This document shows positions 1-64,000 of a DNA stretch of 64,000 nt, one piece after another. Under the pieces are notes generated by a model, which had not been told where the DNA came from, searched no databases, and saw nothing but the letters and a program-made list of their open reading frames with translations. Position 1 is the stretch's first letter, and each line of letters starts with the position of its first letter. Both the position numbers and the translations under genes were made by a program. This stretch comes from Adenophora triphylla var. japonica (lineage: Eukaryota; Streptophyta; Magnoliopsida; Asterales; Campanulaceae): NCBI GenBank assembly GCA_022495995.1, contig JAFEMH010002516.1:166001-230000 (forward strand), in the 5' to 3' direction.

Positions 1-1677
1 CCACTGAGAGCGTCTTCTATGAATTCTGGTTCCTTCTGCTTTGGAGTTACTGTCTCGAATGTGGCCTCGGCGGCTGATCCGAACAATCTGTTTCCCGTGG
101 AGAGTACCTTGAGTTGCTTCTCCAAGTCTGGGATTCCCTTGAATGTGTATTCGTGCTTGAGTCCTCTGAAACGCTTGAGGTCCCGTGCTAGCTGTTCCAT
201 CCTTTCTGTAGTCTCGGTGCTGACTATCCCTGCTTCTTTCTCATCTTTATCAGTTTCACTGTCGGTTCCCTCAGTTCTGTTGTCGGTTCCGCTATCGGTC
301 CCCTCAGTTCTGCTGTTGGTTCCCCTGTCGGTCCCCTCAGTTCTGCTGTTGGTTCCCCTGGTGAAGTAATGAGCGAGGTCGAAACTGTAAGGTCGGAGGT
401 TGGGTGTGCCGTCGGAGGTTCCCCTTTTGTGGGCTGCTGCCTTGGTGCGGGCGAGCCTTTTGTTCTCCCTGATGTCAGCCGGTGTTGGCACATAGCCAAG
501 CCCCTGGACCGTGGTGTGGTCCTTGACTTCGATGACTTGATGCTGGCCCTGTAACCTTTTGCCAAGCCCCAGTCCTGGGATGAAGTTCATGCGTTTCATC
601 ATCTTCATGGCAGGAGGGATCTTGTCGTGAGACAGTGGAAGGTCCACGTTGCATATTTGGATCTTGGAGGTCTCCAGAGTGAATCCAGTTAATGCCATGT
701 CGTCACTATGCTTGATTTCTAATACTGGAATGTCGTTGGTGCTGGTCCCCTCGGTGGTGACACTGTCGCCGTAGACTGTGGTTAGCTCGTTGCCTTGCAT
801 GAATTTGAGGCACTGATGAAGGGTGGATGCCACGCCATTGATTTGATGCAGCCAGGGACGCCCCAGGATGGCTGTAAAAGTGATTGGAATGTCCAACACT
901 TGAAATTCGGTGGGGATCATCCGCTTGCCGAACCATATATTAAGAGTAGCAACCCCGAGAACTGTACGGGAAGTAGAGTCATAGGCCTTGACAGTGTGGA
1001 CCGAAGGCGGGCGACGCTCGTCCAGCTGGACTGTGATGTAGAGTGGCTCATTGTGATCAGCCCCAAATTTTGGAAGGTCCAAATCTGTGAAGGTGATAAT
1101 GTTGCCATAGTGGATGTTGCCGATCATCTGAATGACTTCGTCTGGGGTTGCGTCCACGGGGACCATGGTACGGGCCAGGCTTTCCTCTAGCTTGAGCTTG
1201 TGAGGATATGAGGACGTGAGCAGGGACCAAAGGGAAATGTTCGCCTGGGTTTGCTTGAGCTGAGTGAGGATCGGGTCCTCTTTCACGGAACTTGTGTCTT
1301 CGGGCAGACTGGGTTGCAGTTCTGGCTCCGCCGGCTTTTTAGTGGCCTTAGGTGGTAATGCATGGATTTGACCCGATCGGGTTAGAACGCTGACATCAGG
1401 TTTGGTTCCTTCTGAACAGGCCGCTCTGAGTTGAGCCATAGTTAGAGGAGGATTCCTCGTAGCATAGGGCCATATGTCTTCCCTCAGCTCATTGACTGTA
1501 GATGTATTCTGGGAGCTTCGGCGGCTTGACGAATTTCGTCCCGGGATGCGCTTGGGTGCCTTTGCGGGGAGGTAGTTTACGGATTGCATGATTGTTCGAA
1601 TGTAAGTGCACAGTGGTGGTTTCTGAACCGAACGTGCGTTGTTGACCTTCCGGGAGTTTGGAGAGTTCTTGGCTCAA
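1..1677 (-). pseudogene. Tat-like Ty3/gypsy polyprotein remnant: gag C-terminal linker, aspartic-protease fold, G-patch-like tail
   Basis: Read right to left, this stretch encodes the linker between gag and protease, then the protease C-terminal half with the lineage-typical GRPWLH motif (about 843-866), then a G-patch-like segment with GLGLGK (about 552-585). This arrangement is known from large plant Ty3/gypsy elements of the Tat type. The reading frame breaks several times between about 1000 and 1680. The protease goes straight from EPLYITVQLDE to HTVKAYDST (about 990-1050), so the loop that should hold the catalytic Asp-[Ser/Thr/Gly]-Gly is absent. The low-complexity acidic/Thr tail at 224-370 comes from a short tandem repeat. 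It is the downstream part of the element also seen at 1774-2486. No RT was found here; it would lie left of position 1. Lineage assignment is inference from motifs. Confidence 0.7.
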
Positions 1678-1773
1678 GCGAACGGTCTCCTTGATCTCTT
1701 CACGGTGATATCGCGCTCCTTTCCTTCTTGCTTGAGCATACTCGGGGCATTACGGAGTTGGGTGCAGCGATAC

Positions 1774-2486
1774 TCATGGTTTGCTAATTTTCCTCCGCTC
1801 TTGGCCCCAAATCAACTTTCTTGCGGCGGAGCCTGCGTCGAGAGTTAAGTGCCTGCGTTTCCTCCCATGTGAAGATAGCCGGTGCTTCTTTGAAGTTGTG
1901 TGCGGCAGTCTAGATAAACTTCCATCGGGGAGAGCTTTCCCTTCTGTTTTATCTGAGTGGCGGGTATGTCGGAAGGTGAGTACACGGCTTCCCGAACATC
2001 TGCCCATGTGACTGGTTGCTTTCCCAGTTGATCGTTTCTGTAAACGAATGCCGCGGTCTGTGGAATTTCCCTGAGTAGTTGCTCGAGACGAATTTCCATC
2101 CTCCTCTTGTTTCTTTTGAATAGACCTTCCTCCCTGAGTTGGCCTTTCAATTTGAGTGCGGAAATGATCCGTCCCCATCCTCCCAGGACCCTTGGGAGTC
2201 CGGTTTTGTTAACCTCACGCCCGGCTTGGAAGAGAATAGTTTCATCGTCTTCGTCGTCGTCCTCACAGAGAACTTGCTTTCCCCGGGTAGGTAAGTGCTG
2301 GTATTCGTTCTGCTGTGCCGTTCCATCTCCTAGGTCATCGGGACCGTTGACCACCCCCGTGTGGCAGAGGGGGTTGGATGAGAACAGACGGTAGTTGAGG
2401 AAGTTGCCATGAGCAAAACTCCTGAGGTCGAACTGGTCTAGAGTGGCCTCTAGCTTTCTGTCTGAAGCTGCCTGTGACACTTTAAG
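1774..2486 (-). pseudogene. Tat-like element coding fragment, left of a nested insertion
   Basis: An open frame runs from the insertion site at 2486 down to 1845 (about 211 codons), followed by disrupted coding-like DNA to about 1774. It has an acidic run (EDDDEDDET) and a basic segment but no domain I can name with certainty; its position before the linker and protease suggests gag or gag-adjacent sequence. At 2482-2486 it is cut by the Del-like element. If one copy of the TTAAG duplication is removed, the frame continues without a break into 11335-11489, which proves that the two pieces were one ORF before the insertion. GC content is clearly higher than in the inserted DNA. Confidence 0.55.
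2482..2486. repeat. Target-site duplication TTAAG, left copy
   Basis: TTAAG directly precedes the LTR terminus TGTGAGGACC. The same five bases follow the other LTR at 11335-11339. Five bases is the usual duplication length for Ty3/gypsy integration. Confidence 0.95.
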
Positions 2487-3914
2487 TGTGAGGACCCCAA
2501 CCCGGAACCTGACCCGTGTCCCGAGCTAGAGTGTCCCCAAAAGAACTCAAACCACCTAAACTTTTTTTAAAACTTTGATTTAACTTACAACTTAAACCTA
2601 CTGAACATAACCATTTCAAAATAACTTCATTCCTCTCTACATGGAAGGAAGAGTTGAATAACTTTAAAAGTAACAACCTGTTTTAATTACAAAGGACTTT
2701 GGTTATAACGTAGAAATTAAGTTTTACACACACAAACTCCATAAAGGAATTATACAAAGTACATCTTCTATGCCAACCTATACGTACCCCGACAAATCCC
2801 AAAATACCACGTCCAAACTCCTTTCCGTCCTCACTTGGCCGGTCCGCCTGTCTCAGGATCTAAAAACATTAAAGGGAGAGGGGTGAGAATAAATCTCAGC
2901 AAGCTATTATGAATGCAGCAATATGCCAAGTAAGATGCAACACATAGCACAGTACATCTCACATATTGGTAAAACAGTAAACACCTTTCGTTACCTTTGT
3001 TTACCTTTCCCGTCTGAATCATAAGTCGTATCACTGTGGGCATAATACTCCACTATTTCTGTGAATGCATATCCACCAGAACCAATATCATATAACCGAG
3101 ACAGTTATGATTATAACTCATCTCCTGTGAACTGCTTAGGCATATTCACATCTTATAAGACCCGTTTTTCAGGGAACCAAATAAGATAGTAGCAACTCTG
3201 TAAGGCTTTTGGCTCAATACAGATGCTATACCCCAGTCTGTGGCCGCAGAGGGGGAGAGGTCACAGGTATGATGGACCTTCAATCACTTAGAGAACAAAT
3301 CAATAATTGATTGAATTCCATTATACCCCCAATCACATAAAATATAAACACGTTCAAGCACATAATAGATACTTGAAATATAATCCACAAAGGGGATAAG
3401 CAATGTAGCCACATGGTAAAATATACTCATGTTAAACCAATATCATAGTGTAACATTTATGTAATACACTAAACATATTACTATCAATGAATATGAATCC
3501 AAGTAAGGTACAATATAATCAATAAATCCACCATTGGAATAGCAATACAACCATACGATAAATATATCCACACTTGGGATAACAATGCACCCATATAATG
3601 AACATATCCACACTGGGAATAACAATTTAACAACATAGTATATAAATCCACACCTTGGATAATAATAAATCAATGTGGTAATTACACATTCCCAAACTAG
3701 TACGATAGTGTAACCTACAACTTCTACACTATTCAAACCGATCACCAAGGATATAGGCAAGTAAGGCCACTATGTGTCATGACTCAACCCTACATAGTCA
3801 TTATACAACCTCAAATAAACTTAATAATGGTTCAAGATCTATTTCCCCAAGTTGAGCTTCTTTAATCTAAGTTAAAAGGGATTAATTCCTATCCGGCTTG
3901 GATTAGGTTCTACT

Positions 3915-3922
3915 AATTTATA
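3915..3922 (-). promoter_or_regulatory. TATA box of the Del-like LTR (left copy)
   Basis: The reverse complement reads TATAAATT, about 70 bases downstream (on the element strand) of the GC-dyad array. The other LTR has the same box at 10067-10074. Confidence 0.6.
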
Positions 3923-3991
3923 GTGGTTGGGAATCATACCACGAGGTTGTTGGTAAAAATCAGTAAGAAATTAACTGAGGGAATCTGGTGA

Positions 3992-4174
3992 CATGGGCGA
4001 CCGCCCATGTCACTTGGGCGACCGCCCAAGGGAGCTTCAAAGGAAGACCGGCTACTGGAGGGGTGGGCGACCGCACAAGATACCTTGGGCGACCGCCCAA
4101 GAAGGTATTAAGGGAGAGTCATTTTCTGGACACATGGGCGGCCGCTCAAGCCCCCCCATGGGCGACCGCCCAAG
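3992..4174. promoter_or_regulatory. Array of six GC-rich dyads (TGGGCGACCGCCCA)
   Basis: Six units with core TGGGCGACCGCCCA occur at about 3992, 4013, 4063, 4084, 4133 and 4157; four are perfect and two are variants (GACCGCACA, GGCCGCTCA). The flanks extend several into 18-base dyads starting CAT or CTT and ending ATG or AAG. They lie just upstream of the LTR TATA box. Confidence 0.8.
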
Positions 4175-5186
4175 TCCCCTTCCAGCCATACTAAATTCTA
4201 AACCCCTTTTCACCTAGTTTCTTTTCCCCCTTTATAATTCTTTTTTATTTTTGATGCTCATGAAAGACTCCCAAATAATTACTACTTCATTCTAAATCAA
4301 TCAAACCCAAACAACATAAACCTCAATCCTATACAACTTGATCTCCTATACATTTCCTACCACAACCCTAGTTCAATCATCTTCATTTACCTTAACCCAT
4401 TTTCATCCACTTCTTGGTCATCTTCTATGAACAACAACAACAACATCCTTCCATAACTTTAACCAATTTCTCCATTCTAAGAGGGTTTCCAAGCATCAAA
4501 CATTCATTTAACAATAAATACAACATTCATATCTTATGAACATTTAAAGAAGGGAAAGTCATAATAACTCACTTTGAAGTAGGAGATGGATTATGGATTT
4601 CTTGAGCTTGTTAAACTCCCCTAGATGCACCATTCACAAAAGTACAACTTGATTTGAAATTGTAGAAGAATTGAGCTTGGTAGAAGTCTTGGAAGGAGAG
4701 GCTTTCAATATAGATCTTCCATGGAAATTGTAAGAAGAAAATGGAGAAGAATGATGGAGGAGGTTAGAGGGAGTGGGGAAAGAGTAAGGAGGAAGTATAG
4801 AAGGTATGGGGAGGTTTGACTATTGGGGAGAGGAGGATGAGGAAATTAGGGGGAAGCATGGTCCCCCCCATGCCCCTAATAATGTAAGGCTTTCACCCAT
4901 TTAAAATAAAGCCCCCAAATGTTTAAATAAAGAACTTCAACCTTTTACTTCTTTCCTCTACACAAGTAATTTAGCTACTCACATTTTATTTATTTTCAAT
5001 TACCATATCCCAATAAAATAATTTAACTTATTTCCATATTTAACCTAAGGATTTTAAAACTATCCTTCCACCATCTCATCCTAACATAAGAATTTAAATA
5101 CATAAAATAAACACATAGAGTTAACATTAATATTAAAAGCATAACATATTATACTAAAATTTGTGCCTAGGGTTAGGGTCGTTACA

Positions 5187-5202
5187 CTCACTCCCCCTTA
5201 AA
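5187..5202 (-). other. Polypurine tract of the Del-like element
   Basis: On the element strand this reads TTTAAGGGGGAGTGAG, directly followed by the LTR start TGTAACGACC. This is the expected position for the plus-strand primer in reverse transcription and fixes the minus orientation. Confidence 0.85.
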
Positions 5203-5439
5203 GAAAATTCGTCCCGAATTTTAAACTTGCTTACCCTAATGATCAATTAAAGAAGGTGTCCTCCCTATAAAAGTCAAATTCGCTTAATCATCATTAGTTG
5301 AAGAACTCCATACACATGAGGAATTATAAAGATAATTTTTCCCATACAATGTTCCATACGTTACCGACTCAATACTGACTGAAATCCACTAATACACGCA
5401 AACCCACTAAGGTTACCAAACTTCTCAAGTTGAAAGGAA

Positions 5440-7250
5440 ATCCATCGCACAACACACAACTTAATCTCAAGGACCTGGATAGTCTTCTCTGTTTGCCCAC
5501 TGCCTGAGGATGAAACACATTACTGAAACTCGACTTGGAACTCAAAACCTTGCATCCAGCTTCCCAAAGTACAAAAAATTCTCGATCCCGATCTGGTAAA
5601 ATGTTGATTGGTGCTCCACGAAATCAATCAATCTCTCGCATGCACAATGTTTTAATTTCTCCCTCGAACCCTTCGTTGAAATAAGTAGAAAGTAAACCGA
5701 CTTGATCTATATATCCACTATTACTCCAACACACCCATCTTCATCGACGTTGAAGGTAGCTCTAGTTACAAAATTCCATCGCAATGTCTTCCCTTCGAAT
5801 CTTCTAACTCTTCTTCAAATCTTGATACCTCTTCGAACTTTCCTGATGGATCACAATTTTAGATCTATGGTCTTCCTCTAAAACTGGTCTTCTAATCTCT
5901 TGCAGTAACGGTATGCACATTCCGAGTTGAGGTTAAATTTTCATCCCAATTGTCGTTACAAAATCCTTGGTCTTCCCATCTTGAAACTAGCCGATAATCC
6001 TCTTAACTTCTGAATCATGGTTGAACTTCCTCTAAAGTCTCCACACTATAAGTGTAACTTGAATATTCGCAATAATATCTCACCTTGCAACTCAAAGGGT
6101 ATACTTGTTAACACATGAGCCTTTCGGCTAATCGCATTTGCAATCACAATAACTTTCCCGGTTAACAAGATATAGCACAATTTAAGTCTTTCTAATAATT
6201 TCCACCTCGACTTTGCTTATTGTTAAATTCCTTCCGAACCCACAAATACTTTAAGCTTTTATGATCGGTAACACATCTCGAGATTTAGTTGCACATAGTT
6301 AAAATTTTTCACTTGTAAAACGCAATATAATCTCACTACTCCCAAGTTGAAAATAAGAAAATTATGTTCCTTTTGTTTCACTTCTTCTAAATAGAAGTTA
6401 TCACTTCCCATTGATACGCAATTAAAATCGTCAATTTCTCACATCCATTAGTCAGATAGGATCGGATCTGCAATCAACCTATTCTTCATTTCTACCTATA
6501 TGATTCACCCTTATTGGCATTTTACATCATGGATACCTCTTCCAGGTTAACTATATCAACAATAATACAATTCTCAAGAATCTAATGATACTCCCTTGGT
6601 AGCACCCCTTTCAATCCTAAAACTACGGACTCATTATGGCAATATTCCAAAGCCAACTCACAATTATTAAACTTCACACATAAATTCTCCTATTGAAGAA
6701 TAGATAACACAATTCACAATTAATTTTCATTATATTCTCAACTTCAAATAAGCAAGGATGTCACCACTAATAATTTCCACAAGCTATCAAGATAAAGATA
6801 AAACTCTGCTCATTATAATCACAACAAAATCGAGACCGTTCTATAAGGTGCTTTTGATATAGGCATTAAACCCGACACTAAATCAATACGTAATTCCACT
6901 TCCCAACCGGAAGTCATATAATACTTTGCTGAAAGCACACTTACCATTTTCCTAATTAGCACATAGCAATTTTCGAAGACTTCTTACCTAAGTCTACCAC
7001 ATACCAATTAAGCTTCACACTTTTTAACCAAAATTTGTTTCAATCTTTAAGGCATATATAACAAGGGTACCACATAAAGGCTTATCTGCATCTAATACCA
7101 TATAGACCAATTAGGCATAGAAAGAAAGACTCGTTTCATACGATAGTCTATTAATACAAGGTCACTACTTAACCAATCTAGGCCAAGTATACATCAAAAT
7201 CACACATTGGTAATCATACTAAATCAACTGGCAATACATGCTCAGTTATG
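5440..7250 (-). pseudogene. Decayed gypsy pol (protease, RT, RNase H, integrase pieces) in the Del-like element
   Basis: There is no long ORF, but pieces appear in canonical order on the minus strand. Near 7170-7210: protease C-terminus with HVLPVDLV and LPMCDFDV. Near 6835-6920: RT N-terminus with RIDLVSGLMPISKAPYRT. Near 6200-6275: RNase H region with TDHKSLKYLWVRKEF, then ANAISRKAH near 6115-6145. Near 5440-5650: integrase core, with SFSNVFHPQ matching the FHPQTDGQ box but lacking the TDGQ residues. Stops and frameshifts separate them all, and total length is about half of a normal pol. The LTRs are young, so this decay predates the insertion. Confidence 0.8.
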
Positions 7251-7499
7251 ACCACATCACTCTAGTGGTAAACCAAAGAAGATTCGAGGTACTCTCTCAT
7301 AAGAGCAGAAACCTCTAACACATAAACAAATCTTATGCAATATAGGCCACGTTCAAGCAAAATGCAATGCCAAATATGCATGAAATGAACCGGGATCTAT
7401 AAAAGTATGACCCCTACTTCTGAGACAGGTATATTATCTCTAAAGGCAGCTGAGGGATCTATCCCTCCAAGACTCAAAACAAGGATTCAACTTTAAACA

Positions 7500-8543
7500 T
7501 TACCTTTTTGGATTCCCTTCATTGTCCCTTTTCATTCCACCTCTTTGCCCCCTATGATCGGACCCCGAAGCTAACATCTGATGAAATACAGGACAATTTT
7601 TCTTGTAGTGCCCCATTTCTCCACAATTCATGCATTTCCCTTGCTTACTCCAACACTTGTCTTCAGAATGACCCATCTTCTTGCAATAACCACATACGAT
7701 CCTTACCTGATTTGAAGTCGGATGAGTTGTCGTAGTCACCGCTTCTTCTCCTCTTGCTAATCCCGATGCTGATCCTCTCTGTTGCCTTCTACTATATCCA
7801 GAACCTTGGCCTTGAAATCTCTGTTTACTTCCACTTCCACCCTCAGATCTACCCCGGTGCTCGTCAATGTCATTCTCTATTCGATAGGCTTTATTCACTG
7901 CTGCTTGGAAATCTGTGAAGTCGTGAGTCAATAACTGTTTCCTAAACTCTAGCCTTAATCCCTTCACAAATCGATATACCCTTCTCTCTTCTTCCGGCAC
8001 CAAATGTGGACAATAGCGAGCTAGCTCCGTAAACCTTGCTGAGTACTGCGCCACAGTCATTGATCCTTGCTCTAATCTCAAAAACTCGACTTCCTTCCTA
8101 TCTCTTGTAACCATTGGAATAAAGTGATCTCGAAACTTGCGTGTGAAGTTCTCCCAAGTCTGCGGTGTAAGGTCCCGATCCCAGCCATCCTTCACTACTT
8201 GCCACCAATGCTCTGCAGGTCCTTCTAACTTGAAGATTGCGCATCTCACCTTTTCTACATCTGTACTCTCCATCGCTGCGAAAATCTTATTCATAGCTTC
8301 AAGCCATCTCTCCGCCTTCTCCGAATCTGGGTCTCCACTAAAGCTTGGCGGTGTCATCTTGACAAACTTTTCCAAACCATGCCCATATCTGCCTTCTTGA
8401 TGTTGCTGTGCTTGCCCTTGTGTTGCCATATTTTGCAAAAATCCTCGGAACATGTTCATCGTCTCAATATTCGGATTTCCATCACTTCCGGAAATACCAA
8501 CATTGCCCGGAACCTAATGCTGATCATCCTCATTTCCAGCCAT
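7500..8543 (-). CDS. Gag of the Del-like element (capsid plus two CCHC zinc knuckles), early stop in the N-terminus
   Basis: The open frame 8459-7500 encodes 319 residues: a retrotransposon gag/capsid domain (about residues 40-200, with PPSFSGDPD, AEHWW and the YCPHLVPEEE stretch), a Gly/Ser/Arg-rich linker, then two knuckles, CGYCKKMGHSEDKC (about 256-269) and CMNCGEMGHYKKNC (about 276-289), which bind genomic RNA. The same frame extends upstream to an ATG at 8543 (MAGNEDDQH) with a TAG at codon 10 (8514-8516). The related element at 23103-28264 starts with the similar MAGNNDDQR, so 8543 is probably the ancestral start. Translation would have to begin at the ATG at 8459. Gag is the only intact protein of this element and could co-package its RNA with that of autonomous relatives. 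Confidence 0.82.
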
Positions 8544-8626
8544 TGACTAAGCTCCTGCATTAAACACTCGGCGTAAATTATCACACACTCTCACTCAGCT
8601 AGACTCTACCCGAGAACTCTAACCGA

Positions 8627-8638
8627 GCTCTGATACCA
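8627..8638 (-). other. Primer-binding site, tRNA-iMet
   Basis: The element strand reads TGGTATCAGAGC two bases after the 5' LTR end. This matches the 3' end of plant initiator-Met tRNA, the usual chromovirus primer. Confidence 0.92.
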
Positions 8639-8640
8639 AC

Positions 8641-11334
8641 TGTGAGGACCCCAACCCGGAACCTGACCCGTGTCCCGAGCTAGAGTGTCCCCAAAAGAAC
8701 TCAAACCACCTAAACTTTTTTTAAAACTTTGATTTAACTTACAACTTAAACCTACTGAACATAACCATTTCAAAATAACTTCATTCCTCTCTACATGGAA
8801 GGAAGAGTTGAATAACTTTAAAAGTAACAACCTGTTTTAATTACAAAGGACTTTGGTTATAACGTAGAAATTAAGTTTTACACACACAAACTCTATAAAG
8901 GAATTATACAAAGTACATCTTCTATGCCAACCTATACGTACCCCGACAAATCCCAAAATACCACGTCCAAACTCCTTTCCGTCCTCACTTGGCCGGTCCG
9001 CCTGTCTCAGGATCTAAAAACATTAAAGGGAGAGGGGTGAGAATAAATCTCAGCAAGCTATTATGAATGCAGCAATATGCCAAGTAAGATGCAACACATA
9101 GCACAAGACATCTCACATATTGGTAAAACAAGAAACACCTTTCGTTACCTTTGTTTACCTTTCCCGTCCGAATCATAAGTCGTATCACCGTGGGCATAAT
9201 ACTCCACTATTTCGTGAATGCATATCCACCGTAACCAATATCATATAACCGAGACAGCTATGATTATAACTCATCTCCCGTGAACTGCTTAGGCATATTC
9301 ACATCTTATAAGACCCGTTTTTCAGGGAACCAAATAAGATAGTAGCAACTCTGTAAGGCTTTTGGCTCAATACGTATGCTATACCCCGCCCTGTGGCCGC
9401 AGAGGGGGAGAGGTCACAGTATGATGGACCTTCAATCACTTAGAGAACAAATCAATAATTGATTGAATTCCATTATACCCCCAATCACATAAAATATAAA
9501 CACGTTCAAGCACATAATAGATACTTGAAATATAATCCACAAAGGGGATAAGCAATGTAGCCACATGGTAAAATATACTCATGTTAAACCAATATCATAG
9601 TGTAACATTTATGTAATACACTAAACATATTACTATCAATGAATATGAATCCAAGTAAGGTACAATATAATCAATAAATCCACCATTGGAATAGCAATAC
9701 AACCATACGATAAATATATCCACACTTGGGATAACAATGCACCCATATAATGAACATATCCACACTGGGAATAACAATTTAACAACATAGTATATAAATC
9801 CACACCTTGGATAATAATAAATCAATGTGGTAATTACACATTCCCAAACTAGTACGATAGTGTAACCTACAACTTCTACACTATTCAAACCGATCACCAA
9901 GGATATAGGCAAGTAAGGCCACTATGTGTCATGACTCAACCCTACATAGTCATTATACAACCTCAAATAAACTTAATAATGGTTCAAGATCTATTTCCCC
10001 AAGTTGAGCTTCTTTAATCTAAGTTAAAAGGGATTAATTCCTATCCGGCTTGGATTAGGTTCTACTAATTTATAGTGGTTGGGAATCATACCACGAGGTT
10101 GTTGGTAAAAATCAGTAAGAAATTAGCGGGAATTCGGTGACATGGGCGACCGCCCATGTCACTTGGGCGACCGCCCAAGGGAGCTTCAAAGGAAGGCCAG
10201 CTACTGGAGGGGTGGGCGACCGCACAAGATACCTTGGGCGACCGCCCAAGAAGGTATTAAGGGAGAGTCATTTTCTGGACACATGGGCGGCCGCTCAAGC
10301 CCCCCCATGGGCGACCGCCCAAGTCCCCTTCCAGCCATACTAAATTCTAAACCCCTTTTCACCTAGTTTCTTTTCCCCCTTTATAATTCTTTCTTATTTT
10401 TGATGCTCATGAAAGACTCCCAAATAATTACTACTTCATTCTAAATCAATCAAACCCAAACAACATAAACCTCAATCCTATACAACTTGATCTCCTATAC
10501 ATTTCCTACCACAACCCTAGTTCAATCAACTTCATTTACCTTAACCCATTTTCATCCACTTCTTGGTCATCTTCTATGAACAACAACAACATCCTTCCAT
10601 AACTTTAACCAATTTCTCCATTCTAAGAGGGTTTCCAAGCATCAAACATTCATTTAACAATAAATACAACATTCATATCTTATGAACATTTAAAGAAGGG
10701 AAAGTCATAATAACTCACTTTGAAGTAGGAGATGGATTATGGATTTCTTGAGCTTGTTAAACTCCACTAGATGCACCATTCACAAAAGTACAACTTGATT
10801 TGAAATTGTAGAAGAATTGAGCTTGGTAGAAGTCTTGGAAGGAGAGGCTTTCAATATAGATCTTCCATGGAAATTGTAAGAAGAAAATGGAGAAGAATGA
10901 TGGAGGAGGTTAGAGGGAGTGGGGAAAGAGTAAGGAGGAAGTATAGAAGGTATGGGGAGGTTTGACTATTGGGGAGAGGAGGATGAGGAAATTAGGGGGA
11001 ATCATGGTCCCCCCCCCATGCCCCTAATAATGTAAGGCTTTCACCCATTTAAAATAAAGCCCCCAAATGTTTAAATAAAGAACTTCAACCTTTTACTTCT
11101 TTCCTCTACACAAGTAATTTAGCTACTCACATTTTATTTATTTTCAATTACCATATCCCAATAAAATAATTTAACTTATTTCCATATTTAACCTAAGGAT
11201 TTTAAAACTATCCTTCCACCATCTCATCCTAACATAAGAATTTAAATACATAAAATAAACACATAGAGTTAACATTAATATTAAAATCATAACATATTAT
11301 ACTAAAATTTGTGCCTAGGGCTAGGGTCGTTACA
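8641..11334 (-). repeat. 5' LTR of the Del-like element
   Basis: A 2,694-bp partner of the left LTR with the same termini (TGTGAGGACC ... GTCGTTACA on the plus strand). Differences are scattered substitutions and a few short indels, for example one fewer CAA near 10580. It carries the same promoter module at 10067-10323, driving minus-strand transcription toward gag. Confidence 0.93.
10067..10323 (-). promoter_or_regulatory. Promoter module of the Del-like 5' LTR: TATA box plus six-unit GC-dyad array
   Basis: Going downstream on the minus strand: six TGGGCGACCGCCCA-type dyads (10141-10323), about 65 bases, then TATAAATT (10067-10074). All six units keep the state seen in the left LTR, so no unit has been gained or lost since insertion. 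Confidence 0.7.
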
Positions 11335-11339
11335 TTAAG
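11335..11339. repeat. Target-site duplication TTAAG, right copy
   Basis: Directly follows the LTR end TTACA and matches 2482-2486. Confidence 0.95.
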
Positions 11340-12528
11340 GGCTCGGTCCCTGTCGGTCTTTTGAGCTTGGTCTTCGTCCCAAAGACGGATTTCTTGAGCG
11401 GTTAGTTCCATGAGGGCTTTCCTTGCGAGAGCTAAACAGTCTCCGTAGGTGCGCCGTCGACTAGTGTCCGTAACCGTGATCACATCCAAATCTCGAATGG
11501 CGGAAACACTTGGATTACGTTAACGAAGGAAGTCGGGGCAGGACATTCCATGCGGCCTTCCTTGATCTCGATTACCAAGAAATTTGCCCATATACGCTTG
11601 ATTGACCCCCAGGGTGTTGGGTCTGCGATGTTGACGGTCTCGTGATCTCGCTCGATCGCCGAGTCTACTCGAGCTAGCGGTCTGGCTGGCGGGGTGTGCA
11701 ATCGGGCCGTGACGGCTGGGAGCAGAATCGAACTGGAGCATGTTGATGATGAGGTGGTCGTTTCCAACGTCGGAAGCTGACTCCGTCTTGCGGGGAAGAC
11801 CTTTACAGATGTTTTCGAGGTGGCTGCCGGAAGCGTTCCCGAGGTTGATCGACTCGTAGCGGGGTGAGGAGCTTTGTCTCCTTCATTGCCACTTGGCCTT
11901 GGCGGCGCTTGAGGGTATAAGCTTGGCCCGATGGCACGGGCCGGTTGCCGTCTGGCCCAGTACTCGGAAGTAATGATGAGCTCGAGCTCGCTTGGCCGAG
12001 CCTCGTTTACCATGAGCAGCGGTCGTCGAGGGTGACCTTGGCATTGCGGGAGAATCGACGATAAGGACCGGATCCTTGGTATCATCGGGATATCTAGAAT
12101 AGATGATGTTGACGAAGTCGTCGTCGATCACTTGATCGAGAGGATTCTTCGTCGTGTCAACCGATTGCTTCCAATTGTCTGGATAGTCGCTGTCTTGGAC
12201 GTTGAGCTTGACAATTTCCATGGTATTGGAGCCTTGGTCATAGGTGACCTGATCAGAATGAGTGTCGGCCTCGAAACTGAGCATGTGAATGTAGAGGTCC
12301 GCCCGCGGAGTGCCGCGTCCTCGACTCCGGAGAGTCCTGATTCGTCTTCGTCGACGGCTCAACCCAAACGTAGGGACGTATTGCGTCCGAGTGCGTTCTT
12401 TGGGCTGCCGAGGAAAACATCATGCCCTTCATTGGAGAAGAGGGGTGCAGCGGGTAGTTCCTCGTGGAGGACATCCCATACGTCTTCCATGCATTCATCC
12501 CGAGAATGACGGTGCTTGTTGACCTTTA
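11340..12528 (-). pseudogene. Tat-like element coding fragment, right of the nested insertion
   Basis: Several overlapping minus-strand frames (for example 12362-11883, 12085-11480, 11489-11335) each hold part of one ancestral polypeptide, so frameshifts are frequent. The content is hydrophilic, Ser/Thr/Pro- and Arg-rich, with no catalytic motif I recognise. It follows the protease fragment at 12529-13084 and leads into 1774-2486 once the inserted element is removed. GC content is high, with many CpG, unlike the Del-like DNA beside it. It is probably the post-protease or gag-like linker of a Tat-type element, but identity is uncertain. Confidence 0.45.
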
Positions 12529-13084
12529 TCACGAAGATCTCTTCGCACTGCGGGAGCCGAGAGAGTTGGCTTGAAGAATGCGACGAATCTCGGATTGGAG
12601 ACGGGGTTTGTGTGCCCGCATCATGGTGATGCTCGGTGTTTCTTTCCAATCCGCACTCCAAATGTTGGAAACGACGGTTGAACTTGATGTATCGGACCGG
12701 CTTCGGTGGTCCGCCCGCTCGAGTACGTTTACATAGTTAGCATCTCCAGGACTCGAGGGATTACGATGAGATTTGCCCCGATAGTCCCTTGGTTGGTTTG
12801 AAGGAGGTAGCCCGTGCTGTGATCGCGGCACGCTTAGGCTGTTTGTCTCGGCTTCATTTCCAATGAGGAAACTGTCCCCTCTGATGACTTCAAGATCTCC
12901 CTGCCGGTTAATGAACTTAACGCACTGATGGAGAGTGGAAGCTATGGCTTTCATGTGATGCAGCCAAGGGCGTCCCAACAGAGCTGTGAATTCGGATGGA
13001 ATGTCCATCACGTGGAATTTTGCTGGCACCATTTGGGTTTCAAACCAGAGTTCCAGAGTCACCGTCCCCAGGATGGGACGAGAC
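12529..13084 (-). pseudogene. Tat-like retroviral-type aspartic protease fragment
   Basis: The minus-strand frame encodes SRPILGTVTLELWFETQMV, then FHVMDIPSEFTALLGRPWLHH and STLHQCVKF, the C-terminal half of the protease also present at about 840-1000. The N-terminal half with the catalytic Asp lies outside: at 13084/13085 coding stops and an LTR terminus TGTGAATG begins. The protease was therefore cut by insertion of the element starting at 13085. The shared GRPWLH and STLHQC motifs show that this and 1-1677 belong to the same broad lineage, but they differ too much to be duplicates. Confidence 0.7.
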
Positions 13085-13769
13085 TGTGAATGTTTGCCCA
13101 AATTCTAAATTTTGTGTTTTTTAGATCGGATTCACGCGAGTTTGAAAACATCCGGTTTAATTTGAAAACGGAGTCGCCACGCCATTTTGATTTCCTTAAA
13201 ACTTTGAAAAAAAGGTTTTTATGGGTTCGGAGGTTAAGTTACCCCTTGGGAAGAACGGATCGTCGTTCACCCAAGGTGCCTTGCCGTAGCAAGTCTCCCT
13301 AGATACCGTTTATCGTGCTTGCTTGCGTGATTTCTTGTGTGCATGTGTTTGAATAAGAAGGGGGGGATGTCCCAAGTTGTCTTCCGGACGTACAAACCAT
13401 TTGTTGGTTGTCGCTCGGGATTTCTTGGATTTTATGTATTCGGGATTTTGATCCCGTCCTCATCTTGGACTTGTGATCATCGCTTTTTAACCTCGGGACT
13501 TGCGTGATCGAGAGAAAGACTCTCTTTTATAGTCCAAAATGAGGTTCTTTAGGAAAGGAGTGACCCTAGCCCATCAATCCTACACCTTAAGACGATTGAG
13601 CTTATATATGTGCTTCATGCTCGTCTTAAGTGATAATCGGAGATATAGGTCAAGGTTTATCCCTTCTTAAAGAGATTGTGGCACCTTTAATGGAAGAAAC
13701 GATGTAAAGATAGGATCTTTACACCGGTCCATTCCGAAGGTTGCTAATGGGGACATGGGGGAATGCATG

Positions 13770-14200
13770 TAAAAATGACATTTTTAGTGAAAAGATGACA
13801 TTTTTGGGTTGCAAAGGATGCTTTTGATTGCAAAGGATGTATTTTTATATAAAGACATAATTTTTATGCAAAGGATGCATTTTTATGGGGAAAATAGTAT
13901 TTAATATGCAAAGGATGCACAAAGATTACATTTTGAAAGCAAGGGATGCTAATTTGATGATAAAAAGATGATCTTTGATGCAAAGGATGCATGAAGATGG
14001 GTTTTAGATGCAAAGGATGCACCTTTATGGTAAAGACATGATTTTTATGTGCAAAAGATGCATTTTTGATATAAAATGGGGGCTTTTAGGTGCAAAGGAT
14101 GCACCTTTAACATAAAGATTACATTTTTATGAGCAAAGGATGCTAAAAATCACATTTTTATAAGCAAATGATGCCTATTTCATGCAAAGGATGAAAAGGG
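13770..14200. repeat. Degenerate minisatellite built on GCAAAGGATGC
   Basis: GCAAAGGATGC and near variants recur about every 25-40 bases, separated by TTTTTATG, AAAGACATGATTTTTAT and similar pieces. ATGCA...TGCAT makes each unit a weak dyad. It sits downstream of the minus-strand TATA box and so would be in the transcribed leader. The second LTR copy has its own version at 15930-16310. Confidence 0.8.
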
Positions 14201-14521
14201 GGAGGGGGATATGATAAAGATAGGATCTTTAATGATAAATGCCAAGTCCCAAGCAAGATAATGACAATATATGAATGCAATGAGCAATTATATCACATAG
14301 ACAAGCATCATGCAAGGTAAGGGAGTGAGAGGTTACCAATGGTGGTGACCTCCTCTTCTTGGGGTTTTGCCTAGCGGAGGGACCAACTTTTGGAGGCTTC
14401 AAGGAGGAGGGGGGTGGCTTCTTGGCACCTTCAACTTCCTGATCTTCGTGGAGTATTTAGAGAGAGTTTTTATGCTGATATTTCTCTGATTGTGTTGTTG
14501 TTGAATAGGTAGAGGAGGGCT

Positions 14522-14595
14522 CTATTTATAGGCAGTCTGGATAAGGCTAATGAGGCCGTGCGGCTAGAGGTCCTTGGCTAATGCAGCCGTGCGGC
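14522..14595 (-). promoter_or_regulatory. Tat-like LTR promoter: TATA box and two GCCGTGCGGC dyads
   Basis: The reverse complement of 14522-14530 reads TATAAATAG, a consensus plant TATA box. GCCGTGCGGC occurs at 14555-14564 and 14586-14595, 25-70 bases upstream on the same strand. The second LTR copy keeps the box at 16641-16649, one intact dyad at 16674-16683 and one decayed to GCCGTGTGGC at 16703. Confidence 0.7.
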
Positions 14596-14813
14596 ATTAT
14601 CCTGTGTGACTCAGCATGTTTCTAGAATCATGCAAGGTGGCAATTCTAGAAGGTTTTTGGGATTAAGAAAAACGTGTTTATTAATTATCAAGCATTCCCT
14701 TCAGCCCTTAAAAGGTTTGGAACAGTTCCGAAATTATTTCGGAACTCTAGGAAAGTCCGGGGAATTATCGGAAAACTTTACCGGAAGGCATGAGCCAAAT
14801 TTGAGTACTTACA

Positions 14814-15247
14814 GAAGCCCCTCGGCAACGTCACTTGCAGGGTAAGTGGGGTTGTCGATAGAAAAGGATCCGATCTGGCGAATGCCGAGACGGATTGGGT
14901 GACCAAGGTGGTCGAGTGGCTGAACCTCTGGAAGGCTACCTACATAACCCGGAGGAATCAAGCCAGGCCGTAGTTCTGAAAAGATCCGCAGGGGAATGGC
15001 GGAGAGAAAACTGGTCTATTGCCGGAGAAAATTAGAAGAGAAAGTGACCTAAGAGGTCAAGCAATTGATCCTGCTGGGGATATGCTAGAGGTGACCGATG
15101 TGGTCGGATATCTGGACCTCTATGAGGGACTACTTCATCACTGAGGAGCGATGAAGGAACAGGGTGACCACTGCGGTCGAATGGCTGGACCTTTTATGAA
15201 AGGCTGCCTCACCACTGAGGAGCGATAATGGAAAAAGGGTGACCACT
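14814..15247 (-). repeat. Truncated 3' internal region between the two LTR copies
   Basis: This 434-bp stretch matches the DNA right of the second LTR (16953 onward), starting GAAGCCCCTCGGCAACGTC. It contains imperfect units of the type GACC...GGTCG plus GGCTGGACCTTTTATGAAAGGC. It breaks off within such a unit where the second LTR starts. There is no ORF. LTR-internal-LTR-internal order shows a tandem duplication or an insertion of one copy into another. Confidence 0.65.
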
Positions 15248-16952
15248 TGTGAATGTGTGCCCAAATTTGTGGATTCACGCGAGTTTGAAGACATCCGGTT
15301 TAATTTGAAAAACGGAGTCGCCACGCCATTTTGATTTCCTCAAAACTTTGAAAAAAAAGATTTTATGGGTTCGGAGGTTAAGTTACCCCTTGGGAAGAAC
15401 GGATCGTCGTTCACCCAAGGTGCCTTACCGTAGCAAGTCTCCCTAGATTCCGTTTATTTTGCTTGCTTGCGTGCTTTCTTGTGTGCATGTGTTTGAATGA
15501 AAGGGGAGGGAATGTCCCAAGTTGTCTTCCGGACGTATAAACCATTTATTAGTTGTCGCTCGGGATTTCTTGGATTTTATGTATTCGGGATTTTGATCCC
15601 GTCCTCATCTTGGACTTGTGATCATCGCATTTTTAACCTCGGGACTTGCGTGATCGAGAGAAGGACTCTCTTTTATAGCCCAAAAATGAGGTTCTTTAGG
15701 AAGGAATGTCCTTAGCCCATCAATCCTACACCTTAAGACGATCGAGCTTATATAAATGCTTCATGCTCGTCTTAAGTGATAATCGGAGATATAGGGTTCA
15801 AGGTTATCCCTTTCTAAAGAGATTATGGAACCTTTAATGGAAGAAACGATGTAAAGATAGGATCTTTACACCGGTCCGTTCCAAGGTTGCTAATGGGGAC
15901 ATGGGGGAATGCATGTAAAAATGACATTTTTGGGTTGCAAAGGATGCATTTGATTTGCAAAGGATGCATTTCGATGTAAAGACATGATTTTTATGCAAAA
16001 GATGCATTTTGATGTAAAGAAGTGATCTTTATTGCAAAGGATGCATTTTTATGATGAAGGAATGACCTTTAATGCAAAGGATGCATGAAAATGGATTGTA
16101 GGTACAAAGGATGCACCTTTTTTATAAAGACATGATTTTTATATGCAAATGATGCATTTTCGGATGTAAAGATTGCATTTTTATGAGCAAAGGATGCATA
16201 AAGATGACATTTTTATGTAAAAAGGGGATTTTTAGGTGCAAAGGATGCACCTTTGAATATAAAGATTACATTTTTAATGACAAATGATGTCTAATTCATG
16301 CAAAGGGGAAAGGGGTATAATAAAGATATGATCTTTAATGCAAACTACCAAGTCCCAAGCAAAGATAATAACAATATATGAATGCAATGAGCAATCTAAT
16401 TCACATAGAGCAATTAAAATGCAAGGCAAGGGAGTGAGAGGTTACCAATGGTGGCCTCTTCTTCTTTGGGTTGAGCTAGGTGGAAGGACCAACTTTGGAA
16501 TCTTCAAGGAGGAGGGAGGTGGCTTCTTGGCTTGCTTCTTCAACCTTCTTGGATTTCCAGCAGTATTATAGAGTGTATTGTGTGTGTTTTTCGTGTTTGG
16601 TTGCCTTGTTGTTGGTGTCTAAAATGGGAAGAGGAGGGCTCTATTTATAGGCAGTCTGGATAAGACCAATGAAGCCGTGCGGCCAGAGATCCTTGGCTAA
16701 TGCAGCCGTGTGGCATTATCCCTTGTGACTCAGCATGTTTCTAGAATCATGCAAGGTGGCAATTCTAGAACCTTTCCCAAATTAAGAAAAACGTGTTTCT
16801 TAATTGGGAAGCATTCCCTTCAGCCCTTAGATGATTTGGAACTGTTCCGGAATTGTTCCGGAACTCCAGGAAAGTCCGGGGAGTTACCGGGAAAATTACC
16901 GGAATTGCCGGGAAATTAACCGGAAGGCATGAGCCAGATTTGGGTACTTACA
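15248..16952 (-). repeat. LTR of a Tat-like element, copy 2
   Basis: About 1,705 bp, collinear with 13085-14813 and offset by 2,163 bp at its start. It lacks the first copy's short stretch near 13105-13125 and differs in the GCAAAGGATGC minisatellite. The TATA box on the minus strand lies at 16641-16649. It is followed on the right by the polypurine-like tract and internal sequence, so it is in 3' LTR position for the pol at 22262-29595. Confidence 0.7.
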
Positions 16953-17432
16953 GAAGCCCCTCGGCAACGTCACTTGCAGGGCGAGTGGGGTTGTCGATAG
17001 AAAAGGATCCAATCTGGCGAATGCCGAGACGGATCGGGTGACCAAGGTGGTCGAGTGGCTGAACCTCTAGAAGGCTACCTACGTATCCCGAGTGGGAATC
17101 AAGCCAGGCCGTAGTTCTGAAAAGATCCGCTGAGGAATAGAGAAGAGAAAACTGGTCTCTTGATGGGGAAATAGCAGAGAAAATGACCTAGGAGGTCAAG
17201 CAATTGATCCTACTGGGGATATGCTAGAAGTGACCAATGTGGTCGGATGTAAAGACCTTTATGAGGGGCTATTTCATCACTGAGGAGCGACGAAGGAATA
17301 GGGTGACCAAAGTGGTCGGATGGCTGGACCTTTTATGAAAGGCTACCTACGTATCCCGGAGGAATCAAGCCTTGATCGTAGTTCAAGCATCACTAGATAG
17401 GTTAGGAACGATGTCTAGGATCCTTGAAGGTT
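16953..17432 (-). other. 3' internal region of the Tat-like element, no ORF
   Basis: Non-coding on both strands. It has several imperfect copies of a unit with GGTGACCAA.GTGGTCGGATGGCTG, ACCTTTTATGAAAGGCTAC and ACTGAGGAGCGA, partly in tandem. GGTGACC/GGTCG pairs form short dyads. Confidence 0.5.
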
Positions 17433-17544
17433 TTGACAATTAATGGAGGTTGTCACCTGATTGACAATTAATGGAGGTTGTCACCTGATTGACAATTAAT
17501 GGAGGTTGTCACCTGATTGACAATTAATGGAGGTTGTCACCTGA
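17433..17544. repeat. Four exact tandem copies of a 28-bp unit
   Basis: Identical units start at 17433, 17461, 17489 and 17517. Each begins TTGACAATTAATGG and ends GTTGTCACCTGA; GACAA and TTGTC make each unit a stem-loop. A diverged single copy (CTGACAATTCGGAGG...) lies at about 17993. Perfect identity means recent expansion or recent homogenisation. Confidence 0.97.
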
Positions 17545-17568
17545 GGAAACTAGAGCTTACGTCACTAT

Positions 17569-17990
17569 CGAGGAGATAGAGGTAGCTAAAGTTTTGAGAA
17601 CTTGAGCGTACTTCTCAATCCGTGATAGAGGTAGCTTAAGTTTGGAGAACTTGAGCGTACTTCTCAATCCGTGATAGAGGTAGCTTAAGTTTGGAGAACT
17701 TGAGCATACTTCACTATCGGTGATAGAGGTAGCTTAAGTTTGAAGAACTTGAGCATACTTCACTATTCGTGATAGAGGTAGCTAAAGTTTGAAGAACTTG
17801 AGCATACTTCACTATTCGTGATAGAGGTAGCTTAAGTTTGGAGAACTTGAGCATACTTCACTATCTGTGATAGAGGTAGCTTAAGTTTGAAGAACTTGAG
17901 CATACTTCACTATTCGTGATAGAGGTAGCTTAAGTTTGGAGAACTTGAGCATACTTCACTATCTGTGATAGAGGTAGCTTAAGTTTAGAG
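17569..17990. repeat. About 8.5 tandem copies of a 49-bp unit
   Basis: The period is 49 bp, seen from GAGAACTTGAGC at 17596, 17645 and 17694. Each unit has GCTTAAGTT paired with AACTTGAGC across a short loop, and TCACTATC...GTGATAG as a second dyad. The first two units read GCGTACTTCTCAATCC, the others GCATACTTCACTATC, so two subtypes are arranged in blocks. Confidence 0.95.
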
Positions 17991-18193
17991 TTCTGACAAT
18001 TCGGAGGTTGTCACCTAGCGTTATTCCGTTATAACGGAAGTAACGGAGGTGACTGGGGAAGAAAGCTTACTTGCTTAGGAGATAAGGGATATCTTTTAAA
18101 AACGACGTTATCTTGGTTAAAAGATAACGGGTATTACATGCCCAATTGGAAAGTCCAGGGGCAAAAGGGTAATTTCTGCTCAGAGCGAAAGAA

Positions 18194-18264
18194 GCCGCCC
18201 GGCATGAGATGGGGGCAAAAGAAGCCGTACGGCTAGAAGCTTGATTTTTCCAGATTATTTAAAA
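18194..18264 (+). promoter_or_regulatory. Putative promoter of the antisense plant-mobile-domain gene
   Basis: Dyads GCCGCCCGGC (18194-18203) and GCCGTACGGC (18224-18233) precede a TATA-like TTATTTAAAA (18255-18264). The first ATG is 116 bases further on. This is the same word family and layout as the LTR promoter at 14522-14595, but on the opposite strand. Confidence 0.5.
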
Positions 18265-18379
18265 CAGGTTTGAACGGGCATTGGGCATTATTGCCGCCCA
18301 TTCACTGTCGAGAAAGAGAGAGGAGAAGGGAGAGAAATTTCGAAATTCCTTCAATTTCCTTTGCCTTTACTGATTTGGA

Positions 18380-20967
18380 ATGGATCCGGAGGGGAACCCA
18401 ATGCCGAGGCAAGCTAGAAGGAACATCTCCGCGACCGCGAGAAGGAGGAGGAAGGAGCTTGTTCGGACGGAGAGGAAGTATGACTTCCTTACGCCTCCAT
18501 CGGAGCTCTATCCGGGGAGAAGGGAGCATAAATCAACAAACCCTCGATCGGTTGGGGTAAGCATTCTTAGTTTGCTCAATTCCGTCGATTTTGATTGGAT
18601 TTTGATTGATTTAGGGCTTGACCCGAGTTTTAGGAATTTTTCGAATTTTCCTAGGATTTTCGGATGATTTTGAAATCTTGATGATTAACCTATGAGGCTA
18701 AAAAGATAAAAGAACATGCATGTGCAATTTATTTGACAAATAATGAGAATGACCCATTTTTTTTCGAAAATAAAGTAAGAGAAATAATTGTCTAAAATGT
18801 AACGAAGTCCTCGCATGTGCTAAAACTAGGTCAATTTTTTATTATGGACGAGAAAATGGGATTTTGGATGATGAAAAGGATTCATGCATGCCATTTTTGA
18901 GAAAAAATTAATGCTCATGTGCAAATAATTTTGAAAATTGTGATTTTGTGCTTAGGAAAGCAATGATGTGTTTCAAGTGATGAAAGACGCGTTTTCTATG
19001 CATAGGATGCTAGAAAATTTTTTATGAATGCTTTTCTTTTGAAAATATGTGCACTTTTGAATATATGCATGCTTTTTGAAATGAGATGAAGGACTGACAC
19101 ATTTCTTTTGCTGTGCTTGTCTACAGGAGAACAAGTCTAGAGGGCCTTCTGAGATTGCAGTCAGGCTATGGGAGAGGATGCCTGATTTTGAGAAGAATGG
19201 GGCGAACCCTAAGCAGCTGGTGAGGGCTATCGGCTTGGATTTGTTCATTGAGGCCATCGGCAGAGGTATTCACATTACCTCTAAGAGCAAGGGCTTGGTC
19301 CAAGCCCTATCTGAGTTTTGGTGGGACACCACCCACAACTTTCATCTTAGCTGGGGGGAGCTGACGGTGACTCCGGCCGATTTCACTGCTATTACAGGCT
19401 TACAGCTTCACCGGAGGCTCGTGACTTTGAGGGACCATATCACCGCCGAGGAGTTCGTGGCTTTGGTCGGGTTTGAGCCGATTCCCAAGGGGCTTGGAAT
19501 GGAGACGAGGAACGCCGAGGTGGCGCCCGTAACCGCATACGGACTTTGCCGCTAGTGAGGTGATCGCCCACCGCCTTGCGAGGGCATTTGTGTGGTTGAT
19601 GCCGCCACCACTATTTTTGCGAATTCCGGGACTCGGCTATGACTCTGCCTCCTCAACTCTCTCGGGAGGATGTTGATGGGATTGAGACGGTCTCGTGGGG
19701 CGAGGCCGGATTGGCGGAGCTATACTTCTCCTCGGATATGTACAAACTGTAACAAGGCTGCCTCCATGGATTGCTTCTCTTTTGCCCTTGAGGTAGTCTC
19801 GCTTTCCTTTCTCTTTTACTTTCTGTCTTTAAGACTTTTATGAGAGAAGAATGACCCTTTTGATGTTTTGAACATGCAGGTCTGGTTTTGTGAGGTGATC
19901 AGGTTCTTTCCGTGGAACCAACAGAGCGATGTCACCATCTTTCCTGCTATGATCCGCTGGAGGAGATGCGAGAGATAAGTTCACCGGAAGACCCGGATCA
20001 CCTGATTATAAGATGGTGAGGCCAATTATCAACAAGGATGGGCATGATGGGTGGACTTCTACCCGTGGGGTGTATCCTGAGATTTTGCTAGGAGAGGCCG
20101 TGGAGGCGACGAGGCGTAGACGATGGTTGACGGGGCCGACATGTGATGTCATCTATCCGGGGACCGATTTTCCAGCAAAGATGGCCATGTCCCTCCATTG
20201 GACGCCATTACTCCTCAGATCCTCCAAAGACGGATGCTACAGCCTGTGGATTGGCAGCATGAGATTGCTAGATATCGTGCAAAGGCGTGGCCGCCGAGGA
20301 GTACTTTGACATGGATACCCCATATGCCGTGTTTGTGGAGCAGCCGATCGAGGACGCCACGTGCTAGTGAAGCCGGCGGTCACTCAGTGATATGGGGAAG
20401 ATGAGCCTTCCGATCCGCCGATCCCTCCCGCTCATCTTTCATATGTGGTCCACGGAGTACCGAGGAGGTTGAGGATACCGTCCCCGATGCTAGGGAGCCC
20501 CAAGATACCTTGCCGCCGTACAAAGATTTGTAAGTACACTTTAGGGTCTTTTCCTCTTTCGCATTTCTTTGCTTTTTGCAATTCCGAGATTTTCTCGAGA
20601 TTTTCTTCTCTTTTTCTCAAGTTCCAAATTTCGCACTTACGATAGGCCGGTCAGCGGAATAGGGCCTGGAAGGACATGTGTCGGTCCCTTCGAGGAAGCC
20701 GGCTCGCACTTCAAAGGCGGCGGACGTGCAGAGCCCGAGCGCAAGAGAAGGCATGTCGGGGGCACAGCATCCACCTCATCGGCTTCGGAGTACTCTTCCA
20801 GTGCCATGCCTCGGGGACGGGGACCCAATGCTGACATCCTGGAGCAGCTGGCTGAGTACGAGCATGACAATGTCCACCTTTCTGATGTGAGCGACGCAGA
20901 GGACTTGATGAGGGAGGCTAGCGTTTATGAGCTGAGCAGAGATGAAGAGGAAGAATCGGAGGCCTAG
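18380..20967 (+). pseudogene. Plant mobile domain (PMD, MAIN/MAIL-like) gene, four exons, antisense inside a Tat-like element
   Basis: Inferred exons: 18380-18556, 19127-19792, 19880-20529 and 20646-20967. Exon 1 starts MDPEGNPMPR, is basic, and ends in phase 0 at GGG|GTAAGC; exon 2 resumes in frame after CTACAG. Exon 2 carries the PMD signature (LFIEAIGRGIHI, ALSEFWWDTTHNFHLSWGE, VTPADFTAITGL) and ends GCCCTTGAG|GTAGTC. Exon 3 begins VWFCEVIRFFPW, matching the usual continuation. The last exon encodes a Ser-rich and acidic tail ending EEEESEA. Breaks: a frameshift near 19545 leading to TAG at 19553, another near 19978. PMD proteins are plant-specific; the cellular members act in silencing and development, and many copies travel in transposons. 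The gene lies antisense to the pol at 22262-29595, so its introns cannot be spliced from the element RNA. Exon 3 and 4 limits are less certain. Confidence 0.7.
18557..19126 (+). other. Intron 1 of the PMD-like gene
   Basis: GTAAGC donor and TTGTCTACAG acceptor, AT-rich, 570 bp. Phase 0 on both sides; the flanking frames join without a stop. Confidence 0.7.
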
Positions 20968-21319
20968 GAGGTCTCTAGAATTGACTTAGGAAGAAAAACA
21001 AACAATGAACAAGTTTTATGCACATTTTGTTTATTTTTTGCTTTATTTGGGCGCCGATGGGGCGAAAACAATGTATTGCTGTTATATTTGCTTTTTCTAT
21101 TTATGCTTTATTAATTTGCATATTACTTGAGCCTCGGGGCAGTTTTTTGCTTGGAATCGGGGCTAAAACTGGGCCAAAATGATATATAATGATGTATAAA
21201 TGCTTGGATGGTCTTTGAACATGCTTTTGTACAGGTTTTGGTTGGAAAAGTGGGGTGAAAACTCCCTTTGGGCAGCAACTTGGTTGCTGCAGATTTGTCA
21301 CTTACATCAGGTAAATGAA
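20968..21319. other. Spacer between two antisense genes
   Basis: AT- and T-rich after the PMD stop codon, with no ORF of note. The T-rich stretch at about 21010-21120 would be the 3' UTR of the PMD-like gene. Confidence 0.4.
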
Positions 21320-21359
21320 GCCGTGCGGCATGGCTCTTGAGCAAATGAGGCCGTGCGGC
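21320..21359 (+). promoter_or_regulatory. Pair of GCCGTGCGGC dyads before the DUF7745-like gene
   Basis: Exact GCCGTGCGGC at 21320-21329 and 21350-21359, about 140 bases before the ATG at 21498. No convincing TATA box follows, so this module may be decayed. Confidence 0.5.
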
Positions 21360-21497
21360 TCACAGTTCTGTCTGGACTGGTTATTTTCAGAATAAACCCA
21401 AGGCTTGCCCATTTCATTTCATTTTCAACTTAGACTTGTCCCAACTGTTCCCAGAGCACATATTGAACCTAAAGACACCACCTTTGATCATTTGGCG

Positions 21498-22262
21498 ATG
21501 GAGAAGCCCGTTAGATTGCAAAGGGGGAAAAGAGACCGCTTTCTGTCCGATCTTCAGTCTTGGGGGAGATACAACTTTCAATCTCACAAGGGGTTGCTTG
21601 ATTCTTCCTTCAAGATCAAGTCTTTATGGCATTTGAGGGATCTCCCGCCCGATTGGGACCTTTTGAGAGCAGCAGCAAAGTTTTGGGACGTCCGGAGACA
21701 CGTTTACTGCTTTTCCTACAATGAGATTGTCCCAATGCATGAAGACTTCCGAGCCTTGATTGGGGGTCCAGAAATTGAGGCTATATCGATTCCGTTGATC
21801 GAAGGCGTGCCGGTGGCGACAAAGCTTGCATCTTTTCTGCAGATTTCTCTGGAAGAAGCCGAGAGGATGATGATAGCCCCGGACAGGATTGACCTTCGAT
21901 ATCCTGGGCAGGTTTGGGTCTCTGGCTATGGCTGCGACCACGGTGGCTATGGATGCCTTTATCCTCTGCGTATTCTCTTCTCTGTTCACCGCTGAGTCCG
22001 TGGGGATCTGTCATGGTGGTCTCTTGGACATGGTCAGAGATTGCAGGGCTGGGAAGGACATTGTTCCACTGGTTTTGGGTGAGACCTTTCATGGCATTAA
22101 CAGGATGGCTAGGGGAGACCATTTCATGAGGTCCGGGGAGCCCTACTGCATCGACTTTATGGCTGCAGGAGAGGCTTGGGGCTTTGCTGTGGGCTTTGCC
22201 GACTCGGTGCCCTTGGGTGATTTCTCGGAGAGGTGCACCTCGACGCAGGACCGAGGAGTCGT
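21498..22262 (+). pseudogene. DUF7745/PMD-like protein, second antisense gene of the Tat-like element, broken
   Basis: From ATG 21498 (MEKPVRLQRG) the protein has SLWHLRDLPPDWDLLRAAAKFWD, then YCFSYNEIVPMHEDFRALIG, the pattern of plant transposon-borne proteins in which a W-x-FWD segment is followed by a short beta-rich stretch ending in ALIG. A frameshift near 21900 moves the frame; the C-terminal half continues as AMAATTVAMDAFILCVFSS and IVPLVLGETFHGINRMA. It ends abruptly near 22262-22285, where minus-strand pol coding begins, so its 3' end is missing. It lies in the same orientation as the PMD-like gene and antisense to pol. The family name is from motif memory; the relation to PMD is inference. 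Confidence 0.55.
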
Positions 22263-23102
22263 CATGCGCAAGACAGTGCCGCGAGGCGGGAGATGGTTGA
22301 GGTTGGCAAACCGCCGGCACTTGTCGCACGCTCGGACATGCCGAACACGATCTGTCTCCATGGAAATCCGAGTAACCCATTCTCGAGGATCACTTGCATC
22401 GTGGCTCTAGCATTCATATTGAGGACCGCAGGACCATTGTGGACTTCAGTCATCAACTCTTTGGCCCTTTCTTGAGTGACACATAAGAGGAGTGGTCCTT
22501 GATACCACTTCTTGTACAGGTTGCCTCCTAGAATGACATAATGGGAGGCCAACCTTTTCAGGGCTTGCAAGCTCTTGGCTTTGACACCTTCTTTTGGCCT
22601 ACCTTCTTCATCTCTGAAAGCTGACTCTCCATCTTTTAGAACTGGTAAATTTGATTGTACCACGGTTCCTTGATAGGCTCGGGTCCCGTGTCTACTTCAC
22701 AACGAAGTGGGCTTCTCTTCTACCCACTCTGAAGGGTTTTATGGCTTTTCCCTCGGGGATCTCTACCAGTGAGGCTAAAGTAGCGAGGGCATCTGTGAAT
22801 CTGTTCTTTTCCCTTGGCAAGTAGTGGAAAGTCACTTCTCTGAACTGTCCAGTCAACTCCTCCATATGGGCATGATACCGCTGAAGATTAGGGTCCACAG
22901 CCTTCCATTTGTTGGAGACCTGGTTGATGATCAGTGAGTCTCCATAAACTTCGAGCTCCTTGACATTCCTTTCTAGGCGCACTTTCTAAACCAAAGAATG
23001 CAGGCTTCGTACTCGGCGACATTGTTCGTGGCAGGGAAGTTCAGCTTGAGGGCTATGGGTGTATGCTCATCTTTCGGATCGACCAGTAGCATCCCTACGC
23101 CA
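22262..23102 (-). pseudogene. Tat-like pol 3' part: second RNase H domain and integrase zinc-binding domain
   Basis: Read leftward: GVGMLLVDPKDEH and NNVAEYEACI (about 22985-23100), then LEVYGDSLIINQVSNKW and FTDALATLASL (22982-22740), the additional archaeal-type RNase H that Tat elements carry after their normal RNase H. Next comes HYVILGGNLYKKWYQGPLL and EVHNGPA (about 22450-22560), and in a shifted frame HVRACDKCRRFANL (about 22310-22350): the H2C2 zinc finger of integrase. Catalytic integrase is missing; coding ends where the plus-strand gene begins. Stops and frameshifts at about 22982 and 22400 make it non-functional. The RT half is at 28265-29595, separated by an inserted element. Confidence 0.8.
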
Positions 23103-26100
23103 TGTAACGACCCTAACCCTAGGCACTAGTTTTAGTATACTATTATATGCTTTTAATATTATTGTTAATATTATGTGTTCATTCTATATCCTTGATTTCT
23201 TATATTAGGATGAGATAACTGAGAAATTAAATAAAGCATCTTGGGAGAAGTATAATAATAGAAATGAATAAAATAAATAAAATGTGGGTAGTTAGGCTTT
23301 TTGTGTGGAAATTGGTGAAAGCCTTAGTTATTTGGGGATGGGGGGCCATGCCCTCCCCTTGAATTCCTCATCCTTTTTCCTTTTTGTCAACTCCTCCCCA
23401 TACTTCCTCTATCCTTCCCCATACTCCTCCCATACTCCATCCTCCTCATTCTTTCTCCTTCATTTTCTTCTTCTTCCTTCTCCAAAAATCCATGGAAGCT
23501 TTACTTTGAAAGCCTTGCTTTCCAAATTCCTACTAAGTGCAATTCTTCTCCAATTGGCAATCCGGGTGTACTTTTAAGTTTGGGACAACTAGGGGAATTT
23601 ATCAAGCTAAGAAGATCATCATTTCATCCTAAAATTCTAAGGTAAGTTATTATGACTTCCTTCTAAATATTGCTCACTTTATGTGTTAATGAATATTTTG
23701 TGAAAAGAAAATGATTGTGATATTTTTGAATAAGGTTATTTGAGTAAAATAGGTTAATTAAAGATGAATTGATTTTTAGTATGAAATGGGGGTTTAAGTT
23801 GGAAGAATGAGGGTATAAGGAATGTAAAAGGCTAATGACTTTAATGGAGTTCTTGTATGTAGTTATGTTCATCTTACTTTGATTTGGGAGATGTAAGGAG
23901 TTTATCTCATTTGGGTAGAAAGAAGTAGAAAAAGGACTTGTTATACTTTTAATGTTGTGAGTTATTATGATCTTTCCTCCTATTTAATGTTCATGAACTA
24001 TTGGGTGTTGTTATTTTATTATAATGTTTAATTGATGCTTAGGAAACCTTCTTGGAGTTGATAAATGGGGTAATGGTAAAGAATGATGTGGTTTAAGGAA
24101 GTTATCAAGAGTGTAAGAAATGGGTGGAGTTAGTTTTAGAAGATTGAACTTGAAATGTGTTAGTGAAATGGGTTGAAAATCTTGTGGTAAATAATTTATG
24201 TTTATAGTATTTTGGGGTGTAAATGACTTAGAATGAGGTTTGTAAAGTTAGAAAATCCTTTTGGTGTTTATAAAAATAAGAAAGATTTAAAAAGGGAAAA
24301 AGAATATATTTGAAAGGGGTTAGTGAGCTGAGAAAGGGCCAGGAATTCATCTTGGGCGGTCGCCCATGGGGGCTTGTGCGGCCGCCCATCTCATCAGCCT
24401 TTGGGACTTCAACATTTTTCATCTTGGGCGGTCGCCCATGATGCCTTGGGCGGTCGCCCATGTTGGCAGAAGTTTATTCAGTTTCCTTTCTTGCTGATTT
24501 TCACCAATAACCTCGCGGCATGAATCCCAACCATTATAAAGTAGTGGAACCAAATCTACCTCGGATATGAATTAATCCTTTTTAACCTAAGTTAAGGTAA
24601 AATACCTTGGCTAGGCCATGATGTCTTATTTGATCAAAATGGAATTGTAGAAGTAGTTTAAATATTGTTCGGGAAATGGTTGATAAGCTTGAATTGTAAC
24701 TTCACCAAAGTGGTTCAAACTTGGGAAGTAGATCTTGAACCTCTATTAAGGCTAATTGAGGTTGTGTAATGACTATGTAGGAATGATTGATGATACATAG
24801 TGGCCTTACTTGCCCCATACCCTTGGAGATTAATTTGAATAGTGTAGAAACTATAAGTTACATTATTACGTTAGTTGAGAACGTATATGTATTACATCGT
24901 CGTACTGTATTCCCAGTGTGGATTATTGGGCATATTGTTATGTTTTATCCCAATTGTGGATTATCTGCATGTTGATATTATTGTATCCCGAGTGGGGATT
25001 AATTGGTACATTGTTATGCTACATCCCAAGTGTGGATTATTTGATATATGGTTGTATTGTATCCCGGTTGTGGATTATCTGGCATGTTGATTATATTGTA
25101 TCCCGGTGTGGATTATGTGGTTATATGGATACCTTATTTGAATTTATATTCGTTAATGGTATTATGCATAGTGTATTAAATAAATGTTGCACTATGGTAT
25201 TGATTTAACATGAGTATAATTTACCATGTTGTTATATTATTATCCCTTTTGTGGATTTAATTCAAGTAACTATTATGTGCTTGGATATTACATGTGATCA
25301 GGGGGTATAATGGAATTCAATCAATTATTGATTTGTTCTATAAGTGATTGAAGGTTCATTATACCTGTGACCTCTCCCCTCTGTGGCCACAGAGTGGGTG
25401 TGCTAGCGACTGTATTGAGCCAGAAGCCTTACAGACCGCTGCGATTTGGTGATTAGGGGGAAAGCTTCTGTATTAAGCCAAAAGCCTTACAGATAGCGGC
25501 AATATTATATGATACTCTTATTAAAGGGGTCATATAGATATCTGATTTTCTTATATGGATCTCTGGAGTACGAGTCCTATAAGCGGTGAATGTGCATGGG
25601 GGCAATTCACCAAAGAGTGGAGTTTTACTCTCACGTTGTACGACTTATTGTTCAGACGGGAAAGGTAAAATGAGGTAACGTAAGGTGTTTACCGCTTTAA
25701 TAATGTGCTATGTGTAACCATGCTATGTGTTGCATCTTGTTTGGCATCTTGCTGCATTCATAATAGCTTATTGAGATTTATTCTCACCCCTTCCGTTTTT
25801 CTTGTTTTAGATTGTCTTTGAGACAGTGACTGAACCAGTGAGGCCGGGGAAATAGTTTGGACTCTGGCTTTTGGGACTTGTCAGGATAGGTATATGAGTA
25901 GGTTGTCGGGAGTCCTATTAAAGTATTACTCTTTTATAAATTGTATAGAAAACTCTTTTGTTAAACAATGTTAATTTGGGTTTTCAATGTAATTAATCAA
26001 GTTATAGTTAGTAGAATATTTGTTTAAATTCCTCCGAGTGGAGATATTATCAGTTGATTTTATTTCGAAAGTTTAAGAATTGGTTTTCTTTTAAAGTGAA

Positions 26101-26190
26101 ATAAAAGTTTTAAAAATTTAAGATGGGTTTTCTTAGTTTGAGCTCCTCAAGCTCGGGACACGCGTTAGGTTCCGGGTTGGGGTTCTCACA
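23103..26190 (+). repeat. 5' LTR of the plus-strand Del-like element
   Basis: 3,088 bp, beginning TGTAACGACCCTAACCC and ending GGGTTCTCACA. It is the same family as the LTRs at 2487 and 8641 but clearly diverged. Degenerate units of about 40-45 bases (GTGGATTAT...TGTTAT...ATCCC) fill about 24890-25140 downstream of the TATA box. Confidence 0.88.
24351..24541 (+). promoter_or_regulatory. Promoter module: four GC dyads plus TATA box
   Basis: Units CTTGGGCGGTCGCCCATG at 24351, 24423 and 24445, with a variant (GTGCGGCCGCCCATC) at 24373, are followed about 70 bases later by TATAAAG (24535-24541). The spacing matches the minus-strand copies at 3915-4174 and 10067-10323. Confidence 0.7.
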
Positions 26191-26192
26191 GT

Positions 26193-26204
26193 TGGTATCA
26201 GAGC
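26193..26204 (+). other. Primer-binding site, tRNA-iMet
   Basis: TGGTATCAGAGC two bases after the LTR end, as in the sister element. Confidence 0.9.
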
Positions 26205-28264
26205 TTAGTTTAGAGGTCAAGGGTAGATGTCTAAACTAAGGGGGAGTGTGTGGTAATTGACGCCGAGTGTTTAGTGCAGGAGGTTGTTCTAATGGCTGGA
26301 AACAATGATGACCAGCGAAAGGTTCTAGAAAATGAAGAATGTTTAAATTGTAGCCTCATAGTCATGGTATTTTAGTAATGAATTCAAATGGTCTTGGTTT
26401 GAATATGGGAAATGTTGCAGGTGGGTTGGTGCATTTTACTTGGGTTGAAATTTGTTAAATTAGTTGAGATGTGGTATAGTGAAGTTTTAGTATAGTATTG
26501 ATGTTAAGAAAAATGATTTAAGTATGTGGTATTGTTTAGGGTTCCTTTTAATGAAGTTGGCTAAGTTGTAAAGTTGTTGTTATAGATGTTGTACGATGCT
26601 ATTATTATCGTATAAATGATTATTAATAAGTTTGACAATTTGTTTGGCTGTTGAAATAATAAAAGAGGGGTTTGGAAATGAGTAGAGTGATGGTTTGATA
26701 AAATATAGGTTAGTAATTGAAAAGAGTATTATAAAGGTTAATATATGGTGGAGAGAGTATTGTTGGGTGGCTTGTGATGTGTGAAAATAATGAAAATAGC
26801 TTAGGTAGTGGGTGAATGAATATGGCGAATAGTGATAATAAGATATGGGTTAATGTGGAAAGATAGAGTAATAGGGTTATATGGCTTGGAGAAGGTATGT
26901 GGTATCATTTGAGAACCTTATAATTAAAGTTGACTCAATGGTATAGTTGTTGTTGAATTATGGTCATATATGGTATATGATGTATTAGGTGATATACATA
27001 GTGGTTGTAATGGTTAGCCAATTAATAGGGCTTTGGAAATAAGCAGGAAATGGTGGTTTTGGAATGAATGTGGTAAGGTTGATATTCAAAGTGATTGGGA
27101 ATTCTGTATCCATTTTAGTTAAGTTAGAATGATCATGAAAGGATGTGAAGAAAGATTTAGTAATAGCAATATTGACTAGGGTAAAATGGTGTTGTAAAGT
27201 GAAGGTCTAAAGGTCGAGTATGTGTTTCGGATATAGGAGAGATAGCTCCCTCAGAGGTCACTAGAGGTATATTACCTGTCTCAGAAGTTAGGGGTCATAT
27301 TTTATAGATCCCGTTTCATATTATGTTTGGCATCACATTTTGCTTCTATGTGGCATACATTGCTTGATATTTGTTTTATTGTTAGAGGATTCTGCTCTTA
27401 TGAGAGAGTACCTCGAATTTCCTTTGGTTTACCACGGTGGTGATGTGATTATAGCTGGGCATGTATTGCCAGTTGATTTGGTATGATTACCGATTTGTAA
27501 TTATGAAATATACTTGACCTGGAGGGTTAAGTAGTTGTTGTGCATTGGTAGACTATCATAAGAAGTGAGTCTCCTTTTCTATACCTAATTTTATTATATT
27601 GGTATTTGATACAGATAAACCTTAGGTGTAATCTTGTTATGTAAGCATTAAAGGCAGAAAGTTTTGGTTAAAAGTGTAAAGGATATTTGGTATGTGTTAG
27701 ACTTGGATAAGAAGTCTTTCCGAAAATTTTACGTGCTAGTTGTGAGTAGATGGTAATTGTGTTTCCATAAAAGTATCTCATGTGTTGATTCTAAGTATGA
27801 TAATCAGAATTTTAATCCTTATTTTGATGGCTTTATGGTAATTAGGATGGATGGTCTCTTTGTTAATTAAAGTTCCGGGAAGATCATGAAAATCATTTGA
27901 GAGTTGGGTTAATGATTCCTTGTGAGGAGTCCTTGTATGCAAAGTTTAGCTAGTGTGAGTTGGCTTGAGAGGATTCCAAATTTTGGGTTCTATAGTCTCA
28001 AACTCTGATGTTACCATGGATCTTATGAGGATTGAGTCCGTGATCTTTGGGCTGGTAAGTACTATCGAAGGAATTTTTAGGGAATTCTTGAGAATTGTAA
28101 AATCATTGATTTAGTTAACACTAAAGAATATATAAATGGTGTAGGATGTAATAAGGATAAATCATATTGATAGAGATGGAGATTAGATTGGCTATAGATC
28201 TGATCCTTACCTTACCTAATGGATGTGAGGACCTTGTGAATTTTAAGTGCGTATTAAAGGAAGA
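26205..28264 (+). other. Decayed interior of the truncated Del-like element
   Basis: Only the first 27 gag codons (from 26292) are readable; the capsid and zinc-knuckle parts are gone. From about 27240 on, it aligns with the decayed pol of the minus-strand sister element. No ORF of interest. Confidence 0.7.
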
Positions 28265-29595
28265 TTAGGTTGTGATATTATCGAAGATATACTTGATGGG
28301 GTCCATTTTTGAGACCAAATTCACAGGGTGGGCTTGCATATAATGCTTCAACTTGCCGACTACCCAGACCAGTCCTGCACAAGTCTTTTCACATGCGGAG
28401 TAATTGAGCTCACTTTCCTGCAGCTTTCGGCTGACAAAGTAAATGGCATTCTCTACCTGAGAGTCCTTTTTCTCCTGAGCAAGCATAGCCCCAACTGCCG
28501 TATCAGTGACAGTGAGATAGAGCAGAAGAGGTTTCTGTCTATGTGGGGGGCATAGTACTGGAGGATGTACTAAGTATGCTTTGATCTGGTCAAAGGCATC
28601 CTGGAATTCCTCGGTCCACTCTGTATCTACATTCTTCTTCATGAGCTTGAAGATGGGCTCGCATATAGTGGTCAAGCGGGTTGACGAAACGGCCGATATC
28701 TGCGGTTTACCCATAAAGCTATTGACTTCTATGCGGGTTTGAGGTGGCCTCATGTCCATAATGGCTTTGATCTTTCGGGGGTCGACTTCGATACCTCGCT
28801 CCGTGACCATATACCCAAACACTTTTCCCCTTGTCACTCCGAAGGTGCATTTAGCAGGGTTTAATCTCATGGAATGTTGTCTCAGCCTCTCAAAAAACTT
28901 TCGCAGGTCAACAAAGTGCTGCCCATCCTCGCCTTTGGAGTGGATTATCATGTCGTCTACGTGAGACCTCAATCTCCTTGTGGATCATGTCATGGAAAAG
29001 CGCGGTCAGCCCTTTGGTAAGTAGCCGGCGTTCTTGAGCCCAAATGGCATTACCGTATAGCAATAAGTTCCCACGGTGTGGTGAAGGGCTGTCTTTTCTT
29101 GGTCTTCTTCGGCCATCTTGATCTGGTTGTAGCACAGAAAGCCATCAACGAAGGATTTGACTTCGTAGTTAGCAGTGGAGTCCACTAGGATGTCTATGTT
29201 TGGCAAGGGGTAATCATCTTTGGGGCTGGCCTTGTTCAGATCCCTGAAATCCACACAGCAGTGCACCTTCCCATTGGCCTTGGTGACGGTCACAATATTG
29301 GACAACCATGTCGGGTATTCGATGACTCTGATGAATCCTACCCGCAGTAGCTTCTCAATTTCTTCTTTGACCTGTAGAGACCACTCTGGCTTGATTTTCC
29401 TCAATTTACGCTGCGGCTTAGCATCTGGTGCTAGAGGGATTCTGTGCTCCACTATTGAACTGTCTAGCCCCGGCATATCCTTGTACGACCACGCAAAGAC
29501 GTCCATGTATTCTCTGAGCAGATCAACCAGTCTGTCCCGTTCAACCCCCTGGAAGAAGTTTCCGATTTGTGTCTCTTTAGGTTCCTCGACAGTAC
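28265..29595 (-). pseudogene. Tat-like reverse transcriptase and first RNase H
   Basis: From the right: EEPKETQIGNFF (just inside 29595), MDVFAWSYKDMPGLD (29506), EEIEKLLRVGFIRV, FRDLNKASPKDDYPLPNID and MPFGLKNAG, then the polymerase active-site strand and HSKGEDGQH, LNPAKCTFGV, and the RNase H with YFVSRKLQESELNYSACEK ending at KYIFDN near 28276. The YVDD catalytic box is present but one extra C (GTCTCACGTAGACGAC, about 28955-28970) throws it out of frame, and a deletion after NAG causes another frameshift. The N-terminal part of pol ends at the Athila-like LTR at 29596. Its C-terminal continuation is at 22262-23102. Confidence 0.88.
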
Positions 29596-31165
29596 TGTTC
29601 GGTCGAAACCTAACGGTTTATTTTATATCCGCAAGCGCACGGGCTATTGTAATATAGCGGGTGCAAGTACGAGTCGATCCCACAGAGACAGGGTTTACTT
29701 AAGGGATATTTTTGTCTTTTAGAAAATATAGAAAGGATTGGGGGGGTAGATAAAATTTGTTTTTAGAATAATAGAGAGATCATAAACAGAAAATACTTTT
29801 AATTTAAATCTTATAAAACGAAGCATTCTTGGGATTGGAAATCATACACATATTCTTATTCATCAAATTGTCATTGTCTTAGAAATAAAAGGTTTTCATA
29901 AAAAGCAAGGATGGTATGTTAGGCCTACGCTATTTCGGGCTAGGACAATAGCGTTTGTATTCTTCACTAATTATGTCCTAACTGTTTGAGAAATCCGTTT
30001 ATGTTTGCCCCGCCCTGTCACAAACGGGCATTCCGGCTTATCTCTAGCTGACCATAATTAGTAAGAATCCATTAAGGACGGAAGTCAACATACTTTCCAT
30101 TAAAGGAACATCCCTAGGCCATTGAACTACTCTCGTGATCAATAAACCTAGTTTCTTTATATGGTTCCGTCAATTGAGATTCTCCGCTAGGTACTTCTCT
30201 CAATTGACTGAATCATACAAATTGGATATCGCCAATAAGTAAGGCATTTAGAGAATAATATAAAGAGATTGTTTTAGATGAAGAAAGAAGACAAGACTAA
30301 TCATTTTTAGATGATGAATAAGCATGCTTTTGAGTTTCCAACCCCAAGAATATGGGGGATTACTCACAAGCCATTTATAATATATAAGCAATTAAAATAA
30401 GAGATTGAGTAAGAAAGACTTATGATGAACAAATGTGGAAATAATGCTTCACTTTTATTGCTCTTCTTCCAAAGTGACTTCAAGAACAAAATAATGACTT
30501 GATCTTCAAATCTCCTTAGAAATTGTTATCACAAGTATTTGTGTTTTCTATCTATCTAATATCAGTAGTTTCTCTCTAATAATTCGTGTCTTAGATCGAT
30601 CACTAGGGTCCTATTTATAAAAGGAGGGAACTCTTCAATCGGGTGCAACCAAAAGGTGCCTTTACGTCTGCAGTCGCGTTTTGCACGGCCGCGTCAAGGA
30701 AGTTGCACGGCCGTGTGACCCTTGGCGCCAGATTTGAATTTAAGTCTTGACACTTCGCACGGCCGCTCCTATATAAGGCCGCACGGCCGCTCCATAAGAT
30801 GACACGGGCGCTCCCTCTTCAAGACACCGGCCACTCTATAATTGAGGGCCAAAAATGGCCTGAAAAAGGCCAAGTGCACGGCCGCTCCATCTTTGCTGCA
30901 CGGCCGCTCTGTCTGAATTTTAACTTTGTGTGCTTGATTTGGTTGGTGCTCTCCCAAGTCTTTTGCCTTGAAGTGTCCAAGTATCCTTTTGATAAAAATG
31001 AACCTAAAATCTGTCTTAAAAAGCAAGAAAAATACCAAAAGCGTAAAATCTAGAAAATAAGGAAAAGGAACTAAAAAGTATATGAAATAAAATGAGAAAT
31101 GATGATTTATGCAATAACAAGTATATAAAAATAAGGATAAATGACTATATAATAGTCACTTATCA
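29596..31165 (-). repeat. 3' LTR of the Athila-like element
   Basis: Plus-strand ends TGTTCGGTCGAAACC ... GTCACTTATCA. It holds the GC-word array at 30683-30907 and a minus-strand TATA box at 30611-30619. Confidence 0.9.
30611..30907 (-). promoter_or_regulatory. Athila-like LTR promoter: TATA box and GCACGGCCGC array
   Basis: GCACGGCCGC or GCACGGCCGTG at 30683, 30705, 30757, 30781, 30876 and 30898, plus the variant CACGGGCGCTCC near 30803. Downstream on the minus strand lies TATAAATAG (30611-30619). The other LTR has the same layout (about 38160-38460) with some words mutated (GCACCCGCCGC, GCACGACCGTG). Confidence 0.7.
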
Positions 31166-32463
31166 AACTCCCCACACTTAAACCTTTGCTTGTCCCCAAG
31201 CAAACTTAGAATGAAATATGGAGAGGGAGAAAAATATGATTGATCCCTCAGAAATAAAGTAGCAAGCCCTTGAATGCCTAGTAGATAATGCCTTTTATCT
31301 ATCTAATCATATTTTGAATACCTTTAAAAATTTATTTTAGGAAGAAATATTTTAGGGATATTTTAAAGAGATAAAATGCAAGACAATAACCTAGTATAGC
31401 ATATATAGAATTTTGACCAAGTAAAGCATGCTAGAAGGAAGAATCTTCTTGGTAGGAAAAGCTATCACTTTTTAGAGTGATGATTTTTTTTTTTTTTAGA
31501 AAAGATGAATTTTATTTCTTTAAGATGTACAAGAGAAGGTATAGACATTTTATTCACAATTTAGAAGTTCCGAAGAATTGTATTACATTCTTGAATCACA
31601 AGGGTGAAGAATGGGTGATGGTAGTGGAAAAATCTCGTCAAAGTCAAACAAATTTATCTTATTTTTGTACGTGTTATATTTTTGCAAAAGACCTAAGTTA
31701 TTCTTGATCCTTTCAAGTAGGAGACATTGTGGTCGCGAGCCCCATGTTCCTAATACTTAGATCAAGAATACTTTTGGATATTATTTCCGTTTTGGCAAGG
31801 AAGCATCGTCGCAGCGAACGCCGTGCCCCGAGTTACTTAGGAGATAATAGGTTTCTTTTTGCTTTTAAGGTTTGGTGACCATTGTCACTCTTTTATTAAT
31901 AAGATAGAAGTGTTTTTCTTTGACTTGATTTGAAAATGGAAGGATGGAATTTATGAAAGGGTGTGATTCAAGGGATGCAAACAAAAAGGTGCTTCTAAAA
32001 AGGGAATAAATATCTAATAAAGATAAAAAATGTACAATCTTAAAAGAATATATTCAAAATTTGCATATATAACCAAGCATAAAAGAATTCCTTTCTAATC
32101 AAATGCATTTTCCTTGATGAGATTCTATATTGTGCTATACCAACTTATGAGGCTTTCAATTATTTCCTAAAAAGATCCCTTATACTTTTCCTTTTTATAG
32201 ATTTCTAAGTGTATAGAAAATATGAGAGGAAAGATAAAGGCATTTATACTAGGGCAAATGGCAAGCATAAAGATAATGATTTTTGATCATCATAGGGATT
32301 TTTTTTTTTTTTTTATATACTATTATACATGCATAAAAGAAAAAAAATGCAACTAAGTTAAAAAAGAAAAATTATACTAGAAAGCAGTTAAATCTATACT
32401 AGAAAGCGAGTAAATTTTAAAAACTAGAAAGCGAAAAATAAAGCGAAAAATAAAAGGATAGAT
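31166..32463 (-). other. 3' non-coding region and polypurine tract of the Athila-like element
   Basis: AT-rich, no protein ORF I can support. The element-strand tract AAGTGTGGGGAGTT at 31166-31179 directly precedes the LTR start TGATAAGTGAC. Two long T runs (about 31485 and 32288) are present. Confidence 0.65.
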
Positions 32464-33825
32464 TTACCCCCCCACACTTGAAATGAACATTGTCCTCAAT
32501 GTTTCAAGAAACAATGCCAAATCCCGGGAGGGTAAAGGGAAAAACTTACTAAAATGGTGGTGGTGGTGGAAAGTTGTCCCAATAGTTTGCCCCATAGTTG
32601 TAAATGTCGTCAATCCTTCCTTGAGCATATTGAATACGACCATCCATTTGGCCGAGTTGTTGAAGGATTTGAGCGTTTTGCTCAAGTAGTTGACCTTGTT
32701 GGGCAAACATTTGATCGAACCTTTGGTAGAAGTCGGGTGGCAATGGGGCTTGAATCTCTTCTTCTTCTTCTTCTTGGCCTTCTCCTCCAATGGCATTTGG
32801 AAATATCCAAGTCTCGGATTCTCCTACTCGGGCGGAGGGAAGATTGTTGCTTGGGAGTACAATGTAGGGCGTTTTCCCGCTCCTACTAACCAATTATACT
32901 CATTATTCCCCCTCTCCGAAATGAGTTGCATAGTCCGAAGAGTTGGAATATCCAGTTTGTTGACCCTCTCACCTCAACCCAATCATTTGGAACCTCAAAA
33001 TTAAAGTGCTTGGCAAATAAAGTAACAATTCCTCCCATATGAATCTCCCCATTAAAGTTGGGAGAAACAATGTCACCAATCAACTCAAAGAAGAAATTGC
33101 AAAGATTCATCCTCCTACGCCTATTAGCAAATCCCCATAACAAAAACAACTCCTTCCTATTCACCGTTCCCTTATCCTCCCTAGCAAAGATGGTACAAGC
33201 GAAAATTCTATGTATAAGGCGGAAGGTTGGGTGAACGATAGGAGGCTTTGGCACTTCGGGATGTGTAGGATGGAAGGCCGGTTATTTGGTTCCAAAAGAC
33301 ATTCTCATTATATTCGACGGGCATGTCGGGAAAAGTTTCGGTGTCAAAGGATAATCCCAAAATTCTACTAACTTCAGCCCCGGCAGTGGAGTTCCCTTCC
33401 GCCAAGGCGAAAGTCAATATGAAACTGATTAAACTTTCTCCCGTTAACCTACAAGTATCCTCCTTAACCATACTCTTCACCGTGCTCAAAAATTCTAGTG
33501 GTAAGAACTTCATAGGTCTTCTCATGCTTTTGGAGAATTCCCTCGGATCTTAACCCCATAAACAAAGTCGAACATCATCATAGATTCCTAATGATCGTAG
33601 GGCGTGCCTATCAGGAAATTGGGTTGGCCTAATCCTTTTGGAACTTAAGGCAACGAAACGTGCCGTCTCCCTTGGGCTCCTAAAATCAATCCCCAAAGTA
33701 TTGAGAGTTGGATTAAAGCTAGAGGAGGAGGGTTGCTCCTTTCGAGACTTCTTTGTTACTCTCTCCGTAGCCTTCCCTTTCCCTTTGGTGGACATTATCT
33801 CAAGACCCAAAAAGTTGAATGACAA
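32464..33825 (-). pseudogene. Athila ORF1-like (env-position) protein, frameshifted
   Basis: Reading leftward, three overlapping frames hold one ancestral protein. The N-terminus is basic and Ser-rich (MSTKGKGKATERV, near 33795), followed by FPDRHALRSLGIYDDVRLCLWG, the entry to the Athila ORF1/putative plant transposon protein domain. Next comes MKFLPLEFLSTVKSMV (33525-33208) and FRLIHRIFACTIFAREDKG (33254-32886). The C-terminus (32893-32549) is acidic then Gln-rich (FDQMFAQQGQLLEQNAQILQQLGQ), likely a coiled coil, ending in a proline run. TAA at 33550-33552 and shifts near 33225 and 32890 break it. In full-length Athila elements an ORF at this place follows integrase and is thought to be env-like; its role is unknown. 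Confidence 0.65.
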
Positions 33826-34096
33826 GAGAAGTGAAAGAGTTTTTACCCGAATTAATCACTGACTAAACCCGAAATCCTTGATGCCTAGCCACTGAAATGT
33901 CCAAAAGCTTCCTCCTTGCACCTTGATTCGGAGTAATCCCTTCGAATTTATGGAATGGGTGAAGGGTTTTGGTATTTTCGGAATTGGGGTTTTAGGAGGG
34001 TTTTGGACTGATTTTGGTGGTGGAGAAATGGTTGAGTGGTGGAATTTAGGATGATTGAGGGTTGTAATGTGAGTAAAAATGGTGTAGGAGTAGGTA

Positions 34097-34325
34097 TTTA
34101 AAGTGGATGGGGCGGAGGTTTTGAGGGAGAAAGGTTGAAGATGAAGTAAATGAGGGAGGAGGAGAAAAGCTGCGCTTTTTGACCGGAACGACGCAACTCC
34201 CCTGTGACGTCTTGCACGGCCGTGTCAAGGAATTTGCACGGCCGTGTCCCTTTTACTGAGTCAACACATTCCAACTCGATATGAACTGCACGGCCGCTCC
34301 AAGAAGAGCTGCACGGCCGTGCGAA
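34097..34325 (-). promoter_or_regulatory. Internal copy of the LTR promoter module, upstream of the ORF1-like gene
   Basis: GCACGGCCGTG-type words occur at about 34214, 34235, 34288 and 34312, and a TATA-like TTTAAATA on the minus strand at about 34097-34106. The block GCACGGCCG.GTCAAGGAA..TTGCACGGCCGTGT is shared with the LTR (30683-30716). The ORF1-like start codon is about 300 bases downstream. This suggests separate transcription of ORF1 from a duplicated LTR module. Confidence 0.45.
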
Positions 34326-34468
34326 CTAAATTTCACCATTTTTAAATCTTTTTCCCTATAAAATAAAGTTAGCACAAACAAATATAAAAACTAAAAAATA
34401 AAAATAAAATGAAAATAAGACACAAATAATCCATCGGTTACCATCCCGATGATGCTTGTTTTAGGTCC

Positions 34469-35540
34469 TTAGCTTGACCCCTTCCCGGTAGTAGGAGATG
34501 CATGATACTTGGTTGGCCTTTTGTCATTGACAACTTGCCATTGCCATCCTTCCGGGGTAATGAGAATCTTCTGCGGTAGACATTTCTTCCATCCCGATTT
34601 CTTGGGTAGAACAAGTGACCTATAGTCTTTGCACTTTCGAAAACTCGAAGTGACCTCCGTCTTTGTTCTTTTTGACTTTTTCACTGCATTGTTAGTTTTG
34701 GGACATGCAGAAATATCTAAAATATCATTGCAAATCAAAGGTTCAATATTTATGAGATCATTTTTTATTTCTTCCTTTGATTTTGTTTCCTCACCCATTA
34801 AATCTTCTTCACTAGGAATCCAATTTTCTTCGCTAGGGGTGTAGGTCTCTTCAATTGGGGTCCAATCTTCTTCACTAGGAGTATAAGCCTCGAGATAGGG
34901 ATCTTCGAGAACTGGCCTATGCATACTAAATTCGACCCTTTCTTTCCCTATATTTAGGGAAAATGTGCCATTTTTCACATCTATAATTGCCCCCGCAGTG
35001 GCAAGAAATGGCCTTCCTAAGATGACGGGAATATAATGGTCTTCCGCCATATCCAAGATAACAAAGTCGACAGGGATGATTAAGTTCCCTACTCGACAAG
35101 GCAAATTTTCCATAATACCAACGGGGTATTGAACGGATCGGTCTGCCAATTGGAGAGTTATGGTTGTGGGTCTGAGTTCCCCTATACCAAGCTTCTCGCT
35201 AACCGATAATGGCATTATACTAACGCTTGCTCCTAAGTCAAGGACAGCGTTATCTATGTTTATTCTGCCAACACAACAAGGAATGGTGAATGTACCCGGA
35301 TCCTTTAATTTTGGAGGGTCTTTATTTTGCAAAACGGCGCTCACCTCCTCCGCTAACATAACATTCTCATTTTCTTTTAGCCTTTCTTTTTCAAAAATTA
35401 ACTTTTTTAAAGGTTTAACGGCTAAAGGCATATCTTCATCTTTTCTAAAATAAGGAATGTTAACATTAATGGCATCTAGGTTATCAAGGAATTCATCATA
35501 ATCCTTGCCTTTTTCTCTAGGGGATTCCGTCCCAAACTAG
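34469..35540 (-). CDS. Athila-like aspartic protease region
   Basis: The open frame 35431-34469 (320 codons) contains the retropepsin domain: IDNAVLDLGASVSIMPLSV with the catalytic D-L-G-A in place of D-T/S-G-A, LQLADRSVQYPVGIMENL as the flap region, FVILDMAED and VILGRPFLATAGA as the usual C-terminal strand. It is followed by three copies of a PSEEDW/PIEETYTPSEENW-type acidic repeat and a basic tail. Protease would cleave Gag-Pol. In a full element RT would follow in frame; here the frame ends and non-coding DNA follows. The Leu within the catalytic triad is also found in plant Athila proteins as I recall, so I do not treat it as a defect. Confidence 0.8.
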
Positions 35541-35546
35541 TCTCAA

Positions 35547-36905
35547 TCATCTGAGGATTGGACCTGTAATTATTTCTAGGGCATTCGTTTTCTTTTCTTG
35601 CTCATCCCTAGTTTTTACCACATTAACTTGCTCATTTGGCCTTTGAGGTTGACCGGGAAGACTCCCTTGTGGTCTATTCAATGGGGTAGCCTGTTGAGCT
35701 TGTTGGGTTTCTAGCATCTTATTATGCGCTGCCAAGTTATCAAACCTAGCATTTAGCAATTTAAAACATTCCCTAAATTCATTATTGATCTTTTCTTGGG
35801 AATTTTTATTCTCCACTACAAAATCCATTATAAGATCTAATTTAGATTTAGGGGGAAAGGTACTTGCATTGTTGTTGAAATTCTTAGGTGCAAATCCCGG
35901 AGGTTGTGTAGATGATTGCGGGTTAAGAACGTTGTTATTCTTGTAGGAAAAATTGGGGTGATTCCTCCACTCGGGATTGTATGTATTAGAATACATCCCC
36001 CCTTTTTGCCCAAAAGAATTAACGAAGTTCACTTGATCGTTAGAGGTAACGTCAAGTAACTCGCAGTTATCCGTACTATGTGAGTTAGACCCACATAGTT
36101 CGCATACTACATTTACACTAGCAATGGGATTGACATTAAGATTTTCAAACTTTTTCAAAAGCATGTCAACTTTAGAGGAGAGAAGAGTAACCGCATCAAC
36201 ATTATATTTACCGGCGTACCTTGTTGCTTTGCTCCTCTCGCTTGACCATTGGTAATGGTTCAATGCAATGTTTTCGATAAGGTCGTATGCCTCATCGACT
36301 CCTTTGTTCATCAACGCTCCTCCCGCAAATGCAGCATCAATGGTCTCTCTTGTTTTGAAAATGAGACCGTTGTAGAAGGTGTGAACAATCAACCACTTTT
36401 CAAGCCCGCGGTGGGGCACATTCTCGAGAAGTTCCTTGAACCGTTCCCATGCATCATACAAAGTCTCACTATCCGTTTGACAGAAGTTAGTGATCTTTGT
36501 TCGTATCTGGCGCCTTGCTTGGTGGGAAAAATCGACCAAGGAATGCTTCTTGAATTTGGTCCCATGTTGTCAATGAATTCTGGGGGACCGAATTCAACCA
36601 TTGTTTCGCCTTATCCTTGAGTGAAAATGGAAAAAGGCGCATCCGGATTGCTTCCACCGTAACACCTTGAATACGTGTAGTATCACAATATTCAAGAAAT
36701 GTTTGGATGTGTAGATGGGGATCTTCGAAGGCAAGGCCGCCGTATTGGTTATTCATAACCATGTGCAATAATTGCGGCTTTATCTCGAAGTTTGCCGCTC
36801 CAGCATTCGGCACAACAATAGGGGATCTAGTTCCTGGTACTTGGGTTAACAAAGTCCCGTAGGGTCCTAGCAGGTGTTTGCGGTTCTCCGTCCATGTGTT
36901 TATCC
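35547..36905 (-). pseudogene. Athila-like gag, frameshifted
   Basis: The likely start is the ATG near 36893 (MDGEPQTPARTLRDFV), typical of Athila gag. A frameshift near 36830 leads into IKPQLLHMVMNNQYGGLAFEDPH and WDQIQEAFLGRFFPPSKA; a second shift at about 36500 leads into IRTKITNFCQTDSETLYDAWERFKELL, TFYNGL and TIDAAFAGGALMNK. A single CCHC-like knuckle, CELCGSNSHSTDNC, lies near 36065-36110. The C-terminus is Asn/Gln/Pro-rich. The 330-codon frame 36539-35547 is fully open, so only two small indels separate this from an intact protein. The shift at PPSKA is a plain indel; I see no slippery site. Confidence 0.8.
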
Positions 36906-37120
36906 AAAGTTTCTCTAAATCTTCTTAATCTTTCGTGAAAGCTTCTTTCGGGTTCCGGATCAAAGTTATCAACAAATGTCCGAGACCGTTTCATAAACTA
37001 CAAGAAAAACACTTGAAGAAAAATTAAACGTAATGTATTATAGGACAGAAAGCAAAATAGTAAAAACAAAATAAAAACTAAAAATTTGTAGTAAAGACAA
37101 AAAGAAAAAGTAAACCGTTG

Positions 37121-37138
37121 TCCCCGGCAACGGCGCCA
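37121..37138 (-). other. Primer-binding site, tRNA-Asp
   Basis: The element strand reads TGGCGCCGTTGCCGGGGA six bases after the LTR end (spacer AGTTTT), complementary to the tRNA-Asp 3' end, as expected for Athila-type elements. Confidence 0.88.
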
Positions 37139-37144
37139 AAAACT

Positions 37145-38713
37145 TGTTAGAGTCGAAACCTAACGGTTTATTTTATATCCGCAAGCGCACGGGCTATTGT
37201 AATATAGCGGGTGCAAGTACGAGTCGATCCCACAGAGACAGGGTTTACTTAAGGGATATTTTTGTCTTTTAGAAAATATAGAAAGGATTGGGGGGTAGAT
37301 AAAATTTGTTTTTAGAATAATAGAGAGATCATAAACAGAAAATACTTTTAATTTAAATCTTATAAAACGAAGCATTCTTGGGATTGGAAATCATACACAT
37401 ATTCTTATTCATCAAATTGTCATTGTCTTAGAAATAAAAGGTTTTCATAAAAAGCAAGGATGGTATGTTAGGCCTACGCTATTTCGGGCTAGGACAATAG
37501 CGTTTGTATTCTTCACTAATTATGTCCTAACTGTTTGAGAAATCCGTTTATGTTTGCCCCCGCCCGTCACAAACGGGCATTCCGGCTTATCTCTAGCTGA
37601 CCATAATTAGTAAGAATCCATTAAGGACGGAAGTCAACATACTTTCCATTAAAGGAACATCCCTAGGCCATTGAACTACTCTCGTGATCAATAAACCTAG
37701 TTTCTTTATATGGTTCCGTCAATTGAGATTCTCCGCTAGGTACTTCTCTCAATTGACTGAATCATACAAATTGGATATCGCCAATAAGTAAGGCATTTAG
37801 AGAATAATATAAAGAGATTGTTTTAGATGAAGAAAGAAGACAAGACTAATCATTTTAGATGATGAATAAGCATGCTTTTGAGTTTCCAACCCCAAGAATA
37901 TGGGGGATTACTCACAAGCCATTTATAATATATAAGCAATTAAAATAAGAGATTGAGTAAGAAAGACTTATGATGAACAAATGCTGGAAATAATGCTTCA
38001 CTTTTATTGCTCTTCTTCCAAAGTGACTTCAAGAACAAAATAATGACTTGATCTTCAAATCTCCTTGGAAATTGTTATCACAAGTATTTGTATTTTCTGT
38101 CTATCTAATATCAGTAGTTTCTCTCTAATAATTCGTTTCTTAGATTGATCACTAGGGTCCTATTTATAAAAAGGAGGGAACTCTTCAATCGGGTGCAACC
38201 AAAAAGTGCCTTTACGTCTGCAGTCGCGCTTGCACCCGCCGCGTCAAGGAAGTTGCACGACCGTGTGACCCTTGGCGCCAGATTTGAATTTAAGTCTTGA
38301 CACTTCGCACGGCCGCTCCTATATAAGCTGCACGGCCGCTCCATAAGATGACACGGGCGCTCCCTCTTCAAGACACGGCCACTCTATAATTTAGGGCCAA
38401 AAATGGCCTGCAAAAGGCCAAGTGCACGGCCGCTCCATCTTTGCTGCACGGCCGCTCTGTCTGAATTTTAACTTTGTGTGCTTGATTTGGTTGGTGCTCT
38501 CCCAAGTCTTTTGCCTTGAAGTGTCCAAGTATCCTTTTGATAAAAATGAACCTAAAACCTGTCTTAAAAAGCAAGAAAAATACCAAAAGCGTAAAATCTA
38601 GAAAATAAGGAAAAGGAACTAAAAAGTATATGAAATGAAATGAGAAATGATGATTTATGCAATAAAAAGTATATAAAAATAAGGATAAATGACTATATAA
38701 TAGTCACTTATCA
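37145..38713 (-). repeat. 5' LTR of the Athila-like element
   Basis: Plus-strand ends TGTTAGAGTCGAAACC ... GTCACTTATCA; nearly identical to 29596-31165. Confidence 0.9.
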
Positions 38714-40816
38714 CTGAGATAGCCAGAATTGAGGAAAATGCGGCTAAGAAAAAGGCTGAAAAAGGCAAGTCTAAGGAACCTTCACCACAACCGCCTCCCC
38801 AACCTCAACCGCAGCCTTCACCACAACCGCCTCCAACCCAACCACTTATCCAAACACCTCCTCAATCACCCATATAAAACCAACCGCTATCTCCTATTCA
38901 TTCCCCCATCCAATCTCACCACTCCTCATCAGCCAAATCTCCCTCACCCAAACCGCCTTCCCCAACTCAACCGCGTAGAGCTTCAACCGTTCAGGAGGAA
39001 AACTCTAGAAAAAGGAGGTTCAAGCAAATTGCCAAGAAGAAAACCCCAACCAAAGGGTCCAAGCATTTTCTACAATGTGTGGCCCAATAACCTCCTTCTC
39101 ATTCTCCCTCTCCATCCCCATCTCCTTCTCCTACACCTTCTCATTCTAACTCCCATACCCCTTCTGTTTATGACTCAAACTTAGGCCTAGCCTTTTCTGA
39201 ATGGACCTCCAAACCATCAGTAGGCTTAGCCATTTCTATGTCCCAAAACAGAACCCCAACTCCTTCACCTCAACATTCCAACCGCTCCCAATCCCCTCCT
39301 CTTTCAAACCGCAACCCTGCTCCAATCATTTCCAACCGCAACAGGACTCCTACACCTTCTCCTATCCATGAACAATCCCCTCCTCTTTTAAACGGCACCC
39401 AAACTCCTCCTACCAAAACTCTTACCCCTCATACTTCACCCCATCAACAGAAAACCCCTTCTGTTGAAGTCCACACCTCTCACACCAGCTCCTCAGATTC
39501 CAATCCAAACACTTCAAATATTCCAACTTCCAATATTCCTCCTCCTCCAATCGCTCCTATTTCAACTGCCCCTAATACCTTATCCCAAACACTTCCCATT
39601 CCCCCTCCAACCACCCAATCTCACTCAATTCAAAATGCCCACATATTTCAAACTCTTAATATCCAACTACCCTAAACCACTCTCCCCACCCAAACCCCAC
39701 CCATTATCCTAACCAATCCTTCTACTTTAACCGCCCCTCCTTCAGAATGCTGAATGCTGCCAAATTCTTTCCTACCTTCAACTCATTCAACCCCAACTCC
39801 TTCTCAATCAAGGCCACATGCTCAAGGTCACTGAATCCAACTGGCTTCTAATTGATTAAAATCGTGCTCTTCAGGAAAGGGTTGACTCTCAAACCCATGA
39901 AATGGCCATTCTGAAATCCCAATTGATGGATGCCATTAAGGGGGAGAGATCACAGACAACCGCGGGTGACCAAACTGCAAACATTGTGAAAGCAACTGTT
40001 GAATCCACTTTGTCAAATTTTAAACAATAGTTGGCTGATAATGTGATAGAGTATGTTGGTGCTTCTGCCTCTGGTGAAGATGTCAAGAATATGCTTGCAA
40101 TTTGTGGAGATTTAATCTGTGACACCATTGAGAAAGACTTGGAGAAAATGAAGACCAAGCTAATTGAAGCTTTCAATTCCAGATCTCAACCGTAGCAGCC
40201 AGCTTCAACCTCATCTACTCATATTCTAACCGCCTTAGACTCCATGCAAGCAAGTCTCCAGGAAGAAATTGATATTATGAAAGGAGAGCTTGGAGTTAAA
40301 TTGAACTTGGTTGAAGACAACCTCAAGGCCAAGCTCAATGAGGTCAATGATGAAGCTAACGACCGCTTGGAGAACTTGAAGGCTGGTTTCAATTCAACTC
40401 TTGCCACCAAAATCAATGAGATGAAAACCTCTCTGAAGGTGACTGTAGATCTAGAGCCTATTCAAGAAGCCATCTCAAACCAGACTGTAGCAATTCAGGG
40501 GGAGATCCACACTTTCTACAACACTCTTAACTCCTCCATTGAACTTCAATTTGATGAAATCAAGGAGAGTATTGCTGCCAATACAAGAGCAGTTGATGCA
40601 AATAATGCTACCACTGCACAATCTGTGACCGCATTGAAAGCAGTGGAGACATCTCTTGGAAGATCAACAGAAGAGGTCAGAGCCTTGAGAAGAATTGTCC
40701 GTGGAGAAAGCTTAGAATTCAGACCATCCGGACTGCAAGTGCCTAATCAAGAAGTCAATCAACCGCACCATCATTCTTCTCAGCAACTGCCTCAGCATCA
40801 ACCGCGTCAGCAATAA
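38714..40816 (+). pseudogene. Proline-rich and coiled-coil ORF of a SIRE-like element (env-position ORF), interrupted by stops
   Basis: The frame opens in mid-protein next to the Athila LTR (EIARIEENAAKKKAEKGKSK), then a long Pro/Gln/Ser-rich domain to about 39675, with repeats such as RTPTPSP and SPPL. After a gap of broken frames, a 190-codon frame (40244-40816) is predicted to be helical with heptad-like spacing (LEDNLKAKLNEVNDEANDRLE type), ending in His/Gln/Pro-rich VNQPHHHSSQQLPQHQPRQQ. Several stops replace likely Gln codons (TAA near 38875, TAG near 40027 and 40193), fitting C-to-T decay. In SIRE-type copia elements an ORF with these two features sits between pol and the 3' LTR; that is where this one lies. 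No pol is left. Confidence 0.5.
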
Positions 40817-41338
40817 ACCGCTTTATATGTAATTCCTTTCTTTTGCTGAACTCTTATTTTTTGCTTAAGTTGGACCGCACTCCTTGTATTTTTGTTCAAC
40901 TTATTTTGTATTTTTGTAACCTTGTATTTTTCTTTAACATGTAACTGCAAAGGTAGTAATGAAAAATGCATCACTGGTTCCAAAACTTTGTTCATATCAA
41001 ACTGCTTGTTTGTAGAACAATGAAACCGCAATGGTTTTAAACCTCATTCAAATATTTTTCAACTTAAAATCATATTTTTGAAATGAAGGTTAAACATTCA
41101 GTTTAAACCGCACTTTAAACTTAAACTCATATTTCTTCAAGTGCACTGAATGCATTTCTATACTCTTCAAATTGTAAGTTTTCATTCTTTAAATAGTATA
41201 TAAATCTATAGCTTAAGCTAGCGTGTGCATTGACTTGGGACATGACTTACCATGTTAATTCTTATGGACATGTTTTTACCAAGTACAATGTTTGCTTTGG
41301 CTATAGTAGGTAATGGCATCAATCAAATAGGGGGAGAT
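40817..41338 (+). other. 3' non-coding region and polypurine tract of the SIRE-like element
   Basis: AT-rich with several AACCGC words. GGGGGAGAT at 41330-41338 directly precedes the LTR start TGTTGGG. Confidence 0.65.
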
Positions 41339-42829
41339 TGTTGGGTATGCATATTTTAACCCTCCTAGATTAGCTTAAGATTTGATTGATACCATAACCT
41401 CCTCTCTATTTTAAGGACTTTAGGACCATATGTAATGAAGCTTAGACTTCAATTTTTTAGCTAAGTCCATTTTATAGAATATGATAAATTAGGCTTTAAG
41501 ACTGGCACAAGACTCATTGGGTATGAGGTTGCAGTTCAAGAGTTTTAGACTGCAACTTCAACCGCACCCAGCAAACCGCTCCTTGCAATTGCTTTGTGTA
41601 AATCCTTATCTGAAACCGCCTTGACTATCTCAGTGCAGCCTTGAAGTGAACCGCATATATGATGCAGTTCAAACCGCACTGATGAAACCTCCACTGGTGA
41701 AACCGCACATGCTTAACCGCTTTACACCAGACCACATCCAATGATTGAAGACTTGAACTGAACCACTTTATGACTGTTGGAATCCACGTCAGCAATAATA
41801 AAAGTCAACCACCAAATCTTGTCACGTGATTCAATGTCAGAGAAGATCTGCAAGGATCTTGAAAAAGTGACAGGTGTCCTAACTACCTTAATTGCAGTTG
41901 AGGCCTGATCAGCTTTACCTGCAACTGCTGTACCAAAGGACAAAAGTGGATATTGTGGACCAATCAGAAAGCACCAGTACAGTACTTGCTACAGCTGTGT
42001 CCAACAGCTATATCTTTGATGCTTGGGTATAAATACCCCCAATCTTCATCATTTGAAGATTGCTTGAGAAATTGATTTGCTGTGAGTTCATAAAAAGCTG
42101 AAGCTCTGCCTAGAAAATTCTTAGTCCTTTGAATCTTTATCTTCTACTTCAAGAAAAATATCCCAGCCTAGAAATCAAGCCTTAACACCATCAAGAATCA
42201 TTGTGCTCTACATCTCATAGATCTAAAGAGCCTTGATCTTGCTTACACACACACCTCATTTGTTTAATCACATAGATTATTCATTTGAGATACATCGGTC
42301 ATAGTCTAGAATTTGTTCTTCATAGAATAGATTTTAAATCTGAGTTTTTTACTTTGTACTTTGTAATCTCTCAAACTCAATATAAAATCACTCTTAGAAA
42401 ATCCAAGACTAACCATCTTGATAGTGGACGTAGATCGTTTTTCGATTGAACCACTCCAAATATTGTGTTTTTTATTTTTGCATTTTTATTTACTGTTCTT
42501 ACTAATTGTTTATCTCTATCTCAGTTTGATCTTATTTATAGTTATCCATTATTGAGAATTGTGTTTGCAGTTAACTATTGTCATAACCTCACTTTTCAGT
42601 TTTAAGAACCGCACTGAAAACCACATTGCAAAATCGCACCTCTAAAACCGCTTTATAACTTGAATATTCCGTTGTGTATTTTACAACTCTACTTGCAGTA
42701 TTTATTAACTGCAAGCGATTTTGTAAGCCAAGAGGTTCAGTTTTCAAATAGGGCGAAAAATTTGTAACAGCTATTCACCCCCCCCCCTCTAGCTGTTTTT
42801 CACCCTTGTTTTCACCTTTAGGACCAACA
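41339..42829 (+). repeat. 3' LTR of the SIRE-like element
   Basis: 1,491 bp, TGTTGGGTATGC ... TTTAGGACCAACA, with six-base inverted ends TGTTGG/CCAACA. TATAAATA is at 42028-42035 inside a near-dyad GGGTATAAATACCC. AACCGC occurs seven times at 41567-41720. A C-run at about 42776-42788 near the end is typical of copia LTRs of this kind. No 5' partner is in the window. Confidence 0.75.
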
Positions 42830-42904
42830 CACCCCCTAAACTTTGGGGCCCAAAATGAAATTTCTCCTACATATATTATGTAGTACATGTATTAAATGTG
42901 TATT

Positions 42905-43195
42905 TATTACAAAAGTAATAATAATTTGAGCTTAACGAGTCGAGTACGAGCAGAATTTGAGTTGTTCGTGAGCAAAAAATAATTTTAGATTTTAACGAGC
43001 TAAACGAGTCGAGCTCAAACGAGCTGAGCTCGAACGAAACTCGTAGAACATGAAACGGCTCGTTAAAAATTGAGCCTAAAAAGTTGATTCGAGCTCGAGC
43101 TCAAGTTCACCTCGAGCCCACTCAAATTTGAGCTTTTACGAGTCTAGCTCGAGTCGAGCTCGAGCCAGCTTGGTTTGTTTAACAACCCTATTGAT
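42905..43195. repeat. GAGCTCG-rich segment, possible hAT-like MITE fragment
   Basis: AACGAGTCGAG, GAGCTCGAGC and close variants recur on both strands over about 290 bp, flanked by AT-rich DNA, and the segment ends near AACAACCCTA, a common hAT terminus. A matching left terminus and an 8-bp duplication were not found. Confidence 0.4.
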
Positions 43196-44596
43196 AATAA
43201 CACTTAAGATTCAAAATTAAAGTAACCTCAAATCATTATAGACTTTGACCAACATCACAAAATATGAAAAGAACAAAAATTTTAATTTTTCGATTTTTTG
43301 TAGGGTGACACTATATACACTCCCATATAAACCCATAAACTTGGGAAGATGCCTACCCCCAAACTCAAAACATGCTATATCCTTAAAGGAAAAGGAATGG
43401 AAGCATTCCTTGGGTTCACAGGATGACATGAAAAAAAATGAAAGAAAATAAATGTTACCTACTTGGGTTGTCTCCAACAAATGCATTTGTTTAGAGTCGT
43501 TAGCCTGCCTATAGCCCTCGTATGAATTTAACCTTCATTTTTCTTCATTTTGACCACTTCATAGTCTCGTGGGTTCGTACTTCAAATCATGCCCCATATG
43601 TATTCCCCAATTTATGTCATCATTTAGCAACCTAGGGAATTTTTGGCACCTTTGCTTTTGGGCTCTTTCACTTGTGGCCTCGTATCATTCTTTTTAGTTT
43701 CATAAGATGGAATAGATAATGTAAGAATGACCAAATTCTCATTGGAATCGCTAATAGGTTGAAGTTCCTCATCATTACTTTCCCTCTTCTCACCACCCTA
43801 TATAGTAAATAAAAACTTATCGATTACTTGCTCATGCCATGTTTCCTGCACAATCTATACCTTCTTCATATACTAACTTGAACTATCACAAGATAATCCA
43901 TCCTTAGAGTCATCATTGGGGATTTTATAGGCAAAATACTCATTTGCATCCTCCAAATGTGGTATATCACTAAAGTAAAATGAATCATAAGCTGGATCAT
44001 AAACTACCTCTTCCCAATCGTCATTAATCAGAGTTGAAGGTTGCTCTTCATGTTTTGATGGTGGTGGATCACTATAATACCGTGGCTCACAAGTCGGATC
44101 ATTGACTACCTCATCATCCCCCAAAACCTTGTTTGAATGATTTTCCCAAATTCGTTTATACGACTTCGAGGGTGGCTCAAGTAACGATTGCCAAGGTGAG
44201 AAGGGGAATGTTTCTTTCGCATGTGGAGAATATTCAGGAAAATATGTCCTAAAAGGAAAAGTATTAGTAGCATGATAATAAACACGACAAATAGAACACG
44301 CCTCTCAAATATTATAATTTACAAAATTTCTATTTGAAACTAGTGTTGTTAATTGTTCTAATTGTTCGATCAATTGTTGTGACAATCTCTGTCTTACCAA
44401 CTCATCATTGGTGCTCATTCCATATGTCCCTCTAAAAGTATCTCACACAATAATTTTATATAAAAATAAAAAAATTAAAGAAATTAAAAAAACTAATTAC
44501 AATGAAAAATTAAGAAAAACAAAAGAAAACTTATTTGAATTGTTGAAAATTAAACTATGAATTACAAACAAGTCCTCGGCAACAGCGCCAAAAACT
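43196..44596 (-). pseudogene. Interior of a tRNA-Asp-primed element with one small ORF (43873-44418)
   Basis: From ATG 44418 the minus frame reads MSTNDELVRQRLSQQLIEQLEQL, a short helical Gln/Leu-rich stretch, has a single TGA after NYNI (about 44304), then continues EACSICRVYYHATNTFPF and on to an acidic, Tyr/Pro-rich tail with two related stretches (NDPTCEPRYYSDPP and VYDPAYDSFYFSDIP) ending at 43873. With the stop read through it is about 181 codons. The CSIC...H spacing might be a zinc-binding remnant. I do not recognise the family. It is the first ORF after the PBS, where gag normally sits. The rest of the stretch has no supportable ORF. Confidence 0.4.
44573..44590 (-). other. Primer-binding site, tRNA-Asp type, two mismatches to the Athila-like one
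   Basis: The element strand reads TGGCGCTGTTGCCGAGGA six bases after the LTR end, with the same AGTTTT-type spacer as at 37139-37144. Confidence 0.75.
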
Positions 44597-45974
44597 TGAT
44601 GGGGTAAAAACCCACATAGTAATAGAAACCTCGTAAGTGCACAAGTTATCGAAGTAGTAATATGCACAAGAAAGGGTCGAATCCAAAGGGACTTGTGTTA
44701 TCAATAGTTCGACTGTCAACAATTAAACAGAAATTAAAAAAACAGGCTTAGGTTTTGATTTTAAATTTCTACTTAAACAATTAAAATAAATTACCGACCT
44801 AAAGCAAGAAATAAACAAAGCAATTAAAGATATTACCGAAGTCAAGGGAAGAAAGACCTACATAATGGATTCATATGTATCTCACCAATATGTCTATTAA
44901 TAATATAATCAAACATTGTTGGGGGATCATTCTCTTTAGTAAAATTGGGCGTTCACACGTACACAATTTAGTGTTCTCCAGATATTATATCTTGTGTAAA
45001 GTCCACATAGTACTCAAGAACCGATTAAGACCATAGGAAAAAAGAACCTACAATTTTGTTTCGCAATCACTTGTCAAAATTTAATTATATTCATTCAAAT
45101 GTTTGACTTTGTATAAATCAAGCAATCACTTGCAATCCTTATACACAAATTTAGTTTAAAAGCCAATAACACCTACACATGTGATTGTAGCTAGGAAAAT
45201 CTAATTAAGAATACTTTTGATGAACCAAACGTTTGATTGATCGTAAAATTGATTATAATATAAATAATTGATACATATTACATCCATTTTTGTAGATAAA
45301 AAAAGATTAGCTGCTCATATTAATGGTGAACATTGACAAATCTTCAATCGAATGCATAAAACTTGAATTAAAAACTTGAATCCTTGTTACAACTAGAATT
45401 ATAGAATAAAGCATAAAAGATCCTTAAAAACGTGGTTGTAGTGGATATTTATAATTGGCAGGAGAAGGTGTCGAAAATTAGGAAACAATCGCCAAATCCT
45501 AACCGAAATTGGAATCTGAAAATAGCTGGACGAAGGTAGGAGCGAGCGCTCCCGAAAAAGGGGAGCGCTCCCAAAGGGACAGTTGCTTCTAAGTTTTTGG
45601 AATTTGGAAGTGTGCGCTCCCAGTGATTCACTGACTTGTACCTTTTTCGGTAAACTTTCGAAGTCCATAACTTCTTCTTACGGACTCCGATTTGTACGTG
45701 GCACATATCATTGGAAAGCTATCATCGATTACTATCCATTAGTAGTGATTTAACAAGGTCACATCCTTCTTTTCCATATGTTATATCCATTATTTTCTCT
45801 ATTGTCGTTCCACTTTTAATCGTTCTTTTTCGTACTCATTAAGATCATAATCGATGAATTTTTCTTTCTATTCCCTGTACTCATAAGCACATCAAAATGA
45901 AATTAAAACACTAAGTTTGAGCATCAAATATGTCTAAATATATATAATTTGTATGGGTGAAAACACATCCATCA
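44597..45974 (-). repeat. LTR of a second tRNA-Asp-primed element (5' LTR)
   Basis: 1,378 bp, TGATGGGGTAAAAACCC ... AACACATCCATCA on the plus strand, with ends TGATGG/CCATCA inverted. Its sequence differs from the Athila-like LTR at 29596. Promoter module at 45446-45620. The 3' partner is not in the window. Confidence 0.75.
45446..45620 (-). promoter_or_regulatory. LTR promoter: TATA box and GAGCGCTCCC dyads
   Basis: GGGAGCGCTCCC (45561-45572) is a perfect 12-base dyad; partial copies are at 45544-45553 and 45609-45620. On the minus strand TATAAATA (45446-45453) follows about 90 bases downstream. Confidence 0.6.
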
Positions 45975-46463
45975 CGAAGCGAAGGGGGAAGACCCGCGAT
46001 TCCCAGATGAAGACATCATGCATATCAATAAGGAACGCTACATGGCTCGAAGTTCTAGAAAAGTTTTAAGAAGAAAGTCAATCATCAGTAAGACCTAAGG
46101 CTGAACATTTTTCTTTATAGATAATGCTGATGGAAGTGAATCGGTGCTGAAAGTCATCTTTGTTTGTATTGCCATTTGAGCTTCATTGTAAGAGGTGATA
46201 ATATTCAGTAATCCTCCTTTTGTTCATTGTAACTTGTTGAAGCTTCTTCTTTGTTGTGGGGAGATGAAAGCTTGAGAGTTTTTTTTACTCTCATAACTTT
46301 TGAATCGAGTAACACCACTCTTCTTTGGATTGATGTTGATGTAGGCGCCTTTGGCTTTCTTCATTTGTTGATCATTGATCTTCAGCAAAAGTAATGATGT
46401 GTGATAATGTTTAGCCCTGAGCCTTCTAATGGTAGCTTTTATTCTCAAACTCATTTACATATT
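45975..46463. other. DNA between two elements, no gene recognised
   Basis: Contains no supportable ORF. The last five bases, ATATT, are the target duplication of the copia element. Confidence 0.5.
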
Positions 46464-46821
46464 TGTGAAGACGAAGACGGCACTGTACAAGTGGGCAACT
46501 GCCCAGCACCAGTTTCAAGCAACGTTAAACCTTCTGTACAAGTGGGCGAACGTCCAAGAGCAAAACCCAATGACGCTGAAACTTCTGTACAAGTGGGTGA
46601 CCGCCCAGGTCCCAGTGGGCGACCGCCCATGATCAAAATATGACGTGATTTAGTTCCTGTTTTACGTCTGTTTCCTTTTCTTAATTACTTTGATTTGGTT
46701 TTTCCTTTTCAGATTAGGTTTTTCCTTTTCAGATTAGGACTCTTTTTGTATCTCATATATATTCATAGGTTCATCAATAATAATCACAAGTTTTGGGAAA
46801 ATCATAAATTGTTTTCCTACA
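46464..46821 (+). repeat. 5' LTR of the copia element
   Basis: TGTGAAGACGAAGACGG ... TTTTCCTACA, 358 bp. Four GC dyads at 46492, 46543, 46594 and 46616, three with mutated CpG sites; TATATAT at 46756-46762. Confidence 0.95.
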
Positions 46822-46833
46822 TGGTATCAGAGC
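46822..46833 (+). other. Primer-binding site, tRNA-iMet
   Basis: TGGTATCAGAGC immediately after the LTR end. Confidence 0.93.
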
Positions 46834-46857
46834 GGCATCATACACAAATCTGAATCA

Positions 46858-47765
46858 ATGGCGGAGAACGATGCTATCACTAATAATCCCCCTAAAATCG
46901 AATATAATTCTCATTTTACCTTGGTCCTCAGGATAGGCCAGGAGATTTTATTACTCCTACTCGTTTCAATGGTGAAAATTACGATGATTGGGCTAGTGAT
47001 ATGCAAACAGCTCTTGAAGCTCGCCGGATATTTGGTTTTCTAGATGATACGATTACTCATCCTGTTCATCCCTGCACCACCTCTGATTGAAATACTATTC
47101 ATGCCATGTTGATTTTTTGGATCAAGTATACTATTGAATCCAATGTTAAAAGCACTCTCTCAAAATTTAGAGATGCTAAACGTTTATGGGACTCTCTCAA
47201 AAATCGGTATGCTGTGGTTGATGGTCTACGCATTCAACAATTGAAGGCTTCTATTGCTCTTTGTGAGCAAACTAAGGGCATGTCGGTGGCCACATATTTT
47301 GGTAAATTAACTGGGTTGTGGGAAGAACTCCATAGCCATGAACCTTTGATCAATTGCACTTGTTATGACAATTGCACGGCTGCTCAACAACATGCGAATC
47401 GCAGAGAGATAGGCAAGCTTCATTAATTTCTTATGGGTTTGAACTCCGAGTATCATGCCAATACTCGCACCAATATTTTATCTATGGATCCTCTTCCTGG
47501 TCTTGACAGTGCATATAAATTGGTGGCTCAGGATGAGCGGGTTCGTCTTGCCAAACCTGTTCTTGAAGATGTGGTTAGTTTTGATGTTCGTACTGGTGGA
47601 GCTCGTGGTCGCGACAACCCTGATAAATCTCATCTCACATGTACTCACTGTAAGAAGACGGGTCAAGATAGTACCACATGTTTTGAATTGCATGGATATC
47701 CAGATTGGTGGCTTGAGCAACGCAAATCCAATGTTCGCGGCAGTGGTCATCCGCAAAATGGGTGA
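46858..47765 (+). pseudogene. Copia gag
   Basis: It starts MAENDAITNNPPKIEYNSHFT; after a shift near 46925 the capsid part continues TPTRFNGENYDDWASDMQTAL, then RLWDSLKNRYAVVDGLRIQQL and the NILSMDPLPGLDSAYKLV stretch. TGA at about 47089 and TAA at about 47424 interrupt it. The zinc knuckle reads CTHCKKTGQDSTTC: the metal-binding His is replaced by Gln. Start chosen at the ATG shortly after the PBS. Confidence 0.85.
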
Positions 47766-47801
47766 GGTAGGGGTTCTCCTCGCGGAAGCATCGGAACTAC
47801 A

Positions 47802-49781
47802 ATGACACCGGATCGTGGCCCTGTTACTATTGGTGCAGCTGCTGTAGGATCTCCATCTATGGCTTCTTCTTCATCATTTACGGCTGAGCAATGGCAGGCT
47901 TTGGCAAGCCTCGTCGGTAATGCCCAAATCTCAAATGATCGTCTCCATGGTAAGTTTGATTCAACTTCATGGGTAACTGATACAGGTGCTTCAAATCATG
48001 TAACCGGAAATGCCTCGTGTCTCCTTAATTCTCGGACTATACAGCTTGTCCTGTTGGTTTGCCTAATGGGGCTTCGGTTTTGGCTCATACGGAGGGATTC
48101 GTTCATCTGATGGCCACCATTACTCTCTCTCATGTTCTTTTTATTCCAAATTTAAGCTGCAATTTAATTTTAGTAACTCAACTGTCTGACGATATTGATT
48201 GCACTGTCCAATTTAACTCATCTATGTGTGCTATACAGGACATGTCGAGGAACCTGATTGGAATGGGTGTTAGACGGGATGGACTCTACTACTTTCACGG
48301 AACATCTTAAGCATATAATGTCTCTGTTACCGGATCCCCTTCTGTGTTGGACTGTGGCATAATCGCTTGGGGCACCCTTCCGAGAATGTAGTAAAGCTAG
48401 TTCCCTCCTTTTGTGTTACTTCTGGCAGTTTACCTAAACCTTGTGATACATGTTTTAGGGCTAAACAATCTAGAGATAGTTTTCCGGTTAGTGACCATAA
48501 GTCCACTAGAATTTTTGAGAAAGTTTATTGTGATTTGTGGGGTGCATACACTCATTCTTCTTCTTGTGGTGCACGGTATTTTTAACTTTAGTAGATGATT
48601 TTTCCCAAGATGTTTAGGTTTATTTGTTAGTCGATAAAACCGATATTTTTCGTATGTTTATGGTTTTCATTGCAATGGTTGAACGTCAGTTTTCTCAGAA
48701 AATTAAGGTAGTCCAATTTGATAATGGGACTGAATTTAATTGCATGCTTGATTATTTCTTTTCCACTGGCATTACTTTCCAAACCTCTTGTGTTGGTACC
48801 CCTTAACAAAATGGTCGAGTCGAGCGGAAGCATCGTCACATTCTGAATGTTGCTAGATCGCTTAGATTTCAGGCTCATTTACCGATTTTCTTTAGGGGAG
48901 AAGCAGTTCTTACTGATGCTCATTTGATTAACCGAACTCCCACTCCCCTCTTAGGCAATAGGACTCCCTATGAGGTTGTGTTCGGAAAATTACCTTTCTT
49001 TGACTCTCTTCGGGTTTTTGGTTCCTTGTGTTATGCTCATAATCAGAAAGCGAAGGAAGATAAGTTTGTCAGTCGTAGTAAAAAATGTATATTTGTGGGC
49101 TACCCTCTAGGCAAAAAGGGGTGGAAGTTGTTTGATATAGAGATAAATAAATTTTTTGTCTCCCGGGATGTGAAGTTCTTTGAGAACAATTTTCCTTACA
49201 GTGATTTTTCGTCAGTGCCTCATTCCCCAGATTTTTTGGAGACTCCTAACCAAGAGGCTGATTTTGCCTTTCTTGATTATCCGGACATGGCAGATGTTGT
49301 TTCTGAACCTTTGACAGTGGCTCCTGCAGACGTACCTGATCCCGTGTCTACAGTTTCTGCAGATATTACCTCTACAAAGTCCTCTCCTGCTTCTACGATA
49401 GACACCTCTCCATCTGAGCAAGATGCTTTAGGGAGGGGCATGCGTACGAAAGTACCCTCCGTTCTTCTGCGGGACTACATTGCTACTATTGTCACTTCTG
49501 CTAGTCCATCCCCCGAACACTCCACTCCAGTCGGCTCCTCAGGTACTCCTTATCCTATAGCTCACTATATAAATTATGTCAGTTTTTTTGTGAAATATCG
49601 TAACTTCCTTGCAGTTATTACCTTGGCTAAAGTGCCTAGGACTTTTCGTGAGACAATGTCACAAGATGGGTGGAAGGAATCTATGCATGCTGAAATTCGT
49701 GCCTTGAAAGATAATGGCACATGGACTATGGTTCCTCTACCGCATGGTAAGCATGCTCTTGATAGCCAGTGGGTTTATTAG
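47802..49781 (+). pseudogene. Copia protease and integrase
   Basis: Protease: SWVTDTGASNHVTG with an intact D-T-G-A (about 47968-48009). After a shift near 48040, the pre-integrase segment runs through NLSCNLILVTQLSDDIDC and, after a stop at 48310, HPSENVVKL with CDTCFRAKQS. The integrase core has the first Asp in VYCDLWG, the second in QFDNGTEF (about 48715) and Glu in NGRVERKHR after a TAA (about 48804), so the DDE residues survive in separate frames. The 285-codon frame from 48924 covers the integrase C-terminus (GYPLGKKGWKLFDIE) and a Ser/Thr/Pro spacer leading to RT (SQDGWKESMHAEIRALKDNG). Confidence 0.88.
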
Positions 49782-50582
49782 ATTAAGTACAAGTCTGATG
49801 GTACTGTTGAACGGCTTAAATCTCGATTGGTGGTTCTTGGTAATCATCAGAAAGAAGGGATTTATTACACGGAAACTTTTGCTCCTGTGGCCAAGATGGT
49901 CACCGTTCGAGCCTTTCTTGCCATTGCTACCTCAAAGAATTGGGAACTGCATCAAATGAATGTGCATAACGCTTTCCTGCAAGGTGATCTTCAAGAAGAG
50001 CTCTACATGAAACCTCCTCCGGGCTTTCATTCCAATCAGCCTAATATGGTTTGTCGCCTTCGCAAATCCCTTTATGGCCTGAAACAGGCCCCGCGTTGTT
50101 GGTTCGCTAAGCTGGTGGCTTCCTTGAAACACTATGGATTCTTACAGTCTTATTCTTATTATTCCCTGTTCACATTCACTAAAGGTACAATTCATATGAA
50201 TATTCTTGTGTATGTTGATGATCTTATTATAGCTGGGAACGATTCCGCTGCCTTTCAGTCTTTCAAAAAGTATCTAAGTGAATGTTTCAAGATGAAGGAC
50301 CTTGGCTCCTTGAAGTATTTCTTAGGAATTGAAGTCGCTCGTAGCTCCTCTGGTCTATTTTTATGCCAATGCAAGTATACATTGGACATTATATCCGAGT
50401 TTGGGCTATTGGGAGCAAAGCCATCAGGGTTTCCCATTGAACCGAATCATAAACTTGGCCTTGCCACTGGTGATCTTCTGGATGATCCAGAACTTTATAG
50501 ACGATTGGTTGGTCGTCTCATTTACTTAGCAGTACTCGTCCAGATTTGGCATATTCGATTCATATTCTGTCACAATTTATGA
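49782..50582 (+). pseudogene. Copia reverse transcriptase, mutated catalytic motif A
   Basis: The open frame 49827-50582 contains ETFAPVAKMVTVRAFLAIA, QMNVHNAFLQGDL, KSLYGLKQAPRCWF, ILVYVDDLIIAG and FLGIEVARS. The YVDD box is intact, but motif A reads MNVHNAFL where an Asp is required (codon AAT for GAT at about 49957), a single G-to-A change that removes one of the three metal-binding Asp residues. A TAG at about 49780 separates it from upstream coding, and a one-base shift near 50535 separates it from RNase H. Confidence 0.9.
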
Positions 50583-51067
50583 AGGAACCTCGCAAGGATC
50601 ATTGGGATGCGGCATTGCGAGTTGTTCGTTATCTCAAAAGCACACCTGGTCAGGGCATTCTTCTTCGAGCTGATAGTGAGCTTAAGCTACAGGGATGGTG
50701 TGACTCGGATTGGGCCGCTTGCCCTATTACTCGACGTTCTCTTTCTGGATGGCTTGTGTTTCTTGGTCATTCTCCTATATCTTGGAAGACGAAGAAACAA
50801 ACTAATGTGTCTCGTTCGTCTGCCGAGGCCGAATACCGTTCTATGGCGGCCCTTACCTTTGAATTGAAATGGTTGAAGGGATTACTGTTGAGCCTTGGTG
50901 TCCATCATCCGAATGCAATCAATATCTTCTGCGATAGCCAGCCGGTTCTTGATATCGCTAAGAGCCCCATATTTCATGAACGGACAAAGCACATTGAGGA
51001 GATTGCCACTTTGTCCGTGACGCCATTTCAGATGGCCTTATTTCTCCTTCCTATGTTCCTACTATAA
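50546..51067 (+). pseudogene. Copia RNase H
   Basis: AYSIHILSQFMKEPRKDHWDA, then GWCDSDWAACPITRRSLSG with the catalytic Asp residues, SWKTKKQTNVSRSSAEAEYRSM, NIFCDSQPVLDIAKSPIFH and ERTKHIE. The last 20 codons are in a shifted frame. It ends about 95 bases before the purine tract. Confidence 0.9.
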
Positions 51068-51171
51068 CGCAGCTGGCAGACATTTTTACTAAAGCCCTTG
51101 GAAAGCAACAGTTTGATTTACTAGTTAGCAAGTTGGGCATTCTTAATCCCCATGCTCAACTTGAGGGAGGG

Positions 51172-51571
51172 TGTGAAGATGAAGACGACACTGTACAAGT
51201 GGGCGACCGCCCAGGTTTGGTGGGCGACCGCCCAGCACCAGTTTCAAGCAACGTTAAACCTTCTGTACAAGTGGGCGACCGTCCAAGCCAAGTGGGCGAC
51301 CGCCCAAGAGCAAAACCCAACGACATTGAACCTTCTGTACAAGTGGGCGACCGCCCAGGTCCCAGTGGGCGACCGCCCATGATCAAAATCTGACGTGATT
51401 TAGTTCCCGTTTTACATCTATTTCCTTTTCTTAATTACTTTGATTTGGTTTTTCCTTTTCAGATTAGGTTTTTCCTTTTCAGATTAGGACTCTTTTTGTA
51501 TCTCATATATATTCAGAGGTTCATCAATAATAAACACAAGTTTTGAAAAAATCATAAATTGTTTCCCTACA
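51172..51571 (+). repeat. 3' LTR of the copia element
   Basis: TGTGAAGATGAAGACGAC ... TTTCCCTACA, 400 bp. Six GC dyads at 51200, 51221, 51272, 51293, 51344 and 51366, five of them perfect TGGGCGACCGCCCA; TATATAT at 51506-51512. Preceded by GAGGGAGGG. Confidence 0.95.
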
Positions 51572-51576
51572 ATATT

Positions 51577-53640
51577 TCTATTTAAATTTGGACTCTCGCA
51601 CTATCTTTCTACTCCTTCTTCAGGGCGAATCAAAACTTTTGTTTGTTGACTAACATTATGCCTGACGAAGCAATTTATTTTTTTTCTGCCAATACCCCTT
51701 GACCTGTTTTCATCCTCATCACCCACGATGGACCTGAGACTTTTGTTGCCGTTGACCTTTTGAAAACATATGAGTATGCGGTGGAATCGAGTGATGGTTA
51801 ATTCAAGTGGGTTCGCCCGAATGGCGAGTGAGATCCGTTTAATTTTAATTTTGACCTTTTCTAAATACAATTACTAGTTTTCTTGTTTTTTCATAATTTT
51901 ATAAGAAAACTAGTTTCTCTTGTTTTTCATTTGAACAACTTATTAATTTTTTCCAAATACTAAAAAACTAGGTTTTCTATCACTTTGAAATGCCATTTTG
52001 CTATTTTTACTTTCAAAAATACCAGTTCGGCAGTTAAAATGACCAGATGTATAAATAATAATCTTTGCGATCTGTCTGTTTTAATAATGAAAATAGTTAA
52101 TTTTATGATACATTTGTCAATTTTTAAAATACATAAAAGAAATTTACTATTGTTTGGAAAGAAATGCTTTCACAATGTTTTGTGTACTTCCTCCTTCATC
52201 TCAAAGTAATTTTTCTAAAAATAATATTGTTAATACGAAGATATTTTAAATAATAATTTTATATTAATTCAATTATTCTAATAAAAATTTAAAATTGTTA
52301 TTGAAAATATTTATAATGGTACAAGTTTTAAATTTTTACCAGGATAATTAAATTGATTTAAACGTATTGTTCAAAATAATTTTATACTAAAAAAAAAAAA
52401 AAAAGATCATTTTGAGATTAAAAAAAATTCTCGTTAGTTATTTTCTAATAATCAAATTTCGTTTGTGTATATGGGGTGGGGGTGCATTGTGAGAAATTAT
52501 GCATTGGCAAGTACTTCCAAATTAGCAATTAGATGGATATAATAATTATTTCGGGTCCATTTACGTCATGGCTACCATCCAAAAGATCGTGAGATCTAAA
52601 TCATCAAATTGAACGAGACTCACCGGCAGATGTCTCCGTCTCTCTTTATTATTCATGTTATATATAATAAATATGTATATATTATATACTTTTAGAAAAA
52701 TATCTTATGTTTGCTAAATAAATAAATATCTTACTAAGTGTGCCATCTTAGAAGTAAACACGTACCATGACATATCAAATTAATTACTTTCAATTTAAAA
52801 ATATTTTAACATATTCCACTACGTGAAAAATAATAAATATAGTTTTTAAATAATAATAATAATAATAATACATGTGTTTGAAATTAACGGATTATAAACC
52901 AATTACATCACCAACAAATTTGGCTTGCACATGCTACACTAAATCGCGTATAGTTTTTCCTACGTGCCACTAGGAAGCACTCGGCAGCCATGCTACAACA
53001 AATATTAGTCCCACCAAATTTCGTTTCTTTATGTCATTATCTCATCATTGCTACAATTTCGAATTCATTACTTCATATATTACAACGAATTTTATTGTTG
53101 TTTGTTATATAATGTCAATTGGGATGAGATGATGCCTCATATTGCGCACTCTCACCATCAAAAAATATTCTAACAAAAATTCAAAACTAATTTTTCAGCA
53201 CGAATTCACTAACAAGGGTAATATCATTCTGCGAAAATATCACTTTTCTCTCATTTTATGTCCACAATAATTGTCATATTTAATTCGCCAATTTTTAAAA
53301 ATATATATTTTACTTATTTGTAAAATTTTATGCAATGATAAAATTGTGTTTTTTTACTTAAAACCATCAACACTGACGTTAGGATAAACAAAAAATGCAT
53401 TACATAATATGGAACAGAGTAATTATAATTTAATTTTTAAAAATATATAAATTAAAAAACATAGATCATATATGATTCTTTACTTAATAAATGACACATA
53501 TATTTTTATAAAGGATGAATTATTTATCATGGCTACCCAAACACTTCCAAATATCACCCACCCAAAAAGAAATCATGAATCTTTCCTAATAGACACCCCT
53601 AGGCATATATCAACCACAAGATAATCATACGTGGTAAACC
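51577..53640. other. AT-rich intergenic region upstream of the ERF gene
   Basis: No gene supported. TTCATCTCAAAGTAATTTTT at about 52196 and ATCATTTTGAGATTAAAA at about 52407 look like decayed inverted ends of a Stowaway-type MITE. ACGTG cores lie at about 52962 and 53631, the latter (ATACGTGGT) 60 bases before the TATA box and a candidate abscisic-acid or bZIP site. A GC-richer stretch at 51600-51850 looks coding-like but has no family I know. Confidence 0.5.
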
Positions 53641-53688
53641 TATGGGGCCAATACTTCTTTCTTCTTAGGACAACTGTCCAACATTGCT

Positions 53689-53696
53689 TATAAATA
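53689..53696 (+). promoter_or_regulatory. TATA box of the ERF gene
   Basis: TATAAATA, 50 bases before the ATG, so the 5' UTR would be very short (about 20-25 bases). Confidence 0.75.
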
Positions 53697-53745
53697 ACTA
53701 ACATATATATCTACTTCTTCTACAAGCCACAGATATTTTTCAACC

Positions 53746-54090
53746 ATGGAAGATTCAAACAACAATGAGGAAACCAAGTACCGAGGCGTCCGAAGGCGGC
53801 CATGGGGGAAATATGCCGCGGAAATCCGTGATTCTAACAATAATGGAGTTAGGGTTTGGCTTGGAACTTTCAATACTGCCATTGAAGCTGCTAGGGCTTA
53901 TGATAAAGCGGCTCATGCCATGAAAGGTCATATGGCTATTCTTAACTTTCCACAAGAACACCATTCTTCTTCGGCTTCTTCTTCTTCCTCTAATTCGAGG
54001 TCGAGGGGGAAACAAGTATTTGAATTCGAGTGTGTTGATGACCAAGTGTTGGATGACCTTCTTGATGAGAAAAATTATAGAAAGTCTTGA
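53746..54090 (+). CDS. AP2/ERF transcription factor, ERF group IX, ERF095-098-like
   Basis: Single-exon, 114-residue protein from ATG 53746 (context ACCATGG, strong). Residues 11-70 are one AP2/ERF DNA-binding domain: [26 protein letters not shown] and AARAYDKAA are canonical, with Ala14 and Asp19 of the domain marking the ERF rather than DREB subfamily; such proteins bind GCC-box DNA. A Ser/Arg linker (about 76-88) may aid nuclear import. Residues 91-107, [17 protein letters not shown], match the EDLL activation motif of group IX, so it should activate transcription. Small single-domain members such as Arabidopsis ERF095-ERF098 act in ethylene, jasmonate and stress responses; this one is at the short end of that range. 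The frame is intact, unlike all other coding in the window. The exact orthologue cannot be settled here. Confidence 0.95.
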
Positions 54091-54183
54091 AATAGTATAT
54101 ACTAGTCTTCTACTATTTCACTTTACTTAAAAAAAATATTATCATTAGTGGGGATTATTTCATGATATTCCATATAAAATATT

Positions 54184-54455
54184 ATGATCCCTCCACTCTA
54201 AAATAATTGTCACTTTTGAATAAAATGTTTGATCCAAAATAATTGTCGATTTTGTGATCAAAAGCATTGAAATTCCTATTATACCGATGAACTTGTTTCA
54301 ACTATTTATTTGTTTTGTTGAGTGAATTAATGTATGACAGACGAATAATAAATGAGGATAATCTTGAAGATTTCATCATTAATTAACTAGTGATTATAAT
54401 TGTATTTGTTAAAACACGTAAAAAGTTAAAAAAATGACAATTACTTTGAACAGAT
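54184..54455. mobile_element. Decayed Stowaway-like MITE
   Basis: CCCTCCACTCTAAAATAATTGTCACTTTT on the left (about 54190) pairs imperfectly with AAAATGACAATTACTTT on the right (about 54434). The terminal TA duplication is not clear. Confidence 0.4.
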
Positions 54456-54747
54456 TAGTAAATGATGCTCTAGACCTCTTTTTAACTCTTTTCTTTTCAG
54501 TAGTGCCGGAATGCCGGCCCGAGGGAGGGTAGGTGGAAAACTGTCCAGGGCACCTATTTTTTATTAAACTTACAGTAACATGTGTATTAGTAAATTTGAA
54601 AACTAAAAAAAAAAGGTATAATCTACAAACTAAGATAATTAATTTCAGATATCAAACCTACATTCAAATCTTGGTTTTTCTTATTAACAATTTCATGCTA
54701 ATTATCAGCCCCTCGATAATTATCACAATAAGATTTTTATTGTAAGC

Positions 54748-56213
54748 CTTCTTTTCAGAATTTTTTCTCAAATAATACATTTTTAAAATTTTATTTACCA
54801 AAGTGACTCACTATTCAAACTTTTTCCCAAAATGTCCCATTTTTTGAAAACTCGCTACACCGTGTAGCGAGTTTATAATTTTTCAATTAAAATCGCTACA
54901 CGGTGTAGCGATTTTAAATTTGCTAAATTTTATTTAATATTTATGCTTAAAAAGAAAAAAAAAAACAAACCAAATTTGAAATCGCTACAGGATGTAGCGA
55001 TTTCAAATTATCACATTACACCACGTAACCAACAAACAAAGTCCACTACCACCACGTTAGTATACTAATAATAATAATAATAATTACTTCCTCCGACTCT
55101 AAATTATAAAATGATAATATAAAAATTATATATTAATAAAGAAAATTAAATAGAAATATTATTTTTTCCATCTCAAATAAATATTTTAAAAAATGTACTT
55201 CTATAAAAAATATTTTTCATTTCAAAAATAAATATTTCTTTCGACTCAAAATGAATAACCAAAAAATAAATTCTTTTGTCCAAATAAATGAGCATTACTT
55301 CCTTCGTCTCAATGAATATTTTATAAAATAATACTACTTCATTTGCCTCTAAAATTAATGTTTGTAATGTTAGTGTCTTCGTCTCAAAATATGATATTAA
55401 AAATTTTTCATTTCAAAAATAAATATTACTTTCGACTCAAAATGAATAACCAAAAAATAATACTACATTTTTTATCCCAAAAAAATGAGCATTACTTCCT
55501 TCATCTCAATGAATATTTTAAAAATTAATACTACTTCATTCGCCTCTAAAATGAATGTTTGTAATGTTAGTGTCTTCGTCTCAAAATATGATATTAATTT
55601 TTTAGGCAAATGAAGAGTATTATTTTATAAAATATTCATTGAGACGAAGGAAGTAATGCACATTTATTTGGACAAAAAATGTAGTATTATTTTTTGGTTA
55701 TTCATTTTGAATCGAAAGAAATATTTATTTTTGAAATGAAAAATATTTTTTTATAGAAGTACATTTTTTAAAATATTTATTTGAGATAAAAAAAATAATA
55801 TTTCTATTTAGTTTTCTTTATTAATATATAATTTTTATATTATCATTTTGTAATTTAGAGTCGGAGGAAGTAATTATTATTATTATTATTATTAGTATAC
55901 TAGAGTGGTACGTGGTGGTGGTGGACTTTGTGGGCACGTGTAATGTGATAATTTGAAATCGCTACATCCTGTAGCGATTTCAAATTTGGTTTTTTTTTTT
56001 TTTTTTTTTTTTAAGTATAAATATTAAATAAAATTTAGTAAATTTAAAATCGCTACACCGTGTAGCGATTTTAATTGAAAAATTATAAACTCGCTACACG
56101 GTGTAGCGAGTTTTCAAAAAATGGGACATTTTGGGAAAAAGTTTGAACAGTAAGTCACTTTGGTAAATAAAATTTTAAAAATGTATTATTTGAGAAAAAA
56201 TTCCTTCTTTTCA
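54748..56213. mobile_element. Mutator-like foldback element, 1,446 bp, with 10-bp direct flanks
   Basis: Element 54758-56203, flanked by identical CTTCTTTTCA (54748-54757 and 56204-56213), which fits the 9-10 bp duplications of Mutator-like elements. The two arms (54758-55352 and 55603-56203, about 600 bp) are nearly perfect inverted copies starting GAATTTTTTCTCAAATAAT. Each arm carries three small dyads, CTCGCTACACCGTGTAGCGAG, ATCGCTACACGGTGTAGCGAT and ATCGCTACAGGATGTAGCGAT. The loop of about 250 bp contains a partial direct copy of the inner arm. No ORF for a transposase. A transcript would fold into a hairpin of about 600 bp. Confidence 0.85.
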
Positions 56214-56219
56214 TCTCTT

Positions 56220-56630
56220 AACAATTCAATTTATTGTGTACGTTTGTTTTGGTTTTCGATAGTGAGTTATCACTTCTCATTGGCTTTTTGTTTTCTTAAT
56301 TTTTTTTTTATTAATTTTAGAAACTAGCTTGTTTTCAATTTGATTGAAATATTACATTTTGATTGTATTTGTACTAGTATTCTCTTACCCGTGTCTCTGG
56401 CACGGTGACTGTACACAAATTAAAAAATAATGAAATCGTCTTCCTCCCATCCCAAAAATAAAAAATAAAAATTTACCCAATACCCTGATGATTACTTTGT
56501 TCCATAATCAACATTTGATGGAGAGTGGTTTGTTTGTGTAAATGCCGAAGAGAATATAAGGAAGTCGATTATTCGGAACCGTTATCCATTTAGGGTTAGT
56601 AAAAAATATTTTCTTAATCCTCATTTTACT
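56220..56630. other. AT-rich intergenic DNA, no gene
   Basis: Nothing supported apart from a small dyad GTGTCTCTGGCACGGTGAC near 56391. Confidence 0.5.
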
Positions 56631-57080
56631 ATTATTCTTTTTTCGTAACCCCAACCTAACTCATTAATCATATAAATAATTAATAATAATTATAATCCAT
56701 AACCCATCCCCTATCCTATTTTTACCCAATGTTTGAAATAAAAAACTTAAGTAATCATGACAAACGATTTTTTAATTGATTTAGGTACAAACATTTTTCT
56801 AAAATCAGTTTTTTTTAAAGATTCTAAAATCATTCAAAAACATAATTATATATAATAGTAATTATTATGTTAAGATACACTTCTTAAATTAATTATCCTA
56901 ATAAAATAAAAGAAAAATAAATAAATCAAATTGGAGTACACATAAATAAAAAAGAAAAAAAAATACCCAATTCAATTATTTTTTGAAAGAAAGAGTATAT
57001 ATAAACCCTAAACCTTATTTTAAGGAGTATACTAAATAATTAAAAAAAACAAAAAAATAATCATTTATTTATAATCGGTT
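56631..57080. repeat. Direct duplication, copy 1
   Basis: Starts ATTATTCTTTTTTCGTAACC; contains CCCATCCCCTATCCTATTTT and GAGTATAT.AACCCTAAAC. It matches 57355-57759 along its whole length with indels. Non-coding, AT-rich. Confidence 0.85.
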
Positions 57081-57354
57081 ACCAACAAAATACAAATCAC
57101 CCCTAAACAACACAAAATAATATACTCCAATATGTCCCAAAATAAATGTCTATTTTTTAAAAAAAAAATATTACAAATGTCTCTTTCTTACAAATTTTGA
57201 TTCTAAATAATTTTTTATCAATTATCACTCATTATATATTTGCAAAACAAAAAATTTTAAAAGTGAATAGAAAGATTATTTATGAATCTTTGCTATAAAT
57301 ATTTATAAAAAAAGCTATTTTAAAATATAATTTAAATAAAAAAATTTCATTACC

Positions 57355-57759
57355 ATTATTCTTTTTTCGTAACCCCAACTCAGCCCATAAATCATATAAA
57401 TAATTAATAAGAATTATAATCCATAACCCATCCCCTATCCTATTTTTACCCAATGTTCGAAACAAAAAATTTAAGAAATCATGACGAATGATTTTTTTTA
57501 ATTGATTTAGTTACAAACATTTTTCTAAAATCATTTTTTTTAAAGATTCTAAAATCGTTCAAAAACTTAAATAAATGATCCTAAGAAAATAAAAGAGAAA
57601 AATGAATAAATCAAATTGGAATACACATAAATAAAAAACAAAAAAAATACCCAATTCAATTTTTTTGAAAGAAAGAGTATATAAACCCTAAACTTTTTTT
57701 AAGGAGTATACTAAATAATTAAAAAAAAAAAAATGATCATTTATTTATAACCGATTTTT
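57355..57759. repeat. Direct duplication, copy 2
   Basis: Same order of motifs as 56631-57080, offset about 724 bp; several short deletions explain its smaller size. Confidence 0.85.
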
Positions 57760-58082
57760 CTGTTTTAAAAAAAAAAGAATCTTAAAAAAACTTAAGTCAT
57801 CTGCAAAAAGAAATAATAGTTAAAAAGAAAAATAGAAAGGAGAAAATGAAAAAGGAAGGTTAAAAAAGAAAATAGGAGAGTGTTTAATTTCAGCCGTTTG
57901 GTCACTTTTGTAACTTTAAAGCTGAACCACCGCTTATATGGTAGATAAGAGAAAATTTTTTGACCTTGTATTGTATTATAGATTGATTTCATTGTGTGAT
58001 ATATAGCACAAAAACTAAATCTACTATAGTGAGCAAATCTCATATACAAATTGATTATTTTAGTTTTTGGCACTGAAGATTA

Positions 58083-58449
58083 GAAGGAATTTGGATGACC
58101 AAATCCGGTCCGGTTTCGGTTTCGGGCCTTGAACCGCCGGTTTCAGTTCGGCCAAATGGTAACCCTTAACCTACCCGCACTAACCTCGGTTCCGGTTCGT
58201 CCGGTTTCGGTTTTCTCCCCGGTTCGCTCCGATTCCGAGCTTTTTCGGTCCGGTTCCGGTCCGGTTCTTTGGAAAACGTGGAAATTTCGTCCGGTTCACG
58301 GTTCCGATTCCGGTCCGGTTTGGCATTTTTGTAACCCTTAACCGGCCCGTACTAGCCCCGGTTCCGGTCCGTCCGGTTCCGGGCTTTTCCGGTCCGGTTC
58401 CGGTCCGATTTTCCGATTTCGGTCCGGTTTGGCCATCCCTAGAAGGAAA
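58083..58449. mobile_element. hAT-like MITE with CCGGTCCGGTT subterminal repeats
   Basis: Element 58091-58441 (351 bp), flanked by GAAGGAAT and GAAGGAAA, an 8-bp duplication with one mismatch. The ends TTGGATGACC and GGCCATCCCTA are imperfect inverted repeats. The interior is filled with CCGGT, GGTTCCGG and GGTCCGGTT words, far more GC-rich than its surroundings. No transposase. Confidence 0.75.
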
Positions 58450-58479
58450 TGGTCGATTAATCGTGGATCATGAACTATG

Positions 58480-59109
58480 AATTGAGAATGGGGTTAGCTA
58501 GGCTAAATCTATGTATAAAACAGAAATCAAACAACAATCACACAAAAACAACGATATACGTGGTTTATCAACTTGGCTACGTATATGGGCAGAGAGTGAC
58601 AAAATATTATTATCAAATGGAAATCAACATAAAATATAATCTGTAATCTAATGCACGAATTCTTAATCACAAGAATTCCTAAATGTGCAAACCGTATATT
58701 TATAGAAACAGATGAGCAATTGAACTTTAGAACCCTATAATTATTGATATGAATAACACAAAATTATATAAGATTGTTAGGGGAATAGGGGGTATTTATA
58801 ATTCCCTAATCCTAACCCTGCAGAGTTTCTTCAAATCCTGCGCTAAACTGGTCGGCGCAGGGCCAAAACGACACAGCGCGCAACCGCACCTTAGACTGTG
58901 CGATCGCGCATTTTGTCTAGAGATTTGGCGCGATCGCCCCCACCATGTCGCGTAACCGTGCCCTTTTATCCAGTGGTATTGCGCGGCGGCACCCCGTGCT
59001 TGCACATGCATGTCATGCTCAATCAGATTGCTATCACAGGAATTACTTTTTTTGTTTTTTTAATTCCCTAATTTAGACGTCCCCAAATTAGATGACATTA
59101 AATCCAACA
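58480..59109 (-). repeat. LTR remnant with promoter module
   Basis: On the minus strand it starts TGTTGGATTTAATGTC (59109) and runs through a GC-rich cluster (58855-58990, with TGCGATCGCGCA at 58899-58910 and GGCGCGATCGCC at 58927-58938), TATAAATA (58793-58800) and a copia-like leader ending with AAACCACGTATATCG (about 58555) and TTTGATTTCTG. No PBS or partner LTR was found, so it is a solo or truncated LTR. The left end is uncertain. Confidence 0.5.
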
Positions 59110-59834
59110 AATTCCTTAATTGAAATCAATGAAACCTCATAGGATTATAGTTGAGTTAGACTAGTACATAAATAAATAATGAGAGAAGACATAACAAACT
59201 AAATTAGTTTAGTTGTAGTATTACTTTTATTTCAAAATATATGATTAATTTTAGGCTTAAGCTAATTTAGAGATGAAATCTAAAATTGGTTTTTTATTAT
59301 TAACTAAATATTTAATCTGAATTTAATTTTCTATAACAATCTATGTTTCTTTTAACAACTTATTTTGATGTTCATTTAACTGAAATTATTATATTTTGAA
59401 TACAAACTAAAATTAAGTATAATAAGTGCTAAAACTAAAATATGGTATTAGAAACATTATTTTGTTGCATAGTTCATTTTATTTTTACATTACGAAATTA
59501 TAAGGACATGCTAGAGTGCAACAACATAATATATACTCTGTTTAATCTAAGTCCTTACAATACTTTCTTCGTTCCATTTAAAATAAAATTTTAATAAATT
59601 TGATCAATCTAACTAGTCAAAATCTAAAAATTATTATTACGAATATTATTAATCGTGAGACAATAACAATTTTAAAATTTTTATTAGCATCATTATTTTT
59701 CTTCAAAGTCTTGATCAAAGTGCAATCAAGTTAAACAAAATAATATTTCGAAATCTAAAAAATAACTAAGAATAATCTATGTCCCTACAATATAATCTAA
59801 AAAATAACTAAGAAAATCTTATTCAAATGTGCCT
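59110..59834. other. AT-rich intergenic DNA
   Basis: No gene. A decayed MITE-like end (CTTTCTTCGTTCCATTTAAAA) at about 59570 is the only pattern. Confidence 0.45.
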
Positions 59835-59846
59835 TGACGTCACGTG
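59835..59846. promoter_or_regulatory. Fused C-box/G-box, TGACGTCACGTG
   Basis: TGACGTCA (59835-59842) overlaps CACGTG (59841-59846). Both are bZIP/bHLH target cores. It lies about 260 bases before the GA repeat. Confidence 0.55.
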
Positions 59847-60102
59847 TGAATGGAGCCATATGCATGTGACTACTTAGTGATAAGTTAGTTGAAGCCTTAA
59901 AGGAATTCAGAAGAAATTAATTTTGTGTCTATTAAATGAATGTCTGATATATTACTGTGAAAAAGTCAAAAAAAAGTTAGTGACCTAATCGCGAAATAAT
60001 AGAACAGAAAAGAGTCAATATCTGGTAAAGAAAAAAATTGAATTAATAACAAATATACTTGACAATCATGCAGTCAACCAAGAATATGAAAAGTTTAGGT
60101 GC

Positions 60103-60106
<4 letters not shown>

Positions 60107-60178
<72 letters not shown>

Positions 60179-60186
60179 AAACCCTA
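60107..60186 (+). promoter_or_regulatory. GA repeat followed by telo-box, candidate 5' leader
   Basis: An uninterrupted (AG)n tract spans 60107-60175, then AAACCCTA (60179-60186) and a second CCCTAG. The first ATG at 60216 opens only five codons (MVGIS), so any gene here would need a different start or is lost. GA repeats and telo-boxes are known recognition sites of BPC and telo-box-binding factors that recruit Polycomb complexes. Confidence 0.5.
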
Positions 60187-60189
60187 GCC

Positions 60190-61480
60190 CTAGGAGAAGA
60201 GAAATAATCAGAACAATGGTCGGAATATCCTGATCTCTTTTCCAACCAAGAGTATATCTATCCTACCAACAATTTGTTAAAATGTCATTTACGGTTTTAG
60301 AATTTTTCTACTTTCTTATTTATTAGTTGTCAGTTTCTAAATCAAGATAGGGTTTTATTTTTTACTGTTTTTGCTTTTGAATGAATGTAAATGGTATATC
60401 TCTAAATCTACAATTTCTCCTAATCTTCTTCGTCTGTGTCTGTCATACGTACTTCAGCTATTCTCACAAGCGATTGCATAGCAAAGAAATTCAATTTACT
60501 CGGATATTATTAGAATACCATAAGTTTTGTCAAATATAACACTAAACATGATATTCCCTATGTCCCAAAAAAAAAAAAAATCAATTTTAAATATAAAATA
60601 TTAGAGTAGGTCTTATGAAAAACTATTTTTTTTTCTAACACATAGGAAAAACTAGCTTTAAAAATGTGTGGTGTTTTTCGTAATTAACTGAAACTTCTTT
60701 AAAACGCGCGGTGTCATTTGTAATTAACCGACTTTTTTTTTAAAACAGTGATATTATTTTTCAGTGCTAGTTCTAGTGTTAAAAGTGTCAATTTTTGATT
60801 TTTTTTTTTTTTGGTGCATTGTTAGTGTTAAATAGTACTAGCAGTGTTAGTTTTAAAAAATGACATGTGCAATAATATAAAAATGTCAGTTTTAGTTATA
60901 AAAAATGTTAGAGGTGTTAATAAGTTCTTTTTATTTGCGAAAATATCACTGCGTGATTTTAAAAAAAGTTTCACTTATTTACAAAATAGGAATTGGCCAA
61001 TAAGTCTCTCATACAAATGAAAACTACCAATAAAAATTGATATTTTCAAAACTCGCCAATAAGTAATTGGATTTTCGCTGAATCAGATTACCCCTGGGTG
61101 TGAACACTCGCGTCGCCCCTAAACCATTCCAGTGTTAAGCTCTTTTGGTAGGAGAGCTTTTCTCCTCCTTTCCTTACTTTCCATCTCCTGTTTTTCTTTC
61201 TTCCTTTTTTTCCCTCAAATTTTAAAATATAATATCTCAAAATCTAGTAATTGAAAAGATAATCTGAAATCATTGTTTTAATCAAATTGACAAGACGAAT
61301 CAAACAAGTACACTCATCAAATGATTTAAATTTTAAAAATAGTTCTTTTATTTTACACTTGTAAAAAATTAAGAAAATATTTTTCATTTGTTCACACATT
61401 AGTATAAAAATTGAAATATTTATTTCTCATTTATTTATATTTGAGTATAAAAACTGATAAATTCATCTTTAAATTTTTGA
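60190..61480. other. AT-rich DNA without a recognised gene
   Basis: Holds a MITE-like end at about 60553 (TATTCCCTATGTCCCAAAA) and repeated short pieces such as GTGTTA and AAAATGTCAGTTTTAGTTA around 60760-60930. Confidence 0.45.
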
Positions 61481-61990
61481 CAATTGATACTGATCTCTAA
61501 GATGTTTAAATTTAAAGATGAATTTGTTGTCAAATACTCTTTAAATAACTGATAAATCAATTTTTTTATATATTTAATTTAAAGATGAGTGTTTTGTCAT
61601 ACACCCTTTAAATTAATGAAAAATCAAATTTCCATGTTTAAACTAAAGTTGGGTACGTTGTCACATTCGCTTTAAATAACTAAAAATTAAATTGTCTCAT
61701 AGATGACTCAATTTATTGATTGTTTAATGGTAACGATGATCTGTTGTCACATAAAATTAGAAATAGCATAGGTAATTGATTTAACGGTTGTATAGTTTCA
61801 CATTTGTGTATTGTCACATACTCATTAAACAGTAAAGAACCCAATTTATCACTTATTTCTCAATTGTGAATAATTAAAAAAATTCATTTCGCAGTTGTTT
61901 AAAGTTAGATAAATGTGTTACCACTTTTTCTATGAACAGTTGATAACTGAATTTTCCATTTGTGTGATTTCACAGTTTTTCATTAATTAA
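61480..61990. repeat. Degenerate tandem units of about 60 bp
   Basis: TTTAAAGATGAATTTGTTGTCA, TTTAAAGATGAGTGTTTTGTCA, TTTAAACTAAAGTTGGG...TTGTCAC and similar blocks recur, each followed by CTTTAAATAACT-type sequence and AATCAA. Confidence 0.55.
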
Positions 61991-62013
61991 CTGAGAAATA
62001 CAATTTAGATTAA

Positions 62014-62289
62014 TCAAATTTTACAGTTGTGCAATTGCAAGCTTCTGAAGTTGACCTTGAGTTTGTTGGCCACTGTCGTGGTTCTAGGTACAGATTTAGT
62101 CTTCTCCGTAGTCACTTTGCATGTATCTTGGATTGGAGAACTAGGATTGGTGTTTAAGCACTTTGGTTTAAGTTTGTTGGTTCCTGAAACTGAAGAAGAG
62201 TTGTGTGAATCATCATCAGAGGATGTAGTTCCCTCTTCAGGAACTTGAGAAATGGTTTCAGTAACTTGCAACTGCTCAACATTTTCCAT
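62014..62289 (-). CDS. Hypothetical 91-residue Ser/Thr-rich ORF
   Basis: ATG at 62289 (MENVEQLQVTETISQVPEEG), stop at 62014. Acidic then Ser-rich (TTSSDDDSHNSSSVSG), then basic. There is no known domain, membrane segment or promoter. A Stowaway-like end (CTCCCTCTATCCCAAAATG) begins 7 bases upstream. It could be a first exon, a gene fragment or chance. Confidence 0.25.
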   Translation of the reverse strand: MENVEQLQVTETISQVPEEGTTSSDDDSHNSSSVSGTNKLKPKCLNTNPSSPIQDTCKVTTEKTKSVPRTTTVANKLKVNFRSLQLHNCKI

Positions 62290-62514
62290 AATATTATACT
62301 CCCTCTATCCCAAAATGATTTTCTATTTTTTTTTTCTGCCGTTAGTATGAATTAATTTTGAACAGTAAGTTAATTTAACCGTAATAACGTAATATTAAAC
62401 TTGCAATTGGTACACTATCAACAATACTATCAATAACAAGTTCCACATTTTTATTACGATAATTAAATTAAACTAATATAATTGCTCAAAATTCATTTTA
62501 AATAATGAGAAAAA

Positions 62515-62885
62515 AAGTGAAATTAATGACCTCTTCGATACACCCACACCCTCTCCATAAAGCATCAAAAGAGCTTTATACATGACTTGATCAGGTTGGT
62601 TATACAACTTCGCAATCTGTTTATGAATCCCCCGAGCCACTGATAAATCTTTCAACGCGGTACACCCTTTCAAAGCAGCCGAAAATGAAAATTTCGTCGG
62701 ACAAACTCCACGAATATATTAACAAACCTTCTTTCAACAAACCATTTCTCGAGAACCCATAATCATGGACTCCTAGACAGATTCTTTCACATCCCCATCT
62801 TCAAAAACACCAAGAGCTTCATCAATTTGGCCACAAACCGTGTAATGTGTAATGAACTTGCTCTTTAATTTGGGACTCAAAACTT
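62515..62885 (-). pseudogene. Pentatricopeptide-repeat (PPR) protein fragment
   Basis: Minus strand from about 62885: LKSKFITHYTVCGQIDEALGVFEDG is a PPR motif; a TAG follows where Trp is expected (KESV*ESM, near 62780); then a shifted frame; from about 62690 TKFSFSAALKGCTALKDLSVARGIHKQIAKL and DQVMYKALLMLYGEG give a further PLS-type repeat. PPR proteins bind organellar RNA in editing and processing. Both ends are missing, and stops and frameshifts make it a pseudogene. A related intact PPR gene is probably elsewhere in the genome. Confidence 0.75.
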
Positions 62886-63085
62886 AACTACAATCTACAA
62901 TTATTCAAATATCTGTATTCGGCAATGTAAAATTGGTTCAGAAGTCTAACTGTTCCATAGAACTGTAAATTCAATACAATATATAATTATATGATTTGTC
63001 ATACCTCGCATCCTGCCTTTAAAGTAAGTTTCAAGAAACCAAGTAAAATTACCACAGACCAGAACCAACGCATAGAGCGGCGCAC

Positions 63086-63090
<5 letters not shown>

Positions 63091-63125
<35 letters not shown>
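63091..63125. repeat. (GA)n microsatellite
   Basis: An uninterrupted GAGAGA tract of 35 bases. Confidence 0.95.
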
Positions 63126-63129
<4 letters not shown>

Positions 63130-63544
63130 AAGCAGGTAAGGATAGTTTCGCCATTTACAATTATTATAAAGGAAGTTGGGGACTATACTAAGGTTTTGAT
63201 TTCAACTCAGGGATCATAATAAAGTGAAAACGAAATGTAAATTTTTTATCGGTAAATTTCACCATATATTAGGAATTTATTGGTAAAAACCCCTAAAAAT
63301 GTCTCCACGTGCTTTTAAAAATGTGTCAGTTAATTACGAAAATGACAATTTGCGATTTTAAAAGCTAGTTTTTCAAATTGCTACAAAAAATTATGTTTTC
63401 CAAGATTTTAACAAAATATTATTATTTAATAATTAAATTTAATTCAAAGGGGTGAGGAAATCTTAATATATTGTTATTGTTTCTTACTAAAAGGGGGGGG
63501 GGGGGAACATATTTTAGTTTAAAATAATAGTAATTTTTGAATTA

Positions 63545-63807
63545 TACTCTCTCCATCCCATCCGACTTGGTACAATTTGTCATTATATGTCGCACTCGAT
63601 TTAGTATATCCTAAAATGGTAAGTTTATATTATTTTTATATTTTATGGGACCATTTGTCATACTAATAAGAACAATTTTCTTACTATTTCACCACATATT
63701 ATTTATTTTATTTTATTTATTATACTCACAATATCTGCTATACTCATTATCTCAAATTTTATTGTATTAATAGTATTTGTTAATTCCATATTGAATGGAG
63801 GGAGTAT
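63545..63807. mobile_element. Stowaway-like MITE (Tc1/mariner type)
   Basis: Element 63547-63805 (259 bp), ends CTCTCTCCATCCC and TTGAATGGAGGGAG, inverted to each other, flanked by TA on both sides, the Tc1/mariner target duplication. Confidence 0.8.
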
Positions 63808-64000
63808 AGCTCTAAATTAAAGCATTTTAAAATAAAAGGTGGGGCGGAGGAATTGCCCCCTTACGATTTGCCCTGGCTCGTGGCATGCCGACATCCAACT
63901 AGAAAATCAAGGGTCTAGCTATTAGTTATATACGTATGAATGAAATTTATAAAAGTGTTTGGTAAAATTTGATTTGAATAATTCATAAAAAATGTTAATT
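63808..64000. other. AT-rich end of window
   Basis: Nothing recognised apart from a GC-richer patch at 63840-63900. Confidence 0.4.

What the first reader, a model, noticed from the sequence alone, without database searches (positions are those of the whole stretch)
3915..58938. Unrelated retroelement families share one promoter design: a GC-rich dyad array just upstream of the TATA box
Seen directly: in AT-rich LTRs the only GC-rich blocks are arrays of a short dyad, each on the upstream side of a same-strand TATA box at roughly 20-130 bases. Del-like LTRs: TGGGCGACCGCCCA x6, TATA at 3915 and 10067, and x4 with TATA at 24535. Copia: the same word x4 or x6, TATA at 46756 and 51506. Athila-like: GCACGGCCGC x6, TATA at 30611. 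Tat-like: GCCGTGCGGC x2, TATA at 14522 and 16641. Element at 44597: GGGAGCGCTCCC, TATA at 45446. LTR remnant: GGCGCGATCGCC, TATA at 58793. Del-like and copia elements, which share no recent ancestry, use the identical 14-base word. Inference: a common upstream activating or insulating module, with words gained convergently or exchanged between families. Alternatives are RNA dimerisation stems or CpG-dense methylation switches.
Basis: partly seen in the sequence, partly recalled or inferred. Interest (0 to 1): 0.88.

Follow-up and report, generated by a model that had tools for sequence, protein, structure and literature searches.

The report
Shared switch module in unrelated retrotransposons
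In this plant genome, jumping-gene families from separate lineages carry the same precisely spaced 14-base DNA words in their control regions, which likely act as a switch that a plant protein is predicted to bind in order to turn them on.

Summary
The named dyad words lie at the stated places, most of them upstream of a same-strand TATA box. Not noticed before: the commonest word, TGGGCGGTCGCCCA, is part of an oriented composite module, dyad–N7-9–dyad–N6–CAG, repeated about every 72 bp. Of 122 neighbour spacings in 30 arrays, 119 are 19-24 or 46-53 bp. CAG starts exactly 6 bases after the second dyad at 51 of 65 distinct sites, and at least once in each of 14 sequence clusters (9 if merged strictly), among them Ty3/gypsy and Ty1/copia elements. 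Linkers are near background. The genome holds 52,702 exact words; the reversed control has 0. Changed arm pairs are rarely compensated (1 of 60) and the module occurs in both orientations relative to transcription: against RNA stems, for DNA binding. Two elements carry an array in the transcribed leader, so 'just upstream of TATA' is common, not universal. Closest known: Sirevirus palindromic RM boxes (PMC2829016), called Sirevirus-specific there. Best reading: an enhancer read by a host protein; no protein or activity was tested.

The parts
3994..4172 (-). Array of 6 dyads (TGGGCGGTCGCCCA on the sense strand) in the 3' LTR of a Ty3-type (Del-like) element; spacings 21, 49, 22, 49, 24
3985..3987 (-). 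CAG box 6 bases after a second dyad (the same relation at 4055-4057 and 4126-4128)
   Evidence: read
3915..3922 (-). TATA box (TATAAATT) 72 bp downstream of the array
10143..10321 (-). Same array in the 5' LTR of that element (LTRs 98.6% identical), TATA 69 bp downstream of the array
24353..24460 (+). Array of 4 dyads in a related element on the opposite strand (spacings 22, 50, 22; CAG 6 bases after both second dyads), weak TATA 75 bp downstream
46492..46629 (+). Array in the 5' LTR of a Ty1/copia element, GACC centre on the sense strand; 4 dyads, 3 of them mutated; lacks 21-bp dyad units present in the 3' LTR
51200..51379 (+). Array of 6 dyads in the 3' LTR of the same copia element (spacings 21, 51, 21, 51, 22); TATA 127 bp downstream; CTG (CAG on the minus strand) at 51191-51193
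30683..30907 (-). Athila-like 3' LTR array with a different word (GCACGGCCG plus variable right half) but the same 22/52 spacing; TATA 64 bp downstream
38255..38455 (-). Same array in the 5' LTR of that element (LTRs 98.3% identical), TATA 87 bp downstream
34214..34324 (-). Second array of the Athila-like word inside the element, spacings 22, 52, 23; on the element's strand only TTTAAATA at 112 bp, on the other strand TATAAAAA at 59 bp
14553..14597 (-). Tat-like pair of GCCGNNCGGC dyads, spacing 31, TATA 23 bp downstream
16672..16716 (-). Tat-like pair, spacing 31, TATA 23 bp downstream
18192..18235 (.). Further GCCGNNCGGC pair, spacing 30; best TATA-like word TTTAAAAG (score 5.8), strand not established
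21318..21361 (.). Further GCCGTGCGGC pair, spacing 30; TATATATC 130 bp away on minus, none on plus, strand not established
45540..45623 (-). GGGAGCGCTCCC array, spacings 19 and 49, TATA 87 bp downstream
58854..58940 (-). CGATCG-centred dyads (spacing 30) in an LTR remnant, TATA 54 bp downstream

Best explanation
Retrotransposon families from separate Ty3/gypsy and Ty1/copia lineages of this plant genome carry the same oriented DNA module (14-base dyad, 7-9 bases, a second dyad, 6 bases, CAG, repeated about every 72 bases), which likely works as an enhancer that a host DNA-binding protein is predicted to read. Shown: the words, the spacing, the CAG box, the sharing between superfamilies, both orientations relative to transcription, and the near absence of compensatory arm changes. 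Inferred: that the two dyads and CAG are contacted by one dimeric or multi-finger protein complex; that several modules act together to drive transcription from the TATA box; and that families acquired the module by exchange or by repeated selection for the same host activator. Other families use other words, at least one of them (Athila-like) in the same 22/50 spacing, so they would be read by related but different factors.
For: Spacing: 119 of 122 neighbour distances are 19-24 (74) or 46-53 (45) in 30 arrays of 14 clusters. CAG at +6 after the second dyad at 51 of 65 distinct sites, at least once in each of 14 clusters, while the other offsets from 0 to 29 hold 14 in total; CAG columns carry 1.07-1.33 bits, linker columns 23-51 at most 0.48 and 28 of 29 below 0.3. 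Sites of one family are not independent. Four arrays fetched later: 9 of 13 second dyads with CAG at +6 (counted by me), 6 of 8 without the near-identical loci L054 and L057. Lineages: RVT_2 in the window copia; Ty3 gag in the Del-like element and the L033 element, Ty3 pol 427 nt from the L032 array. Orientation: GGTC on the sense strand in Del-like and L013; GACC on the sense strand in copia, L002, L033, L039, L048 and, if the array belongs to the pol beside it, L032, as expected of an enhancer. Second dyad: right half, next to CAG, exact at 59 of 64, left half at 32 of 64, so recognition is polar. Genome: 26,569 + 26,133 exact words, reversed control 0 + 0. The Athila-like word shows 22/52 spacing in three arrays, two of them LTR mates.
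Against: No binding, expression or chromatin data, and no named transcription factor is matched. The TATA link is modest in fetched arrays: score 6 or more pointing away in 8 of 14 clusters, but also pointing toward the array in 8 of 14; at 9 or more, 5 against 2. Two elements have an array in the leader. CAG at +6 is absent at 14 of 65 second dyads and at 4 of 13 later ones. 24 of the 30 arrays came from loci chosen for an exact word on two contigs. Different families use different words, which a single host protein would not explain. Only one genome could be read.
Confidence: 0.6

Rival explanations
1. The dyads are RNA stems (dimerisation, packaging or stability) in the element's transcript.
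For: The words are perfect or near-perfect palindromes; U3 is present at the 3' end of the genomic RNA; two elements have an array in the leader. Among changed arm pairs of clusters with known sense strand, 10 of 33 could still form a G-U wobble.
Against: Of 60 changed arm pairs 1 keeps Watson-Crick pairing; with wobble counted, 22 of 33 changed pairs of known sense are still broken. The module has polarity (GGTC centre, CAG) but lies on the sense strand in some families and on the antisense strand in others, which a single-stranded signal would not tolerate.
Confidence: 0.07
2. The dyads are silencing features: CpG-dense or hairpin-prone blocks that attract methylation and small RNAs, as proposed for the palindrome-rich LTR region of maize Sireviruses.
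For: Each TGGGCGGTCGCCCA word carries two CpGs; the 14 window arrays are 55-64% GC in flanks of 32-47%. PMC10760457 (passages read) reports small-RNA enrichment at palindrome clusters of maize Sireviruses, citing Bousios 2016 (not held). One copia LTR shows CpG-type decay in its dyads.
Against: Silencing does not require exact 22/50 spacing or a CAG at +6, nor the same word in two superfamilies. Selection on the element should remove such a target unless it has another use, as PMC10760457 also argues (section 21 read).
Confidence: 0.15
3. The module is read by an element-encoded trans factor, comparable to the VANC anti-silencing proteins of VANDAL transposons (recalled), produced by one family and used by the others.
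For: Families with different words would fit different trans factors; the word is carried by a Del-like element of 3.45 kb internal length in which only gag was found.
Against: Among 28 ORFs scanned (20 of the window, 8 of fetched loci) no DNA-binding factor domain beyond gag zinc knuckles and pol was found; only ORFs of at least 120 aa were looked at. Sharing between copia and gypsy is more simply explained by a host factor.
Confidence: 0.08
4. The array is a passively shared LTR segment, exchanged by template switching or conversion between families without function.
For: The copia 5' LTR differs from the 3' LTR by loss of dyad-plus-spacer units of 21 bp, so dyads recombine. The L037 array region resembles a Del-like array (77.6% over 156 bp). 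Motif exchange between a gypsy and a copia LTR is proposed for wheat RLG_Quinta and RLC_Gisela (PMC11302176, passages read).
Against: Passive segments would keep linker similarity; linkers are near background while dyads, spacing and CAG are kept, and masked flanks link 3 cluster pairs only.
Confidence: 0.1

Closest known systems
Repeated-motif (RM) boxes of Sirevirus LTRs (Bousios et al. 2010, PMC2829016; abstract passage and sections 9, 11, 19 read)
   Same: [quoted passage not shown] similar words in elements with little other similarity; no binding protein known.
   Different: There a feature of the copia genus Sirevirus, with at least 8 and up to 32 copies and a CGG-CCG core (12 of 13 elements), stated to be absent from classic elements; here in Ty3/gypsy and Ty1/copia elements, with 2-8 dyads per array, a different core word, fixed 22/50 spacing and a CAG box. 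Fixed spacing is not described in the sections I read.
Palindrome CACCGGACNNNGTCCGGTG of maize Copia elements, also found in Helitrons (PMC10760457, passages and section 21 read; Bousios 2016 Genome Research not held)
   Same: One palindromic word shared by different TE orders; the authors suspect cis-regulatory use.
   Different: Treated as secondary structure and small-RNA source; no spacing grammar or orientation in the passages read.
LTR motif shared between wheat RLG_Quinta (gypsy) and RLC_Gisela (copia) (PMC11302176, passages read)
   Same: A sequence near the promoter found in LTRs of two superfamilies, proposed as acquired.
   Different: A 162-bp homologous segment linked to nucleosome positioning, not a short dyad array with unrelated linkers.
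Tnt1 U3 enhancer boxes of tobacco (BII boxes said to bind defence-induced factors: PMC3316501, passages read; symmetric box I: cited in PMC2829016)
   Same: U3 boxes acting in transcription of a plant copia LTR.
   Different: One family; experimentally studied there, not here.
72-75-bp enhancer repeats of murine leukaemia virus LTRs (recalled, no call)
   Same: Direct enhancer repeats of about 72 bp in U3 upstream of TATA.
   Different: One viral lineage, other sequences; the period may agree by chance.

Membership tests
Sirevirus RM boxes | Carried by Sirevirus-type Ty1/copia elements | tested here: not met
   Ty3 gag in the Del-like and L033 elements, Ty3 pol beside the L032 array; the copia carriers were not placed within copia clades
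Sirevirus RM boxes | Palindromic repeats with a CGG-CCG core | tested here: not met
   TGGGCGGTCGCCCA has no CGG...CCG symmetry; the Athila-like word (CGGCCG) does; core definition from PMC2829016 section 9
Sirevirus RM boxes | At least eight copies per element | tested here: inconclusive
   2 to 8 dyads per array; arrays, not whole elements, were counted
Sirevirus RM boxes | Array shortly upstream of a TATA box | tested here: inconclusive
   Met in most window arrays; 8 of 14 clusters at score 6 or more pointing away, same number pointing toward; not met in L013 and L004
Sirevirus RM boxes | Array forms a CpG island | tested here: inconclusive
   CpG observed/expected 0.66-1.37 in 14 window arrays; no formal island call
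LTR U3 enhancer repeats (Tnt1 BII type) | Repeats activate transcription and bind nuclear factors | not testable with these tools
   needs reporter and binding assays
LTR U3 enhancer repeats (Tnt1 BII type) | Repeats lie in U3, between LTR start and TATA | tested here: met
   One element in order: array 887148, TATA 887350, PBS 887805, internal array 888151, PPT 888926, array 889008, TATA 889210 (C1); array before PBS in the window copia and L039, PPT before array in L048; exceptions L013 and the internal array of that element
RNA dimerisation stem | Arms covary to keep pairing | tested here: not met
   1 of 60 changed arm pairs Watson-Crick compensated; counting wobble, 11 of 33 of known sense still pair

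The most novel reading that the evidence does not exclude
A composite enhancer cassette with a fixed grammar, dyad-8-dyad-6-CAG every 72 bp, has become common currency among unrelated retroelements of one plant genome. Each 14-base word would define a guild of families that depend on the same host activator, so the genome's retroelements are partitioned by shared trans factors rather than by descent.
Probability: 0.38. Interest if true: 0.9.

Novelty: new variant of a known kind. Interest (0 to 1): 0.74.

Why it matters
Palindromic LTR boxes were described as a Sirevirus trait with no known reader. A grammar shared by gypsy and copia families, with exact spacing and an off-centre CAG, turns the question 'which host proteins switch retrotransposons on' into a defined bait experiment. 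It also bears on how cis-regulatory sequence moves between unrelated elements: words are shared while linkers are not. If arrays act near genes, about 52,700 exact words in one genome would be a large pool of host-readable enhancer sites.

Tried and rejected
RNA-stem reading: disfavoured on lack of covariation and on both orientations. Dyad extension into flanks: complementarity at +1 to +6 is 14-27 of 64, no clear extension. Search for the words in print: six exact words, 2 unrelated papers (listing only). Other paper searches led to PMC2829016, PMC10760457, PMC5311732, PMC3316501 and PMC11302176, read in passages or sections; the rest were seen in listings only, among them PMC6911290 (LTR elements often target palindromes), not pursued because here the arrays lie inside LTRs in fixed register. 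Species: an EF-hand gene beside one array is closest to Cornus florida, 73%, and named copia RT hits include Cuscuta and Vitis; I take it as a eudicot, not further named. Genome counts for the other words, and for dyad-N6-CAG against shifted controls, could not be obtained. In one search one printed line used 9 of 14 clusters for TATA; the right number is 8 of 14, corrected. In one search, L004 and L007 were joined into one cluster partly because their stretches overlap; L004 is the internal array of the element whose LTRs are L002 and L007.
Full report
Check of the observation. A word scan found every named dyad word at the reported places. Self-comparison gave LTR pairs for the Del-like element (98.6% identical), the Athila-like element (98.3%) and the copia element, and a 2-kb repeat pair at 13128-15209 / 15271-17348. 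Pfam domains fix three strands: Ty3 gag on minus at 7503-8513 and 35550-36569, RVT_2 on plus at 49782-50579. In these orientations the arrays lie upstream of a same-strand TATA box; over the named arrays the distance is 23 to 127 bp (a second TATA of the remnant lies at 150). Three further arrays in the window have no strong TATA on the strand I assumed; pointing the other way two of the three have one.

More than chance. The window's own assembly is held (2.48 Gb, 8432 contigs). It contains 26,569 forward and 26,133 reverse exact copies of TGGGCGACCGCCCA, against 0 and 0 for the same letters read backwards. In 20 regions of 10 kb at round-number places, same-word dyad pairs within 110 bp number 33, against a mean of 0.0 in Markov sequences. 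One region, L013, covers a place listed; without its 11 pairs the count is 22. A few of the pairs are other tandem repeats rather than CG-rich dyads (for example in L024 and L010). Perfect-arm dyads number 36 against 10.7, and those with a CGNNCG core 26 against 0.8. New words appear there too: GGTCCGTACGGACC, GTCTCGCGCGAGAC, ATCTCGCGCGAGAT, TGCACGGCCGTGCA. GGGAGCGCTCCC and CCTCGCCGGCGAGG do not fit the CGNNCG core.

The grammar. I collected 30 arrays of the commonest word: 4 in the window, 4 from the loci, 2 from the 10-kb regions, 20 fetched around places listed; the second LTR of the Del-like pair was left out. They fall into 14 clusters by alignments of at least 250 bp. With the words masked, three cluster pairs still share some sequence, and two clusters are linked to each other by neighbouring sequence, one of them also to the Del-like array, so a strict count is 9 groups. 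Of 122 neighbour spacings, 74 are 19-24 bp and 45 are 46-53 bp; 3 are outside. Oriented by the GGTC centre, CAG begins exactly 6 bases after the second dyad at 51 of 65 distinct sites and at least once in each cluster; the other 29 offsets together hold 14. C stands two bases before each dyad in about 71% (family-weighted). Linker columns are near background (at most 0.48 bits; CAG 1.07-1.33). Four further arrays repeat the spacing, with CAG at +6 at 9 of 13 second dyads (my count); L054 and L057 are over 98% identical to L033 and L043, so the new part is 6 of 8. L054 and L033 lie 10.7 kb apart and look like the two LTRs of one element.

Different word, same syntax. The Athila-like word GCACGGCCG shows spacings 22, 52, 24, 95, 22 in one LTR, 52, 23, 94, 22 in the other and 22, 52, 23 in the internal array (the long gaps hold weaker copies), with no consistent CAG at +6 (my reading). 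GTCTCG-type words sit 22 or 19 apart; GGTCCG words sit 30 apart in three places and follow GCAAAGA exactly in 5 of 8 (my count). These are few examples.

Orientation and place. GGTC is on the sense strand in the Del-like cluster and in L013. GACC is on the sense strand in the window copia, L002, L033, L039 and L048, and in L032 if its array belongs to the Ty3 pol that ends 427 nt away. One small element on contig C1 shows the whole order: array 887148, TATA 887350, primer site 887805, internal array 888151, polypurine-TGTTGG junction 888926, array 889008, TATA 889210. So its two LTR arrays are in U3 upstream of TATA, and a third array lies 346 nt into the leader. In L013 the array lies 523-704 nt downstream of a primer site, with a TATATAAA box further upstream (LTR not verified by a pair). 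In the window copia and L039 the primer site follows the array, in L048 the polypurine junction precedes it. The TATA excess around fetched arrays is modest: at score 9 or more, 5 of 14 clusters have one pointing away and 2 one pointing toward the array; at 6 or more it is 8 and 8.

How it most likely works. The module is polar (GGTC centre, CAG on one side only). Its second dyad is exact in the half next to CAG at 59 of 64 sites and in the other half at 32 of 64. Changed arm pairs are Watson-Crick compensated in 1 of 60 cases; for clusters of known sense, 10 of 33 changed pairs could still form G-U wobble and 22 are broken. This fits a protein that reads DNA better than a stem. Two dyads 22 bp apart are about two helical turns, so both would face the same side; 50 bp is close to five turns. 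Both orientations and two positions fit an enhancer. I infer a host factor because the same module occurs in two superfamilies. How families came to share it is open: linkers are unrelated, which fits repeated selection or very old exchange; the copia 5' LTR lacks dyad-plus-spacer units of 21 bp present in its 3' LTR, so dyads are recombination points.

Comparison with what is known. Sirevirus LTRs have palindromic repeated-motif boxes upstream of a TATA box, mostly with a CGG-CCG core, called Sirevirus-specific and of unknown reader (PMC2829016). Maize work reports one palindrome shared by Copia elements and Helitrons and discusses cis-regulatory use against small-RNA targeting (PMC10760457). 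In wheat a 162-bp LTR motif is shared by a gypsy and a copia family (PMC11302176). The present arrays are the same kind of thing but not Sirevirus boxes: gypsy carriers and a different core. I found no print of the words in the held library (six words), and no description of the spacing plus CAG in the passages read; most subscription papers are not held.

Limits. One genome; no binding or expression data; arrays mostly from two contigs; copies within a family are not independent; counts for other words not obtained because the genome search stayed busy.

Noticed in passing
46492-46629 versus 51200-51379: The copia 5' LTR array lacks dyad-plus-spacer units of 21 bp and shows CpG-type decay in its dyads relative to the 3' LTR of the same element.
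   Followed up: partly
L012:3218-3470, 5569-5612, 9018-9060: GGTCCGTACGGACC dyads 30 bp apart in three places, often preceded by GCAAAGA: possibly another composite module with its own fixed flank.
   Followed up: no
L004 (G000:C1:887148-889044): A small element with arrays in both LTRs and a third array in its leader, internal region about 1.1 kb.
   Followed up: partly
L052:1785-2413 and 3145-3772: An EF-hand (KIC/PBP1-like) gene segment duplicated in tandem (98.9% identical), with an LTR carrying the array between the copies, about 180-360 bp from the second start codon.
   Followed up: partly
17433-17990: Tandem arrays of a 28-bp unit (4.0 copies, 100% matches) and a 49-bp unit (9.0 copies, 92%) beside the Tat-like elements.
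   Followed up: no
28265-29617: Ty3-type RT and RNase H pieces on minus directly outside the Athila-like 3' LTR, next to the second Del-like element: probably nested insertions.
   Followed up: no
L015:311-360 and 1603-1650: TGCGGCYGACCGCA dyads 16 bp apart within repeat units in tandem copies.
   Followed up: no
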